A stretch of 64,000 nucleotides of DNA. It comes from Bryopsis sp. KO-2023 (taxonomy: Eukaryota; Chlorophyta; Ulvophyceae; Bryopsidales; Bryopsidaceae). Each line of letters starts with the position of its first letter. Position 1 is the first letter of the stretch. The position numbers and the translations under genes are program-made. The DNA lies in assembly GCA_030272585.1 (NCBI GenBank), contig BSYQ01000002.1:8618001-8682000 (forward strand), in the 5' to 3' direction. Below the pieces are notes generated by a model. It did not search any database. It had not been told where the DNA came from and saw only the letters and a list, made by a program, of their open reading frames with translations. Shown here in pieces: positions 1 to 64,000 of the stretch.

Positions 1-330
1 AAGACTATCAATAGAAGCTCTCCTCTTTTTTGACGAAAATACAGTGAAAGAAAGACAGTGAGAGAGTGAGAGGTATGATCGTGTGTGTCTGTTTTATCAG
101 AAATCTGTGGATTCGGTTCTGTCCAGTACAATTTTATATTTGTGTTTTTTTGCAGTATGAATGGGGTTTCTGAAGATTTTTTCAAGATTCAATTTCAGGT
201 TCTAAGTGGACAATAGATAATTTTTAGGTAGTAGTCTTGTTACTCCTTATTATAAGATTCTGAATCAGTTTTTTAGAGCAGCTTTGCAAAGAGGGTAGGA
301 AAAAGAAAGTGAGAGACTAATGGGTCAGTC
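1..330. repeat. Dispersed repeat, copy 1
   Basis: This stretch resembles 9,640-9,950 in the same orientation. Shared landmarks in order are a TG-rich run, an 'aaatctgtgga' segment, a T-rich block and a final 'agtgagagacta' motif. It has no convincing coding frame. At the other copy it lies upstream of gene B. From 331 to 640 I see nothing I can name. Confidence 0.5.
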
Positions 331-640
331 ATAGATAAACAAAAGACATGAGTCTTACTCACAGCTGAGGCTTTTCAATCAAACGGCCAGAGAAATCTCC
401 TGGGGTGAAATTGTCGTGGAGATCCGTCACCAGATCTCCAGAGACGCCACTCCGTTGCATCATGTCTAAAGGAACAAAGCAACTGATCGTTTACAAAAAT
501 CCATCGGCCAGGACCGATCAAGTCCACATGATATAAGAAACCTCCGATTATCTTGACCATCTATCGTTTGCTCTTTACATCCCACCCCGGAAATGAATGA
601 TAAAATCCACTCAAATCTTGGGTAAGAAAGCCATCCTGGA

Positions 641-1379
641 TTACAAGTCATCGTGGTTTTCCCCAAGATCCTCATCATCACCGCCGCCTTCTCCACCGCC
701 AGATTGGTAGGCATCGGCGACGATGGACTGACAGATATTCTTATCTTCTTTCAGTCGCTCGTTGTATTCTTCAACATCAGCGTCAGAATTCTCATCGAGC
801 CACTCGAGGACTTCCTGAACAGCTTCTGTAACCTTTTGTCCCCCTCCTTCAGGTTCCCGCCAAATTTGTCCTCAAACGTGTTCTTCATGTTGTAGCAGTG
901 TTTCTCAATTCCTGGCATCCACCTTCTTTTTCTTCAGTTTGTCTTGCTCGGCGAATTCCCCCGCCTCTTGAACCATTCTTTGGATGTCCTCCGCACTCAA
1001 TCGCCTCTTGTCCTTAGCGATGGTGATATTTTCCTTGTTTCTCGTTTTGTTTTTTTTTGCTCTTATCTTCAGCAGACACACTGAGGATACCGTTGGTATC
1101 GATTTTGAGTGTCACTTCTATCTGGGGGACCTCTGGCGGCGGAAAAAATTCCATTCAAGTCGAACTGACCCAACTTGCGGTTATCCTTGCTCATTGCTCT
1201 CTCTCACCCTCGAAAATCTGGATCGTCACATTGGTCTGTTGGTCTTGGTAGGTAGCGAAGACCTGGGACTTCTTGGTTGGGATTACAGTGTCCCTAGGCA
1301 TGAGCTTAGTCATCACTCCATCAACAGTCTCAATAACCAAAGTCAAAGGAGCCACATCCAAAAGGATAACCTTATCCAT
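641..1379 (-). pseudogene. Decayed ER-type HSP70 (BiP/GRP78) C-terminal fragment
   Basis: Read on the minus strand, this matches the substrate-binding half of an HSP70. It opens with the LLDVAPLTL and [11 protein letters not shown] blocks, continues through EGER and QFDLNGI, then the helical lid, and ends GGGDDEDLGENHDDL plus stop. The terminal HDDL resembles the HDEL/KDEL ER-retention signal, so the source was probably the ER-lumen chaperone BiP. The nucleotide-binding domain is absent upstream of 1,379. The reading frame is broken several times; for example, a two-base slippage after EGER brings an early stop near 1,191, and another shift follows QFDLNGI. This is a truncated host-gene copy, not a working chaperone. 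Family identity is secure. Whether it arose by retroposition or segmental duplication is not shown. Confidence 0.85.
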
Positions 1380-1898
1380 AATGAACAAACTCATTCGTTC
1401 GACAACGAACAAGTTTCTCAAAATCATCCATTTCTTCTCCCTGTTTCTCTACTGAAAATTAGTCTGTTCATTCCTTCGTTTTTTTTATGCCAGGCGTTAA
1501 AGAGTGTCCAAACTGATCGTTGGGTGCAGCCAAAACCAGCTTTTCCAAGCTGGTCGGAAAAGTAGATGGGTGGTGATTGGGTGGTTTCGGGTTGGAGCTG
1601 CACCCACAGTCTGACTGATCTTGAGGAATGGGCCGGTGGGCTGGCAGTGGGGTTTATCGCTTTTGTTGGAAAACCAAGTGGGTTGATGCAAATTATAACA
1701 GAACCATGAACATTCAGGGTCCACTTAGACACGCACGCACACCAGGGCACGAAAACAACAGCAGTTTTTTTTCCTCAACATGCATGAAAATCCCCCCAAA
1801 AGAGGTAAAAAGTAACATCGAAAACAAAAACAAAAACCCCGCCGGCGGTTTCAGCACCGGCGGCTACGACCTCTCTGGCGCATGACAATTCGAGAGTG

Positions 1899-1970
1899 AA
1901 GGTTCGAACCCGGGACCTGGTGTCCAGGGATCCTCTAGCAGATCCCCTTGACCAGCGGGCGAACGATGAC
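1899..1970 (-). repeat. tRNA-derived repeat head (SINE-like), copy 1
   Basis: On the minus strand this has an A-box-like stretch (CCCGCTGGTCAAGGGG), an anticodon-arm-like hairpin (GGGATC/GATCCC), a long variable-arm-like hairpin (CCTGG/CCAGG) and a B box (GGTTCGAACC). The acceptor stem is not complementary, so it is a tRNA-like Pol III promoter rather than a tRNA. A flanking unit of several hundred bases (about 1,780-2,250) is shared with 38,051-38,122 and 48,479-48,548. Confidence 0.6.
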
Positions 1971-2280
1971 ACGCAGCGATGTCGCACTCAAGAACCCCCC
2001 CAAGGATGATTCACCCAACCGCCAGAAACTGACCAGTGGTGCGCGCGTCGAGCAGCTCTCCGACGTCTTCACATCCGTCCCCGGTCCAAACCAGCCGTCA
2101 ATCCGAATCGCTATCCTCGCGATGCTCACGCGTGGTGGTGACCAAAGCCACAACACATCGTCGTATGGGTCGGTCCAGCTCCACACGTTTTCCGACCATG
2201 TTGTAAGTACCCTGCCCCGACCCCTGCCCCGGCGCACCACACCAGGGCGTGTTTTATGTTTCTAACGGGGGAAAAAAACG

Positions 2281-3455
2281 ATGACTGGGACGGAGATGGC
2301 CGATGCCGAGGAAGCGGTGTCGATCCCTTTGCTCGATCATCAGAGTGGGGCCACTTCTTCTCAGTGCATATCACGACGAGACTCCAAACTGCGGAAATGG
2401 GGGGTGAGTTTTCCGAGAACCGTTTCCAGGAATGAGGGGGCGCTCCACTTGTTTCTGGATGGGTTTTTCATTATCCATGCCCAGACTCGATTAGTAATCA
2501 GTAATCAGTAATCAGGCCCCCTTGGCAAATACAACCAGTGGTAGACTTGTGTTGAAGTTTGCAGCTCCTTCTCCCTCCCCTCCAAAAGAACAGAAATGAA
2601 AAATGACTCATAAACGAATAGACAAAAATAGTGAAAAAAATGGTTGGCGTTTCTCGAGGGAGTCTTGATCTGGTTTTGAGATTTTGTTTTTCCTGGCTCA
2701 GGGCTTTGATAAAAAAGACAGTGCTGAAGAATGTTTTACCTTTGGGTGAGAGTCCAGTGAACAAACATGTATAAAACGGTGGTTATTATTATTTTTTTCC
2801 CTGAAGGTGCAGGCTTTGGCCTGGAAATTCGGTCAGTCATGGTTTATTTTGCGAGGGACTGTTGAATGTCTGACATGGAGCTGACGGAAGACATGCATTC
2901 CAGTGCTCTGCAAAGAAAAAGAACCAATAAAAAAAACAGATTTCTGCTTAGTGCTCTGCAAAGAAAAAGAACCAATAAAAAAAACAGATTTCTGCTTAAC
3001 CTTAATGAGGATATTTCACTCCTGCACATTCTTAAAACAGGGTTCCGAGAGATCCCTTGGGGAAAAAAGAAACTATGTCCTCAAGAAGAAAATACTCCAG
3101 AAAAGAGGATCCTTCTTGGGGGAGTTTTATCGATACAGAGAAGAGAGTGGACCTGGCTGGACGTATTCTTCGAGAAGGTTCCCTGATCAAAACGTCGATA
3201 TATAAAAACAAAGAGCAACGTGCCGTTGGCGCCAATTGGTATCGAATGCGCTTCTTGGACTTCATCTTGCGAAAACCACGTGAAAACTTCGCAGCTTTGC
3301 TAATTCGTAGATTTTTCTTCGATCAAAAAGTGTCTCAATGTTTCAACTACTACGTCTCTGCCAGGGTTTTTCTTTCTTTTTTTGATCAAAGTAACTGCAA
3401 TCCCATCCCTTCAAATTTGCTTAAAACAAATACTGCATATTTGAAAGCTCATTGA
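2281..3455 (+). CDS. Candidate small gene in left arm (unrecognised)
   Basis: Three stretches look weakly coding. The first is an ATG-initiated segment at 2,281-2,400 with a di-leucine-like IPLLDH motif, running into a GT donor context near 2,401. The second is a frame from 2,866. The third is a basic frame at 3,057-3,455 (132 codons). All are alignable with the mirror copy at 36,690-37,740, where the first segment keeps its start and about 30 codons but the third is cut by a stop. I recognise no domain. It is convergent with gene A. It could be a short multi-exon gene or chance open frames, and the latter is quite possible. Confidence 0.22.
2902..2997 (+). repeat. 48-bp tandem duplication
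   Basis: A 48-bp unit starting AGTGCTCTGCAAAGAAAAAG occurs twice in tandem. The mirror arm near 37,080-37,130 has one copy, so the duplication arose in this arm. The length is a multiple of three, so an open frame would gain 16 codons. Confidence 0.85.
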
Positions 3456-3818
3456 TCGCACAAAATAGAGCTGGTGCAAGCAGTAACTTGTCCCAGCTGA
3501 AAAATCGATTCAAAAAAATCCCCCCAGCATGATCTTATGGCTGGATTTTTCAAAAGAAAGGAAACGTTCTTCTCACTCTTTCCCAAATAGAAGTATGTAA
3601 CTTCTTCCTTAACGTATTTGCAAAAAAAAAAAAAGCGCTCAAAGACAAAAAAAGAAACGAAAAGCGAAAGAAGAGAACTAAATTCAAAACTGGGGCTTTC
3701 GTTGAAAAAACAAAATTCAATGCTAAGAGAAACACAATATCACATAGATAAAAAAAAAGCTACTGCTACACGGAGTCAAGCAACACAGGAACAGGGCAGT
3801 CGAAATGCACTCGTCTCT

Positions 3819-6800
3819 TCAATCTTTTTTGAAAAGGTCTTCTAGCTCTTTTTTGTCCGCATTGTTCCCATTGCCCACACAAAAAACCTCGGCAGCAGTT
3901 GTCCCTTTGTTACTGCGGATGTCTTTCCTTGCACCTTCGGAAACGTGACACCACAAAAATGTTTTTTATCGAAAAAAAGATGCCAGTGCGAGCTTTTTCT
4001 TATCACAAGAATCTCACATTTTCGATATCAATCAAATTTGGGTGATGTTTCCTTGACAGAGTGCTAGATATTTTCTAGTGGAGAAAAGAGTAACAAAGAG
4101 AACTGAGAAAATTTCAAGGCACAAATATATCTTGCGTTTTTTAAAAGGGTTCTTTTTTCCAGCCCAAAAAGTTTTAACAAGAAACAATCAACAGGCAGAT
4201 TTGTGCATGAGTTGAATTTGTTTTGTCTTCATGGGATAACAACAGAGGAAAAAAGCTTCAAGAATCTGAGTGGAGCTACCGTGATTGATCAAATTCCGGA
4301 CGACATCAATGTGGCCCGCCTCTGACGCATAATGTAGTGCCGTGTACCCCCCGATAGTTTGAGCATTGACATTGGCCCCTGAAAAATTGAATTTTTAATC
4401 TGAACAAACGAAAAAAGCCCTTCGTTCCCTTTAAAAAATCAATAGCACAAAGATAAATCAAATTGTCTCGGGTTCCAACCGTTAGAAGAAAATTTTTTAA
4501 AAAGAGTTTTATATATTTCTTTTTACCTCGCACAACTTTCTTCATTTTGGAAGTCCAAAAGATCGAAAAAGAAACAAAAATAGTTCGACCCTACTCAAAA
4601 AAGTCATCATTGTAAAAACGACAAAAACTTCGATTAAGCAAGTGGAAGTGCCCCCGTTCTTTCTCATTCTTGGTACGAAGGTAAGAAAACCAAGCTAAAG
4701 CTTACCAGCGTCCAACAATTCCTTCACCACTTTGGAGTGGCCTCCCCAAGATGCCCAATGCATGGGAGTTCGTTTTTTCCTATCGCTCAAATCAACATTG
4801 GCTCCTGAACACGCACGACAAAGGTACACAATCAACTTCCTTTTCTTCTCAAGCTCAAGAGAGAGCCTAAGTTTCAAAAAGCCACCAGGCATTTTGGGGA
4901 AAAAAAAATAACAAGTTCTTCAAATCAAACAATCATAATCCCAAATGACCGATGGGTGACATCTTAAAAGGGGTGCCAGCCCGCTAAGGTGAAAGTTAGG
5001 ATAGCTCAAATCGATGGTATACCCTTATTCATAGAAAAAAAAGAAAGATGTATTTTTGTAAGATGTATATATGGTATGGAAGAAAGGACATTGATATAAT
5101 ATCGATACTCTTAAAGAATGGTTGAATATATAGACTTGTATGTTGATAGGACTTTTGAAAAAGACTAGGCCAAAGAATATACTTCCTATTTCGAAAAAAG
5201 AAGCACAGACAAATGAGAGTATTGTTTTGAAGTTTTGGCGCACCTTTTAAAAGTAGTGTTTTGACGATAGGACGATGTCCTTTCTGGGCTGCCCAACAAA
5301 GTAGGGTTTTTTTTCTGTCATCTTGAGTATTGACATCAAATCCCATGGATATCAATGCCTGAAAAAGTGCACATTTTGATATTACAAAATAAATGAAATA
5401 AAATATGATTTCGAGTTATGAAACATGAAACAAGTAGATGGGAGAACGAAATAGGAAATTTTTTACCTCGACTGTTTTGAGATCATTATTCTTGACAGCG
5501 TCCAAGAACAGTGGCACACCTCGGTCCTGTTGTCAAACAACTAATAAAATAAATAATAGGAGAGCGGCATCTCCTACACAATGTAAATGATGTTTGTTTG
5601 TTTGTTTGTTGTCAAACAAGATCACCAAGGCATGTTTTTTTAAACGGGAGTGAAAATTTCCGAAGCCAAACACGCAACACTTAAAAAATTGCAACAGAGG
5701 ATAAAGCTACTTCCCCTACCTTGAAATTTTGCACAGTTCTTTCTGCAACAAATGAACAAAACTTTTCAGCAACAATTCTTTTTCTGTTTCTGAGGAGATT
5801 TTGATATTATACGCAATTTTTATTAAATTTATTGATCAAGCATTCAACGTTTACTTCTCTTTATCGACCAAATTTGGGGATAAACGAAGTAAGCTTTTTT
5901 GAGATTGTGTTGAAAACTTTTTTAACTCCCCCCCCCCAAAAAAAATCAACATTGAGTAGGTATTGCCATACCTATATTCTCAACCACTCCTTCCAACGAT
6001 TGTATCTCGTCATCTTTTTTCTGGATCATCTCTTTCTCTTTTCGCTCAGTTGCTTTTATCATTTCCTCTTTCTGGCTGATAACTTCATCTTGTTCCCTAT
6101 TTTTTTCCTCAAGCAATGAAATCCTTGATTCTTTTTCACGCTCCAGTGCTGCAAACTCACCTACAACAAACGAAAAAAAAGCCTATCTCCTAAGCGTTTT
6201 CTTACTGACCAGTTAGAAACTGTGCAAGTCAAATATTGACTGAATTTTTTACACTCTTGGCACGTGGAGCGCGCATACCTTTCAGCGCTTCGATCTCATG
6301 CTCCCCAGAAACAGCAATCTGATCGTCCTTCTCGTTGAGTTGCCCCTGTACCTCCTTGACCTGCTCTCGCAGGGAAATAACTGTGGCGTGATATTCTTCA
6401 ATTTCACACTTGGCATTTTTCAACTGCTCCCCAGAAACAGCAATCTGATCGTCTTTCTCGTTGAGTTGCCCCTGTACCTCCCTGACCTGCTCTCGAAGGG
6501 AAGTCACTGTGGCTTGATATTCTTCAACTTCAGACTCCGCCTTTTTGAACTGCTCCACAGAAGCAGCAAAATGAGCGTCTTTCTCCTTGACTTGCTCACG
6601 AAGAGATTTGACGACGGCTTGATTTTCTACAACATTCGCAGCCTGTGTCTGTAACCTGCCGATGTCGGAGAGCGCATTTGAAATCAACGCATCTCTCAGA
6701 TCAATTGTAGCGTCCCTGACAGAGATACAATCGTTTTTCTCATCAAGTTGCTTCGCAACGTTGTACAGCTCTTTTTCTTTCGCGTCCACTTCTACCTGAA

Positions 6801-8944
6801 CGATTACACACAAACGAAACGTATCTGCTTGGCGTTGTGTCATTGTTGTCGAGTAGAGCCGGTCAAGAGCATGGGCGCAACCAGGGGGGGGGGCTGGCCC
6901 TCCTAAAAAAAGTTCTGGCCCCCCCAAGAAAGCCAGCAAGAAAAAAAAAATCCTATTCACAGATATATTCCCAGATTTTCTACTGCACGGTACAAAAACT
7001 AAAGGTGGCCCCCCAAAAAATATATTTCGGCCCCCCCTCCCCCGAAATCCTGGTTGCGCTCTTGACTGAAGAGAAACGACTATTAGACTACCTTCAGCGA
7101 GCGTATCACTTCAGACACGTTTTCTACTTTCGTCAACGACTGCTGCAGCCTCGATCCTGGGCTAGCTGAGTGGCAAACCGAAAAAAGGATCGTTACAACA
7201 TCTTCAGTACGAACTGGATTGTTTGAGGAGACAAGGGCGACGAATCAACAACACCACACCACTATATCCCGACACAACATCCACCCCACCAAACTGAAGG
7301 GGGAAAGAGAAAAACACATGGAATCGGATGAATCTTTAGAAGCTAGCGCATGGTTTCGCGACCTAAATAGAGGTACAGAACGACACGAGGACAAGCAAGC
7401 GTGTCATTGCTCTTCGACTTCATGGATTACATTCTCTCACCTCGCACAAAGTCTTCTTGGGAACTGCGCAGGACCTCTTCACGAAAGCTATCCCTGACTT
7501 CCAGCTCATCGAGACGGGCAGGAAGATCAACGATTTGTGCTTGGGTGTCTGGCGTCTCCTTTTCAGTCGAACACTTTCCTGAAAAAACGCACAATGTGCC
7601 CCCCTGAGTCAGGGGCATTGACTACAAGTGTCTTACAACCTCATGTAACAAAGCGTAAGGGCGCGTTTGTTGGTCGATAAGCCACGACGACGGCTTTTGA
7701 CAACATTTCCACAAACGCCACGGAGCTTCAAGAGATGTCGAAATTGGTTGGGGGGGGGGGAGACTAGAGGGGAAAGAAGACTTTGCTGTGGCCCCTGTGG
7801 GAGCCCTTTCGTCGGCCAAAGAAAACGGCGCGGTGTGGATATGAGGGCAAGTAGATCCCTGACCAGTTACCTTGCAAGGGACGATCCTGATCGGCTGGAA
7901 TGGGCCCGTTGAGAAACTTGTTTTCAACGTCTTTCACTCCAAAAGCTCCTTCACCATTCAATTGCAGGAGGGAAGCAATGCCTGTGTCAAAAAAAAATCG
8001 TTTAAAAGAGCGGAGCTGCGAGAGATTTTTTTGTGTATGTCGTTATCCATAGCACTGCCAGGCAGCAAACGCATACGTTTCCATCATTTCATTTACCCAA
8101 CCCGTGCGCGTGTTGCACACGGGAAGAAATTTGTCATCCCTCTCAGCTTAAGTTTTTTGAACATCTACACAGCCCCAACTTGGATGCCCAAATTCTCAAA
8201 CTACCACATCACTTCAACGCCCTGAACGTTGCCAGCAAACCGCGTTCGATTCACACAGGAACACCCACGATATAGGATCCACCCCCCTGACCAGAACGGC
8301 GAATGATAAAATGAAAACGGAAACGCATGTAACATTCGAACAGTCCCAAGCAGACAAAATAGAAATGGCGCGACAAGAACCGATCCGCGCACTCCGATTT
8401 TGTGGGTGTATATCCTCTCACCTCGCACAGGGTCTTCTTGAAAACTGCGCATGATCTCCTTACGAATATCACCCCTGGCGTCCGGGTCATTCAGACGGCC
8501 ACGAAGAGAACGAAATCCCACTTGACCATCTGCCTTCTCGCGATCACCTGAACATTTCCCTGCAAAAGCGCACAGTGTGGTTCCTGACTACTACAACCGC
8601 GGCAAAACCTCAAAAACAAAAGAAAACAGCGGAAGGACGCACGTTCGCTAGCTGATAAGACACCGCGGATGCTTTTCACAGCATTTACACAATCACGGAG
8701 CTTCTCAGGTGTCCCTATCGTCGTCGAGAGGAGAAGAAGGCTGTGCTGCGGCTGCTTCAGTAGCAACACTTTTATGATCCAAAGAACTGCGCGCGTGCTT
8801 TGCGAGAATATGGGGACAAGGAGGTGGTGTATTACCTCGAATGGAACCATCCCGACCGTCCGACATGGGCTCGTTGCAAAGCTTGTCTTCGACTGCTGCA
8901 CCCCAAGACCCCCTCCGACTGTTCGACTGCAGGCTGGAATCCAT
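3819..8944 (-). CDS. Gene A: alpha/beta-module, coiled-coil, ankyrin-repeat protein
   Basis: Thirteen exons on the minus strand (5' to 3'): 8944-8836, 8559-8422, 7981-7871, 7578-7441, 7165-7092, 6795-6279, 6160-5972, 5742-5720, 5526-5467, 5358-5244, 4804-4706, 4378-4280, 3934-3819. All have GT-AG introns, and the lengths sum to 596 codons including the stop. Exons 1 and 3 are the 'alpha' type (VEDK...GRD core, about 37 aa) and exons 2 and 4 the 'beta' type (charged, helical, about 46 aa, ending VRG). Exon 6 is a heptad-like coiled coil with an internal repeat (QLNEKDDQIAVSGE occurs twice). The 3' exons encode three ankyrin repeats and a tail ending in LEDLFKKD. Most introns are phase 1. Ankyrin repeats and coiled coils mediate protein binding; the cellular role is unknown. 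The first ATG (exon 1, just inside the acceptor-like junction) is inferred, and an untranslated 5' exon is likely. Confidence 0.85.
5541..5608 (+). mobile_element. 68-bp mini-insertion with retroposon-like tail
   Basis: It sits in an intron of gene A between two copies of TTGTCAAACAA (5,530-5,540 and 5,609-5,619). The mirror intron in gene C has a single copy of that sequence, i.e. the empty site. The insert contains a short hairpin (GGAGA...TCTCC), then ACAATGTAAATGATG, then (TTTG)n. This fits target-primed retroposition. Confidence 0.8.
6870..7066. mobile_element. hAT-like MITE, ~197 bp
   Basis: It lies in a gene A intron. Termini carry the inverted repeat GGCGCAACCAGG / CCTGGTTGCGC followed inward by G-runs and C-runs. 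Likely target duplication is GTCAAGAG / CTGAAGAG (imperfect). It is absent from the mirror intron of gene C. A related element is at 57,988-58,164. Assignment to hAT rests on terminal resemblance and an ~8-bp duplication only. Confidence 0.55.
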
Positions 8945-9289
8945 TCCTGTGTCCACAAGAGTCGTTTGAAACTGTGGAGCTGTGAGACCTTTTTAAGCTT
9001 CCAGGAGGCGTTGTCGCGTCTGTCGTGTCCGTTGTGACTTGAGGGAACACTATGAGACGTTCTTCGCACTCGCTGAGCGAACACTCGCATACGTATACCC
9101 CCTTTCTATCTTTTCGGTGACCCAACCCGACCCAACCCGCAAGTGTACCGCACGTGGACAGGAATTCGCCGTTTGAGATCAGAACACGCGCCAGAAGGAG
9201 GCGGAAAAATGAAGGTGCCGCGATACATTCGTTACTGCCACAGGAGCGCGCCACCTTTCAAAAACGAGATCGCATATGCTACCATGCCT

Positions 9290-9440
9290 TTCCTTTCGTT
9301 TTTTGTTGGTGTTGGTGCTGTTGCTGTTGCTCTGCATCGAACTGTTGTAGTTCTGGCTCGCTTTCTTTGCTCCACAGGTCCACAACACAGGTTTCTGGGG
9401 AAGAGGATTAAAAGAGGGTGAACTCTGGTATCTGGCTATT
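9290..9440 (+). repeat. Direct repeat flanking the extra 8-kb block (left)
   Basis: The segment starting 'gttggtgttggtgctgttgct' and ending 'tatctggct' recurs in the same orientation at 17,395-17,530 and once in inverted orientation in the right arm (30,735-30,875). It therefore brackets the ~8 kb present only in the left arm. Confidence 0.65.
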
Positions 9441-9639
9441 TCAAAATTCGCATAGACTTTAAATATAAAAAAATAGAGATGCTCACCATCGTGGTGGTGA
9501 GCCAGATGTATAGGGGGGTTGGGGGGTTGATTTGTTTTGTGTGTGTGTGTCTATTGGCTGTTTGTTTTACAGAAATGTTCATACAGACCCAGATCTGTCC
9601 GCGACCCTTTGCTTTCACATACAGCCGCAAGATCTAACT

Positions 9640-9950
9640 TCTGTCAAGTAAAAGGAAGTAATTTTTTTGGTTGTGTGTGTGTGTGTTTTATTTGGGTGGG
9701 GTAGGGGATAGGAAGTGAATCTGATTTTTCATAAATCTGTGGACTGGGCTCTGTTGGTTACATTTTTTGTGTTTTCAAGGGGTATGGTAGGGGTGTTTAA
9801 CAGGCTTGATGAAGAATTGATGGATAATCTGAAGACAGTGGCGTATTGTTCCTCTCACTCCTTTTTTTAGATTTTGAACTAATATTGTATTTTGATTTAG
9901 TTGCATATTTTTTTTTTGGAGGGGGGGGGGAGAGTGAGAGACTAGCACAG
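9640..9950 (+). repeat. Dispersed repeat, copy 2
   Basis: This corresponds to bases 1-330 and lies immediately upstream of gene B. It includes a TG microsatellite and a G-run. No gene is seen between 9,440 and 10,190. Confidence 0.5.
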
Positions 9951-10191
9951 AAGAGAAAGAGTGATACACCTATGTTGTACTCAGTTAAGATTATGTACTG
10001 TGTCCGTCGGTCGGGTCACCGAAAAGATAGTAAGGGGATACACGTATGCGAGTGTTCGCTCAGCGAGTGCGAAGAACAGCTCATAGTGTTCCCTCAGGTC
10101 ACAACCGAAACGACAGACGCAACCACGCCTCCTTGAAGCTTAAAAAGGTCTCAGAGCTCCACAGTTTCAAACGACTCTTGTGAACACAGGA

Positions 10192-13100
10192 ATGGCTTCC
10201 AGCCTGCAGTCGAACAGTTGCAGGGGGTCTTGGGGTGAGGCAGTCGAAGACAAGCTTTGCAACGAGCCCATGTCGGACGGTCGGGATGATTCCACACGAG
10301 GTAACACCGCGTTCTTCTGCTCGTATTCTCACGAAGGACGTGCTTTTTTTTCGAACAGCAAGGGACGTTGCTACCATATCAGCCACTGCACAGCGTTCTT
10401 CGTTTTTCGACCCACGATAGACGCCTGCGAAGCTCCGTGTTGTTTGTGTGAATGTTGTCTGGAAGGGTTGTGCCGTCTTATCAGCTAGAGAACGTCCACA
10501 CGTTTTCTTTCCTGGAGTCTCGACGCCGTTGCAATCAGGGATCTCACTGAGCTTTTTTTGGCTTGCTTTTACAGGGAAGCGTTTGGGTGAGCCTATGAAG
10601 CCAGATACTCAAGCGGAAATCACTCATCTTCGTGCCCGTCTGAATGAACTGGAAGTCCGAGGTGATTTTCATAAGGAGATCATGCGCAGTTTTCAAGAAG
10701 ACCCTGTGCGAGGTAAAGGAACATTTTTGAGGGTGTTGAAAAGCAAACGCACTGGCTTGCCACCCCCTTTTTTTTCGTTTTGTTTCTTGGCTAGGGCGCG
10801 CTGCAGACGTGCCGAATGATCAAAGTACATACGATCGTGTATTGTTTCTCTCATTTCTTTGTCAACGGGTAGACAAACAAATCTCATATTACATTCCTGT
10901 GGATGACCACGTTGTGACGACATAAGGTCGCTGGTCGTGGTTCCAGGACAATATCTGGGATGCAAACTATCTGTACCCAAAACGACCCTAGTCACTTAGA
11001 AATTGTTGTAAAAGTCTTTTTTTCTGGTTTCATGTATGGCAGCCCCAGGGTCAAGGTTGCAACAGTCGCTGATGAAAGTCGACAGCGTTTCTGATGGGGT
11101 ACACGCGTTGAAGGTACTCCAACTACTTTGTTTTTTTACCAAAAATATCACAAAACACGCCAGGCCAGAGCCGAAACCATCAACTATTTTACAATTTCTG
11201 TTGTAATGCACACCCAGACGGGACATCCGTTTGTGTTCTATCGTCCAGGTCGCCCTTGACGCGAAAGATGCGCATCTACACTGCGTCCTGGAGAAACTCG
11301 AAGAAAAAAACCGTTGCATATCTGCCAGGGACGCCATCGCTGCTGAAAGAGATGCTTTGCTTTTAAAGGCTCTCTCCCGCATACACGAGTTACAGACACA
11401 AAATGTGGGTTTTCAAGAAAATGTGATTGAGCAGCTGCAGGATTTTGGGGAGCTGCAAGCAAACAACAGGTCTAAACTCTGCGAAAAGGATATGGAGATA
11501 CTGGTAGAGAAAGATGCCCTGATAAAATGCCTACAGGCGAGCCTCGAAAAGAACGTCGCCCAGAGAGTTGCCAGGGAGGAAGAGATTGAAGCTGTGCGAG
11601 GTACGCCCGCTCAAGATGCCAAAAACAGGAGAGATGTAGTCCATATTTGAGCTGAATCATTTCTAGTTGGGATAAAATGGTAAGGGTGAAGGCTTTGTTT
11701 TTCTCGTTGTAGCCAGCTGTAAGAAAAAATTGACTGGGAAAGACGAGAAGATCACAGCGCTGGAAGAAAACATCAGGGAGCGAGATGAAGTGATTAATCG
11801 GAAGGAGGATATGATCAGAGCAAGTGCTGAGAGCCACCAAACAAAATGCAGCGAGATCAAAGCGTTGAGAACAGAGTTTGACGACATAAGTATGGCATAT
11901 TACAAAACCTACCAAATCCTCAGTTCGATATTCCGCCAGATACAGTGTTACTTATCACATTTCCCATACACGCACTTCACTCATCCCGAATTGTTCTAGA
12001 ACTTTCGGATTCTTTTGTCGCAGAGAAAATTTTCGCTTCTCTTGTCGAGACAGAAGAAGAGGTAATTTTGCGGTGTGTTGCAGTTTTACTTGACGCTAGA
12101 TGGCTCGGGATATTTTTATAATCATCAGAAAAATGTACTCTTGTCTTTGATTTTGCTATTGTATTGAGAAGACAAGTGCGGAGCTGCTTCAGGATGCTGT
12201 CGAGGATGGTAACCTTTTACAAGTCAAGGTAAGAAAATCCTGATTCTTTGACCGAACTTGTTTCCTATTGTCATCGCATGCAAACATATTTCTTATTGCT
12301 TCAGGCTTTCTGAATGTGTGTTGTGACAATGTGCATTTTTTAGGCGTTCATATTCATGGGATTTGATGTAAATACTCAAGGCGGAGGAGAATGCACCCCA
12401 CTACACAAGGCTGCCGGGTCTGGTCATCTTTCTATCGTCGCAACTCTACTTTCAGCAGGTTGGTCAAGAACTTTGGTTTTCCTCGAAACTTTCTTGGTGT
12501 GCCCCTTCAATTTGCGCGTTCAAAAAGAAACTACTAATAGTTGCTTCCCGTCGTCGTGCGTTGCCGTCCTTGTTCAGGGGCCAGTGTTAATAAGAAACGT
12601 AACTTTGGTTGGACTCCACTGCATCAAGCATCTCTAAAAGACCACTCCGCAGTGGTGAAGGCACTGTTGCACGCTGGTAAACTTTTGCTCCGAAGGAATT
12701 CGTTTGTTTTTTAAAATCAATATGCTTACATGAAAAAGAAGGAAGGGAATTCCAAAAAATCAATCAACACAAGAGGGAGTCCCACTGATGTGAGACAAGT
12801 AGCCTAAGTTTTCAATATCATTCTTGTATAAAAGCAAAAGGAAGAATTCGTGTTTTTTTTTTTATGGACTTGATAAGGATCTATTGATCCCTTTTTCAGG
12901 AGCATATGTCAATGCTCAAAATGAAAAGGGGGAAACGGCGCTACATCTGGCGTCCATGAATGGCTGCCTTGACACAGCCAGGGAATTGATCAACGGTGGT
13001 AGGTCACTCTGACATATCGTTTATTTCTCAGTTGTTTAGGGTGTCACTCCCATCAAGACTATACAAATTCATTCAGAAATTTGGCTACTGAGAGTTTTTC

Positions 13101-14727
13101 TTAAGGATGTATCCAAGTTGGAAAAACCAATCAAATTATTGTTTTCTCACAGCTTGAAACTTTTTTCAAGGGGGGTTGTCTAGCAGATACCCACTTCTAT
13201 TGTCCGAGTTACCAGTTTTCGCTACTAGCGCTAGTACTGAAAATTGCTTCCACGTTCATCATTCCACGGTTATTGGCAAAAAGATTTTAGATCTCATTTC
13301 CTGAACAATTGTTTACAAGACAATTATAGATCGCATAAAAAAATCTGAAGTGGAAAGAAATAGTTGAGAGGCTCTTAGTTTCTCACCAATGTTAGTGCAT
13401 TTTTAGCTTTTTCTGCTGAATTGTCTTGTCTACAACATTATGACCGGTAGCTGAAAAACTAGATTTTTCGAGCTCATGGGATGCATTGGAGATAAATCCA
13501 CACCTATTGAGGGTTCTAAGGAAAAAAAGCCAGCCTCGTTTGATGTAAAAAGCGTCCCATTAGGTCAATGCAAACTTGATGCATTTTGACAGTTTCTTGC
13601 CGTTTCTTGCCGCTAGAACAATTTATTCTACATGTGGACACATAAATGTTGACTAATCTTCATAATCTTCGGTGTAATGTTTCGAGAGGGATATATTACC
13701 TCCAAAGTGATATATTTTGGTGGGAATGAATGCTTATTATGTGCCCACGATTTCTAGCCTATACTTGTTAGAGCCCCTCCAAAATATGAAACGAATTGGA
13801 GATTAAGATGCTTTTTTAATAAAATTTTCATTTTACGAAGTTTTTTGTTGATATCTTATGGTTTTTGTACAATTAGGTCGTACATAAGGTCACACCCATG
13901 ATTCGGATAAAATGAACTGTGAGAAACGCATCAACTTTGGATTAGCATTACGAGAGGATAATTGCGTCAAATGAGGCCGGATTTTTTTCTTGAGAATCCT
14001 TGATAGGTGTGGATTTATCTCCAATGCATCTCATGAGCTCGAAAAATCTAGTTTTTCAGCTACCGGTCATAATGTTGTAGACAAGACAATTCTGCAGCAA
14101 GCTAAAATTACCTCCACATGAGTGAGATACTAGGAGCCTTGAAAAACTTTTCTTTTACTTGATTTTTTGTCACATTATGTGTTTTGGTCTTTTGAAACCA
14201 CGATCTAAAAATGAGGTACAAACTCTACATTCCAAGCGTCGTGGAAAGAAAAATATGGAAGAGACTTTAAACGCTGTTTCTGCGACACAAAATCGTAATA
14301 AGGAGATAGGAGGCGTGCATTAGGATCTAATGTTTGAATTTTGATCTCATTTTTATTTCCCAATACATTCAAGTCATAAAAAAGGTCTCTGCAAAATTTT
14401 GGGAAAAAATATGAAGTTTGAAAGAGAAAGTGGAGGGGGTTGAACATTGTTACTAGCGCTAGTAGTTCAGAACTAGCGCTAGTAACCTGGTAACTCGGAC
14501 ACTATAAATATCAAAGAAACGTGAAGGGATTAGAAAAAGCCTGGATTCTCTGTGAGAAAAAAAAACACTCATTTTTTTTTTTGGACCCATGATATCTCTG
14601 GCTTTTTTTCAAAGGTGCAAGGAAAGACATCTGTGATATACAAGGTAAAACTGCTGCCGACGTTTTGTGCTACCCGAAACTGGGTTGCTACAGAAACAAA
14701 TGGGAAAAATTTCTCAAAAAAGATTGA
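10192..14727 (+). CDS. Gene B: short paralogue of genes A and C
   Basis: Eleven exons: 10192-10300, 10575-10712, 11043-11113, 11249-11600, 11713-11889, 12024-12061, 12172-12228, 12344-12458, 12578-12676, 12900-12998, 14615-14727. Introns are GT-AG and the total is 456 codons with stop. It has one alpha (VEDKLCNEPMSDGRD) and one beta exon (ending EDPVRG) instead of two of each, a shorter coiled coil, and three ankyrin repeats (GFDVNTQ..., ASVNKK..., AYVNAQNEKGE...), then the KKD tail. Every length difference from gene C is a multiple of three, which strongly supports the model and suggests the gene is or was recently functional. The long last intron (12,999-14,614) holds a 1.3-kb MITE. The start ATG is inferred as in gene A. 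The gene lies in the extra left-arm block and has no mirror partner. Confidence 0.85.
13201..14501. mobile_element. 1.3-kb MITE derived from the piggyBac-like element
   Basis: It begins TGTCCGAGTTACCAG and ends with its inverse, flanked by CTAT duplications (13,197-13,200 and 14,502-14,505). Subterminal ACTAGCGCTAGT-type palindromes and several hundred bases of inner inverted repeat match the ends of the 42,879-46,448 transposon. There is no transposase frame. It sits in the last intron of gene B. Confidence 0.88.
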
Positions 14728-16307
14728 ACAGATGAGCAGTTTCATTTCGACTGTCCTTCTCTTTTTCTGCTCGACTTCCTGTTTGATAGGCATTTTTCTG
14801 TTTGTGCTCTACTGAGTTTTTTAGACGGATCTATTCCACTTCGTTAGTGGTGATATAAGCTCTTTCAACACAAATCCCACGTTGAGTTCAGATTTTGTTT
14901 CGTGCTTCTTGTTTTTGACTTCTTTTGCAAGGGGGTCTTGTTCTGTAGTAGTAGTAGATCCATACATTTTTGAAAAAAAAACAACGATAGGATGAACAAC
15001 AGGAGGATTTCTGTCTACCAATATTATTGATAAGCGATGGACGAAGAAGAAAAAAATCCTCAAGTTTTAGATCAGTGAGATGAGATAACACATTCCTTGC
15101 ACCAGTTCTATTTTGTGCGCTCAATGAGCTGACAGACATGCATGCATTGATGGCATCAATTTATAGTAAGCAATCGGTGATAAACTCATCTGGCCACTTT
15201 GCACCTCAATGAAAAGATTTGTTTGTACAAATGTGTCATTCCTTTTCCCTTTTTCTCTTCATTACGACAAGAACCCCCCTCGCAAACAGACCAATGAGCC
15301 CTGCTGTCGAATTTCTTTCCTGAAAGCGAAAAGGAAACATCCTGTGAAATACCCCGGCCAGCAAAGGGGTCGATCTATGCAATTGTTTTGTCTCGGAAAA
15401 ATCCAACTAGCATGGGATGGATGGGACCTGGATGGCTGGGATGCATCCCATCCAGAGATAGTAGCATGGCTACCGGGATGGCGATTGAATGTACGTTGCT
15501 GACATCCACCTGAGTTGAAGGGGAATGTTGATGAGCTGCCCATTGGAAACCGAACCCAATGTTTGAAGGTCAGCAAGGAGAATATCTCTGTAGGATATCT
15601 TTCGGACGAGTTACCGGAAAGACAGAAGAGACTACTTCAACAGCGAACGAGTGGGCATGGATGAATGAAAATCGTATAACCAGAGAAAATCATAATAAGG
15701 AAAAAACGTCACGTTGAATCAAGAAAATGCTTGGCCCTGCCTGCCCTCTTGCTGCATGCATGTTGTGCGGGTTTTGAAGACGGTAGAGCTGGGAGGGGGT
15801 GGTGTTTTTGGAGAGACATCAAGGGATGGCTTCCATCCTGGAGCCATTGCTTCGTCTGGACAAATGGATTGTCATCGAGTTGCCTATTTTCACAAAGGTG
15901 AGAAAATTCCGGCGTGTTTGAATTTGTGGGCTAGGCTGAATGGGTTTGGTGACCATTGATTTTCGCAATCTCTCTTGTTGCTGCGATGCAACCGTATTGG
16001 ATTTTACAATTTGTGAATCCCCCCCTTCGTTTTAGTCATCGACACAATTGAAATCTCATTCGATATGCATGCCAGAAAACTAAGAAAAGTTCTTTGCTGT
16101 CCAGATGTTTTTACAGAACCAAATTTGGAATGTTTCAAACCACCCCCTTTCGTCCCTCACTCCTCCCCCCACCCTGCCCATTTTGGGGTGTCCAGTACAT
16201 GGTCCCTTTCTAAACAGGAAAGAGGAAATTGCTCGTCGACACTCCTCTACGATCAACGATACCAATGCCAAGAAAACCCACCATGTATTGAGATGGCTCC
16301 TCCTCAG
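14728..16307. other. No supported gene
   Basis: The part up to about 15,150 follows gene B and resembles nothing nameable. At 15,420-15,470 there is a cluster of GGATGG/CCATCC motifs. Short open frames exist on both strands, none with a recognisable domain. Confidence 0.5.
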
Positions 16308-16503
16308 CTCAATGTGTCACGGACGATGAGATTCAACAGCTCGACCCGAGCAGCCTCCACTCTCTCAGACACATGAATCTTTTTTGCTGCAAAAAAATAT
16401 CAAATCGCTGTCTCAAGCGGATCGCAGATTTCGGCAGCTTGACAAACGTCAGTTTTAGGAGCTGCAAAGAGGTGCTAAATTCACTCGCGAACGGGATCCT
16501 CTA
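16308..16503 (+). pseudogene. Leucine-rich-repeat fragment (AMN1/F-box-LRR type)
   Basis: After an AG at 16,306-16,307 the frame reads VTDDEIQQLD...SLHSLRHMNLFCCKKIS then KRIADFGSLTNVSFRSCKE, ending at a TAG at 16,501-16,503. Cysteine-containing LRRs of this spacing are typical of F-box/LRR and AMN1-like proteins. Only about two repeats are present and no upstream exon can be identified. It may be a last exon of a gene whose 5' part I cannot see, or a relic. Confidence 0.4.
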
Positions 16504-17152
16504 GTTTTGTTCAAAAGGTAGTTGTATTCTCGTAATAAAACCACACGAAACAAATGTGTCCTCTTTGTGATTCGTTCATCTTCTCGCGTGATTTGAAACC
16601 ATCAGATCCAATTCGTGCCGACCTGTGGCTGTCTGGAAACGGTGGTGGTGGTGGTGGTGAACAACCATCGTGCCATGATTTGTTGGACTCCCGAAAATTG
16701 CCTCGAAGCTCGTTGCAAAACTGCACACAAAATGGGATGCTTGTCCATGTAAGATGTCTGTGTCCATAAAAGATTCCAAGCGTTTGTGTGAGCCACTCTT
16801 CCTGGAGAGAAAGGGCATCATAGAGCGCAGCAAATGAAACGAAAACAAAACGCATGCACACATCGGTTGACTCCTTGCTGGAGAACCCAACCGTAACCGC
16901 TACATCTTCACCACGATGCCAACGAGTTCATTCCTGTGGAATGACCCCTCTTATGTCGGTTTGGAGATCGAGATTACAAGGGAAACATCAGGTCGTGCCA
17001 GCCGGGGTGCCACCCAGTCTTGGATCATCAAGACAGAGCGAGTGTTTTGTTGTGGTCAAAGAGTTTGAAAGAAAGACTGCAGACGCTGGGGCTGCTTCTG
17101 CAGGGATGGTGCTCTTTGTTGTGTGAAATTTCATTTTCAAAAAAAAAAAAGG
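16504..17152. other. No supported gene
   Basis: Only a short (GGT)n microsatellite at about 16,640-16,662 and unassigned open frames are seen. Confidence 0.5.
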
Positions 17153-17243
17153 GTGGAGAGGGGGATTCAAACCCCCGCCGATTGGCAATCCTAGTCGCGA
17201 CGATCCATCCACTCTACGGACCCGGTCAGAATCTGTTCTCCAC
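17153..17243 (-). repeat. tRNA-like Pol III unit, copy 1
   Basis: On the minus strand a 7-bp acceptor-like stem GTGGAGA/TCTCCAC encloses a perfect T arm (GGGGG-TTTGAAT-CCCCC) and a B box, followed by a T-run (terminator-like). An A-box-like TCCGTAGAGTGGA lies about 25 nt inside, which is too far for a normal D arm. A second copy is at 53,688-53,779, and flanking sequence on both sides is also shared. It is either a tRNA-derived SINE or an unusual tRNA-like RNA. Confidence 0.55.
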
Positions 17244-17394
17244 GATCCATGTTGAAACCAATTCGATATGTAACAAACATGCTCTTTCATGAGCTTTATG
17301 TAAATCCTACAAGCAAGCGATCGATCAAGCTTTGATCACCAAAAAACATCCAACGGTGAAAAGGAGCCATGCCTTTCCAGGAAAGGCTTTCCAT

Positions 17395-17530
17395 ATTTGT
17401 TTGGTGTTGGTGTTGGTGCCGTTGCTCTACTTCAAAATCTTGCCATTCTGGTCGCTACTTTCACTCCACAGCTGCGCACAACAGGTTGTTAAGGAAGAAA
17501 AAGATGAACTACAGTATCTGGCTTTCCTCG
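17395..17530 (+). repeat. Direct repeat flanking the extra 8-kb block (right)
   Basis: Same segment as 9,290-9,440, in the same orientation, at the inner edge of the extra block. Confidence 0.6.
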
Positions 17531-17559
17531 ATTCGCTGAGACTTGGAATATTGAAAATA

Positions 17560-17985
17560 AAAGCAGCAGGAGGATTCAACGCGGAGGAGGAGAGACGAAA
17601 ACAAATCCGAAGAAGCGCTTCTCATCGTTGTTACTCCTCCCAATCCAAAAAGACGGTTGGGTGCCTTCTCTCTTTTCAACATTTTGCTGTGCAGGATAAA
17701 GCTTTTCTTCGAGTTTCAGTGTGACATCCAGGGTGTCGATTTCTGGTGGTCGAGGCGGCGACGGTGTCGACGTCTGTGTGAACGACACAGGACAGTATTT
17801 CAGACGCCTTCTGCTGAAGCCATCAAGACTGCCATCGCCAATGTATTCGACGCAGCCAGAGCGTGCAGCATTGAGTCTCGAATCTTGCTGTGGATGCACA
17901 AGGAATGCAGCAAGAAGAGCTCGTTCACTTTTTGAGCTGTGACATATCGGGCAAGAGGTGCTGCATAAGTTCTCTAACATGTTTG
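17560..17985 (-). CDS. Open frames in a near-identical palindrome block (function unknown)
   Basis: The minus strand is open from 17,980 to 17,576 (134 codons, with a CPICHSS motif near its start). The plus strand is open in two frames; one, 17,332-17,724, starts with a hydrophobic segment and continues VVKEEKDELQYLAFLDSLRL, and the other contains AEAIKTAIANVFDAARAC. The mirror block at about 30,275-30,690 differs at only a few positions by eye, so conservation cannot show which frame, if any, is real. I recognise no family. Confidence 0.25.
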
Positions 17986-20574
17986 GAAAGGGGTTGAAAA
18001 GATTGGTAGACCGCCCGGCCGTCCCCCCAATGCAAGGACTGCCGGATTTGCGTTGACTTGTTTGGAGAGGGAGGGAGGAGGTGAACGTATTTTTCGATAT
18101 CTGTATTGCGTTTGGGAAAGCACAAGTCCGGGGGGGACGTGTACTGGCTCAGCTTGTTTCCCAAAGGGGTGCTGTTCTTGTTTTTGATTATCATGTAAAT
18201 GCTGGTATATGTAGGTATTCAAATAGTTAGTTGTACAGTAACAACTAGTAGTTTTATAGTTGGAGTGCCAAGTGTAAATCTCCCTGAAGCTCAAACAGTG
18301 AGAGGTGTGGTTGGAACAATTGTTGAAAAGAAATCCAAAGAAAAACACCTGCATTTTTAATCCAAACTCAGGTCAGTTTCTGACAATAATATTGTGAAAC
18401 AAATTAAGGACATTATCTCTCTGTAATCACATGTTTTTCCCTCTGGGTTGATTTACACAGGGTCCTTCACCAATCAATGCCAGCTCAGCGACCAACTCAG
18501 AAAAACACTGCGACTGATTCTTTCCAGAACTATTTCCCTTTTCTTTTTTCTAACACTTTCCATTTTATTATAAAATAAAATAAAATGCCTTCTCCACCTG
18601 TTGGGTGCAGTTTTTACTGATGCCCCTCCTCCTCAAAAGCCCAAAATGTTTGTCGATACAGGAGCTAGCCCAAGCCTTGAAATCAAAGTCAGTCAACCTC
18701 ATGAAAAAACCCAAAAACCCAAAATTAATCTTACCGGGTTGCCTAAATGGAGACTGGCCTCGTGCAACCTCCACCCTGCTTGATGGAGTGCTAAAAATTC
18801 AAAGGCAATTCCCTTGAATGTCGAAGGGCAGCATTTAACCCAGCGCTGTACAACATATAAAGCAAGCCTGCTGAGGGAATGTAAAAAAATGAATCATTAC
18901 AACAATGTTATCGAAAGCCTCTCTTAAAATATTTTCTAAATATGCCCGGGCTAGAGTTTCAATTAGTTCTTGCCAGTAACCACGCCAAGGAATTAAGAAC
19001 ATAAAACCTATGACACTGATATTCCACAGCCCAAGGACACCTGAGCAAAAACGAAAATATGAATGTCAGTCTCCTGATCTTGTTGCGCAGCTCAGAGAGG
19101 CCTGGGCCTCTCTATATATAAGTACAAATCCACCTTGATATTCTGGAAATCAGGGAATAGACAGCAGATATGCCGATCATTTAACAATGTGCAAAAGGGG
19201 GTTGAGTTTCTGGCAGTGGCGATGCGACAGGACGGGGGATTTTGCAGCCCTCGGTTTTGAACGATAGAAAATTGAACGGCGGAAGAAGCCCTGGGGGATA
19301 ATTCAGCAGAGTGCATTAAAAGAAAATATATAAAAAAAAATGGAAAAAAAAATTGAAAAAAAAATTGAAAAAAATTTCAATACCTTCCAGCCTCTTTGGA
19401 AAAAGAAAAAGAAAAAAATAAAGTGAAATAAAACAAAGTAAAACCCATTACTAGTTGAAAGGTAGAAATAAAATCAAGAAAGGATAAAATAAAACACTTG
19501 CTGGAAAAGAAACCAACAAAAAAGGTGCATACACCAGAATCGCAAATGGGAGTGTCGCAACCGGCATGCAACAGAGTTTCTGCATGACAGCCTGGGCGAG
19601 CTGAAGTGCAGTCTGTCTCTTAATTGCTTCGAGTGTTTATCTCTAACCTTCCCCAGGTCAGACGCTTTCATCCTGCTGATCTCATCTTCAGGGGAAAACC
19701 TCACCAGAGTCCCCCCCGGATAACACCCCCACCCTCACTCTTGGTGAGCTTTCCACCGCAGCCTTGCTTAGCAGCATTCTTGGCAGCATTTTTGAACAAC
19801 TCTTCGTCACCCCCCCCCAATCTCCTTTTTTCATTTTTTTTTAGTGTCTTTTTTGGCTGGTGGCTCGCCTTTTCCTTGCCTCCTCTTGCTAGTTTTTCTT
19901 CTTTTGGTTTTATGTAGGGCATTGCATCGAGGAAGACAGCATCCATTTCCTGAGCCATTTCCTTTTTTTATTATTCAGCCTACTGAGGGGCATCACCCCT
20001 TTGGGTGTCTCTTCAATGGCTGGTTGCCCCCCCCCTTTTTTTTTTTTTTGAAAAAACCGAAGCTTACGAGAGCTATTCCTGTATACAAATATCTATACAT
20101 AGGCATATATGCATGTCTTCCCTTTGTCAATAAACCTTCTTGATTGATGTTCCACATCAGGTGCCTAATGCAGCAAAGTCCAGCTAATTTCACCTTTCGT
20201 CTGTTGTTACGCCATCCACCCCACTATCGTAAAGAACTGGAAAACCATGTCCAGAGACTCGCTACCTGAGTTTGCATATATTCGAAACAGAATTCACATC
20301 CACGCTAGCACATTCAATGATTTGGACACAGAGTGTGTGTGTGTTGGGGGGGGGGGGGGGGACTGAGGCGTTCAATTCAAAATTTCCACACTGGATGATT
20401 TCTTTTGGGAGGTGAAGTTTATGGTGGGAAGATTGATCAGGTCAATCCAGGCCACACCAGGTTTTGTTTTTTTTTTCTGATTTCATGGATATTTTTCCCT
20501 TTCTATTTTTGGTTTCACGAAGGTAAAAAAAAGAATCGAGAAATTCAAACAACCAATCATTCCATTCAGGTGTA

Positions 20575-21345
20575 GATTGACATTTTGGTTTCATTCTGGA
20601 TGGCTTACCTCATGCATACACATCCATACTGCATTGCACCCCTCCCATCTCCAGAACAGGGGGGTCAGAAAAAGGCCTCCACCGATATTTTCACCAGATA
20701 TGGAAATGGTGGTTGGCTGGTTAATTTTGACCACATGGAAATGTTGGCTGGCTGGCTGGCTGGCTTTCACCACATGTTAAAAGAAACGCAAATGTTGGCT
20801 GACTGGTTTCCAGCGCCCCACACAGCCTGTGATTCGAAGCTGAGAATGTAAAAAGGTAATTTCCACCACCTGCAGGCAGTGCTTGCTTGACATAAAAGTG
20901 TGAATCAAAAAAAAAGGAAAAAAGATACTGAACAGGGGGTGTCAAACTTCTTAAAAGAAAAAAGAAAAAAGAAAAAAGAAAAAGAAAAAGAAAATGATAT
21001 ATAATATGTATTGAATTGAATGGAACTTGAAAATAATAAATAAAATGAGATGAATAAATGCATGCAATTGTTTTGAGAACAGCACCTGCCCCTGTACCAT
21101 TACAAGGACACTATTTCTTCCAAAATCTCTGTGGAAAAGAAGGTTGAAAAAAATAATAAAGTAGTCAAGGCGAACAGAAAACAACAGACTATTCTCTCCC
21201 CTTTTTTTCCGAGGCAAAAGAAAAGATATATTTGAAAAAAAAAGAAAGACACACAGGGAAAAAAATAAAAAGAAACTTTAAAATAAAATAAATTCATCAA
21301 AGGAGCACAGGGGAATCGAACCCCTATTGTCCCAATCATCCACCT
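20575..21345 (+). repeat. Dispersed repeat R1, left-arm copy
   Basis: The landmarks are the 'cacccctcccatctccagaacagg' region, a block rich in GGCT repeats, 'accacctgcaggcag', 'cctgtaccattaca' and finally a tRNA T-arm-like segment (AGGGG-TTCGATT-CCCCT on the minus strand, 21,300-21,345). It recurs inverted at 27,360-28,110 (mirror arm) and directly at 38,498-39,110. Pieces also occur near 40,140 and 50,070. The tRNA-like piece lacks a matching 5' half. Confidence 0.6.
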
Positions 21346-22563
21346 TATTATCTCAAATATAATTAAATTCTAAAAACAGTTTTTGAAATGTAGGTCAGTT
21401 GCTTGAGCCTGTGGGGTTGAACAGTCGCTGATACATGCATCTTTATTTTTACAAAAAAAGGAATGATTCTTTCAGAATTGAACTAGAAAAAAAAAGAGAA
21501 AAGAACACTGGTCAGAAGCAAAGGTTTTCCTATTCACTCTGTTTTTTTAAACTTGGAAGAAAACACCACTGATAAAAAAAATCCTCACAGCAACTTTCAT
21601 CATTCAGAGGGTGTTTTTCACATTTTATTTTATTATTATTATTTTTTTTTTTTGGGGGGGGGATTTATTTTCAATATTCTTTCATTTTCTCCCTGAAAAA
21701 AAAAACGAAGCAGAAAAAAAAACACGTGCAAACAGAAACGCAGCGTACCCTTGTTTTCTTCTATAACGAATACTTGCTCTCGCAGAAACACTGCTGGTCG
21801 ACCCTTTCTCGACAATTTCGCTCCTTCCAAACGACAGTTCCTCGTTTCGCCAGAGCAAAAAAGGCGAAGGGGTTGAAATGAATGCAGCGTTTCTTTTCCA
21901 CGACTCAGAAGGACAGAAGTGTGAAAAAAAACCCAAACCGTCGAAACAGGAAAGAGAGCTTCTATAGACGGGAAAACTATAAATCATTTACTTGATTGAA
22001 AAAGAAAAGAAATATTATCGTTGGTGTGAGAAAGATCTAGAAAAATGTGACGTTTTGATCGAGGGAAGTTCTTATCGCACGAACCCACAAACACTTGGGT
22101 CGACGAAGTCGGTCGAGTGGCTGCGCCAAGAAGAGCTTGTTTCATATGAGACAGCCGCACGATTCGCTGGACGCCAGCTTTTTTTGCTTCCGCTCTTATC
22201 GCTTCCAGGGAACACGCCAGGCAGGAGCCGAAGACGGTTCGAAAAGGTGTGAGGGGGTTGATTGAGTGTCTGGACTGCGGCATCTCGGGGGGGGTCTCCG
22301 GGACTTACCTTTTTTGAGCCTACTCTCTGGCGTTTTCCTCGTGATATTTTGCTACACATGGGGTAGGAGGGGGACCTTTTTTCTCGTTTGCTGCTGCTGG
22401 GTTACCCCACAGCTCTTTTTCCGCTTGAGCGCGCTCTGGTAGGGCAATGAAAATTTCGGTTGGGAGATTGTCGATTTTTGGAGCGCAGAGTGCCTGCTCC
22501 CGCAAAATATTGTTGATTGATTGATGAATCGGTCAATTTTTCGCAGTGAAGGGGAACGCAACC

Positions 22564-24016
22564 ATGAGCGACTATATCCCGGTCGAATGGGACTTGCCGT
22601 GGCACATCCTTGTTGATATTCTTGGAAGGATTCCTGCTGAATCGCTTGCCAGATGCTCCTGTGTCGCCACATCTTGGCGAGAAGTTACAAATCAGGAATC
22701 ATCCTTAAAAAGGAAAATCGGTTTGGAGCGTGCGTGGTTGCATGAACCAATAGAGCCCGTTATTCACAACAAAGAAAATGATTTTACAATAAATTGTTGT
22801 GCCAAGACGGAAAGTTTGATTGCCTTGGGTGGTTTCAAAAGGTTCAAGGTTTTTGACTTCCATCGCAAAGAAACTGTTTTTGATCATGAGAATAGCTCTG
22901 TGTGTGGTCTTTCTTTCATGGATGGGATGCTTTTGATCGGGAATGAAAATGGTCACTTGAGTGGATGGGATATATCCACATGGAGAAATATTTTCCACGT
23001 TCGAATTTTCGATTCGACCATCTGGTCTATAGCGGACCTTGGCGACAACGTGGCCGTTGGGGGTGAAATTGGGCATCTTCAAATTTGGAAAAAAGAGGTG
23101 TGGGAGCTGGTTGAAAGCCTTCAAGGTCACCAAGGGGATGTGGAATGCCTATTGCCTCAACCAGGCAACCTCTTGATCAGTGGGTCAAGCGACGAGACTA
23201 TACGAATATGGAACTTGGTTGATAATGCTTGCGTTAGAGTGATTCGTGGACAAAAATTTGGAGCAAGATCCATGGGTGTTATGGATGGACTCATCTTTTG
23301 TGGTGCGGCCGATGATAATATTCGCTCGTGGGAACTTGAGAATCGTCAGCATGTGCAAACCTTTCGAGGTCACACAAACTTTGTGTCCTCCGTCATTGTT
23401 GAACAAGGTCGGATGTTCACGGGATCATACGATGGAACGATTAAAATATGGGATACAACTGATAAAAACACGGGAGAGTAATCAACTGATGGTAGACTTA
23501 CGTCTAGAACCACGGAAACACGGATAAGAGTCTTGCTTACAAGCTTACTCTAAGAACATCGTTACCTCGGTCCGGGTCCAATAAATATGGGACCGGACCG
23601 ACAACCTGGCAAAAGGAACGGATGAGAGCGGTCCGACTCACAGTTCCCTGGACCGACAGATCCAGACCAAATCCCCTCAGGGCCGTTGGTTGGATTGTGT
23701 GGCTACGGTAACACCACCGAGGCCACCTCTCATTCGGGTCAGTCGGACTGTAGTGCTGGACCGGTACTGTTTACCGAATCCGGCACAGTTTACCGGACCA
23801 GGCTATCCAGTCCGATTGGATTGACTTAGATTGTTTGTGGACTCGTTCCTGAGATCCACGTTCGTATCAACAACGAAGGGGGAGTGTGTGAGGAGCTTTG
23901 ATTGTTCACAAAATCTGCACGAAGATGACTGGGTGAATGTGTTATGGGTCGACGATGAAAAGTTGGTGGCCGTTCGTGGTAATGGGGAGATTTGGGAGTG
24001 GGATTTTTCTCAGTGA
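22564..24016 (+). pseudogene. F-box/WD40 gene 1, interrupted by an insertion
   Basis: The likely start is the second ATG (22,564; context aaccATGAGCG), because the three paralogues all begin MSD. Residues about 5-45 form an F-box (WDLPWHILVDILGRIP...LARCSCVATSW), followed by six to seven WD40 blades, e.g. GHLSGWDI, ETIRIWNLV and GTIKIWDTT. F-box/WD40 proteins are substrate receptors of SCF ubiquitin ligases: the F-box binds SKP1 and the propeller binds the target. The frame stops at 23,479-23,481 inside a 410-bp insert (23,460-23,869). The last blade resumes after it (KGECVRSFD..., ending GEIWEWDFSQ at 24,016). As it stands the product lacks the final blade. It is convergent with F-box gene 2. 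Confidence 0.85.
23460..23869. mobile_element. 410-bp solo-LTR-like insertion
   Basis: It starts TGATA, ends TATCA (TG...CA termini) and is flanked by ACAAC duplications (23,455-23,459 and 23,870-23,874). It contains an AATAAA near 23,580. A five-base duplication with TG/CA ends fits a solo LTR; a short DNA transposon with imperfect ends is the alternative. No internal coding region is present. The sharp, perfect duplication suggests a fairly recent insertion. Confidence 0.55.
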
Positions 24017-24823
24017 TTATGAGCATTATCTTGTTGTAGACAATTTCATTCAAAAATGTGTTCATTGATTGTGGGGTGCAAATCTAAAGAGAAGCAGTAA
24101 ATTCTCGATTCAATGACTCCACGTTTCGGTGAAACGCTCTGCAGTTACATGTCAGAAACGGGTTTCTGGCGATTCAGGTTTTCTTGGAAACTTTGCCCCA
24201 TGCGAAAATATACTTTGAAATGTCCTAGTGTAGCCTGTATCAACTTTATACTAAACTGTGGGGGAACTGCGACAGCCCCTCTCTGTTCTCTTCAGCAAGA
24301 TAAACAGAAAATCAATGTGGATGTGCCCTTCAACTGTCGCAGTCATGGCAGTCGTGGACACGGGGGTGACTATGTAAGTTGGTAAGAACCTCGACAAGGA
24401 TTAGGACAAAAAGAGCTGGTTGAAATCGGCTGGTTCCACGTGTGGCGTTGCGCGCAAGACAATTATACCTAAACTCTCCCATGACAACGATTATTTCTTT
24501 TCAAATTTTCAATTTTCTGTTTCATGGAATGAACTCTCCACATTTCTTTTTCGCAGTTCTATATTCTAAGTCAATACACCCCCCAGTTCATGTAAGACCT
24601 TCAAGTTTTTTTGTTGACCCGGCATCCCTTATGTCCGTAGTCTTGGACTTGGCACCCCAAATCATAGAGTGAAAAAAACGCAATCTAAACAGAAAAAGGA
24701 CTCGTAAGATGTACTCAGTCAGAAACTGATGCTCTCTCCCACCCAAGAAAAAAAGCTTTAGCGACACAACATTGCATCTACAAACCACGTAAGAGTTTTC
24801 TCTTTCAAAAAAGATCAGTGCCC
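24017..24823. other. Palindrome centre, no supported gene
   Basis: This is the spacer between the 3' ends of two convergent F-box genes. The first ~100 bases resemble sequence after F-box gene 4 (3' flank). One open frame at 24,113-24,385 has no recognisable domain. No mirror symmetry is visible within the spacer. Confidence 0.5.
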
Positions 24824-25894
24824 TCATTCTTCAGAGCGGGAGTAGGCTAAGAAGTCCCACACCAGGAGATTCCCATCATTCCTGACAACAGTGAGCTTAT
24901 CCTCCGTCAAGAAAAAATTTGCGTAAAGAAAATCCTGCGTATCTCCCACATCAAACGTGTGAAGGCAATGGCCCGTCACGATATCAGAAACCACCACATG
25001 GATTCCACTCCCCCAGTGCGCAAATCTACTTTCGCTTAGCGCCACAGCGCCTCCTGCCCACATATTGCGTATGTCGATATCTCGAAGACACTCTCCGGTT
25101 TCCTGAGACCATATCCGGACAGTCTCATCATCAGATCCACTGATGATGAGATTCTTATTCACATCAACTCGCTGGACACAGCCGTCGTGGCCCTTGATCG
25201 TTCTCACGCAAGTGCAGGCAGCCAAGCTCCAAACTTCGAGATGCCCAATATCTAGCCCACACACAAGCAAACCCGCTTCCTTGGCAAAAGCCCCAGATTC
25301 GATATGTTTCTCGCCATCCTCCCCATCATTCAACACCTTGGCAAGAGTCCAACTCGCCTTGCTCCAAAGCTCCAGACACCCATACTCACCACCAATAGCC
25401 ACGTGTTCTTCGACATCCACGATCACTTGAACTGTGAAGAGAAAGCTGAATGAAGCGATTTTATCTAATTCAGGTGTTTGTAAGACTGCAACGCTGTTAA
25501 CTTGCTTCCGAAATAAAAGCATTCTGTCGATCAAACACATAGGAGAAAGGGGTTGTGCATAGTTTCTGCTCTGAGAGACCACCGCGTTCTCCTCATTCAC
25601 TAAGACAAGATTCCCGGGACACGAAATCGCAACCATCTCGCCTCGCTTGACACAACTGTCGATTCGGAGATCCTTGTGGGGCTTGGGGAACTGGATACAC
25701 TTCGGCGCAACGGTACCGCATCGCCAGGCTCTCTCAAGGCCGACGTTCCCAGCGAAACGATTTTCCTTGGTGACATCGTTCCAAGCCTTGGCTACACATG
25801 AGCACTTGGCCAGAGTCTTCGGCCAAAACCTCTCGAAGATTCGACCGAGGACGTCCCTCGGGAGCTCCCATTCAACCCCTACGTTATCGCTCAT
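24824..25894 (-). CDS. F-box/WD40 gene 2, intact
   Basis: This is a single-exon gene of 356 codons plus stop. The start at 25,894 (MSDNVGVEWELP) is chosen over an in-frame ATG 33 codons upstream because all paralogues begin MSD followed by the VEW-LP motif. The F-box is at about residues 5-45 (LAKCSCVAKAWNDVT). WD blades follow, e.g. GCLELWSK, GHLEVWSL and ETVRIWSQETGECL, ending GNLLVWDF. The expected role is SCF substrate recognition in the nucleus or cytosol. It is much more diverged from gene 1 than the surrounding palindrome arms are from each other. No break is visible. Confidence 0.9.
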   Translation of the reverse strand: MSDNVGVEWELPRDVLGRIFERFWPKTLAKCSCVAKAWNDVTKENRFAGNVGLERAWRCGTVAPKCIQFPKPHKDLRIDSCVKRGEMVAISCPGNLVLVNEENAVVSQSRNYAQPLSPMCLIDRMLLFRKQVNSVAVLQTPELDKIASFSFLFTVQVIVDVEEHVAIGGEYGCLELWSKASWTLAKVLNDGEDGEKHIESGAFAKEAGLLVCGLDIGHLEVWSLAACTCVRTIKGHDGCVQRVDVNKNLIISGSDDETVRIWSQETGECLRDIDIRNMWAGGAVALSESRFAHWGSGIHVVVSDIVTGHCLHTFDVGDTQDFLYANFFLTEDKLTVVRNDGNLLVWDFLAYSRSEE

Positions 25895-25899
25895 CTCTG

Positions 25900-28800
25900 C
25901 AAACCTGATGGCTATCTCAAAAACAAAGCCCTTGATCTCCTCCGTCTCCTTTGCCCAAAAATCACTAGAAAGACGGCGAGACAGGAGGCGCAAAAGATAA
26001 CAAAAGAACGTTCAGTCGAACGTCCCGACCCCCCCCGACAATCGCGAGATGCCGCAGTCTAAAGACGAACCCTGTAACCTCACTCAGCCCCTCACACCTT
26101 TTCTAACCGTCTTCGTCTCCTGCCTGGGATTTTCGCTGGAAGCGAGAATTGCGGGAACAAAAAAGTTGCCGTCGAGCGAATCGCGAGGTTCTGCGATATC
26201 AAACAAGCTCCTGGCACAGGCACTCGACCGACTTCTGCCCAAGTGTTCGTGGGTTGGGGTCGAGACTTATACATAAGAATAAAGTCACTTTTTTCGAGAC
26301 CTTTCTCACACCAACGAACAGATTTCTTACTTTTTTCCCAATCAAGTAAATGATTTTCAGTTTTGCCGTCCGCCTATCGAAAAGACAGTTACCTGTTTCG
26401 ACGGTTTGGGTTTTTTTTCGTCTTTCTGGGTCGTGGGAAGAAAACACTGCGTATCTATAATAACCCCGTCGCCTTTTTTCGCTCTGGCGAAACTGCGGGA
26501 CTATAATCTGGAAGAAGCGAAATCGTCGAGACAAGGGTCGGACGGCAGTTTTTCTGCGACAGCGATGACTCGTTGTAGGAAAAAAAAGCAAGGGTACGCC
26601 GCTTTCTTGTCGGCACGTTTCTTTTTTCTTTCTCGTTTCTCAGGGAGAACTGCGACAAAATATTTACCACGGTACGACTTGTTCCATTTTTTTTTTTCCT
26701 GGCGAAAAAGCGGCCTGTGGATGTCTTCGTGGAAATTTGGAGAGTGTTTTCTTTAAGGGGGGGTGGGGTTAAATAAGTTTCATAAGAAAATAAGTTAAAC
26801 AATTTAAATAAGTAGTTTAAATAATTTTTATTTTTTCTGAAAAGGGAACCCCAAGGCTCTCAACTGGCAAAGGAGTCCAGACCTTTTTTGAAAACGAATA
26901 AATTGATTAAAACTAAAAACAGCCAGAAAATTAAAGATGAGAAAACCCTGAATGTTTTTTTTTTGTTCTTTTCGCAACAGAAACAGGCTTTTTTCTGGGG
27001 GAAATAAATTCAGGTGTGAAGGTGAGAAAGAAAATAAAAAAATAGTGGAAATATATTATTTCCCCCTAAAAAAAAATAATAACAATAAAAAAACACCCTC
27101 TGAATTATCAAAGATGCTCCGAGGATATTTTTTAACGCAGTTGTTTTCTTCCAAGATAAATAAAAAGAGTGAATAAGAAAACCTTTGCTTCTCACCAGTG
27201 TTCTTTTCTCTTTTTTTTCTAGTTTAATTATTTTAATTATTTGGTTTTTGTGAAAATAAAGATGCATGTATCAGCGACTGTTTATACCCACAGGCTCAAG
27301 CAACTGACCTACATTTCAAAAAGTATTTATAGAATTTGATTCTATTTCAGAAAATTAGGTGGAGGATTGGGACAGTAGGGGTTCGATTCCCCTGTGTTGC
27401 TTTGATAAAAAGTGTTTTTTTCTTTTTATTTTCTACTGTTCGTCTCTTTTTCTTTTAATTATGTCTTTTTTTTTACCTCGGAAAATATAAAAGAGAGAAT
27501 AGTCTGTTGTTTTCTGTTCGCCTTGATTCGTTTTTTTTTATTTTTTCAACCTTGTTTTCCACAGAGATTTTGGGAGAAATATTGTCTTTGTAATGGTACA
27601 GGAGCAGGTGCTGTTCTTAAAACAATTGCATGCATTTATTCATCTCATTTTATTCATTATTTTTAAGTTCCATTCAATTTGATACATAGATATAGTATTT
27701 TCTTTTTCTTTTTTATTTGTCTTTTAAGGAGATCGACACCCCCTGTTCAGTGTCTTCTTTTCCTTCTTTTTATAGTTCACACTTTTATGTCAAGCAAGCA
27801 TTGCCTGCAGGTGGTGGAAATTACCTTTTTACATTCTCAGCTTCGAATCACAGGTTGTGGGGGGCGCTAGAAACCAGCCAGCCAACATTTGCGTTTTCTA
27901 TTAACATGTGGTGAAAGCTAGCCAGCCAGCCAGCCAACATTTTTTCATGTGGTGAAAATGAACCAACCAACCACCATTTCCACATGTGGTGAAAATGTCG
28001 GTGGAGGCCTTTTTCTGACCCCCCTGTTCTGGAGATGGAAGGGGTCCATTGGATTGATGTATATATGCATCAGGTAAGCAATCCGGAATGAAACCAAAAT
28101 GCCAATCTTCTACACCTGAATGGAATGATTGGTTGTTTGAATTTCTCGATTCTTTTTTTTACCTTCGTGAAACCAAAAATAGAAAGGGAAAAATATCCAT
28201 GAAATCAGAAAAAAAAAACAAAACCTGGTGTGGCCTGGATTGACCTGATCAATCTTCCCACCATAAACTTCACCTCCCAAAAGAAATCATCCAGTGTGGA
28301 AATTTTGAATTGAACGCCTCAGTCCCCCCCCCCCCCCCAACACACACACACTCTTTGTCCAAATCATTGAATGTGCTAGCGTGGATGTGAATTCTGTTTC
28401 GAATATATGCAAACTCAGGTAGCGAGTCTCTGGACATGGTTTTCCAGTTTTTTACGATAGTGGGGTGGATGGCGTAACAACAGACGAAAGGTGAAATTAG
28501 CTGGACTTTGCTGCATTAGGCACCTGATGTGGAACATCAATCAAGAAGGTTTATTGACAAAGGGAAGACATGCATATATGCCTATGTATAGATATTTGTA
28601 TACAGGAATAGCTCTCGTGAGCTTCGGTTTTTTCAAAAAAAAAAAAAAGGGGGGGGGGCAACCAGCCATCGAAGAGCCACCACCGAGGGGTGGTGCCCCT
28701 CAGTAGGCTGAATAATAAAAAAAGGAAATGGCTCAGGAAATGGATGCTGTCTTCCTTGATGCAATGCCCTGCATGAAACCAAAAGAAGAAAAATTAGCAA

Positions 28801-30890
28801 GAGGAGGCAAGGAAAAGGCGAGCCACCAGCCGAAAAAAACACTGAAAAGGAAATGGTAAAAGGAGAGTTTGGGGGAGGGGGTCGACAAAAAGCTGTTCAA
28901 AAATGCTGCTAAGCAAGGCTGCGGTGGAAAGCTCACCAAGAGTGAGGGTGGGGGTGTTATCCGGGGGGGACTCTGGTGAGGTTTTCCCCTGAAGATGAGA
29001 TCAGCAGGATGAAAGCGTCTGACCTGGGGAGGGCTAGAGATAAACACTCAAATCAATCAAGAGGCAGACTGCACTTCAGCTCGCCCAGGCTGTCATGCAG
29101 AAACTCTATTGCATGCCGGTTGCGACACTTCCATTTGCGATTCTGGTGCATGCACCTTTTTAATGCACTCTGCTGAGCCATCCCCCAGGGCTTCTTCCGC
29201 CGTTCAATTATCTATTGTTCAAAACTGAGGGGTGCAAAATCCCCAGTCCTGTCACATCGTCACTCCCAGAAACTCAACCCCCTTTTGCACGTTGTTAAAT
29301 GATAGGCACATCCCTGATTTCTAGAATGTCAAGGTGGATTTGTACATTGCTCAGGCCTCTCTGAGCTGCGCAACAGGATCAGGAGACTGACATTCATTTT
29401 CTCGTTTTTGCTCGGGTGTCCTTGGGCTGTGAAATATCAGTGTCATATAACATTGCTGTAATGATTCGTTTTTTACATTCCCTCAGTAGGCTTGTCTTCA
29501 CATGTCTTGTACAGCGCTGGGTTAAATGCTGCCCTTCGACACTCAAGGGAATTGCTTTTGAATTTTTAGCACTCCATCAAGCAGGGTGGAGGCCAATCTC
29601 CATTTGTGCACCCCCCTAAGATTCATTTTGGGTTTTTTCATGAGGTTGATTTCAATGGCTGGGGGTAGCTCCTGTATCGACATACATTTTTGGGCTTTTG
29701 AGGAGGAGGGGCATCAGTAACAGAAAAACTGCACCCAACAGGTGGAGAAGGCATTTAAAAAAAATGGAAAGTGTTAGAAAAATGGAAAGGGAAAAAGTTC
29801 TGGAATCAGTCGAAGTGTTTTTTTGAGTTGGTCGCTGAGCTGGCATTGATTGGTGAAGGACCTTGTGTAAATCAACCCGGAGGGAAAAACATGTGATTAC
29901 AGAAAGATAATGTCCTTAATTTGTTTCGCTACATTACAATCAGAAACGGAACTGAATTTGAATTGAAAATGTAGGTGTCTTTCTTTGGATGGTTTTTTTA
30001 ACACCATACCTCTCACTGTTTGAGGTTCAGGGAGATTTACACTTGGCACTCCAACTGCACAACTAACTATTTGAATACCTACATATACCAGCATTTAAAG
30101 CGATAATCAACAACAAGAACAGCACCCCTTTGGGAAACAAGCTGAGCCATTACACGTCCCCCCTCGATTGTGCTTTTCCAAACGCAATACAGATATCGAA
30201 CAAAAAGTTCACCTCCTCCCTCCCTCTCCTAACAAGTCAACGCAAATCCGACCATCTTTTCAACCCGTTTCCAAACATGTTAGAGAACTTATGCAGCACC
30301 TCTTGCCCGATATGTCACAGCTCAAAAAGTGCACGAGCCTTGCTTGCTGCATTCCTTGTGCATCCACAGCAAGATTCGAGACTCAATGCTGCACGCTCTG
30401 GCTGCGTCGAATACATTGGCGATGGCAGTCTTGATGGCTTCAGCAGAAGGCGTCTGAAATACTGTCCTGTGTCGTTCACACAGACGTCGACACCGTCGCC
30501 GCCTCGACCACCAGAAATCGACACCCTGGATGTCACACTGAAACTCGAAGAAAAGCTTTATCCTGCACAGCAAAATGTTGAAAAGAGAGAAGGCACCCAA
30601 CCGTCTTTTTGGATTGGGAGGAGTAACAACGATGAGAAGCGCTTCTTCGGATTTGTTTTCGTCTCTCCTCCTCCGCGTTGAATCCTCCTGCTGCTTTTAT
30701 TTTCAATATTCCAAGTCTCAGCGAATCGAGGAAAGCCAGATACTGTAGTTCATCTTTTTCTTCCTTAACAACCTGTTGTGTGCAACTGTGGAGTGAAATT
30801 AGCGACCAGAATGACAAGATTTTCAAGTAAAGCAACAGCACCCACACCAACACCAAAAGAATAAGGAAAGCCTTTCCTGGAAAGGCACGG
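25900..30890. repeat. Palindrome, inner right arm
   Basis: Mirror of 17,371-22,300. Between 26,000 and 30,275 it holds repeat R1 (inverted, 27,360-28,110), the tRNA T-arm-like piece (27,358-27,402) and a C-run near 28,324. No gene is supported. A frame at 28,729-28,860 matches the left-arm MAQEMDAVFLDAMP frame but breaks soon after. Confidence 0.88.
30275..30690 (+). CDS. Open frames in near-identical block, right-arm copy
   Basis: The plus strand is open from 30,130 to 30,681 (183 codons), of which the last ~132 match the left-arm minus-strand frame almost perfectly. The first ~50 codons are not kept in the left arm. The opposite strand is also open (30,533-30,898, 30,322-30,600). No domain is recognised. 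Confidence 0.25.
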
Positions 30891-31228
30891 CAGCACATGC
30901 GATTTCTCTTTTCAAAGGTGGCGCGCTCCTGTGGCAGTAACGACAGTTATCGCGGCACCTTCAGTTTTCCGCCTCCCTCTGGCGTGTGTTTTGATCTCAA
31001 ACAGCGAATTCCTGTCCATGTGCGGTACACTAGCGGGTTGGGTCGGGTTGGGTCGCCGAAAAGATAGGAAAGGGATACACGTATGCGAGTGTTCGCTCAG
31101 CGAGTGCGAAAAACGTCTCATAGTGTTCCCTCAAGTCACAACGGACACGACAGACGCGACCACACCTCCTTGAAGCTTCAAAAGGTCTCGCAGCTCCGCA
31201 GTCCTTAACGATTTTTGTGGACACAGGA

Positions 31229-34200
31229 ATGGCTTCCAGCCTGCAGTCGAACAGTTGGAGAGGGTCTTGGGGTGAGGCAGTCGAAGACAAGCTTTGCAAC
31301 GAGCCCATGTCGGACGGTCGGGATGGTTCCACACGAGGTAACACCGCGTTCTTCTGCTCGTATTGTTACAAAGGACGTGCTTTTTTTTCGAACAGCAAGG
31401 GACGTTGCTACCATATCAGCCACTGCACAGCGTTCTTTCTTTTTTCGACCCACGATAGACGCCTGCGAAGCTCCGTGTTGTTTGTGTGAATGTTGTTCGG
31501 AAGGGTCGTGCCGTCTTATCAGCTACAAAACGTGCGGCAACACGTTTTCTTACCTGATCAGGTTTCGACAGCGTTGCAGTCAGGGGCCACACTGAGATTC
31601 TTTTGGCTTGTTTTTACAGGGAAGCGTTTGGGTGAGCGTGAGAAGCCAGATGCTCAAGAGGAAATCGCACATCTTCGTGCCCGTCTGAATGAACTGGAAC
31701 GCCGAGGTGATTTTCGTAAGGACACCATGCGCAGTTTTCAAGAAGACCCTGTGCGAGGTGAGAGGATCTATACCCAGAAGGTCGGATTCCACGGGTTCTC
31801 TTGCTTGTTGCGACGTTTCTAGTTTTTCTGCTTGGGCCTGTCCAAATGTTATATGCGCTTCCGTATTTTTTTTCTTATTCGCCGTTCGGGTCGGCGGGGT
31901 GGATACTGGGGTGTTCCTGTGTGAATCCAACACGGATTGGCAGGGGGATGGGGTGATGTGATATTCTGTTGATTTGGGTATCGAAGTTTGGGCTGTGTAG
32001 ATGTTCAAAAAACTTTACCTGAGGGGAATGGCAATTTTTTTTTCCTCATAAATCATTGATTACATTTAAGAGGCAGCCGTCGACGACCACCTAAATTTAT
32101 TTCCGTGTGCAACACGCGCGCATAGGTTGGATCACTGAAATGATGGAAAGGAGATAAACATATGCGACTGTTGCCTGGCAGTGTAATAGATAAGGACAGA
32201 CACGATAGAATCTCTCGCAGCTCCGCACTCTGAAACGATTTCTTTTCTCACAGGCGTTGCTTCCCTCCTGCAATTGAATGGTGAAGGAGCTCTCGAAGCG
32301 AAAGAAGTTGAAGATAAGGTTCTCAGCGGGCCCTTGGCGGCCGATCAGGATCGTCCCCTGCAAGGTAACTGGGGATCTACTTGTGCTAATATTCACACCA
32401 CGCAGTCTTCTTCACCCAACGAAACTTCGCCCACAGCACAGTATTCTTTCCTCGCCCCAACCAAACAACCAACCAATAGTGACATCTCCTGAAGCTCCGT
32501 GATGTTCCGTGGAAATGGTGTAAAGAGCCGTCTGCGCATTGTCATTATATGAGGTTGTGGGACAGTTGTAGTCAGGGGGCACATTGTGCTTTTTTTTCAG
32601 GGAAGTGTTCGACTGAAAAGGAGACGCCAGACACTCAAGCAGAAATCGTTGATATTCCTACCCGTTTCGATAAGCTGGAAGGCAGAGATGACTTTCGTAA
32701 AGAAGTCCTGCGCAGTTCACAAGAAGACCTCGTGCGAGGTGATAGACCCCATTCCAGGAAGTCGAAAAGCAATGACCTGCTTGCTTGTCCTCGTGTCTTT
32801 CTGTACCTCTATATAGGTCGCGAAACCATGCGCTAGTTTCCAAAACTTGATGCGATTCCATACGTTTTTCTCTTTCCCCCTGCAGTTTGGTGGGGTGGAT
32901 ATAGTGGTGTGGTGTTGTTGATTCGTCGCCCTTGTTTCCTAAAGGATCCTGTTCGTACAGAAAATGTTGTAACGATCCTTTTTTTTGTGTTTGGCACTCA
33001 GCTATCCCAGGATTGAGGCTGCAGCAGTCGTTGAAGAAAGTCGACAACGTGTCTGAAGTGATTCGCCTGCTGAAGGTACTTCAATAGTCGTTTCTCTTGA
33101 CGAGCTCTACTCGACAATAATTCTTAAAGGCCAGGAGGGGACATTTTTGTTTGTGTGCGATTGTTCAGGTCGCCGTTGACACGAAAGAAAAAGAGCTGCA
33201 CATCATTGCGAAGCAGCTTGAAGAGAAGAACGATTGTATCTCTGGGAGGGACGCCGCCATTCATCAGAGAGATGCCTTCATTTCAAATGCTCTCTCCGAC
33301 ATAGGCAGGCTACAAGCACAAGCTGCGAGTATTGTAGAGGACCAAGCTGCAGTGAATTCTCTTCGTCAGCAAGTCATCGAGAAAGACGCTCAGATTGCTG
33401 CTTCAGGGGAACAGTTGAAAAAAGCCGAGTCCGAAGTTAAAGAATCTCACGGCACAGTGAATTTGCTGCAAGAGCAAGTCAAGGAGGTACAGGGGCAGAG
33501 AGATGACTTGATAATATCTCTTCGAGCGACTCTTGAGGAGAACGTCGCCCACAGAGCTGCAAAACAGCACGAGATCGAAGCGCTGCGAGGTATGCGCGCT
33601 CCATGTGCCTAGAGTGTAAGAAATTCACTCAATATTTGACTTGGACAGTTTTTAACTGGTCAGTAAGAAAACGCTAAGGAGACAGGCTTTTTTTTCGTCC
33701 CTTGTAGGTGAGTTTGCAGCGCTGGACCGTGAAAAAGAATCAAGGGTTTCATTGCTTGAGGTAAAAAAAAGGGAACAAGATGAAGTGATCAGCCAGAAAG
33801 AGGAGATGATAAAAGCAACTGAGCGAAAAGAGAAAGAGATGATCCAGAAAAAAGATGAAGAGATACAAGCGTTGGAAGGAGTGGTTAAGAATATAGGTAT
33901 CGCAATACATACTCAGTGTTGATTTTTATTTTTATTTTTTTGGGGGGGGGGGATTAAGAAACGTTTTCAACACAATCTCAAAAAAACTTGCTGCGTTTAT
34001 CTCCAAATTTGGTCGATAAAAAGAAGTAAACGTTGAAGCAGTCGTGTGCTTCTTGATCAAAAAAATCAATAGAAATTGCGAAAATATCAAAAACTCCTCT
34101 GAAACAGAAAAAAAAATTGTTGCTGAAAAGTTTTGTTCATTTGTTGCAGAGAGAACTGTGCAACATTTCAAGGTAGGGGAAGTAGCTTTATCATTTGTTG

Positions 34201-36252
34201 CAAGTTTTTTAGTGTTGCTTGTTTGGCTTTGGAACGTTTTCCTCCCGTTCAAAAAGATATGCCTTGATGATCTTGTTTGACAACAGGACCAAGGTGTGCC
34301 ACTGCTCTTGGACGCTGTCAAAAAAAAAGATCTTAAAACAGTCAAGGTAAAAAAAGTCCTATTTCGTTCTCCCATCTACTTGTTTCATGTTTCATAACGT
34401 GAAATCATATTTTGTTTTTTCATTTAGCTTTGATTCTTTTTGTAATATAAAAATGTGCACTTCTCTTAGGCATTGATGTCCATGGGATTTGATGTCAATA
34501 CTCAAGATGGCAATAAACAAACCATACTTTCCTGGGCAGCCGAGAAAGGACATCATTCTATCGTCAAAACACTACTTTTGAAAGGTTTGCCAAAACTTCA
34601 AAAGAAAACTCTCATTTGTTTTTGCTTCTTTTTTCGAAATAGGAAGTATATTCTTTGGCCTAGTCTTTTCAAAACTCCTGTAAAAATACAAGTCTATCGA
34701 TTCAACCATTCTTTCAAAGTATCATTCGACAATATATCAATGTCTATTCTTCCAGACCGTGTGGACACAAAATACATCTTTCCTTTTTTTCTATGGATAA
34801 GGGTATACTATCGATTTGAGTTATCCTAACCCCCTCCTTAGCGAGTTGGCACCCCTTTTAAGATGTCACCCATCGGTCATTTGGGATTATGATTATTTTA
34901 TTTGGAGAACTCGTTATTTTTTTTTCTCAAAAATGCCAGTTGGCTTTCTGAAAATTAGGCTCTCTCTTGAGCTTGAGAAGAAAAGGAAGTTGATTGTGTA
35001 CCTTTGTCGTGCGTGTTCAGGAGCCAATGTTGATTTGAGCAATGAGAATGGATTGACTCCCATGCATTTCGCATCTGAACATGGCCACTCCGAAGTGGTA
35101 AAGGAATTGTTGGACGCTGGTAAGCTTCAGCTTGCTTTTCTTACTTTCGTACCAAGAATGGAAAAGAACAGGGGCACCTCCACTTGCTAAATCGAAGTGC
35201 TTGTTGTTTTCACAATGATAATTGTTTTGGGTAGGGTTGAACTATTTTTGTTTCTTTTTCTATAAAGAAATTCCAAGATGAAAATAGTTGGGCGAGGTGA
35301 AAATAAATATTTTCTCAAAAAAGTTTTTTTCTATAAACCGTTGGAACCCGAGACAATTTGATTTATATTTGTGCTATCGATTTTTTATGGGAACGAAAGA
35401 CTTTTTTCCGTCAGTTGAAGTGATAAGATTAAAAATTCAATTTTTCAGGGGCCAATGTCGATGCTCAAACTGGCTTGGGGAACACGGCGCTACATAGGGC
35501 GTCCATGTATGGCCGCCTTGATATCGCCAGGAAATTGATCAACCATGGTAGCTCCTCTCAGATTTTTGAAGCTTTTTCCCTCTGTTCCTTATCCCATAAG
35601 GACAATACAAACTACACTCATGCACAAATCTGGCTGCTGATTATTTCTTGTAGAAATGTTTCTGGGCTGGAAAAAAGAACCCTTTAAAAAAACACAAGAT
35701 CTGCTTGTGCCTTGAAATTTTCTTAGTGCTTTTCTTTACTCTTTTCTTCACTAGAAATAATCTAGCACTCTGTCAAGGAAACAGAGTTGTGCGCCGTTCC
35801 AACGGCGCACAACTCCGGTTCGAAGGGACGCTCCCAACCGCCAGTCAGCTCGTCGACAATCGTGCGTTTGAGATTTTGAAAAAATTATAAATTATTGGAA
35901 AATGTATCAGAGTCGTGCCGACGTCGTTTTTGCGACAACGACAACGAGCGTTAACCGTTAACGCTGTTAACGGCCGTTGTCGTTGTCGCAAAAACGACTT
36001 CGGCACAACTCTGCAAGGAAACATCACTCAAATTTGATCGATATCGAAAATGTGAGATCCTTGTGACAAGAAAAAGCTCGTACTGGCATCTATTTTTCGA
36101 TAAAGAACAGTTTTGTGGGTTCACATTTTTTCGCAGATGCAAGGAAAGACATTTGCAATAACGATGGGAAAACTGCTGCCGAGATTATTCGTGTGAACAA
36201 TGGGAACAATGCGGACAAAAAAGAGCTAGAAGACCTTTTCAAAAAAGATTGA
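31229..36252 (+). CDS. Gene C: alpha/beta-module, coiled-coil, ankyrin-repeat protein
   Basis: Thirteen exons: 31229-31337, 31620-31757, 32254-32364, 32601-32738, 33002-33075, 33169-33589, 33708-33896, 34150-34172, 34287-34346, 34470-34584, 35021-35119, 35449-35547, 36137-36252. All introns are GT-AG and the total is 564 codons with stop. The exon order is alpha, beta, alpha, beta, a short linker, two coiled-coil exons, a 23-nt microexon, then three ankyrin repeats (GFDVNTQDGNKQT, ANVDLSNENGLTPMHFA, ANVDAQTGLGNTALHRA) and the LEDLFKKD tail. Junctions inside the alpha/beta and ankyrin parts are phase 1; those around the 60-nt exon are phase 0. It differs from gene A mainly by a coiled-coil exon 96 nt shorter. 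A scaffold or adaptor role is a guess from the domains. It is likely functional, since all exon lengths keep frame. Confidence 0.87.
35782..36013. mobile_element. hAT-like foldback element, 232 bp
   Basis: The ends are CAGAGTTGTGC and its inverse, flanked by the 8-bp duplication CAAGGAAA (35,774-35,781 and 36,014-36,021). The mirror intron in gene A has one copy, i.e. the empty site. Inside, 35,784-35,813 is a perfect hairpin. From 35,908 there is a second foldback starting CAGAGTCGTGCCGACG and sharing the right end, with GTCGTTTTTGCGACAACG arms. CAG termini with 8-bp duplications are typical of hAT elements. It lies in the last intron of gene C. Confidence 0.8.
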
Positions 36253-36689
36253 AGAGACGAGTGAATTTCGACTGCCCCCTGTTCCTCTGTTGCTTGACTC
36301 CGTGTAGCAGTAGCTTTTGATTGACATTATTATCTATGTTATATTGTGTTTTTCTTACCATTGAATTTTGTTTTTTCAACAAAAGCCCCAGTTTCGAACT
36401 TGGTCCTCTGCGTTTGCTTTTCGTTTTTTTTTTCTCTTTGAGCGGGGTTGTTTTTGTGCAAATACGTTAAAGCAAAAGTTACATACTTCTATTTGGGAAA
36501 GAGTGAGAAGAATATTTCCTATCTTTTAAAAAATCCTGTCATGAGATCATGCTGGGTGGATTTTTTTGAATCGATTTCAGCTGGGACAAGTCACTGCTTG
36601 CACCAGCTCTATTTTGTGCGATCAATGAGCTTTCAAATATGCAGTTATTTTTAAGAAAATTTGAAGGGATGGGATTGCAGTTACTTTGA

Positions 36690-37740
36690 TCAAAAAAAGA
36701 AAGAAAAACCCTGGCAGAGATGTAGTAGTTGTAAGTTACAACTTGTAACATCGAGACACTTTTTGATCGAAGAAAAATCTACGAATTGGCAAAGCTGCGA
36801 AGTTTTCGCAAGGTGAAGTCCAAGAATCGCATTCGATACCAATTGGCGCCAACGGCACGTTGCTTTTTGTTTTTTTATATCGATATTTTGATCAGGACAC
36901 CCTCTCGAAGAATACGTCCATCCAGGTCCACTCTCTTCTCTGTATCGATAAAACTCCCCCAAGAAGGATCCTCTTTTCTGGAGTATTTTCTTGTTGTTGA
37001 GGACATAGTTTCCTTTTTCCCGAGGGATCTCTCGGAACCCTGTTTCAAGAATGTGCAGGAGTGAAATATCCTCATTAAGGTTGAGCAGAAATCTGTTTTT
37101 TTTATGGTTCTTTTTCTTTGCAGAGCACTGGGATACATGTATTCTGAGCTCCATGTCAGACATTCAACAGTCCCTCGCAAAATAAACCATAACTGACCGA
37201 ATTTTCCAGGCCAAAGCCTGTAGCATCAAAAAAAACAAACCATAACCACCGTTGAAAACATGTTTGTTCACTGAGATCTCACCCAAAGGTAAAACATTCT
37301 TCAGCACTGTCTTTTTCATCAAAGCCCTGAGCCAAGAAAAACAAAATCTCAAAACCAGATCAAGACTCCCTCGAGAAACGCCAACCATTTTTTTCACTAT
37401 TTTTGTCTATTCGTTTATGAGTCATTTTTCATTTCTGTTCTTTTGGAGGGGAGGGAGAAGGAGCTGCAAACTTCAACACAAGTCTACCACTGGTTGTATT
37501 TGCCAAGGGGGCCTGATTACTGATCACTGATTACTGATCGAGTCTGGGCATGGATAATGAAAAACCCATCCAGAAACAAGTGGAGCGCCCCCTCATTCCT
37601 GGAAACGGTTCTCGGAAAACTCACCCCCATTACCACAGTTTGGAGCTCGTCGTGATATGCACTGAGAAGAAGTGCCCCCACTCTGATGATCGAGCAAAGG
37701 GATCGACACCGCTTCCTCGACATCGGCCATCTCCGTCCCA
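36690..37740 (-). pseudogene. Right-arm copy of the small candidate gene
   Basis: On the minus strand the ATG segment with IPLLDH is retained near 37,740. A frame at 37,397-37,164 contains a hydrophobic stretch (LDLVLRFCFSWLRALM). The basic frame corresponding to 3,057-3,455 is interrupted by a stop. No family is recognised. If the left-arm gene is real, this copy is probably broken. Confidence 0.22.
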
Positions 37741-38050
37741 GTCATCGTTTTTTTCCCCCGTTAGAAACATAAAACACGTCCTGGTGTGGTGCGCCAGGGC
37801 AGGGGTCGGGGTCGGGGACTTACAACATGGTCGGAAAACGTGTGGAGCTGGACCGACCCATACGACGATGTGTTGTGGCTTTGGTCACCACGCGTGAGCA
37901 TCGCGAGGACAGCAATTCGGATTGACAGCTGGTTTGGACCGGGGACGCCTTCGAAGACGTCGGAGAGCCGCTCGACGCGCGCACCGCTCGAGTTTCTGGC
38001 GGTTGGGTGAATCATCCTTGGGGGGGTACTTGAGTGCGACATCGCTGCTT

Positions 38051-38122
38051 GTCATCGTTCGCCCGCTGGTCAAGGGGATCTGCTAGAGGATCCCTGGACA
38101 TCAGGTCACGGGTTCGAACCTT
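38051..38122 (+). repeat. tRNA-derived repeat head, copy 2
   Basis: Mirror of 1,899-1,970, with the same A-box-like region, two hairpins and B box (GGGTTCGAACC). The flanking shared unit spans about 37,790-38,240. Confidence 0.6.
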
Positions 38123-38497
38123 TACTCTCGAATTGTCATGCGCCAGAGAGGTCGTAGCCGCCGGTGCTGAAACCGCCGGTGGGGTTTTGTTTTTGTTATC
38201 GATTTTACTTTTACCTTTTTTGGGGGAAAAACCTGCTGTTGTTTTCGGTGTGTGTGTGCGTGTTTTCTTGAATCCTGGATGTTTATGGTTCTGTTATAAG
38301 GTGCACCAACCCACTCGGTTTCCCAACAAAAGCGAAAAACCCACAGCCAGCCCATCAGCCCATTCCTTAAGATCAGTCAGACTGTGGGTGCAGGAACCAC
38401 CTAATCACCACCCATCTACTTTTCCAAAAAAGCGGGAAAAGCTGGTTTTGGCTGCACCCAACGGTCAGTCTGACTGACGTCCCTGACGTCTCTTTCG

Positions 38498-39110
38498 AGG
38501 GCCTCCACCGAAATTTTCACCACATATGGAAATGTTGGCTGGCTGGCCCTCACCACATTTTAATGGAAATGCTGGCTGGCTGGTTGGTTTCCAATACCCC
38601 ACACATGCTACAATTCGAAGTTCAGGATTCAAGATGAAAGATTTCCTCCACCACCAGGCAGGTGGCTGTTGATATCATATCACACTCTTATGATAAGAGT
38701 GCGAAAAAAAAGCAGAAGAAGACATTAAGAAGGGGGTGTTAAACTTCTTGGAAAATTAAAAAAAACCCAATGAAACATAATGTTATATGCATATCGATAT
38801 ATGTTTTTAATTGAATATAATTGAGAAAATAGTAGCTGACATGAGATGAAAAAAAAAACACAAATGTTTCAACTCCTGTACCATTACAGTCACACCTCGC
38901 TTTCTTCTCAAAAGAAAAAAAAGAGTCAAGTCGAACAGAAAACGACAGACCCTACTCTTTTCTTCTTCTCCAGGTGAAAGAAAAGGTAATATCAAAAGAA
39001 AACACTCCTCCACACACATTATTACTTTTTTCTAATAAAAGAAAAAGATTTCTTTTTATTATAGGAGCACAGAGGAATTGAGCCTGCCTTTTTATCTCAA
39101 ATCTAAATTC
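38498..39110 (+). repeat. Dispersed repeat R1, third copy
   Basis: It lies just outside the palindrome in direct orientation. It keeps the GGCT-rich block, the 'cctgtaccattaca' landmark and a degenerate T-arm-like end (39,064-39,090). Confidence 0.6.
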
Positions 39111-39351
39111 TACAAATTATATTTAGAACATAGTTCCTTGAGCCTGTCCGTATTGTGCATCTCTAATTTCAAAAAAAAACTAATAATTCTTTCAGGATTA
39201 AACGCGAAAAAAAAGAGGAGCAACATGAAGAGAAGCAAAGGTTTTGTGGAAAACACCTGCGATAAAAAACATCATCAGAGCATCTCTTATCATTCTGGTG
39301 GTATTCTCAAGAAAAATATATATATTTTTTTTCATATTTTCCATTTTCTCT

Positions 39352-39880
39352 AGTTAATGTTTAGTTAAACAGTTTTATGATAATGGGGCCAGCAAAAAAC
39401 AAGTCCTCTTTCTAGAAATCAAATATGCTGCTAGTGATCTGCCCCAACTTTTTATCCACCGCTGAGGCCTACCCAAGGCTATAGTGGTGGTGTTGAAAAA
39501 AAGTGTGTGAAAAAAAGTAAAAACAGAATACTCAGAAGGGTGTCAACCTCTTTTTTGCAAGGACAAAAAACAAACATTAGATTGACAGCCATACAATCGT
39601 GAACTTAAATCGCCCCTCGGCCGTGTTTTATATAGGTGCTTTTCAAGAAAGAAGTACAATCCACATCAGTACCTAGAGTTGTTGTGTTAACCTCAGGTGC
39701 ACATTCCTGAGAATCCAGGAGAGTAACCCCAACAATTCGATTGACCAGCCTAACCTTGGGGTCGATAAAATCAAAGTCCCTTTTTTCAGGCATCAACAGC
39801 AAGAACTCATGCTTTTATTTTCTTTTTGTATTCATTTCGAAGGCAGGCCAGGGGTTACTAATTTTCATATATACAAGGCT
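39352..39880 (-). repeat. Repeat R3, copy a (with conserved minus-strand peptide)
   Basis: Three copies exist (39,352; 48,952; 52,727), starting near 'gtttagttaaacagttt'. On the minus strand 39,605-39,802 reads FDFIDPKVRLVNRIVG... then NTTTLGTDVDCTSFLKSTY. The same peptide is recognisable, with stops, in the copy at 52,727. The origin is unknown; it may be the relic of an element's coding region. Confidence 0.45.
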
Positions 39881-40450
39881 ATACAAAAACGTCTTTTTCC
39901 GATCCTTTTCTATGCTCCGGTTTCATTTGGGCTGGAAATTTTGGTGTGATAGTCGAGGCCACACCAATGGGTGGGTTTTTTTCATCTTTTCGATTTGACA
40001 GAAGATGTTGAACAGTCACTTTGCGAGGGGGTCTCTTGTCTTAATCAAAGAAAAGGAAAAAGTTGGACTAGAAATTTGGACAAGCCGGTATTCTATTCGG
40101 GTGCAGAGTGACAATTTAGCAATTATCTGATGCACACACATCAATCCATTGGACCCCTTCATCTCTAAAATATGAAAGGGGGGGGGGGCAGGGGGATCCA
40201 TCTCCACCAGGATTTTCTTTTTCCTGTTTAGAAATGATTCCATGAAGGTCAGGTCCGCCGCTTTTTTCTTTACAATTGTTTTTCGTTCAAATATCGTGGT
40301 TTTTTTGGACAACGGGACGTCAGCGTCCCCTCAAGCCAGTCATATGGAAAAAAGAAGGAAAAACTAAAATGAGTCAATACTGGTTGCCAATGTGCTCCGT
40401 CTCGACGACCTTCGCACAACTCCAAGAGAAAATTTGAAAAACAGGAGGGA

Positions 40451-40645
40451 TCGATTAAAAAAACGATCGTCACTCTTCCACTCTCACCTGACTACAGATA
40501 CAATTTGACATCGACCCCCTGTCAGCTTGTCGAATCACCAACGCCGATCAATCCAACACCCCTGTCGCAGTTGAAAAGAGGTGTGATTGCAGTCCACAAA
40601 CAACTTTTTCGGACAATCGAGTCCTTCTGCAGGAAACGTTTTTGA
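40451..40645 (+). pseudogene. Conserved short frame upstream of F-box gene 3
   Basis: The translation (VTLPLSPDY..., then PTPINPTPLSQLKRGVI, KQLFRTIESFCRKRF, stop at 40,643-40,645) aligns with the longer frame at 50,803-51,138. No domain is recognised. Probably a truncated copy. Confidence 0.35.
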
Positions 40646-41020
40646 TATCAGTCACCGAACGCAAGTGGGTTCGGTCGGCGTCAGGATCTCTATTCCGCTT
40701 CACTTAAATTTGTCGGCAAACTCGGACACGAGTCAAAGAGAGATGTAAGTTGTATCCAGACAATGCAACGTTTCAGTGGGAGGTTTTTGGGGCTTTCGAC
40801 CAGGAGATTTTTTTTTCTTTTTCACCTACTCTGGTCGTTCTTCTCGTGGATTCTCGAGAAAGCGGGTGTTATCTTTGATGGTGCTAGACGTCCCCACACG
40901 TTTTTTTTTAGCCTGAACAAACTTGCGCGCGCTTGGCGAGGGGATAAATGTCTCGCTAGGTTTGACGACGTGATATTGTGAATCCAGGAAGAGGACAATT
41001 GTTTGAGAGCGGACGCCACC

Positions 41021-42073
41021 ATGAGCGATTTTGTTCCGGTCGAATGGGATTTGCCCAGGGATATCCTGGTCGATATTCTTGGAAGAATTCCTGTTACGTC
41101 GCTCGCTAGATGCTCTTGTGTAGCCACATCTTGGCAGGAAGTTACAAATGGGGATTCTTACTTGAAAAGAAATATCGGCCTGGAGCGTGCATGGTTGCAG
41201 GAACCGATAGAGCCTATCATTTACAGAGGCGAGAATAATTTTCACACATTTTGTTGTCTTAAGATCAAAGATTTCATTGCCTTAGGTGGTCACGAAAGGT
41301 TCAAGGTCTTTGATCTCAATCGAAAAGAGTTTGCTTTAAATTGTGAGGAGATCGGCTCGGTCTATAGTCTCTCTTTTATGGATGGTATGCTTGTGACGGG
41401 GGGTAGCCGAGGTGATTTTTGTGGATGGGATATATTCACATGGAAAAAGCTTTTTCGCGTCTCAATTTTCGATTATGAAATCCTTTCGATGGCAGACCTT
41501 GGCGACAATGTGGTTGTTGGGGGTGAATCCGGGGATATTCAAATTTGGAGAAAAGGGGTGTGGGATCTGATTGGATCCCTTCGAGGTCACGAAGATCAAG
41601 TTTTTTGCCTCTTGCCACAACCAGGCAAGCTCTTGATCAGTGGATCGGATGATGAGACTGTTCGGATATGGAACTTAGTTGATCATGTCTGCCTTAAAGT
41701 GATTCGAGGACAAGCACTGGGAGTATACTCCATGGATGTCTCCGATGGGCTCCTCTTTTGCGGAACGTGTGAAGGTAATATCCGCTCGTGGGAATTTAAA
41801 AGCGGTAAAGACCTGCGAACTTTTCGAGGTCACACCGATACTGTGAGCTCCGTCGTTCTTAAAGAAGGGCGGATGTTCACAAGATCTTGTGATGGAACAA
41901 TAAAAATATGGGATGCAACGAAGGGCGAGTGTTTGCGAAGTTTTGATTGCTCGTACGCTGTGGATCAAGATGTGTTTGAAACGGGTGATTTGTTACGGGT
42001 TGAAGATGAAAAGATGGTGGCCGTTCGTAGTACTGGAGAGATCTGGGAGTGGGATTTTTCTAAGGGGCTGTGA
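41021..42073 (+). CDS. F-box/WD40 gene 3, intact
   Basis: A single exon of 350 codons plus stop. The start at 41,021 (caccATGAGCG) is preferred to an in-frame ATG six codons upstream by comparison with the paralogues. The F-box is at about residues 5-45 (WDLPRDILVDILGRIP, LARCSCVATSWQEV). Six to seven WD40 blades follow, e.g. GDFCGWDI, GDIQIWRK, ETVRIWNLV, GNIRSWEF and GTIKIWDATKGECL, ending GEIWEWDFSKGL. The expected role is an SCF ubiquitin-ligase receptor with unknown targets. It is closest to genes 1 and 4. No introns are needed. It sits in segmental-duplication unit 1. Confidence 0.92.
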   Translation: MSDFVPVEWDLPRDILVDILGRIPVTSLARCSCVATSWQEVTNGDSYLKRNIGLERAWLQEPIEPIIYRGENNFHTFCCLKIKDFIALGGHERFKVFDLNRKEFALNCEEIGSVYSLSFMDGMLVTGGSRGDFCGWDIFTWKKLFRVSIFDYEILSMADLGDNVVVGGESGDIQIWRKGVWDLIGSLRGHEDQVFCLLPQPGKLLISGSDDETVRIWNLVDHVCLKVIRGQALGVYSMDVSDGLLFCGTCEGNIRSWEFKSGKDLRTFRGHTDTVSSVVLKEGRMFTRSCDGTIKIWDATKGECLRSFDCSYAVDQDVFETGDLLRVEDEKMVAVRSTGEIWEWDFSKGL

Positions 42074-42349
42074 GCATTGTCTTGTTTGATAAATTTTGTT
42101 ATATCACGAGTTCATTGAATGGAGAGCACAGTTCAAGAGAGGAACGCTTTTTGGGGATTTGTTACAGCTTTTTACCACCGACCGGATATATCATGTTCGC
42201 TTTATATATTTTAAGTTGCCATGAAGTAGGAGAACACAAGCAATCTAGTTTCTTCATTTCTAAATATTTGATAAAAGCCATGAAATTGGGAACTCTCACT
42301 TGAAAGAATTAGTTTTCTTAAAATAATATTACTAAAATAAAAAATAATG

Positions 42350-42540
42350 TATGCAGCCTCTGGGCTGAGTCAAGCCCCTCGTGTCGCACTCGATTTGCTG
42401 CGCGGGGGCGATCTGGGTGAGTGCCAGAGTGGGGGCCAGCACTTTGCTTGATCGTAAGCGGATCTCGTTGGTTGTCTTGCCCGTACTGAAAGGAGTCGAC
42501 GGAACCTCAATTTGATCCTCGCATTTGAGGCAGAGGGTGA
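42350..42540 (-). other. Unassigned coding-like stretch, GC-richer than neighbours
   Basis: The minus strand is open across this part (CLKCEDQIEVPSTPFSTGKT, later LTQIAPAQQIECDTRG). No family is recognised and no start is seen. It is interrupted upstream by a 39-bp mini-insertion. Confidence 0.2.
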
Positions 42541-42579
42541 AGCTGGGTGGCTTCTTCGCGTGTAATCATGTTATGTTAT
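42541..42579 (+). mobile_element. 39-bp mini-insertion
   Basis: Flanked by 18-bp duplications ATTTGAGGCAGAGGGTGA (42,523-42,540 and 42,580-42,597). The insert ends GTGTAATCATG then (TTATG)n-like repeats. The CGTGTAATCATG core is shared (in inverse) with the inserts at 55,536 and, in part, 57,047. Confidence 0.85.
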
Positions 42580-42836
42580 ATTTGAGGCAGAGGGTGATTC
42601 GACGCTCCAAGCGTATATAGAAGACTCAGATGCAAAAGAAAAAAAAATTGTTCAAGTCATTGAATCTAAAATCATGTTTCTGCTCAGGTCTTCGAACTGC
42701 TGATCATATTTCAGCAGAGTTCATATATTCTACAAGTGTAGGAGAAAAAAACAGAGAGGAAAACAAAAGACAAGGGAACGAGTGAATTGGTTTTGGTTTT
42801 TCCCCCCTTTTATCACCAGTGGATGTGAAATATCCT

Positions 42837-42878
42837 TGCACAAGGTGGGGTTCGAACCCACGCAAAGACCAACTCCAT
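42837..42878 (-). pseudogene. tRNA-Leu-like gene, 3' half
   Basis: This has a T arm (GTGGG-TTCGAAC-CCCAC), 3' acceptor strand CTTGTGC and discriminator A. The rest of the gene is at 46,453-46,495, separated by the transposon. The CCAT next to the transposon (42,875-42,878) is the target duplication. Confidence 0.7.
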
Positions 42879-43527
42879 TGTCCGAGTTACCAGGTTACTA
42901 GCGCTAGTTCTGAACTACTAGCGCTAGTAACGATGTTCACCCCCCTCCACTTTCCGTTTCGAACTTCATATTTTTTTCCAAAATTTTGCACAGACCTTTC
43001 TTATGACTTGAATGTACTGGGAAATAACATTGAGATGAAAATTCAAACATTAGATCCTAATGCACGTCTCCTATCTCCTTGTTAGGAATTTGTGTCGCAG
43101 AAACAGTGTTTTAAGTCTCTTCCACATTTTTCTTTCCACGACGCTTGGAATGTGAAGTTTAGACCTAATTTTTGGAGTGTGTTTTCAAAACACTGAAACA
43201 CAATATGTGTCAAAAAATCAAGCAAAAATAAAGTTTTTAAAGACTCCTAGTATCTCACTCATATGGAGGTAATTTTTGCTTGCTGCAGAATTGACTTGTC
43301 TACACCATTATGACCGGTAGCTGAAAATCTAGATTTTTCGAGCTCATGAAATGCATTGGAGGTGAATTCACACCTATCAAGGATTCTTAGGAAAAAATTC
43401 CGACTCCATTTGATGAAATGATCCTCTCGTAATGCTAATTCAAAGTTAGGGCATTTTGCCAGTTTTTTCCATAGTAAAAGTGATTGTCTCATATTTGGTT
43501 GCGATAGGAGCAGAGTGGCCTCAGGCA

Positions 43528-43558
43528 CAATGTAAATTGATGTTTGTTTGTTTGTTTG
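43528..43558 (+). mobile_element. 31-bp mini-insertion nested in an older one
   Basis: The insert CAATGTAAATTGATG plus (TTTG)4 sits between CCTCAGGCA duplications (43,519-43,527 and 43,559-43,567). The interrupted sequence (GAGTGGCCTCAGGCAACATC..., then (ATTG)n-like) itself resembles the insert at 57,701. Confidence 0.75.
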
Positions 43559-43699
43559 CCTCAGGCAACATCTAATTATTGATTTATTGATTGATAAGTA
43601 ATGTACATCGCTTCGTAACGTTTGATCATGTAAGGGTACAACAATACGATATTAGCTAAGCACCTGTTCCAGTGGCTGGGGCCGTAAGAGCACCCTCTC

Positions 43700-43754
43700 T
43701 GAGGGGCGAGTGGCCCCTCAGACAATATGTAAGTATTGTTGCTGTTGTTGTTGT
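43700..43754 (+). mobile_element. 55-bp mini-insertion
   Basis: Flanked by 15-bp duplications TAAGAGCACCCTCTC (43,685-43,699 and 43,755-43,769). It contains a perfect hairpin (TGAGGGGC...GCCCCTCA), then ACAATATGTAAG and a (TTG)n tail. Confidence 0.88.
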
Positions 43755-43851
43755 TAAGAGCACCCTCTCCGTTTCGTCTCTCGTCCGCTACTACTACACT
43801 CTTCCTCTCTCTATTTCTGACGCAACTGTGGATGGAAATTCGGCCTAAGTT

Positions 43852-45912
43852 ATGGAAAATCACAGTTTCCGATTGAATGACGAGGTGGATATTCTTGCTG
43901 TCGCTTTTGGGCAAGAGTGGGCGAAGCAAACCTATGGACGACATTGGAAAACGTCGAGGGTTCATGGGATCGTTGTCAAGGTCGTGGTTAATGGAAAAGT
44001 GACCGTGAAATGGGATGGTGACCCCGTGATGGAGAGTGATCACGAGCCTGGAGATCTTCGCGTTGTTAAGGCGGTTACTCTTCAAGGTCGAGGTTGGCGT
44101 AGGGGAAGCTCAAGTACGCATGCAAATCGTGAAAATGAAGAACCATTAGAAGAGGGTGTGTGGGAGGTTTTTGAGGAAGAAATTCTGGACGAAAATGAGG
44201 GTACAAATGATACGAATGGTCAAAGTTCATTCGATGACCTGTTGGGGAAAATTCAATGGAGAAAGGAGTCATATCCTTCGCCGTTTGATCTCAGAACGAT
44301 CCTCGACAATAGGACTCCAACTTTGCAGTTGTCGGAGTACCAAACTGCCAGCCCATTAGGATTTTTTTTACATTTTGCGCCGACAAAATATTTTGATGGG
44401 CTCGCGAGAAGAATGACGGAAGTGGGTCAGGCTCGGGGATTTAAATGGCGTCGTGGCGACTGGATTGTTTCGCGCGGCATCTTTTATCGCTGGGTTGGGG
44501 TTTGGAAAGTTATGGCTTTGTACCCCATGCATTCGAAGCACAAGTATTGGCAAAATACTTCCGAGAAAGGTCCGGTGGTTTGTAATTTGCAGGAGTGGAT
44601 GTCACGAAATGAATTCTACAAACTCAATTCGTGTCTGTCGCTACTTTCGGGGGGAAAGAAGGATGACCCGCTTGATGACGTTAGACCCTTCTGGGACGCA
44701 TTAAATGAGGCCTTGCAACATGGGATTACACCGGGGACGTACATCACCGCGGATGAAAGCATGGTTAGGTGGACTGGACGATCCATGCCTGGGATGATGT
44801 ACATCCCAAGAAAACCTCGACCTTTGGGGTTGGAGCTGAAAGTATTGTGCTGCTCGATTTCCAAATGTGTTTTGCGTTTGGAAGTTCAAGAAGGGAAGGA
44901 AGAAATGGGAAAAAAAGAGTTTGCCAATAGATACAAAGCTACGGTTGCCGGAACACTTCGATTGACCAAGCATTATCATGGATCACACAGGGTTTTGATT
45001 GCTGACTCTTGGTTCGGGTCAGTGAGGAGTTGTGCTGCTTTGCTTGATCACGGATTATATTCAATCTTGAATGTGAAAATGGGGCATTCTTTTTTCCCTA
45101 AAACAGATTTACTCGAAGATATGAATGGGCGGAAAGGTGCATCGGTTTCTTTTCGGGCAAAATGGAAGGGGTTGCCTTTGTTGGCAGTAGGTTGGCACCA
45201 CCTGCAGCCAATGTTGATGGTCGCATCTGCAAGCACTGCAAGAATTGTGGAGGGCAGAGTGTCGCACAAGATTGAACGGTACAGAAGTGGTGAGGAAAGA
45301 AGATTGGAAGTTATTCAATCATTGCCCGAGGTGCACCTTACTTACAAGGGAAAAATGCAAGCTGTGGATGTTTTGAATCACCACAGGCAAGGTGGGCTTT
45401 TTGAAGGTTTGATACCCTTGGAAGACATTTGGAGAACGGATGATTGGCGAATTCGACACTTTTCTGGTGGGCTCGATTTCATTTTTACCCAAGTGACGCT
45501 TGCTTGGAAACAGTGGAGGGATTCTGAGGTGAAGCCGAATGCTTTGCACCATGAACTCGCGATGGAGCTACTTGAAAATCCTTGGTGGGATGAAGCTCGA
45601 ACATCGAGACGATCATCACTTCATGATGATGATGCTTTGGATCAATTGAATGAGGAATCCAATGAGACGATTTTTGATGATCATTGGCTCGTTTCCGCCG
45701 GGAATCAATTGGCATGTGAATTCTGCCACAAAAGGACAAGTTTTGTTTGTGGTGGGTGTCATGGGCAGCACAGGTTGTGCTCCCCAACGTCCGGCAAATC
45801 GGTTTGTTTTTCCAAGCATGTCCAAGGAGTCACTCCACCACCTCGAGAAAAGAAAGGACAACGGCGACAAAATTCTCTTGTTGGAACCCCTCCAAAAAAA
45901 TGGAAGAGATGA
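43852..45912 (+). CDS. PiggyBac-type transposase (DDE_Tnp_1_7), intact
   Basis: Single frame of 686 aa. Residues ~35-75 resemble a small chromo/Tudor/SH3-like barrel (GIVVKVVVNGKVTVKWDGD). The transposase core begins near residue 165. Candidate catalytic aspartates are D301 (TADESM), D385 (IADSWFGS) and D506 (KMQAVDVLNH), in the positions expected for the piggyBac DDD triad. A C-terminal cysteine-rich finger follows (C622, C625, C633, C636, C643, C652 and H656), as in piggyBac transposases, then a basic tail. It would cut and paste the element using the terminal inverted repeats. No frame break is seen, so it may be active or only recently silenced. Confidence 0.92.
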   Translation: MENHSFRLNDEVDILAVAFGQEWAKQTYGRHWKTSRVHGIVVKVVVNGKVTVKWDGDPVMESDHEPGDLRVVKAVTLQGRGWRRGSSSTHANRENEEPLEEGVWEVFEEEILDENEGTNDTNGQSSFDDLLGKIQWRKESYPSPFDLRTILDNRTPTLQLSEYQTASPLGFFLHFAPTKYFDGLARRMTEVGQARGFKWRRGDWIVSRGIFYRWVGVWKVMALYPMHSKHKYWQNTSEKGPVVCNLQEWMSRNEFYKLNSCLSLLSGGKKDDPLDDVRPFWDALNEALQHGITPGTYITADESMVRWTGRSMPGMMYIPRKPRPLGLELKVLCCSISKCVLRLEVQEGKEEMGKKEFANRYKATVAGTLRLTKHYHGSHRVLIADSWFGSVRSCAALLDHGLYSILNVKMGHSFFPKTDLLEDMNGRKGASVSFRAKWKGLPLLAVGWHHLQPMLMVASASTARIVEGRVSHKIERYRSGEERRLEVIQSLPEVHLTYKGKMQAVDVLNHHRQGGLFEGLIPLEDIWRTDDWRIRHFSGGLDFIFTQVTLAWKQWRDSEVKPNALHHELAMELLENPWWDEARTSRRSSLHDDDALDQLNEESNETIFDDHWLVSAGNQLACEFCHKRTSFVCGGCHGQHRLCSPTSGKSVCFSKHVQGVTPPPREKKGQRRQNSLVGTPPKKWKR

Positions 45913-46452
45913 GGCTGTGCATAAATTGAGATGTAATTTACTTTTTTTTCACATCTTGGATTGTTTAAATGATGTCTTACCATTCTTGTAATGAAATGCA
46001 CAAGTTCTCGTTCATATACAATCCGTTTAGAACAAATGTGGAAAAAACTGGCAAAAACTGGCAAAATGCCCCGACTTTGGATTAGCATTACGAGAAGATA
46101 TTTGCATCAAATGGGGTCGGAATTTTTTCCTAAGAATCCTTGATAGGTGTGAATTCACCCCCAATGCATCTCATGAGCTCAAAAAATCTAGTTTTTCAGC
46201 TATCGGCCATAATGTTGTAGACAAGACAATTCTGCAGAAAAGCTAAAATTACCTCCATATGAGTGAGATACTAGGAGTCTTTAAAAACTTTATTTTTGCT
46301 TGATTTTTTGACACATATTGTGTTTCAGTGTTTTGAAAACACACTCCAAAAATTAGGTCTAAACTTCACATTCCAAGCGTCGTGGAAAGAAAAATGTGGA
46401 AGCAATTTTCACTACTAGCGCTAGTAGTGAAAACTGGTAACTCGGACACCAT

Positions 46453-46495
46453 CAAGTCTTAAGTCTAACGCCTTATACCACTCGACCACTTGTGG
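46453..46495 (-). pseudogene. tRNA-Leu-like gene, 5' half
   Basis: The minus strand reads CCACAAG-TG, a Leu/Ser-type D arm with an A box (TGGTCGAGTGGT), then an anticodon loop CTTAAGA giving UAA (Leu). The anticodon stem is poorly paired. Six of seven acceptor pairs form with the 3' half at 42,837-42,878. The gene is split by the piggyBac-like element and was perhaps already decaying. Confidence 0.65.
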
Positions 46496-46499
46496 CACA

Positions 46500-47327
46500 A
46501 AAATCATCGAACAAATTTGTCTTTTGATTGTGAACATAAATGAAGTAATGGTGAACAACAAGTAGCAAACGAGGCGCAGAATTATTCCAAAAGTGGTGAA
46601 CAAAGAAGAAAATTGAGCGCCCCCCCTGGCAGTTTGTCACAGGTGAATCCTGTGCTCAGCTCTGGTGCATTATCCCCCCACCGAGGCAGGCGGCCGGTGA
46701 TTGCTGCTCGGTTCCCCGCCTGGCACTTTACCCAACACTTCATCTATTCCGTCACCGACTCCTCAGAGAAGGTGCCAGAACATACCCACCCCTTGGAAAG
46801 GATGCACCATCAACGCTCAACACAAGACCAGGGACAAACACCTTCGATCCACACTCAACAGTCCCCGCTTGGGTGATAAGCAGGCGCTACCCTGCTCGAC
46901 AATCTATAATATGGATTTAGGCTACTTCGCTTCCTGACATTGGGGCGGAGTTCAAGCAAACGCGACAAAACCAAATGTCAGTTCTGCAAAGCTCCAGCAC
47001 ACTCTGATTGGTGGAGGACGAGGTGCACAGAGTGGAACGTTTTATCGGTGAAAAAAATCACCGAGATCACCATGCCGAAGGGACTGGGGGCGCATTGTTG
47101 AGATAAAAGCACACCAACAGCTGAAGCTCTGCATGAACTCCACTCCACAAAGAGAATAAGAAAACAAAAACTAAGAACGAGTTGCCTTGAATTGCTGTAA
47201 CAGTCGAGCAGGGTAGCGCCTGATCTGTACTGTTTGGCCTGGATGGAAGGTGTTTTTGCACTTGTGGGACCCTCGTCTTCAGCACTCGTCTTAGGTAAAG
47301 AGCTAGTCAACCGAGAGATTATCGAGT
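46500..47327. other. No supported gene
   Basis: Unique-looking sequence with short open frames. One frame near 46,950-47,030 has a CxxCxxxxH-type pattern (KCQFCKAPAH), too weak to call. Confidence 0.4.
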
Positions 47328-47400
47328 GTCCACGTGGCCTAATGGAGAAGGCGTCTGCCTCCGGAGCAGAAGATTGCAGGTTCGAGTCCTGCCGTGGACG
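47328..47400 (+). tRNA. tRNA-Arg (anticodon CCG)
   Basis: A complete 73-nt cloverleaf with 7-bp acceptor GTCCACG/CGTGGAC, D arm GCCT/AGGC, anticodon stem TCTGC/GCAGA with loop CTCCGGA (CCG, reads CGG), 5-nt variable loop, T arm GCAGG/CCTGC with loop TTCGAGT, and discriminator G. A box (TGGCCTAATGG) and B box (GGTTCGAGTCC) are intact. No intron. CCA is not encoded, as expected of a nuclear tRNA. Confidence 0.97.
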
Positions 47401-48330
47401 GCATTCATGTCAACTCATCTTTAAGAAAGGTGATGATCAATTAAAAAGATAAAAAACTGTGAAAAACATGAAGAAAGAATTACCTCACATAAAAAACCTG
47501 GATTGGTATTGCACTTTCCCCAAAGAAAACAACAAAAACATTCCAAGAAAAACATGCAGAAAACATTCCCAAATCTGAACTAGAGGATTAAGCCCCATAA
47601 GCATGTCGAGGTAAAGAACGGACTCAGAGCCACCCTACAAATAAAATAAAGAAACTCATAAAAAGTTCAAAAAGAAAAAAAAGAAAAAGACGCAATTATT
47701 GATCATTGATGAGAAACATGTTCATGTCTGTTTTCTGGTTTGTCTGTTTCCTTTCTTTTTCTAATGTTATTAAATATGGAGGCAGCGACTGTTGCACACA
47801 GGAAAAAAAAAACCAAAACAAACGCGTCGTTAAAAGTTTGTCACAATGAAACTGAACTGAATGTGCAATTTTGAGAACGATCGAGCCGAAAAAAAAATCG
47901 AGACAATTGTTGGAAAATTGATGACCATCAAGGAGTACAAGCAGCAAGAAATTTCGTGTATCTTTTTCTGGTGCTTTTCAAATCAAGGGAACATCGTAAA
48001 AAGAATAGCTGTTGGAGGATTTACCATGTCAGTTTGCTGTTATTTTAATCTCTCTTTTGATAGTGTGTCTGTAGTCCTATCCACTTGTAATGTAACTTGC
48101 TCGACTACAAGGCCCCAGCGTTTTGTTTTGTTTCGACTAGAAGGATCCCCTGTGCATTGTTTTACGAAAAGGAGTGGGGATTGATTACCTTTTGATTGGG
48201 ACAAATCGAAGAGGATTTGTCTTCGGGTCACTGTTTTGCTTATGGGATCAAAACCATTTGCAATTCTTTCTGTGCACAAATTTTTTCCTGCATCCAACAA
48301 AACACACACACACACACCGAAAACAACAGC
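47401..48330. other. No supported gene
   Basis: AT-rich flank of the tRNA followed by open frames without domains. From about 48,300 a (CA)n tract leads into the third copy of the tRNA-derived repeat unit (to about 48,720). Confidence 0.45.
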
Positions 48331-48478
48331 AGTTTTTCCCCAACATGCATGAAAATCCCCCCCAAAAAAGGTAAAAAGTAAGATCGAAAACAAAAACAAA
48401 AACCCCGCCGGCGGTTTCAGCACCGGCGGCTACGACCTCCCTGGCGCATCTGATCATCCCTGTCAGTTCGAGAGTGAA

Positions 48479-48548
48479 GGTTCGAACCCGGGACCTGGTG
48501 GCCAGGGATCCTCTAGCAGATCCCCTTGACCAGCGGGCGAACGATGAC
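48479..48548 (-). repeat. tRNA-derived repeat head, copy 3
   Basis: Same architecture as 1,899-1,970, outside the palindrome. The shared unit extends about 48,335-48,720. Confidence 0.6.
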
Positions 48549-50802
48549 ACGCAGCGATGTCGCGCTCAAGTACCTCCCCAAGGATGATTCACCCAACCGC
48601 CAGAAACTCGAGCGGTGCGCGCGTCGAGCGGCTCTCCCACGTCTTCGAAGACGTCCCCGGTCCAAATCAGCAGTCCGAATCGCTGTCCTCGCGATGCTCA
48701 CGCGTGGTGACCAAACACAAGAGACACCGAAAAATACAGTTTTTATTTTTCGCATCCGACTTTGTTTCTTGAAAAGATAGTGCAGCAGTCGAAAAAGTGA
48801 TGACAAATGAGTTGTTGAAAAAAGAAAGTAGCCACCTGTAGAAAGAAAAAGAAAGGCCATCATCGATGCTCGAAACAACACGGTTCCTGGATGAGCTGGA
48901 CTGAACACACAAGGACGACAAAAACCCACATGATTTTTTTTTCCTATTTTAGTTTAGTTTATGTTTAGCTAGACAGTTTCCTGATGATAGGGCCAGCCAC
49001 TAGCCCTTTTTCCAGGAATCATGTTTGCTGCTGCTGATCTGCTTTTGTTCGTTTATTCCACTGCTGAGGTCCACCCTGAGGCCAGTGGCGTTGTTGAACA
49101 TAAGAATGCGTTAAACCCCCCAAAAAAACCAAGAAAGAAAATGGAGGCACGTAGAAGGGTGCCCACCTTCTTTGGTAAGGATGAAAAACAAACATTAAAC
49201 TATCAGATCGACAATGTAAACCTTGAATTGCCCTCAGCCATGTTTGATTTTGAAGCCTTTCAAAAAACATACAGGTATCTAACATCATTGCCTAGAGTTA
49301 TTGTTTTAAGCCCAGGTGCATATTCCTGAAAATCCGGGGCAGCCCCAATGATTTGATCGTCCAGCCTAACCTTGGGTCGATAAAATCAAAATCCTTCTCT
49401 AAACTGAAAGTCACCAACAGCAGGAGCTGCAGTGATTTCCTTTTTATTTATTGTGGAGGCAGGCCAAGGGTGACTAAAGTTTTGGAACAGTCTCCCCCTG
49501 TCCTAGCATGGCCTCTGGTTATTCTTCGATTCTTGGACTTTCCCAAAGCCAGGGGCTTCTGCTGGTGCTTGTAGTGGCATCAAAGATTCCAGGTGATTTT
49601 GTCTTTTTTTTTTCTTGCAATCTACCGCCGTCATCAAGATATCCAAAACTCCACTACTTGAGTTTTTAACATTTTTCAAACGAAATTTACATCCACTTGC
49701 ATCGAACCTACTCTGGTTGTACTTTTATTGATTTAGATAAAAAGGGGGGAACAGGGAGGGGAACTGAGTTGTTCTATTGACAAATCAATGTTCCACAATG
49801 TTTTTTTCCTTGATAGGTAGAATTTATGAAAGGATGATTGTCAGGTCAATTCAGGCCACACCAATTTTTCCGCTTTCAAAGTTTTCTTTTATCTTTTTGG
49901 TTCAAAAAAAAAACTTCGGTAAAAGGCTGGTCACTTTTGCGAACTCTTTTTTGTGTTTTAACCAAGAAAAAGGGAGGAAAAGAACAGGATTTTTGTGAAA
50001 GGAAAAAATACTTAATCTAGGAGCAGAGTGGCAAAATGAGTTTATCACTAATTGCTTACCATCAATGCGTTGCACCCCTTCATCTCCAGAACAGAGGGAG
50101 GCAACAGCCTCCATCAACATTTTCACCACCCATGGAAATGCTTCCATGACCAACATTCTCAAGTCCAGGCCCCAACACTTTTTTGTACGACAATATTTCG
50201 TTCAAATGTCGCACCAAATTTTCAGCCACCTGGCAAGTTCCACCACGAACGACTTTTTGGGGGCATCCTTTTTTAACATTCTCGGGTTTTCTGGAGTCCA
50301 CCAATTCAACCACTACTGCTTAATTTGTTTTTTCTTTTTCTTTTTTCTACCGGGGGGGAGAGAGCTGGCAGAATCAGGCTTCTGGATGTCAGCCTACATG
50401 GGGAAGAAAGAAAAGGTTTACACATGTGGGGGAAGTAAGAAAAAACATCACTGTCCATGGTTGTGTTTAAACTAAAACTGGAAAAAGACAAATGTGTAGC
50501 TGACTGCATTCGCCACAAAACACTGCAGGAACTCTAGTGCATTTGGGCTCCTCTTTGTTTTGAAAGGTTCCTTTTAGTACATCTAGTCCAGCGGCCCTTG
50601 GTTGGCGTCCAAATCGCCTCAGAATGGGGTGTCAGAATGACAAACCGACGCTTCATCTGGAGAAAAAATCGTGGAGCGCTGGAGTCAGAAACCCCCAACG
50701 CGCGAATGAACAAAAAAGGTCGACAGCAGGCCGATGTAACTATGTTTTTCTCTCGACGCCATTCAGCCCACTCGAAAGAAAATCTCAAAAAAGAGGAGTG
50801 AA

Positions 50803-51138
50803 TTGAAAGAAAAGGGAAAAAAAGTCGTCAGTCTTCCACTCACTGCAGAAAATATTGACCTGACCCCCTGTCGACCAGTCGGGTCATCGACGTCGATCAA
50901 TCCGACAACACCACCACCCCAGTTGAAAAGAGATGTTATCCCAACCCCAAAACAGCTTCTTCGGACGATCGAGTTTCTCTGCAGCAAACGTAAAAAGATA
51001 TCGGAATACCGCACACAGGTGGGTTCTCTCGACGCTAGTGTCTTGTTGCGCTTTTTCAAATTTTATCGAGAAACCCAGGCAGGAGATGGTTATAAAGGGG
51101 GTGACTCAGGCTGTAGGTTTTGTCTCTGCGATGTCTAG
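50803..51138 (+). CDS. Short conserved frame upstream of F-box gene 4
   Basis: 111 codons (SLPLTAENIDLTP, then TSINPTTPPPQLKRDVI and LLRTIEFLCSKRKKISEYR). It aligns with 40,451-40,645, with substitutions that mostly keep the amino acid type, which suggests past or present coding. No domain is recognised. It could be the remnant of a separate gene or a 5' exon. Confidence 0.35.
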   Translation: MKEKGKKVVSLPLTAENIDLTPCRPVGSSTSINPTTPPPQLKRDVIPTPKQLLRTIEFLCSKRKKISEYRTQVGSLDASVLLRFFKFYRETQAGDGYKGGDSGCRFCLCDV

Positions 51139-51410
51139 GGTTGGTCGTTAGGACGTTCGACTAGAATCTTTCTTTTTTCCTTTTTCGCCTACTCTCTGGC
51201 CGTTTTCGTTGTGGTTTTTCGAAAAAAAATGAGACGCCAGGGGGGCGATGGCCTCCTGTGTTGGTGCCTGGCGTCCCAACAGCTTCATGAAAAAACTTGC
51301 GCTCTCGTCAAGACGAAAAAAGTATTGGTTTTGACAGCATCGTTTTTTGCGGAGCAAAGGAACTATTGATTGATCGATGAGTCGTTTTTCCAAATTGAAG
51401 GGGAGGCGCC

Positions 51411-52459
51411 ATGAGCGACTTTATTCAGGTGGAATGGTACTTGCCCAGGGAGATCCTGATCGATATTTTTAGGAGAATTCCAGCTGTGTCGCTTGCCAGA
51501 TGCTCCTGTGTCGCCACATCTTGGCAAGAAGTTATCAAAAAAGAATCGTCCCTAAAAAGGAAAATCGGTTTGGAACGTGCATGGTTGGATGAACCAATAG
51601 AGCCGATTATTCACAAGGGGAAAAATGAGTTTCTCATATTTTGTTGTGCCAAGATGGAAGATCTTATTGCCTTGGGTGGTTATAGAGGGTTCAAGGTGTT
51701 CGACTTCCACCGGAAAGAATTTGTTTTTGATTATGAGGAGATTAACTCTGTGTTTAGTCTCTCTTTTATGGATGGGATACTTGTGACCGGGGATGTCGAA
51801 GGTAATTTGTGTGGATGGGATATAACCACATGGAAAAAGAATTTTGTATCCCAATTTTCGATTCCGCTATCTATTCAATTGCGGACCTTGATGAGAATGT
51901 GGCCGTTGGGGGTGGAGATGGGGATCTTCAAATTCGGAGAAAAGGGGTGTGGGAGCCGTTCGAATCCCTTCGAGGTCACAAAAAAAGAGTTACCTGTCTC
52001 TTGCCCCATTCAAGCAATCTTTTGATCAGTGGGTCAAGCGACGAGACTGTACGAATATGGAACTTGGTTGATAATGCTTGCGTTAGAGTGGTTCGTGGAC
52101 AGAAAAAGGGAGTGAGATCCATGGCTGGTTCTGATGGACTAGTCTTTTGTGGAGCGTGTGATGGCAATATTCGCTCGTGGGAACTTGAGAGCGGTGATCA
52201 TGTACAAACCTTTCAAGGTCATACAAATATTGTGACCTCTGTCTTTGTTGAACAAGGTCGGATGTTCACGGGATCACATGATAGAACGATAAAAATATGG
52301 GATACTACGAAGGGGGAGTGTGTGAGGAGTTTTGATTGTTCACACCTGGACGAAAATATCCGGCTAAGGTTGAAAGTGTTGTGGGTCGATAATGAAAAGT
52401 TGATGGCCATTCGTGGTAATGGGGAGATTTGGGAGTGGGATTTTTCTCAAGGGTTATAA
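51411..52459 (+). pseudogene. F-box/WD40 gene 4, one-base frameshift
   Basis: It starts at 51,411 (gccATGAGCG). The F-box is WYLPREILIDIFRRIP...LARCSCVATSWQEV. The first WD blades run in one frame to WDITTWKKNF. Comparison with gene 3 shows one base missing near 51,845, after which the remaining blades (ETVRIWNLV, GNIRSWEL, RTIKIWDTTKGECV) continue in the next frame to GEIWEWDFSQGL and the stop at 52,457-52,459. In the original frame translation ends at 52,025. Either a pseudogene of recent date or a sequencing error, as everything else is conserved. The family role is SCF substrate recognition. Confidence 0.85.
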
Positions 52460-52726
52460 GCATTATCTTGTAGGAGACAATGTTGTTCTATAATGTGTTC
52501 ATTGATTGTGAGGTACAACTCTAAAGAGAAGCGTTGTTTTGAATTTCTCTTAGCTTCTTATCCATCGACCAAATATAGCGTTTGCAATTAAGTTTTTTTT
52601 AAATATTTCAAGGCTCTATGATTTGGGAAAACCTAAATAGTCTGGCTACTTCAATCTTAAATATTCAGCACAAGTCAAACTGAACAGACCCTGATAAGGA
52701 AAGGCGACAGAAACTTTTTTTCTCCA

Positions 52727-53250
52727 GTTAATGTTTAGTTGATCAGTTTTACGATAATGGGTCCAGACAACTACAACTCCTTTTTCTAGAAATCAAACTT
52801 GCTGCTGCTGATCTACCCCAACTTTTAATCCACTGCCGAGGCCTACCCTAACGCCACTGGCGGTGTCTGAATATGAGAGTGTGAAAAAAAACAAAAACAG
52901 GAGAAGGGTGTTAATCTTTTTTGCAAGGACAAAAAACAAACATTAAATTGGCAGCCATACAATCGTGAACTTAAATCTCCCCTCAGCCGTGTTTGATGTA
53001 GGTGCTTTTCAAGAAAGAAATACAATCCACATCATTACCTAGAGTTGTCGTGTTAAGCTCAGGTGCACATTTCTGGGAATGCAGGAGAGTAGCCCCAACA
53101 ATTCGATTGACCAGCCTAACCTAGAGGTCGATAAAATCGAAGTCTCTTCTCTATTTTTCTTTTCTTTTTTGAGGACTTGACAGCAGGAACTGCATTGATT
53201 TTCTTTTTTTATTTATTGCGGAGGCAGGCCAGGGGTGACTAATCTCCTGC
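52727..53250 (-). repeat. Repeat R3, copy c
   Basis: Third copy of the repeat at 39,352 and 48,952, with the same minus-strand peptide remnants (NTTTLG.DVDC, SFLKSTYIKHG). Confidence 0.5.
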
Positions 53251-53687
53251 AAGGTTTTACAAAAACATCTTTTTTCGATTCTTTTCTTTGGGATGAAATG
53301 GATTCCTGGATCGTGTCACGTGTTTTAAGGCGCCTTGTTTTTCGTTGCGAACACACCTTTCGAGCCTTCTTTCGTTTTTTTCGAGCCGTTGTTTTTTTCC
53401 TGTCGTCGACCCAAACTGCGAACCTGCGGAAACACCGCGAGAGGCATGCCGATAAGAAACAGAATCCTGACGTACCGCACCACGACATACAAGAAGAGCC
53501 TAACCGAGCGCGACTCCGCCACCGCCACCACCGCCGTCGACGGGCTTGGGGGGACTTTTCGCGCTTTGGTCGTCCACGCCCGCTTCGACTCCGGTGAAGA
53601 CGGAAGCAAACGTCAAAAAGGGAATCGAGGGAAAAAAAGAATCCCCTGGCGTGCACGTTACATATCGAATTGGTTTTGGAATTGATC
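53250..53687. other. No supported gene
   Basis: Long open frames on both strands are arginine- or serine-rich and compositionally biased (GCC/CCG-rich at 53,510-53,545). No domain is recognised. Confidence 0.4.
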
Positions 53688-53779
53688 GTGGAGAACAGAT
53701 TCTGACCGGGTTCGTAGAGTGGATGGATCGTCGCGACTAGAATTGCCATTCGGCGGGGGTTCGAATCCCCCTCTCCACA
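53688..53779 (+). repeat. tRNA-like Pol III unit, copy 2
   Basis: Same as 17,153-17,243 but in direct orientation, with a canonical B box (GGTTCGAATCC), T arm GGGGG/CCCCC and acceptor-like stem GTGGAGA/TCTCCAC, then a T-run. The A-box-like segment (TTCGTAGAGTGGA) is displaced about 25 nt from the 5' end. Flanks of about 40 bases on each side are shared with copy 1. Confidence 0.6.
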
Positions 53780-55168
53780 TTTCTTTTTTTTTTTAAATGA
53801 AATTTCACACAACAAAGAGCACCATCCCTGCGTCTGCAGTACTGCAGTACTGCAGTACCTATAGGCCTGGCTGTATTGCATGTATGCAGAATTGGGAGAA
53901 CACCCCCCCCACCCCCCTTTTGGGATATCAGTGCGTTTCGTTCTACCTCAACACTCCTCCACTCTTCTTCCCCCTTCATAATGACCTTCCCTTTCTTTTG
54001 GTATGTCTTTTCGAGGGTTGGAATTTTCAATGATGAGCCTCGTGCCTGTGCCTTGCCATTGTTGGAATTGCCCACACAGGATTGACCCCACTTAAATCTA
54101 GTTTGCATGTTTGGTGGAGTACCTTCTTGTGGCAGCCAAGACTTCACTGGATGGGGATGAAACTGCTGGGGAATAAGTGGTTCTGGTTGTCTCGGTGAAC
54201 ACATGTGGGGTGAAATAATGTTGTGATCTAATAGTTGTAGGCAGCCAAAACATCTCAGGGTCTCGTAGGCTGTTGCTGCATTGGATGGTCTTTTCTAATG
54301 CCCTCCACCCACCCAGTTCTTCCCATCTCCTCGAAGTACTTCGCCAGTCCCCCATCAATAGCTCCTCCTGCATTTTCTTCAGGAATTGAGACCAAATCTA
54401 TAACCTTTTGGGTCGCCCCGCCCCCATAAAAAAAACTGTCATATTTCGACTGATTGGTAATCTTGTCTTTCCAAATATAGAAGCTTCAGAACATTCTAGG
54501 AGCTTTGGAGCCGGCACCAGGATAACCGCTTTTTTGTCTTCAGAAATACGCTTGACAGACTCAGATGGTATGGCAATAAGTTGCTCAGACTGGGAATCGG
54601 TGCCACGAAAAGTGCGACGAAACTAGTGTGAGTGCGGTCAACAAGCTAGAGACAGTTACGAGGGCGCAGTTTTGAGAGTGAGCCAAGCCCATCAAAATAA
54701 AGCTTTTGGACTTTGGTAGGTCAAAACCACCCAGGATCTGGTCGTATCGCCCTCAAAGTATCGAAGCTCGTTTGTTCGGAAAGAAATCGCCGCCATGGAG
54801 CTAGTACCAAAGACAAGCAGGATTTCGAATGCCGATTTCCGAACGGTGCGTCCAATCTCGTTGACATTCTGTTTGCTCTGCTTGTCTTTCGCCCAGCGAA
54901 AAGCAATGCTCCACAAGAATGACCCTTCTCCTTGATTGGGGTCGTCTTTAAGAAAAGGATCAGGGCCTGTGACACAAAAAAAAAGCTTGGGCAAGCGCTT
55001 TGAAAGCTTTTTTACGTCACAAACTCGAAGCAAAGCGGGAATTCTACAGCCTGGCAAAAAGAAAAAAGGAGTAGAGGAAAGACGATGTAAACAATTCGTT
55101 GCTCTTTGATCGACAACAAGCCACAGGCCGATCGCTGAACTTTTTGTGAGGTGCTGGATTAGGAAAAG
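53780..55168. other. No supported gene
   Basis: Several open frames exist, e.g. minus strand 54,692-55,210 and a minus-strand stretch near 54,470-54,590 (IAIPSESVKRISEDKKA...) that looks coding. None shows a recognisable domain or a consistent exon set. Confidence 0.35.
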
Positions 55169-55644
55169 ATGGGCGAGCACACCATTGTGGCAAAACAATG
55201 GGGTCTGCAAGAAATACCACAGGAGCTACTGGAGAAACAAAACGCGAAGGTCATCGTGCTCTGCAGAAATAGCCTGACCACGCTGCCCCCCGAGATAGGA
55301 GGACTGACAAAACTAACGGTTTTGAAGCTAGACCACAACAGGGTAGGAGGGTGTTGGATCTCTTTCATTGTGGGTTCTAATAATTGGGTGTGGAAGTGAT
55401 CTTCCCATTGAATACTCCTGTCTGTTTTACAGATCAGGGTTTTGCCCCCTCAAGTCGGAAACTTGCTCGCACTCACAGAGCTCAGTCTGACTGATAACCT
55501 TATGAATAACCTACCTCTGCAACTCGGCGGAATAATCAAATCAAATCATGATTACACACGAAAAACTCGGCGGAATAACGGGCTTGAAGAAGCTCGTTTT
55601 GAATGGTAATATTACCAAATTTGGTCGATCCATTGAGCCGCCAG
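55169..55644 (+). pseudogene. Leucine-rich-repeat gene, 5' part, broken by a mini-insertion
   Basis: Exon 1 (55,169-55,342) starts MGEHTIVAKQWGLQEIPQEL and gives LRRs (SLTTLPPEIGGLTKLTVLKL). Exon 2 (55,433-55,644) continues IRVLPPQVGNLLALTELSLTDN... and ends at a GT donor. LRRs of the LPPEIG-L--L type form protein-binding solenoids, as in Ras-binding SHOC2-like or ROCO proteins. A 30-bp insert plus its 13-bp duplication (43 bp) in exon 2 shifts the frame, giving a stop within about 30 codons. I found no convincing later exons. Probably recently inactivated, unless the other allele is intact. Confidence 0.7.
55536..55565 (-). mobile_element. 30-bp mini-insertion in an LRR exon
   Basis: Flanked by CTCGGCGGAATAA (55,523-55,535 and 55,566-55,578). 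On the minus strand it reads TTTTTCGTGTGTAATCATG followed by (ATTTG)n, the same 3' motif as at 42,541. Confidence 0.88.
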
Positions 55645-57046
55645 GTGAGAGTGGAATTGGGTGGGTGGGTGTGTTCTTTCTTTCTTTCTCTTTTAGCCAA
55701 CCCAGGAGAGAACAGGTTCAAACAGGACGGCCACTCTTCTCCCAGCCACCCCATGTTTCTCCGAAATCAATACAGATATATTTTGCAACAAGGAGCATAC
55801 TAATCCACTGTGCTGGGTTACTGTCAAACAACCATCTTTCTTTCAAAGTAGATCAAAGGAAGCATTCTATAAGGAAAACAGACAGCAAGGAAAACCCCTC
55901 ACCTGGACCGGGAAAACAAAACGTTAAAGAGCATACCCTGTCATAGCTGAGCGGTCTCTCAGGCAACAGTGTAGTAATCGTTATTCATACACCATATTAT
56001 GCCCTGTTTAAGCGAAGTTCAGTGGTATGCACTGAGTAGCAAAAAAAACAAAAACAATAAAAACGAAAACAAACGACCCCCCCCCCCCAAAAAAAAACAA
56101 ATACAAAAACCACAGGATTGAATCATTTTTATCAAGATATCTTGGATTATCTAGAACATATTTCTAATATCGCAGCAAAACAAATGGCTGTTGAACGATC
56201 TTTAATCCGCATTCTTTCACTGTAGAAACAATCACAACACAACAGACACCATGTGTCATTGAGTGTAAAGAGTGAGTGACATTGATAAGAGTTTTGGGTA
56301 ACGGATTGAATTAGAGTGAGATTGATAAGAGTTTGGAATGACGGATTGAATAAGAGTGAGAATTATAGAATGATTTGAAGTGGTAGACTGACAGAAATAT
56401 GAAAGATTTGAAAAGTGTGAGATCTGTAAAAGAGTGAGAAATATGTTGTTAAATTTTGAAAACTCGTTTATATATCTGTAAATTTTATCAAGACAGGGAT
56501 ACTGGCTCGTAAGGCGCCCTGCCTTGAGAAATTTCCACCCCGCAAAGGGTGGGGGGGCATTGGAAATAGTTTTCAACCAGCAAAAGCGATGTCTCGGTAG
56601 AACCTCATAGACGATCGCATTGCCCCAAGCGCAAACATGTCTGAATCTACTGTTGGGACAAATCAGGTTGTTTAAAAATGTTTTCTTGTGCTGAATAAAA
56701 TACGTTTTCGCTGTTTTAAAAAAAAAGGTAAAGACGCAAAGCGCCTTTCAGAAATTTCCAAACGCGATAACATGCGAATGACCCTCGGTATCCTTTAGTA
56801 AAAGGCGAAAGGGTAGCGCGACGACAGAGTCATCCGCGCCGCAGATGCTGATCCTTCTACTATGGCAGATCTCATAAAACACTAATCTTTTCTATCCTGC
56901 TTGTGAGCAGAACTGCTGCAAACACTCTGGACAGCGTGCATGTCAGACCAGCGCCTCAAACAAGTACGACACACTTCGCACCAGCGGCGGCGACTGTACA
57001 ATGCGCAGACTGAGGGGTTTTGTTTCGTTTTGTTTCGGTTTTTTTT
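55645..57046. other. No supported gene; small tandem repeat
   Basis: At about 56,275-56,365 a ~53-bp unit ('gagattgataagagttt...acggattgaat') occurs about twice. Around 55,950 a 'gagcggtctctcaggcaacagtg' stretch resembles the mini-insertion family. Short frames have no domains. Confidence 0.45.
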
Positions 57047-57074
57047 TATCAAATCAAATCAAATCATGATTACA
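57047..57074 (-). mobile_element. 28-bp mini-insertion
   Basis: Flanked by CGGTTTTTTTT (57,036-57,046 and 57,075-57,085). On the minus strand it reads TGTAATCATG followed by (ATTTG)n. Exact ends are ambiguous because of the T-run. Confidence 0.65.
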
Positions 57075-57700
57075 CGGTTTTTTTTAGCGGCTTCTTTTTT
57101 GTGTAATCGTGATTTTATTTGTTTTGTTTGTACTAGTCCCCCCGATGCTACAGGCTCTGGCCTCGCATATCTTGTAAGATTTCTGGTTGGTGATTGGCGG
57201 CGATGGAAAGTTTGCCAACTGTGTGGAAAAAAACAGCTTTTTTTCATGTTTTTTGTCGCAGTCCACACATGTCTGACCAGACCTCCATGCAACCAACACC
57301 AAAAAAGGGAAACACAGTGCGATCAAAAAATAGCAAACAAACGGCGGCGCTGCAATGGAACAATCTGGTGTTGGCACACGAACAACGAAGTACTCTAAAA
57401 GAAGACAATTTCGTTGGAAGAAAATCTCGCTGAATTAAATTTCGTTGAAATTTAATTTCGTTTCCTTGCTCTTCGACCGAAATTTTCTTCCAACCGAAAT
57501 TTTCTTTTTTTAGAGTTTGAGTTTAGATGCAAGTGTATTATATTAGAGTTGAACGGTTAAGGGTGGTTTTTCGCAAGTAGTGGTGGTTGGTTTGGTTTGT
57601 CTCTGGTTGGAGTTCGGTTAAGGAAGAGTTGTGATTTGGTTTTTCATATAGGGACTCTGTTTTGAGGATTTGGACAGTCGGGTCTGTTTATTATTGTGCA

Positions 57701-57739
57701 GAGTGGCTCCTCAGGCAACATGTAATCATTGATTGATTG
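57701..57739 (+). mobile_element. 39-bp mini-insertion
   Basis: Flanked by ATTATTGTGCA (57,690-57,700 and 57,740-57,750). The insert is GAGTGGCTCCTCAGGCAAC then ATGTAATCATTG and (ATTG)n. Confidence 0.85.
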
Positions 57740-57987
57740 ATTATTGTGCAAATGTTGTGCAAATGTTGTGCAAATATTGGGTGTGTTTGCCCTTTGTGAT
57801 TTTTCCGGGTTATGTAAAAGCCTCCATGGCAGACTCTCAGGTGGCAGAGCCATTTGCCTTTTCAAAAGCAAAAAGTAAACCAACCACTTAGGTTTAATAA
57901 ACCAACCACTGATCACATACACGAAACAACGGGGAGGCTGTCACACTGATCAAGCAAGAGGGGCACCTCGAAGCGAGCTGGCTGCCC

Positions 57988-58164
57988 GACATAGGCGCAA
58001 CCAGGATTTCGGGGGGAGGGGGGGCCTGAATATTTTTTTTGGGGGGGGGCACTTTTAATTTTTTGTACCATGCAGTGAAAAATCTGCTCAATAGGATTTT
58101 CTTTCTTTTGCATGCTGGCTTTCTTTTCTTTCCCCCCCAGCACACCCTGGTAGCGCCTATATAT
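57988..58164. mobile_element. hAT-like MITE, ~177 bp
   Basis: Inverted ends ATAGGCGCAACCAGG / CCTGGTAGCGCCTAT with G-runs inside. Flanking duplication GCTGCCC (57,981-57,987 and 58,165-58,171). Related to the element at 6,870-7,066. Confidence 0.6.
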
Positions 58165-58171
58165 GCTGCCC

Positions 58172-58929
58172 ATCAATCGAACGCTCCAAAACACTGGGGT
58201 GATCGTAGAACAAGTTGACAATAGATCAGGAACACAGGCCCACCGACCAAGTCATTGGAGTCGACGGCTCACACACTGTGTTGTTCAACAGCAACCAAAC
58301 CAAAAACTACATGTTGTTCAACAGCAGTGTAATCGAAGCTCTAGCTTTCTTTCCAAGCATGGTTCCTCCTCATCAAGACTAAAGCAATCGTTCATCAGAC
58401 TGAGCAAAGCAACAGTCTCAAAAACTGTTAAAAAACTAAAAAACTATTAAAGCACCGACACTCCTGTTTATCCCTGCTGAAAACCCCAACCCTCTTTTCA
58501 AAGAAAGTGGCACCAAACCTGATTTCTGAGACTAAAAAATCACCCACTGTCGACAGCGAAGGAAGTGGCGTTGCGTAGTAATCCCTTTTCCAACTCTGGT
58601 ATTGCGATCGTCTTGGCTGTTGACCTTGGAAAACCTTTCAGGGGTGGATTATTCATGTTTGGGGAGCACTGATTTTGCCTCCTTGATCAAAAAGAAGAAT
58701 AACTACAACCCACAGTCAACAAGATCCAGCACCCTTCATGATGCTGCAGCATTCCAGCTGGAATAGATACAAAGAAGAACAAACCCCTCAGAAATTGAAT
58801 CTGAGCTCAGATTTCGGAAGAAAAAAGGTTGAAGAAAAGGAAAGAAAAACGACCATTGTCAAGAAGTGTTTTTTTAAAAAGACAGTTTCCAAATTTGGGG
58901 AATGATATTTAGCGGTTGGTATGTATCAG
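58172..58929. other. No supported gene
   Basis: One serine/glutamine-rich open frame (58,163-58,450) without a recognisable domain. Otherwise nothing seen. Confidence 0.4.
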
Positions 58930-59640
58930 ATGCAACTGTGGATTTGAGAAGAGGCAACGGATCCACCCCTGTAATTGTGGCGGATCAAAATGATCGTGCA
59001 GAGGTGGTTGCAAATAATAAAATAATTTAATAAAAAAGAAGGGTTCTTTTTTATTTTTTTAAAGAAGGGTTCGGAGAGGAAAAAAATAAGATCAGAAAGA
59101 TGGCTGCAAATATTTCACCAAAAAACAAGAACTGAAAACTTTTGGGTGCAAATATTTGACGATAAACAAGAACTCAAAAAAACAGGTGAGTGCAAATATT
59201 TGGCGACCACAGGTGGTGGGGGGGGGGTATTTAGAAATACACCGCCCATCAAAAAGCTGTTTCTAAAATATATAGCTTATTTCACATCTAGGTGCAAAAG
59301 TGAACGCCCAGAATTCTGGGCAGGCGGCTTATGCTGGGAACCCAGATCTGGTCCAATTGATTTTGGATAATTGGGTTTGCAAACTTGATGTGCAAAATGC
59401 TGAAGGAAGAGGACCGCATCTTTTTTTCTGCAGCCTTCTTTCATGGAAGTGGTGGGGCTCATCGAGTTTTGAAAAAGGTGGGTCCCGATCTCAGTATCAA
59501 AAAAGACAAGGCTGGGCCCAAGATCGAAGACGAAATTTGTGTGTGTAATTTGGAGGTGGTGGCTGGGCTACGTTGTAGGGAAGGGACCTGTGGAAAAGGG
59601 GAAAGAAAAAAAAGGCCTCGAAAAGATTCTTAAAGGTTGA
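58930..59640 (+). pseudogene. Decayed ankyrin-repeat fragment
   Basis: Ankyrin-like pieces are readable at about 58,935-59,010 (ATVDLRRGNGSTPVIVADQN) and from about 59,292 after an AG acceptor (AKVNAQNSGQAAYAGNPDLV, then LDVQNAEGR). The second piece then needs a change of frame (SAAFFHGSGG...GPDLSIKKDKAG). Intron-exon spacing resembles genes A-C but the repeats are degenerate. Probably a relic of a further family member or another ankyrin gene. Confidence 0.55.
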
Positions 59641-61512
59641 CATCGAAGTGTGATGTGCCTGTGGTATCCTGAATTCTTTTGTAATGAAAGGATACATGAT
59701 CCTGCTAGTTTTCTGGGTTTCTTTTGTTTTTTGTGTTTGGTGGACGACTGTGCGGTCGCCGCAAGTCAGGTTCTAATTGAATAAGATTTCCCAGTCTAGG
59801 AATTTTCCAAGACAATCAAAACAACACTAAAAAACGGAAAGACAACGTTCATCACAAAACACAAGGGGGGCAGGGGGAAATTAGATTCACGACAATGGCT
59901 TCGGTCTGTAGTCGTTTTTCAAGGAGGAATATACGTTTTACTTGTAAAACAGGAGTTCAAAAACATACCAGAGACAAACCAAAGGTCTTCCAACCTTTTT
60001 CAACAAACAGAAATGTCAGAAAAAAAAAGTTTACAATTCCTATCCATCGTTTCTCTTCTGTTTTTTTTTCATTTTCTCTCTCTTTTCACAAGGTTGCTTA
60101 AACCACGGTGGTTGAAGCACCAGCGCCCACCAGGACGGTTTGAAATATTCTGTCCTCCTATGTGATAGTCTGACCTGAGTACAATAGACACACATTTCAA
60201 ACTTTCCCCCCCTCTTCTATTAGGGAAAGATGTCCTGGTGCTGAAAATACACCCAACACAAGAACTGAAACAGTTCATGAGCCAGTAGTGTTTTTTCTCG
60301 ACCAAGAAAAAACACTACAATCAAAACATATAATGATGCCCGACCTAATATCCATCAAAACTGAAACGAAGGCCAACCGCGGCAGAATTACCCTGCATTT
60401 ACACCCCTCTGAGAATAGGATCACAAGCAACACAAAAAAATAAAGATGGCCTTTTCGTGTTTTTTCCCCCCAGAAATGGTGCCCCCTACCACCCCATCAA
60501 CGTTTCCCGTCTGCACCTTGTGCCCGTAGATTTCATAGAGAATCGCCTCGACCAGTTGTAACTTTTTCTCATCTTCCCCGCTCCGCTTTCGAAGTTTGTC
60601 TACACCAACACGTGAACGTCGACCAAGAGTGCCGTGATATCGATTTCTCCCTGGAATACTATAGATTTTAGTTTTTTTCGGGTGTTTTGGGGTTCGTCGC
60701 CAATTCAATACTAGTGATTGGTTCCTTTTTAAGATTTCTCCCTGCTCGTTTCCCTTCGTCCCTGCAACGCATGCTTTCCTCAAAAGACCACTTTATTTGC
60801 GGGGTCCATAAATACAGATTTACACCACCAGCAAGCTTCCCGTCGACTCAGTCATCTTCATTGGACTTTTCGTTATCAGGTTGGATAATTTGTGCTGGGT
60901 GGTCGTCGAGCTCCTCTGGGGTTGGTGCGGTGGATATCTCAACAGCTCAAGTAGTACGCTGAACGAAGAGTTCTTGTTAAACTTTTCCATTGTGTTTTGG
61001 CTAAGTGTATATTTCGATGCTGGGATTTCGGAGTTTTGCGACTGTTGTGTTGATACGGTTAAATGGGTCAGTCTAGCCCTTTGTTTGGTTATAGTTTCGA
61101 CAGACTATAATGGGTTTGACCTTGTTACAGTTAGGAAGTCGAGTGGGTTAACGACTATTTATGGAGAGTTCCACGACTGAAGGACAGTCTTTTTGTGTAA
61201 GGTTCTTTGTATATTATTAGTGGAACTAGCTGTGTTCACTGTAGTGGGCTTGTATGTATTGACTCCGCCATCATTCAATCCCGTTCGACTCTCTACCAAC
61301 TGCTGCACACTGGGATAAGGAAAATGAGCCAGTCGGGTGCGTCGTCGGTTGGTTTAGAGTCGCCAGGGGGCGTTGAATTTCTTAATCGTAGACTTGGAAA
61401 TGGTGGAAAATGAGCATCTCACATCAAAACAAGTGTCCTTAGAATGAAGGTATTAATCGACTTCGCCAGTTACGCTCCCTCACGCAAAGCAGGAAGTCTG
61501 CAGTCTACCTAG
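59641..61512. other. Mostly unassigned; one minus-strand frame
   Basis: The minus frame 60,421-60,783 (120 codons, basic, LRKRSGEDEKKLQLVEAILYE) looks moderately coding but has no recognised domain. A short plus frame near 61,324 (MSQSGASSVGLESPGG...) could be a first exon of the downstream gene. Neither is supported further. Confidence 0.3.
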
Positions 61513-63415
61513 GGTAGATACTCTTACATCTATGTCTATGAGGATGAAGAGTGGAAAATTTCCCACCACCACTCGTCTGTGATGCCTGAAGAGGTCCTCC
61601 CCACCCCCATCACTAAGGACGAAGTCCGTGCTCTCTTCTCTGTTTGGAACAACGCTTTGAAGACCGGGAACTCTAGCCTGGTGGCGTTGACTTATGCTAA
61701 GAATGCCACCCTGTTGCCCACCGTCTCAGATGTCCCCAGGACTGACTTTGCTGGTATCAAGGACTACTTTGATAACTTCCTTAAGAAGAAGCCCACTGGG
61801 GAAATCCTGGAGGGTGAGATTCTCATCGGGAACAATTGGGCGCAGGATGCTGGTATCTACGAGTTCACCATGCGTACTGATGGCAGCAAAATCAAGGGGC
61901 GTTATTCTTATGTATATGTGTTGGAAGATGGGGACTGGAAAATTTCCCACCATCACTCTTCTGTCATGCCTGAGGGAATTATTGGAACTCGCAAGGCCAT
62001 CACTAAGAATGAGGTTCGAGGTCTTTTCCAGCTCTGGAACAATGGTAAGATAATATCAGTGATGCCTTCGTTGAATTTTTTGGGGTAGTCTTTTGCATGG
62101 CAGAAGACTCTTTCTTGAACCCATTGAATATATTCAATGTATATATTATATTATATGAATGTGTATATTATTTGCTTGAAGAATGTACATTTCAAATGCC
62201 AACTATTTTGATAAACTCCTTGACCTGATTTAAATTTGAGTGTTGTGTATGTTTTGATGATACAATGTACGTCTCATAATACAACAGGTATCTAACCATA
62301 ACGGTAAATTCATTTCGTTTTTTCGTTGTTTTTTTTTCCATTTCGTGGGCACATTACCCAGAAATAGTACGAAATATTAAGGGGTGGCGGTACTGGACCA
62401 CTGAATAAAGAACATTGAACTGAAAACCCAAAAACTTAATAATGAGTGCCTGAAAACTGTAGACCATAGGCTAGTTTTTATGTCCATCTAACAAGGATTG
62501 ACTGAGTAATTTCTCCTACTAAAAAAAAAAGAATTCTCCTACTAAAAAAAAAAAAAAATTCTCCTATTACACGTAGCAGGTTTGGTGCTTCTGAGCCTCA
62601 CATTCTGGGTTGTATGCTTTCTGGACTCTATTAACGCGATTGTGTGTGTGTTGTTTTTTTTTTTCTCAGCCCTTGCTCTGGACCCTGATGCTGTTGCTCA
62701 GAGGTACTCCAAGAATGCAGTCTTGCTGCCCACTGTCTCAGATGTTCCCAGGACTGACTATGAGGGTATCAAAGACTACTTTGTTACTTTCCTCAAGAAG
62801 GAACCCCAGGGGAAGATCTTGGATGGAGAGATTATTATCGGTGACAACTGGGCCCAGGATGCTGGTATCTATGAGTTCACCATGGGAACTGATGGTAGCA
62901 AGATCAAGGGCCGATACTCTTACATCTATGTCTACGAGGATGATGAGTGGAAAATTTCCCACCACCACTCGTCTGTCATGCCTGAGGCGGTCCTCCCTGC
63001 AGCGATCACCAAGAAAGAAGTCCGTGCTTTGTTTGACTTGTGGAACGATGCCCTGGCTACTGGAAAACCCAAAAAGGTTGCATCTCGATACACTAAAGAT
63101 GCAGTCCTTTTGCCAACGATATCTGACTCTGCTCGCAATGATCCTGCTGGGATTGTGGACTACTTTGTGGATTTCTTGAAAAAAGAACCCCAGGGTGAGA
63201 TTCTGCAGGGGGAAATCAAAATTGGGACTAACTGGGCTCAAGATGCTGGTATCTATGAGTTCACGATGGGTGTTGATGGCTCCAAGACCAAGGGGCGTTA
63301 TTCGTATGTATATGTGTATGAAAATGGCGAGTGGATGATTAGCCACCACCACAGCTCCATCATGCCTGAGGGAGCTTTGGATGCAATTTCCAAAATCACT
63401 GAGTTGGGGGAGTGA
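61513..63415 (+). CDS. Tandem SnoaL-like / CaMKII-association-type domain protein
   Basis: Two exons are clear: 61,513-62,044 and 62,670-63,415 (stop 63,413-63,415), joined in frame across a GT-AG intron. The product holds a C-terminal piece of one domain and three further full domains of about 125 aa. Each full domain has the blocks LLPTVSDVPRTD, NWAQDAGIYEFTM, KGRYSYIYVYE and WKISHHHSSVMPE. The last three are typical of the SgcJ/EcaC, DUF4440 and CaMKII-AD members of the NTF2-like fold, which form small-molecule-binding or oligomerisation cones. The 5' end is open: an in-frame TAG sits directly before 61,513, so either this is an acceptor (CTAG/GG) for an unseen upstream exon, or the gene is truncated. 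Function unknown; enzymes and scaffolds both occur in the superfamily. Confidence 0.85.
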
Positions 63416-64000
63416 GTGTTTGTGTTGGGACAGGGAGTTTGTACTCCTGCTGATGGGGTAAATTGAGAGAAGAATTTGTACTGTTACATATTATTTGATA
63501 TTTGTGTTTCCTCTTATTTATTTTATATGACTGATCATTTTTTTTTATCATTTTTGCTACATGACTGTGGAGTTGCAGAGTTGTGAATACACATGTAGCG
63601 CTGGAAAACAACATTTTTTTCGAGGGATGTGGGATGTGTAATGTTTGATATGTAAAAATCGTCAGTGTTTTACACACAATAACAGTCTGCAGTTTCAAAC
63701 ATGTTTGCCTTACAGCAGTATTGTGCTTTTTCATCAAATACATGCCCAATGTATTAGCAATGGGTGTTGTGTGAAAAAAAATCTGGAAAAAAAGTATCGT
63801 ACAGTGTGTAGTTAGGGAAACCTCACAACAACATGTGATACGAAAAAAAGGCACCTTCCCCAGTGATGAGATAATGTAACAAAAAAAAATTTTGCCATAT
63901 GATGTGGAAACAATTATGCTGAACATTCCCAGTACTTTATCAAACACTTATCAATACTTTATAAAATACTCTGCACTGATACTACAACAACGCCTTCTCA
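63416..64000. other. 3' flank, no supported gene
   Basis: AT-rich, with no coding frame that stands out. Confidence 0.5.

Follow-up and report, generated by a model that had tools for sequence, protein, structure and literature searches.

A nested inverted gene-family cluster in nuclear DNA of Bryopsis sp. KO-2023 with a mosaic of arm identity suggestive of patchy gene conversion

Where gene families form tandem or inverted clusters, ectopic gene conversion homogenises paralogues in patches and lets copies switch relationships; the nested inverted layout is rarer than direct tandem arrays. The locus described here lies in a window of 64,000 nucleotides (the whole stretch of DNA that was analysed) and shows the same patchy homogenisation and switching, with no essential difference from such clusters. 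Among palindromes of sex chromosomes, W.P1 of the willow W has a 2.6-kb spacer within a span of about 42.7 kb, and arm identity is reported to exceed 99% both there (PMC7023750) and in mammalian X palindromes (PMC8981503). Our locus shares with the mammalian and willow W palindromes the inverted gene-bearing arms and a spacer of a few kilobases and, with the willow W, also difference-free stretches beside differing ones and transposon insertions in the arms (PMC7023750). Unlike in the palindromes of those two accounts (PMC7023750, PMC8981503), mean arm identity is 0.869 (87%) over 7,342 aligned columns of the outer arms and 0.906 (91%) over 4,391 columns of the inner arms, which places the locus outside the sex-chromosome palindrome class, with a likeness in patches only. 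Its tracts of high identity are also short (about 0.1–0.6 kb), its arms are unequal in length and sex linkage is not established. As in the description of human Y P8, where palindromes are born, expand and die by ectopic rearrangement (PMC6790999), inverted copies have parts gained, lost and enlarged; unlike P8, the evidence is a single sequence and not population variation, and a sex-chromosome location is not established. Among the literature matches listed, judged by title, none describes this locus. It is a readable case of an already known type of genome change and no new system, and it leaves existing knowledge unchanged. Its value is that of a compact, one-window record of an inverted gene-family cluster ageing in the nucleus of a eukaryote that has a photosynthetic plastid. 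The record takes in duplication, recopying in patches and cleanly inserted elements, and its third copies act in part as internal controls that help to tell conversion from constraint. The locus can usefully serve as a test case where gene conversion has no known tie to sex chromosomes.

The window is eukaryotic nuclear DNA, with SRP RNA, U4, U5 and tRNA genes. Comparison of the window with itself by blastn gave minus-strand matches in two mirror sets, with coordinate sums of about 39.8–40.2 kb for the outer pair and 48.3–48.7 kb for the inner pair (Table 1). The best E-values were 0, excluding chance by a wide margin, and the two sets of mirror pairs read in the first-pass annotation (sums about 40,000 and 48,500) are therefore real, forming inverted arm pairs within one locus. 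The same annotation had taken nearly the whole left 38 kb for one inverted duplication with a short centre; here the mirror pairs stand but the extent does not, since only about 25.3 of 37.0 kb lie in matched arms (about two thirds of 1.5–38.5 kb), and a single event is over-simple, as is the short centre, which measures 3.8 kb (22,267–26,078) and holds two genes. Similarity between the arms fades toward the outer ends. The outer and inner axes differ because 7.9 kb (9,473–17,365) is present on the left only, without a counterpart on the right; within it the outer unit occurs once more, as an older third copy (M). As M stands in right-arm orientation within this left-only stretch, the left part forms an older head-to-head inverted pair.

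Table 1. Positions of arms, genes, high-identity tracts and insertions in the window
Feature	Position	Strand	Remarks
Left outer arm (A')	1509..9472	-	Copy of intron-broken coiled-coil/ankyrin-repeat unit; self-blast to 30700-38472
Right outer arm (A)	30700..38472	+	Inverted copy of coiled-coil/ankyrin-repeat unit; self-blast
Left inner arm (B1)	17366..22266	+	Upstream of F-box/WD40 gene; self-blast, alignment
Right inner arm (B2)	26079..30891	-	Self-blast, alignment
Third, old copy (M) of outer unit	10009..15142	+ (right-arm orientation)	Inside left-only stretch; self-blast, alignment
B1 F-box/WD40 gene	22564..24013	+	Pfam F-box-like + WD40 in 22528-23481
B2 F-box/WD40 gene, distant paralogue of B1 gene	24827..25894	-	Pfam F-box-like + WD40 in 24824-26011
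Third F-box/WD40 gene, direct repeat, beyond palindrome	41021..42073	+	Pfam F-box-like + WD40 in 40982-42073
Fourth F-box/WD40 copy, beyond palindrome	51411..52459	+	Homology spread over two reading frames
Putative conversion tract, largest fully identical	17477..17914	.	438 bp, = 30343-30780
Putative conversion tract	19650..19798	.	137/137 aligned columns identical to 28894-29030
Putative conversion tract	20016..20579	.	99.5% vs 28103-28669
High-identity tract, outer arm	2114..2751	.	98% vs 37277-37909; 189-bp identical run inside
Identical run, outer arm, 86 bp	4785..4870	.	= 34955-35040; below shuffle maximum (87)
Plastid psaB fragment insertion (NUPT), left arm only, 97 bp	18912..19008	-	Empty site in right arm
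hAT-MITE-like insertion (family name inferred), left arm only, 199 bp	6870..7068	.	Inverted ends
A-rich insertion, left arm only, 197 bp	19322..19518	.	Empty site in right arm
Mutator-type foldback MITE-like hairpin insertion (family name inferred), right arm only, 224 bp	35784..36007	.	Inverted repeat 35908-36013
Solo-LTR-like TG...CA insert (family name inferred) in B1 F-box gene, 410 bp	23460..23869	.	ACAAC target duplication

The two genes of the centre are convergent F-box/WD40 genes, with ATGs at 22,564 and 25,894, placed roughly as mirror images about the inner axis (sum 48,458). An N-terminal F-box followed by WD40 repeats was detected above Pfam cut-offs in both and in the third gene beyond the palindrome, for which FBXW7 chains stood at ranks 6–8 of the PDB matches. 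The B1 gene is broken near its 3′ end by the 410-bp insert, so that its first frame stops at 23481; the 3′ piece was placed by comparison with the copy at 51–52.5 kb, from which the insert is missing. The two outside copies (41.0–42.1 and 51.4–52.5 kb) make the palindrome part of a larger duplicated cluster. The likeness between the central genes is distant and synonymous sites are saturated (dS). The adjoining arm is 72–79% alike over roughly its first 0.65 kb, with values up to 100% farther out. The two symmetric genes may be older than the duplication of the arm next to them. When relatives of the B2 F-box protein were sought in viral_contigs, one stretch fitted the pattern and no relatives were obtained.

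Ankyrin matches of the outer unit were located at 5032–5415 and 4698–4919 in the left arm, at 34470–34826, 34801–35187 and 35433–35684 in the right arm, and at 12344–12634 in M. The left arm also contains a coiled-coil ORF (6229–7110), which gave one PDB match (E 0.0051) and, in Pfam, just weak coiled-coil-type matches under the curated cut-offs, so that no family was assigned. Identity of M to the outer unit is 58–68% in eight of nine exon-sized blocks (block ends padded), and 88–90% to the right arm over 10009–10714. In the nine blocks of left arm against M there was no clear excess of third-position mismatches, the three codon positions being roughly equal; the coiled-coil/ankyrin exons may therefore be decayed or decaying. 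In many arm ORF pairs among the matches listed, mismatches were likewise roughly equal at the three positions, and no firm gene models emerged for the arms. LRR matches, seen in one of 93 ORFs, were not recovered among 10 hand-picked ORFs, and this candidate was dropped.

Arm identity plotted in 250-column windows is a mosaic, ranging from about 70% to 100%, which fits ectopic conversion within an old inverted duplication and not one uniform age. A young inverted duplication, one of the options raised on first reading, is unsupported for the whole, with dS of the central gene pair saturated and arm identity locally at 70–80%. A three-state HMM with rates set by hand called five tracts of 86–633 columns that are 98–100% alike. 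Under shuffling, whose premise is that rates are equal along the arms, inner identical runs of 438, 215, 168 and 129 bp exceeded the maximum of 99 bp in 300 shuffles, and an outer run of 189 bp exceeded the maximum of 87 bp (300 shuffles). Match counts in 100-column bins had a variance 7.0 times binomial for the inner and 6.2 times for the outer arms; both tests used columns of local identity above 0.6 (4,471 inner and 7,281 outer). Tracts homogenised between the arms above the background are thus indicated, indirectly, by run length, by the HMM and by third copies in seven of eight blocks. Raw GC values were 0.48, 0.41, 0.54 and 0.49 for four tracts and 0.41, 0.39 and 0.38 for three flanks.

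These data point to a history in which the cluster probably grew by repeated duplication, its inverted copies then diverging under patchy ectopic gene conversion. A nuclear cluster of F-box/WD40 and coiled-coil/ankyrin-repeat genes would have expanded through repeated inverted and direct segmental duplication. The inverted copies would then have evolved separately by mutation and by insertion of transposons and plastid DNA, while ectopic conversion recopied from about a hundred to several hundred bases between them. The outcome would be the observed mosaic of about 70–100% identity in place of a single uniform age. We infer conversion as the maker of the identical tracts from the mosaic in a single sequence, and the order of the duplications is a deduction of the same kind.

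Could several separate duplications of differing ages have built the patchwork from adjacent segments, with no gene conversion? Several duplications are clear, with F-box copies at 22, 25, 41 and 51 kb and the outer unit present three times. All five tracts, however, sit within collinear sequence that is 81–92% alike on both flanks, and an in-register swap of an internal segment amounts to gene conversion or a double crossover; we regard this explanation as unlikely.

An extension of the conversion history is that the nested copies serve as a sequence reservoir, an active diversification locus in which repeated conversion between the two outer arms and M would keep reshuffling coiled-coil/ankyrin segments while the central F-box/WD40 genes escape and diverge. 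We consider this improbable. The stretch at 10.0–10.7 kb is a possible example of three-copy conversion. The three-way alignment was used for windows of about 9,997–10,729, beyond which M is poorly placed. Over M 9997–10296 left arm, right arm and M are mutually 88–93% alike; over M 10297–10579 M is 96% and 86% alike to the right arm, whereas left and right are 61–66% alike, against 76–93% in the surrounding windows. This switch of relationship also speaks for the main history of duplication and conversion. The left arm being the odd one here, an unseen donor may have changed it, instead of an exchange between M and the right arm. Donors may also be further copies at other genomic positions.

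Constrained functional sequence, that is exons or regulatory DNA, might also give identity peaks. ORFs do cross parts of tracts (e.g., 17561–17932), the tracts are somewhat GC-richer than their flanks, and the largest is mostly without a third copy for comparison, the latter spanning just about 81 of its 438 bp. Yet in seven of eight third-copy blocks, some of them overlapping, the third copy is 0.67–0.83 alike to either arm whether the arms agree at 0.79 or 1.00; in a 113-bp block within tract 20016–20579 the arms are 100% alike and the third copy 0.705. In addition, the main outer peak (2114–2751) lies beyond the located ankyrin and coiled-coil exons. In the remaining block (1750–2153) the outside copy matches the arms at 0.946 and 0.937 and the arms each other at 0.935, and copies so equally alike (94–95%) give no support there for inter-arm conversion. 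The seven blocks argue against constraint as the cause of arm identity, and we judge it very unlikely. Arm-to-arm gene conversion as the means of upkeep, proposed on first reading, is instead favoured by the identical runs beyond the shuffles together with the diverged third copies.

The arms differ by several independent insertions, as first noticed: 6 of 11 junctions between collinear arm blocks are one-sided gaps of at least 40 bp, and single-arm insertions have an empty site in the opposite arm. Large inverted repeats are a known hazard for assembly, but a fold-back, or haplotypes misplaced in inverted orientation, is most improbable here given these insertions (which the first-pass annotation had rightly held against an artefact), a mean arm difference of 9–13%, the loss of similarity at the outer ends and the one-sided 7.9 kb. 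The psaB-like fragment proper occupies 18922–19008 and has no clear target duplication. It was located by tblastn with PsaA/PsaB sequences as queries, and Pfam PsaA_PsaB matched one of 118 ORFs (2.5e-8), giving the family without a member name. It qualifies as a NUPT, being a piece of a plastid gene that sits in nuclear DNA and whose site is empty in the other copy. Scores for Rfam mir-274 on the hairpin insertion (35.4 bits, gathering cut-off 56) and for tmRNA (18.8 bits, cut-off 47) fell below threshold and were taken as chance. At the hairpin insertion about 10 bp of target sequence are duplicated, and a relative of the hAT-MITE-like insertion lies near 57995–58125.

Self-comparison of the window placed the mirror matches in two families with coordinate sums of ~40.0 kb and ~48.4 kb, recovering the two nested sets of mirror pairs reported in the first-pass annotation. 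The outer arms (left, 1509-9472; right, 30700-38472) have an identity of 0.869 over 7,342 aligned columns and the inner arms (17366-22266 and 26079-30891) of 0.906 over 4,391; together they account for ~25.3 of 37.0 kb. As 7.9 kb present on the left (9473-17365) are absent from the right, the outer and inner axes differ. On the right side the two arms adjoin with an overlap of ~190 bp (30700-30891), which has two left counterparts (9293-9472 and 17387-17557), ~71-74% alike. The observation of a ~37-kb imperfect palindrome was largely right; its description as a palindrome was over-simple. A further inverted repeat has two 175-bp copies, 17100-17274 and 53657-53831, which are 92% alike; the first stops shortly before the inner left arm begins.

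Rather than being foreign sequence, the left-only stretch carries the outer coiled-coil/ankyrin-repeat unit for a third time (M, 10009-15142), oriented like the right arm. The left 15 kb thus form an inverted, head-to-head pair of greater age, and the locus, duplicated several times, has the 37-kb palindrome as one of its layers. Resemblance of M to the outer unit was detectable in exon-sized blocks only; eight of nine are 58-68% alike in an alignment with padded ends (they score higher as local matches), and the remaining one, 10009-10714, matches the right arm at 88-90%. Since mismatches between the left arm and M showed no clear third-position excess in the nine blocks compared, the putative outer-unit genes may be undergoing decay or rapid evolution.

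Identity along both arm pairs forms a patchwork. The inner arms share an identical run of 438 bp (17477-17914 and 30343-30780) and further runs of 215, 168, and 129 bp, and the outer arms one of 189 bp, while the longest run in 300 shuffles of matched columns, from which those with local identity ≤0.6 had been removed beforehand, was 99 bp for the inner and 87 bp for the outer pair. A three-state HMM with rates set by hand delimited five tracts, 86-633 columns long, in which identity reaches 98-100% against 81-92% in the flanking sequence; the 86-column tract by itself would not beat the shuffles. As a control for sequence constraint, we used eight arm blocks with a further copy inside the window. 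In seven, this copy is 0.67-0.83 like either arm and the arms are 0.79-1.00 alike; where the arms are 100% identical, third-copy identity is only 0.705. In the eighth block (1750-2153) all three copies are near-equal (0.935-0.946), which lends no support to conversion; the outer arm ends may share this ~400-bp dispersed repeat independently of the palindrome. A third copy spans only ~81 of 438 bp in the largest tract, so the remainder may still reflect constraint. A switch of relationship was seen at M 10297-10579, where M matches the right arm at 96% and 86% and identity between left and right arms is 61-66%, vs. 76-93% for left and right in the windows around. With the left arm as the outlier, this may reflect either an exchange of sequence between M and the right arm or uptake by the left arm from an unseen copy. 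Overall, ectopic gene conversion (exchange between copies) would be the simplest cause, judging from one sequence. With runs exceeding the shuffles and seven of eight third-copy blocks in agreement, the proposed arm-to-arm conversion is supported, not proven; the alternative of a young duplication is not favoured.

Two convergent F-box/WD40 genes occupy the palindrome centre, with start codons (ATG) at 22564 and 25894 whose sum, 48,458, agrees with the inner axis. Despite this mirror placement, synonymous divergence between them is saturated. The left gene (B1) is far nearer to the copies at 41 kb (dS 0.62) and 51 kb (dS 0.44 and 0.39, for its two pieces) than to its central partner. A 410-bp TG...CA insert with an ACAAC duplication interrupts the B1 gene and is lacking from the copy at 51-52.5 kb. 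In this fourth copy (51411-52459) homology is divided over two reading frames, which may point to a pseudogene, an overlooked intron or an error in the sequence. A 0.5-0.6-kb repeat lies near F-box copies in one orientation (39344-39914, 48948-49477, and 52718-53290), its position relative to them varying.

Among 11 junctions between collinear arm blocks, six are one-sided gaps of at least 40 bp, three have sequence of unequal length in the two arms (164/68, 85/42, and 65/431 bp), and two are smaller or tandem-repeat differences. The one-sided insertions argue against an assembly fold-back, the remaining possibility raised at first pass, which is likewise not favoured. The 1.3-kb transposon interrupting M (13201-14501) is a shorter relative of the piggyBac-type element listed below, and TGTCCGAGTTACCAG ends are common to both. 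Read as TGTCC...GGACA, the two lie between direct repeats of 4 bp, CCAT and CTAT (two sites only), which differ from the typical piggyBac target, TTAA. The family names hAT-like, Mutator-like and solo LTR are presumptive, drawn from element ends and target lengths.

Coordinates of features in the window
Feature	Coordinates	Strand	Remarks
Ankyrin-repeat exons, left arm	5032-5415, 4698-4919
Ankyrin-repeat exons, right arm	34470-34826, 34801-35187, 35433-35684
Ankyrin-repeat exon, M	12344-12634
Coiled-coil ORF	left 6229-7110; right 33121-33612
66-bp insertion	5541-5606		left arm only
199-bp element, inverted ends	6870-7068		left arm only; relative near 58 kb
97-bp psaB fragment insertion	18912-19008		left arm only; no clear target duplication
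197-bp A-rich stretch	19322-19518		left arm only
51-bp insertion	32042-32092		right arm only
224-bp hairpin element	35784-36007		right arm only; target duplication ~10 bp
Dispersed repeat, ~400 bp	1750-2153, 37873-38279, 48286-48720		three copies ~94% alike
Transposon, DDE_Tnp_1_7 (piggyBac-type) transposase	42879-46448		ORF 43849-45912, E 1.2e-32
SRP RNA, plant-type	46611-46900	minus	Rfam, above gathering score
tRNA (tRNA-Arg by ARAGORN)	47327-47402		Rfam and ARAGORN
U4 snRNA gene	56510-56638	minus	Rfam, above gathering score
U5 snRNA gene	56731-56843	minus	Rfam, above gathering score

Among described objects, those that come nearest are palindromes with genes in their arms that arm-to-arm conversion keeps similar, such as those of the willow W chromosome; there, W.P1 measures ~42.7 kb with a 2.6-kb spacer, and the four arms are on average >99% alike, with a 3-kb region free of arm differences (PMC7023750). 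Our locus behaves in this way in patches but lacks the high overall identity, and therefore we do not place it in the conversion-maintained class. It is an inverted gene-family cluster with probable ectopic conversion, an already known kind: ordinary genome evolution, unusually legible.

The 64-kb window is eukaryotic nuclear DNA, as SRP RNA, U4, U5, and tRNA were found in it, and the psaB-like fragment indicates a photosynthetic plastid, present or past, in the lineage. The U4 and U5 genes (56510-56843) share a strand, are separated by ~90 bp and lie ~9-10 kb from the SRP RNA and tRNA-Arg. Units in tandem repeat occupy 61513-63415, and two stretches within 62546-63415 gave Pfam matches to the CaMKII association domain and SnoaL-like families.
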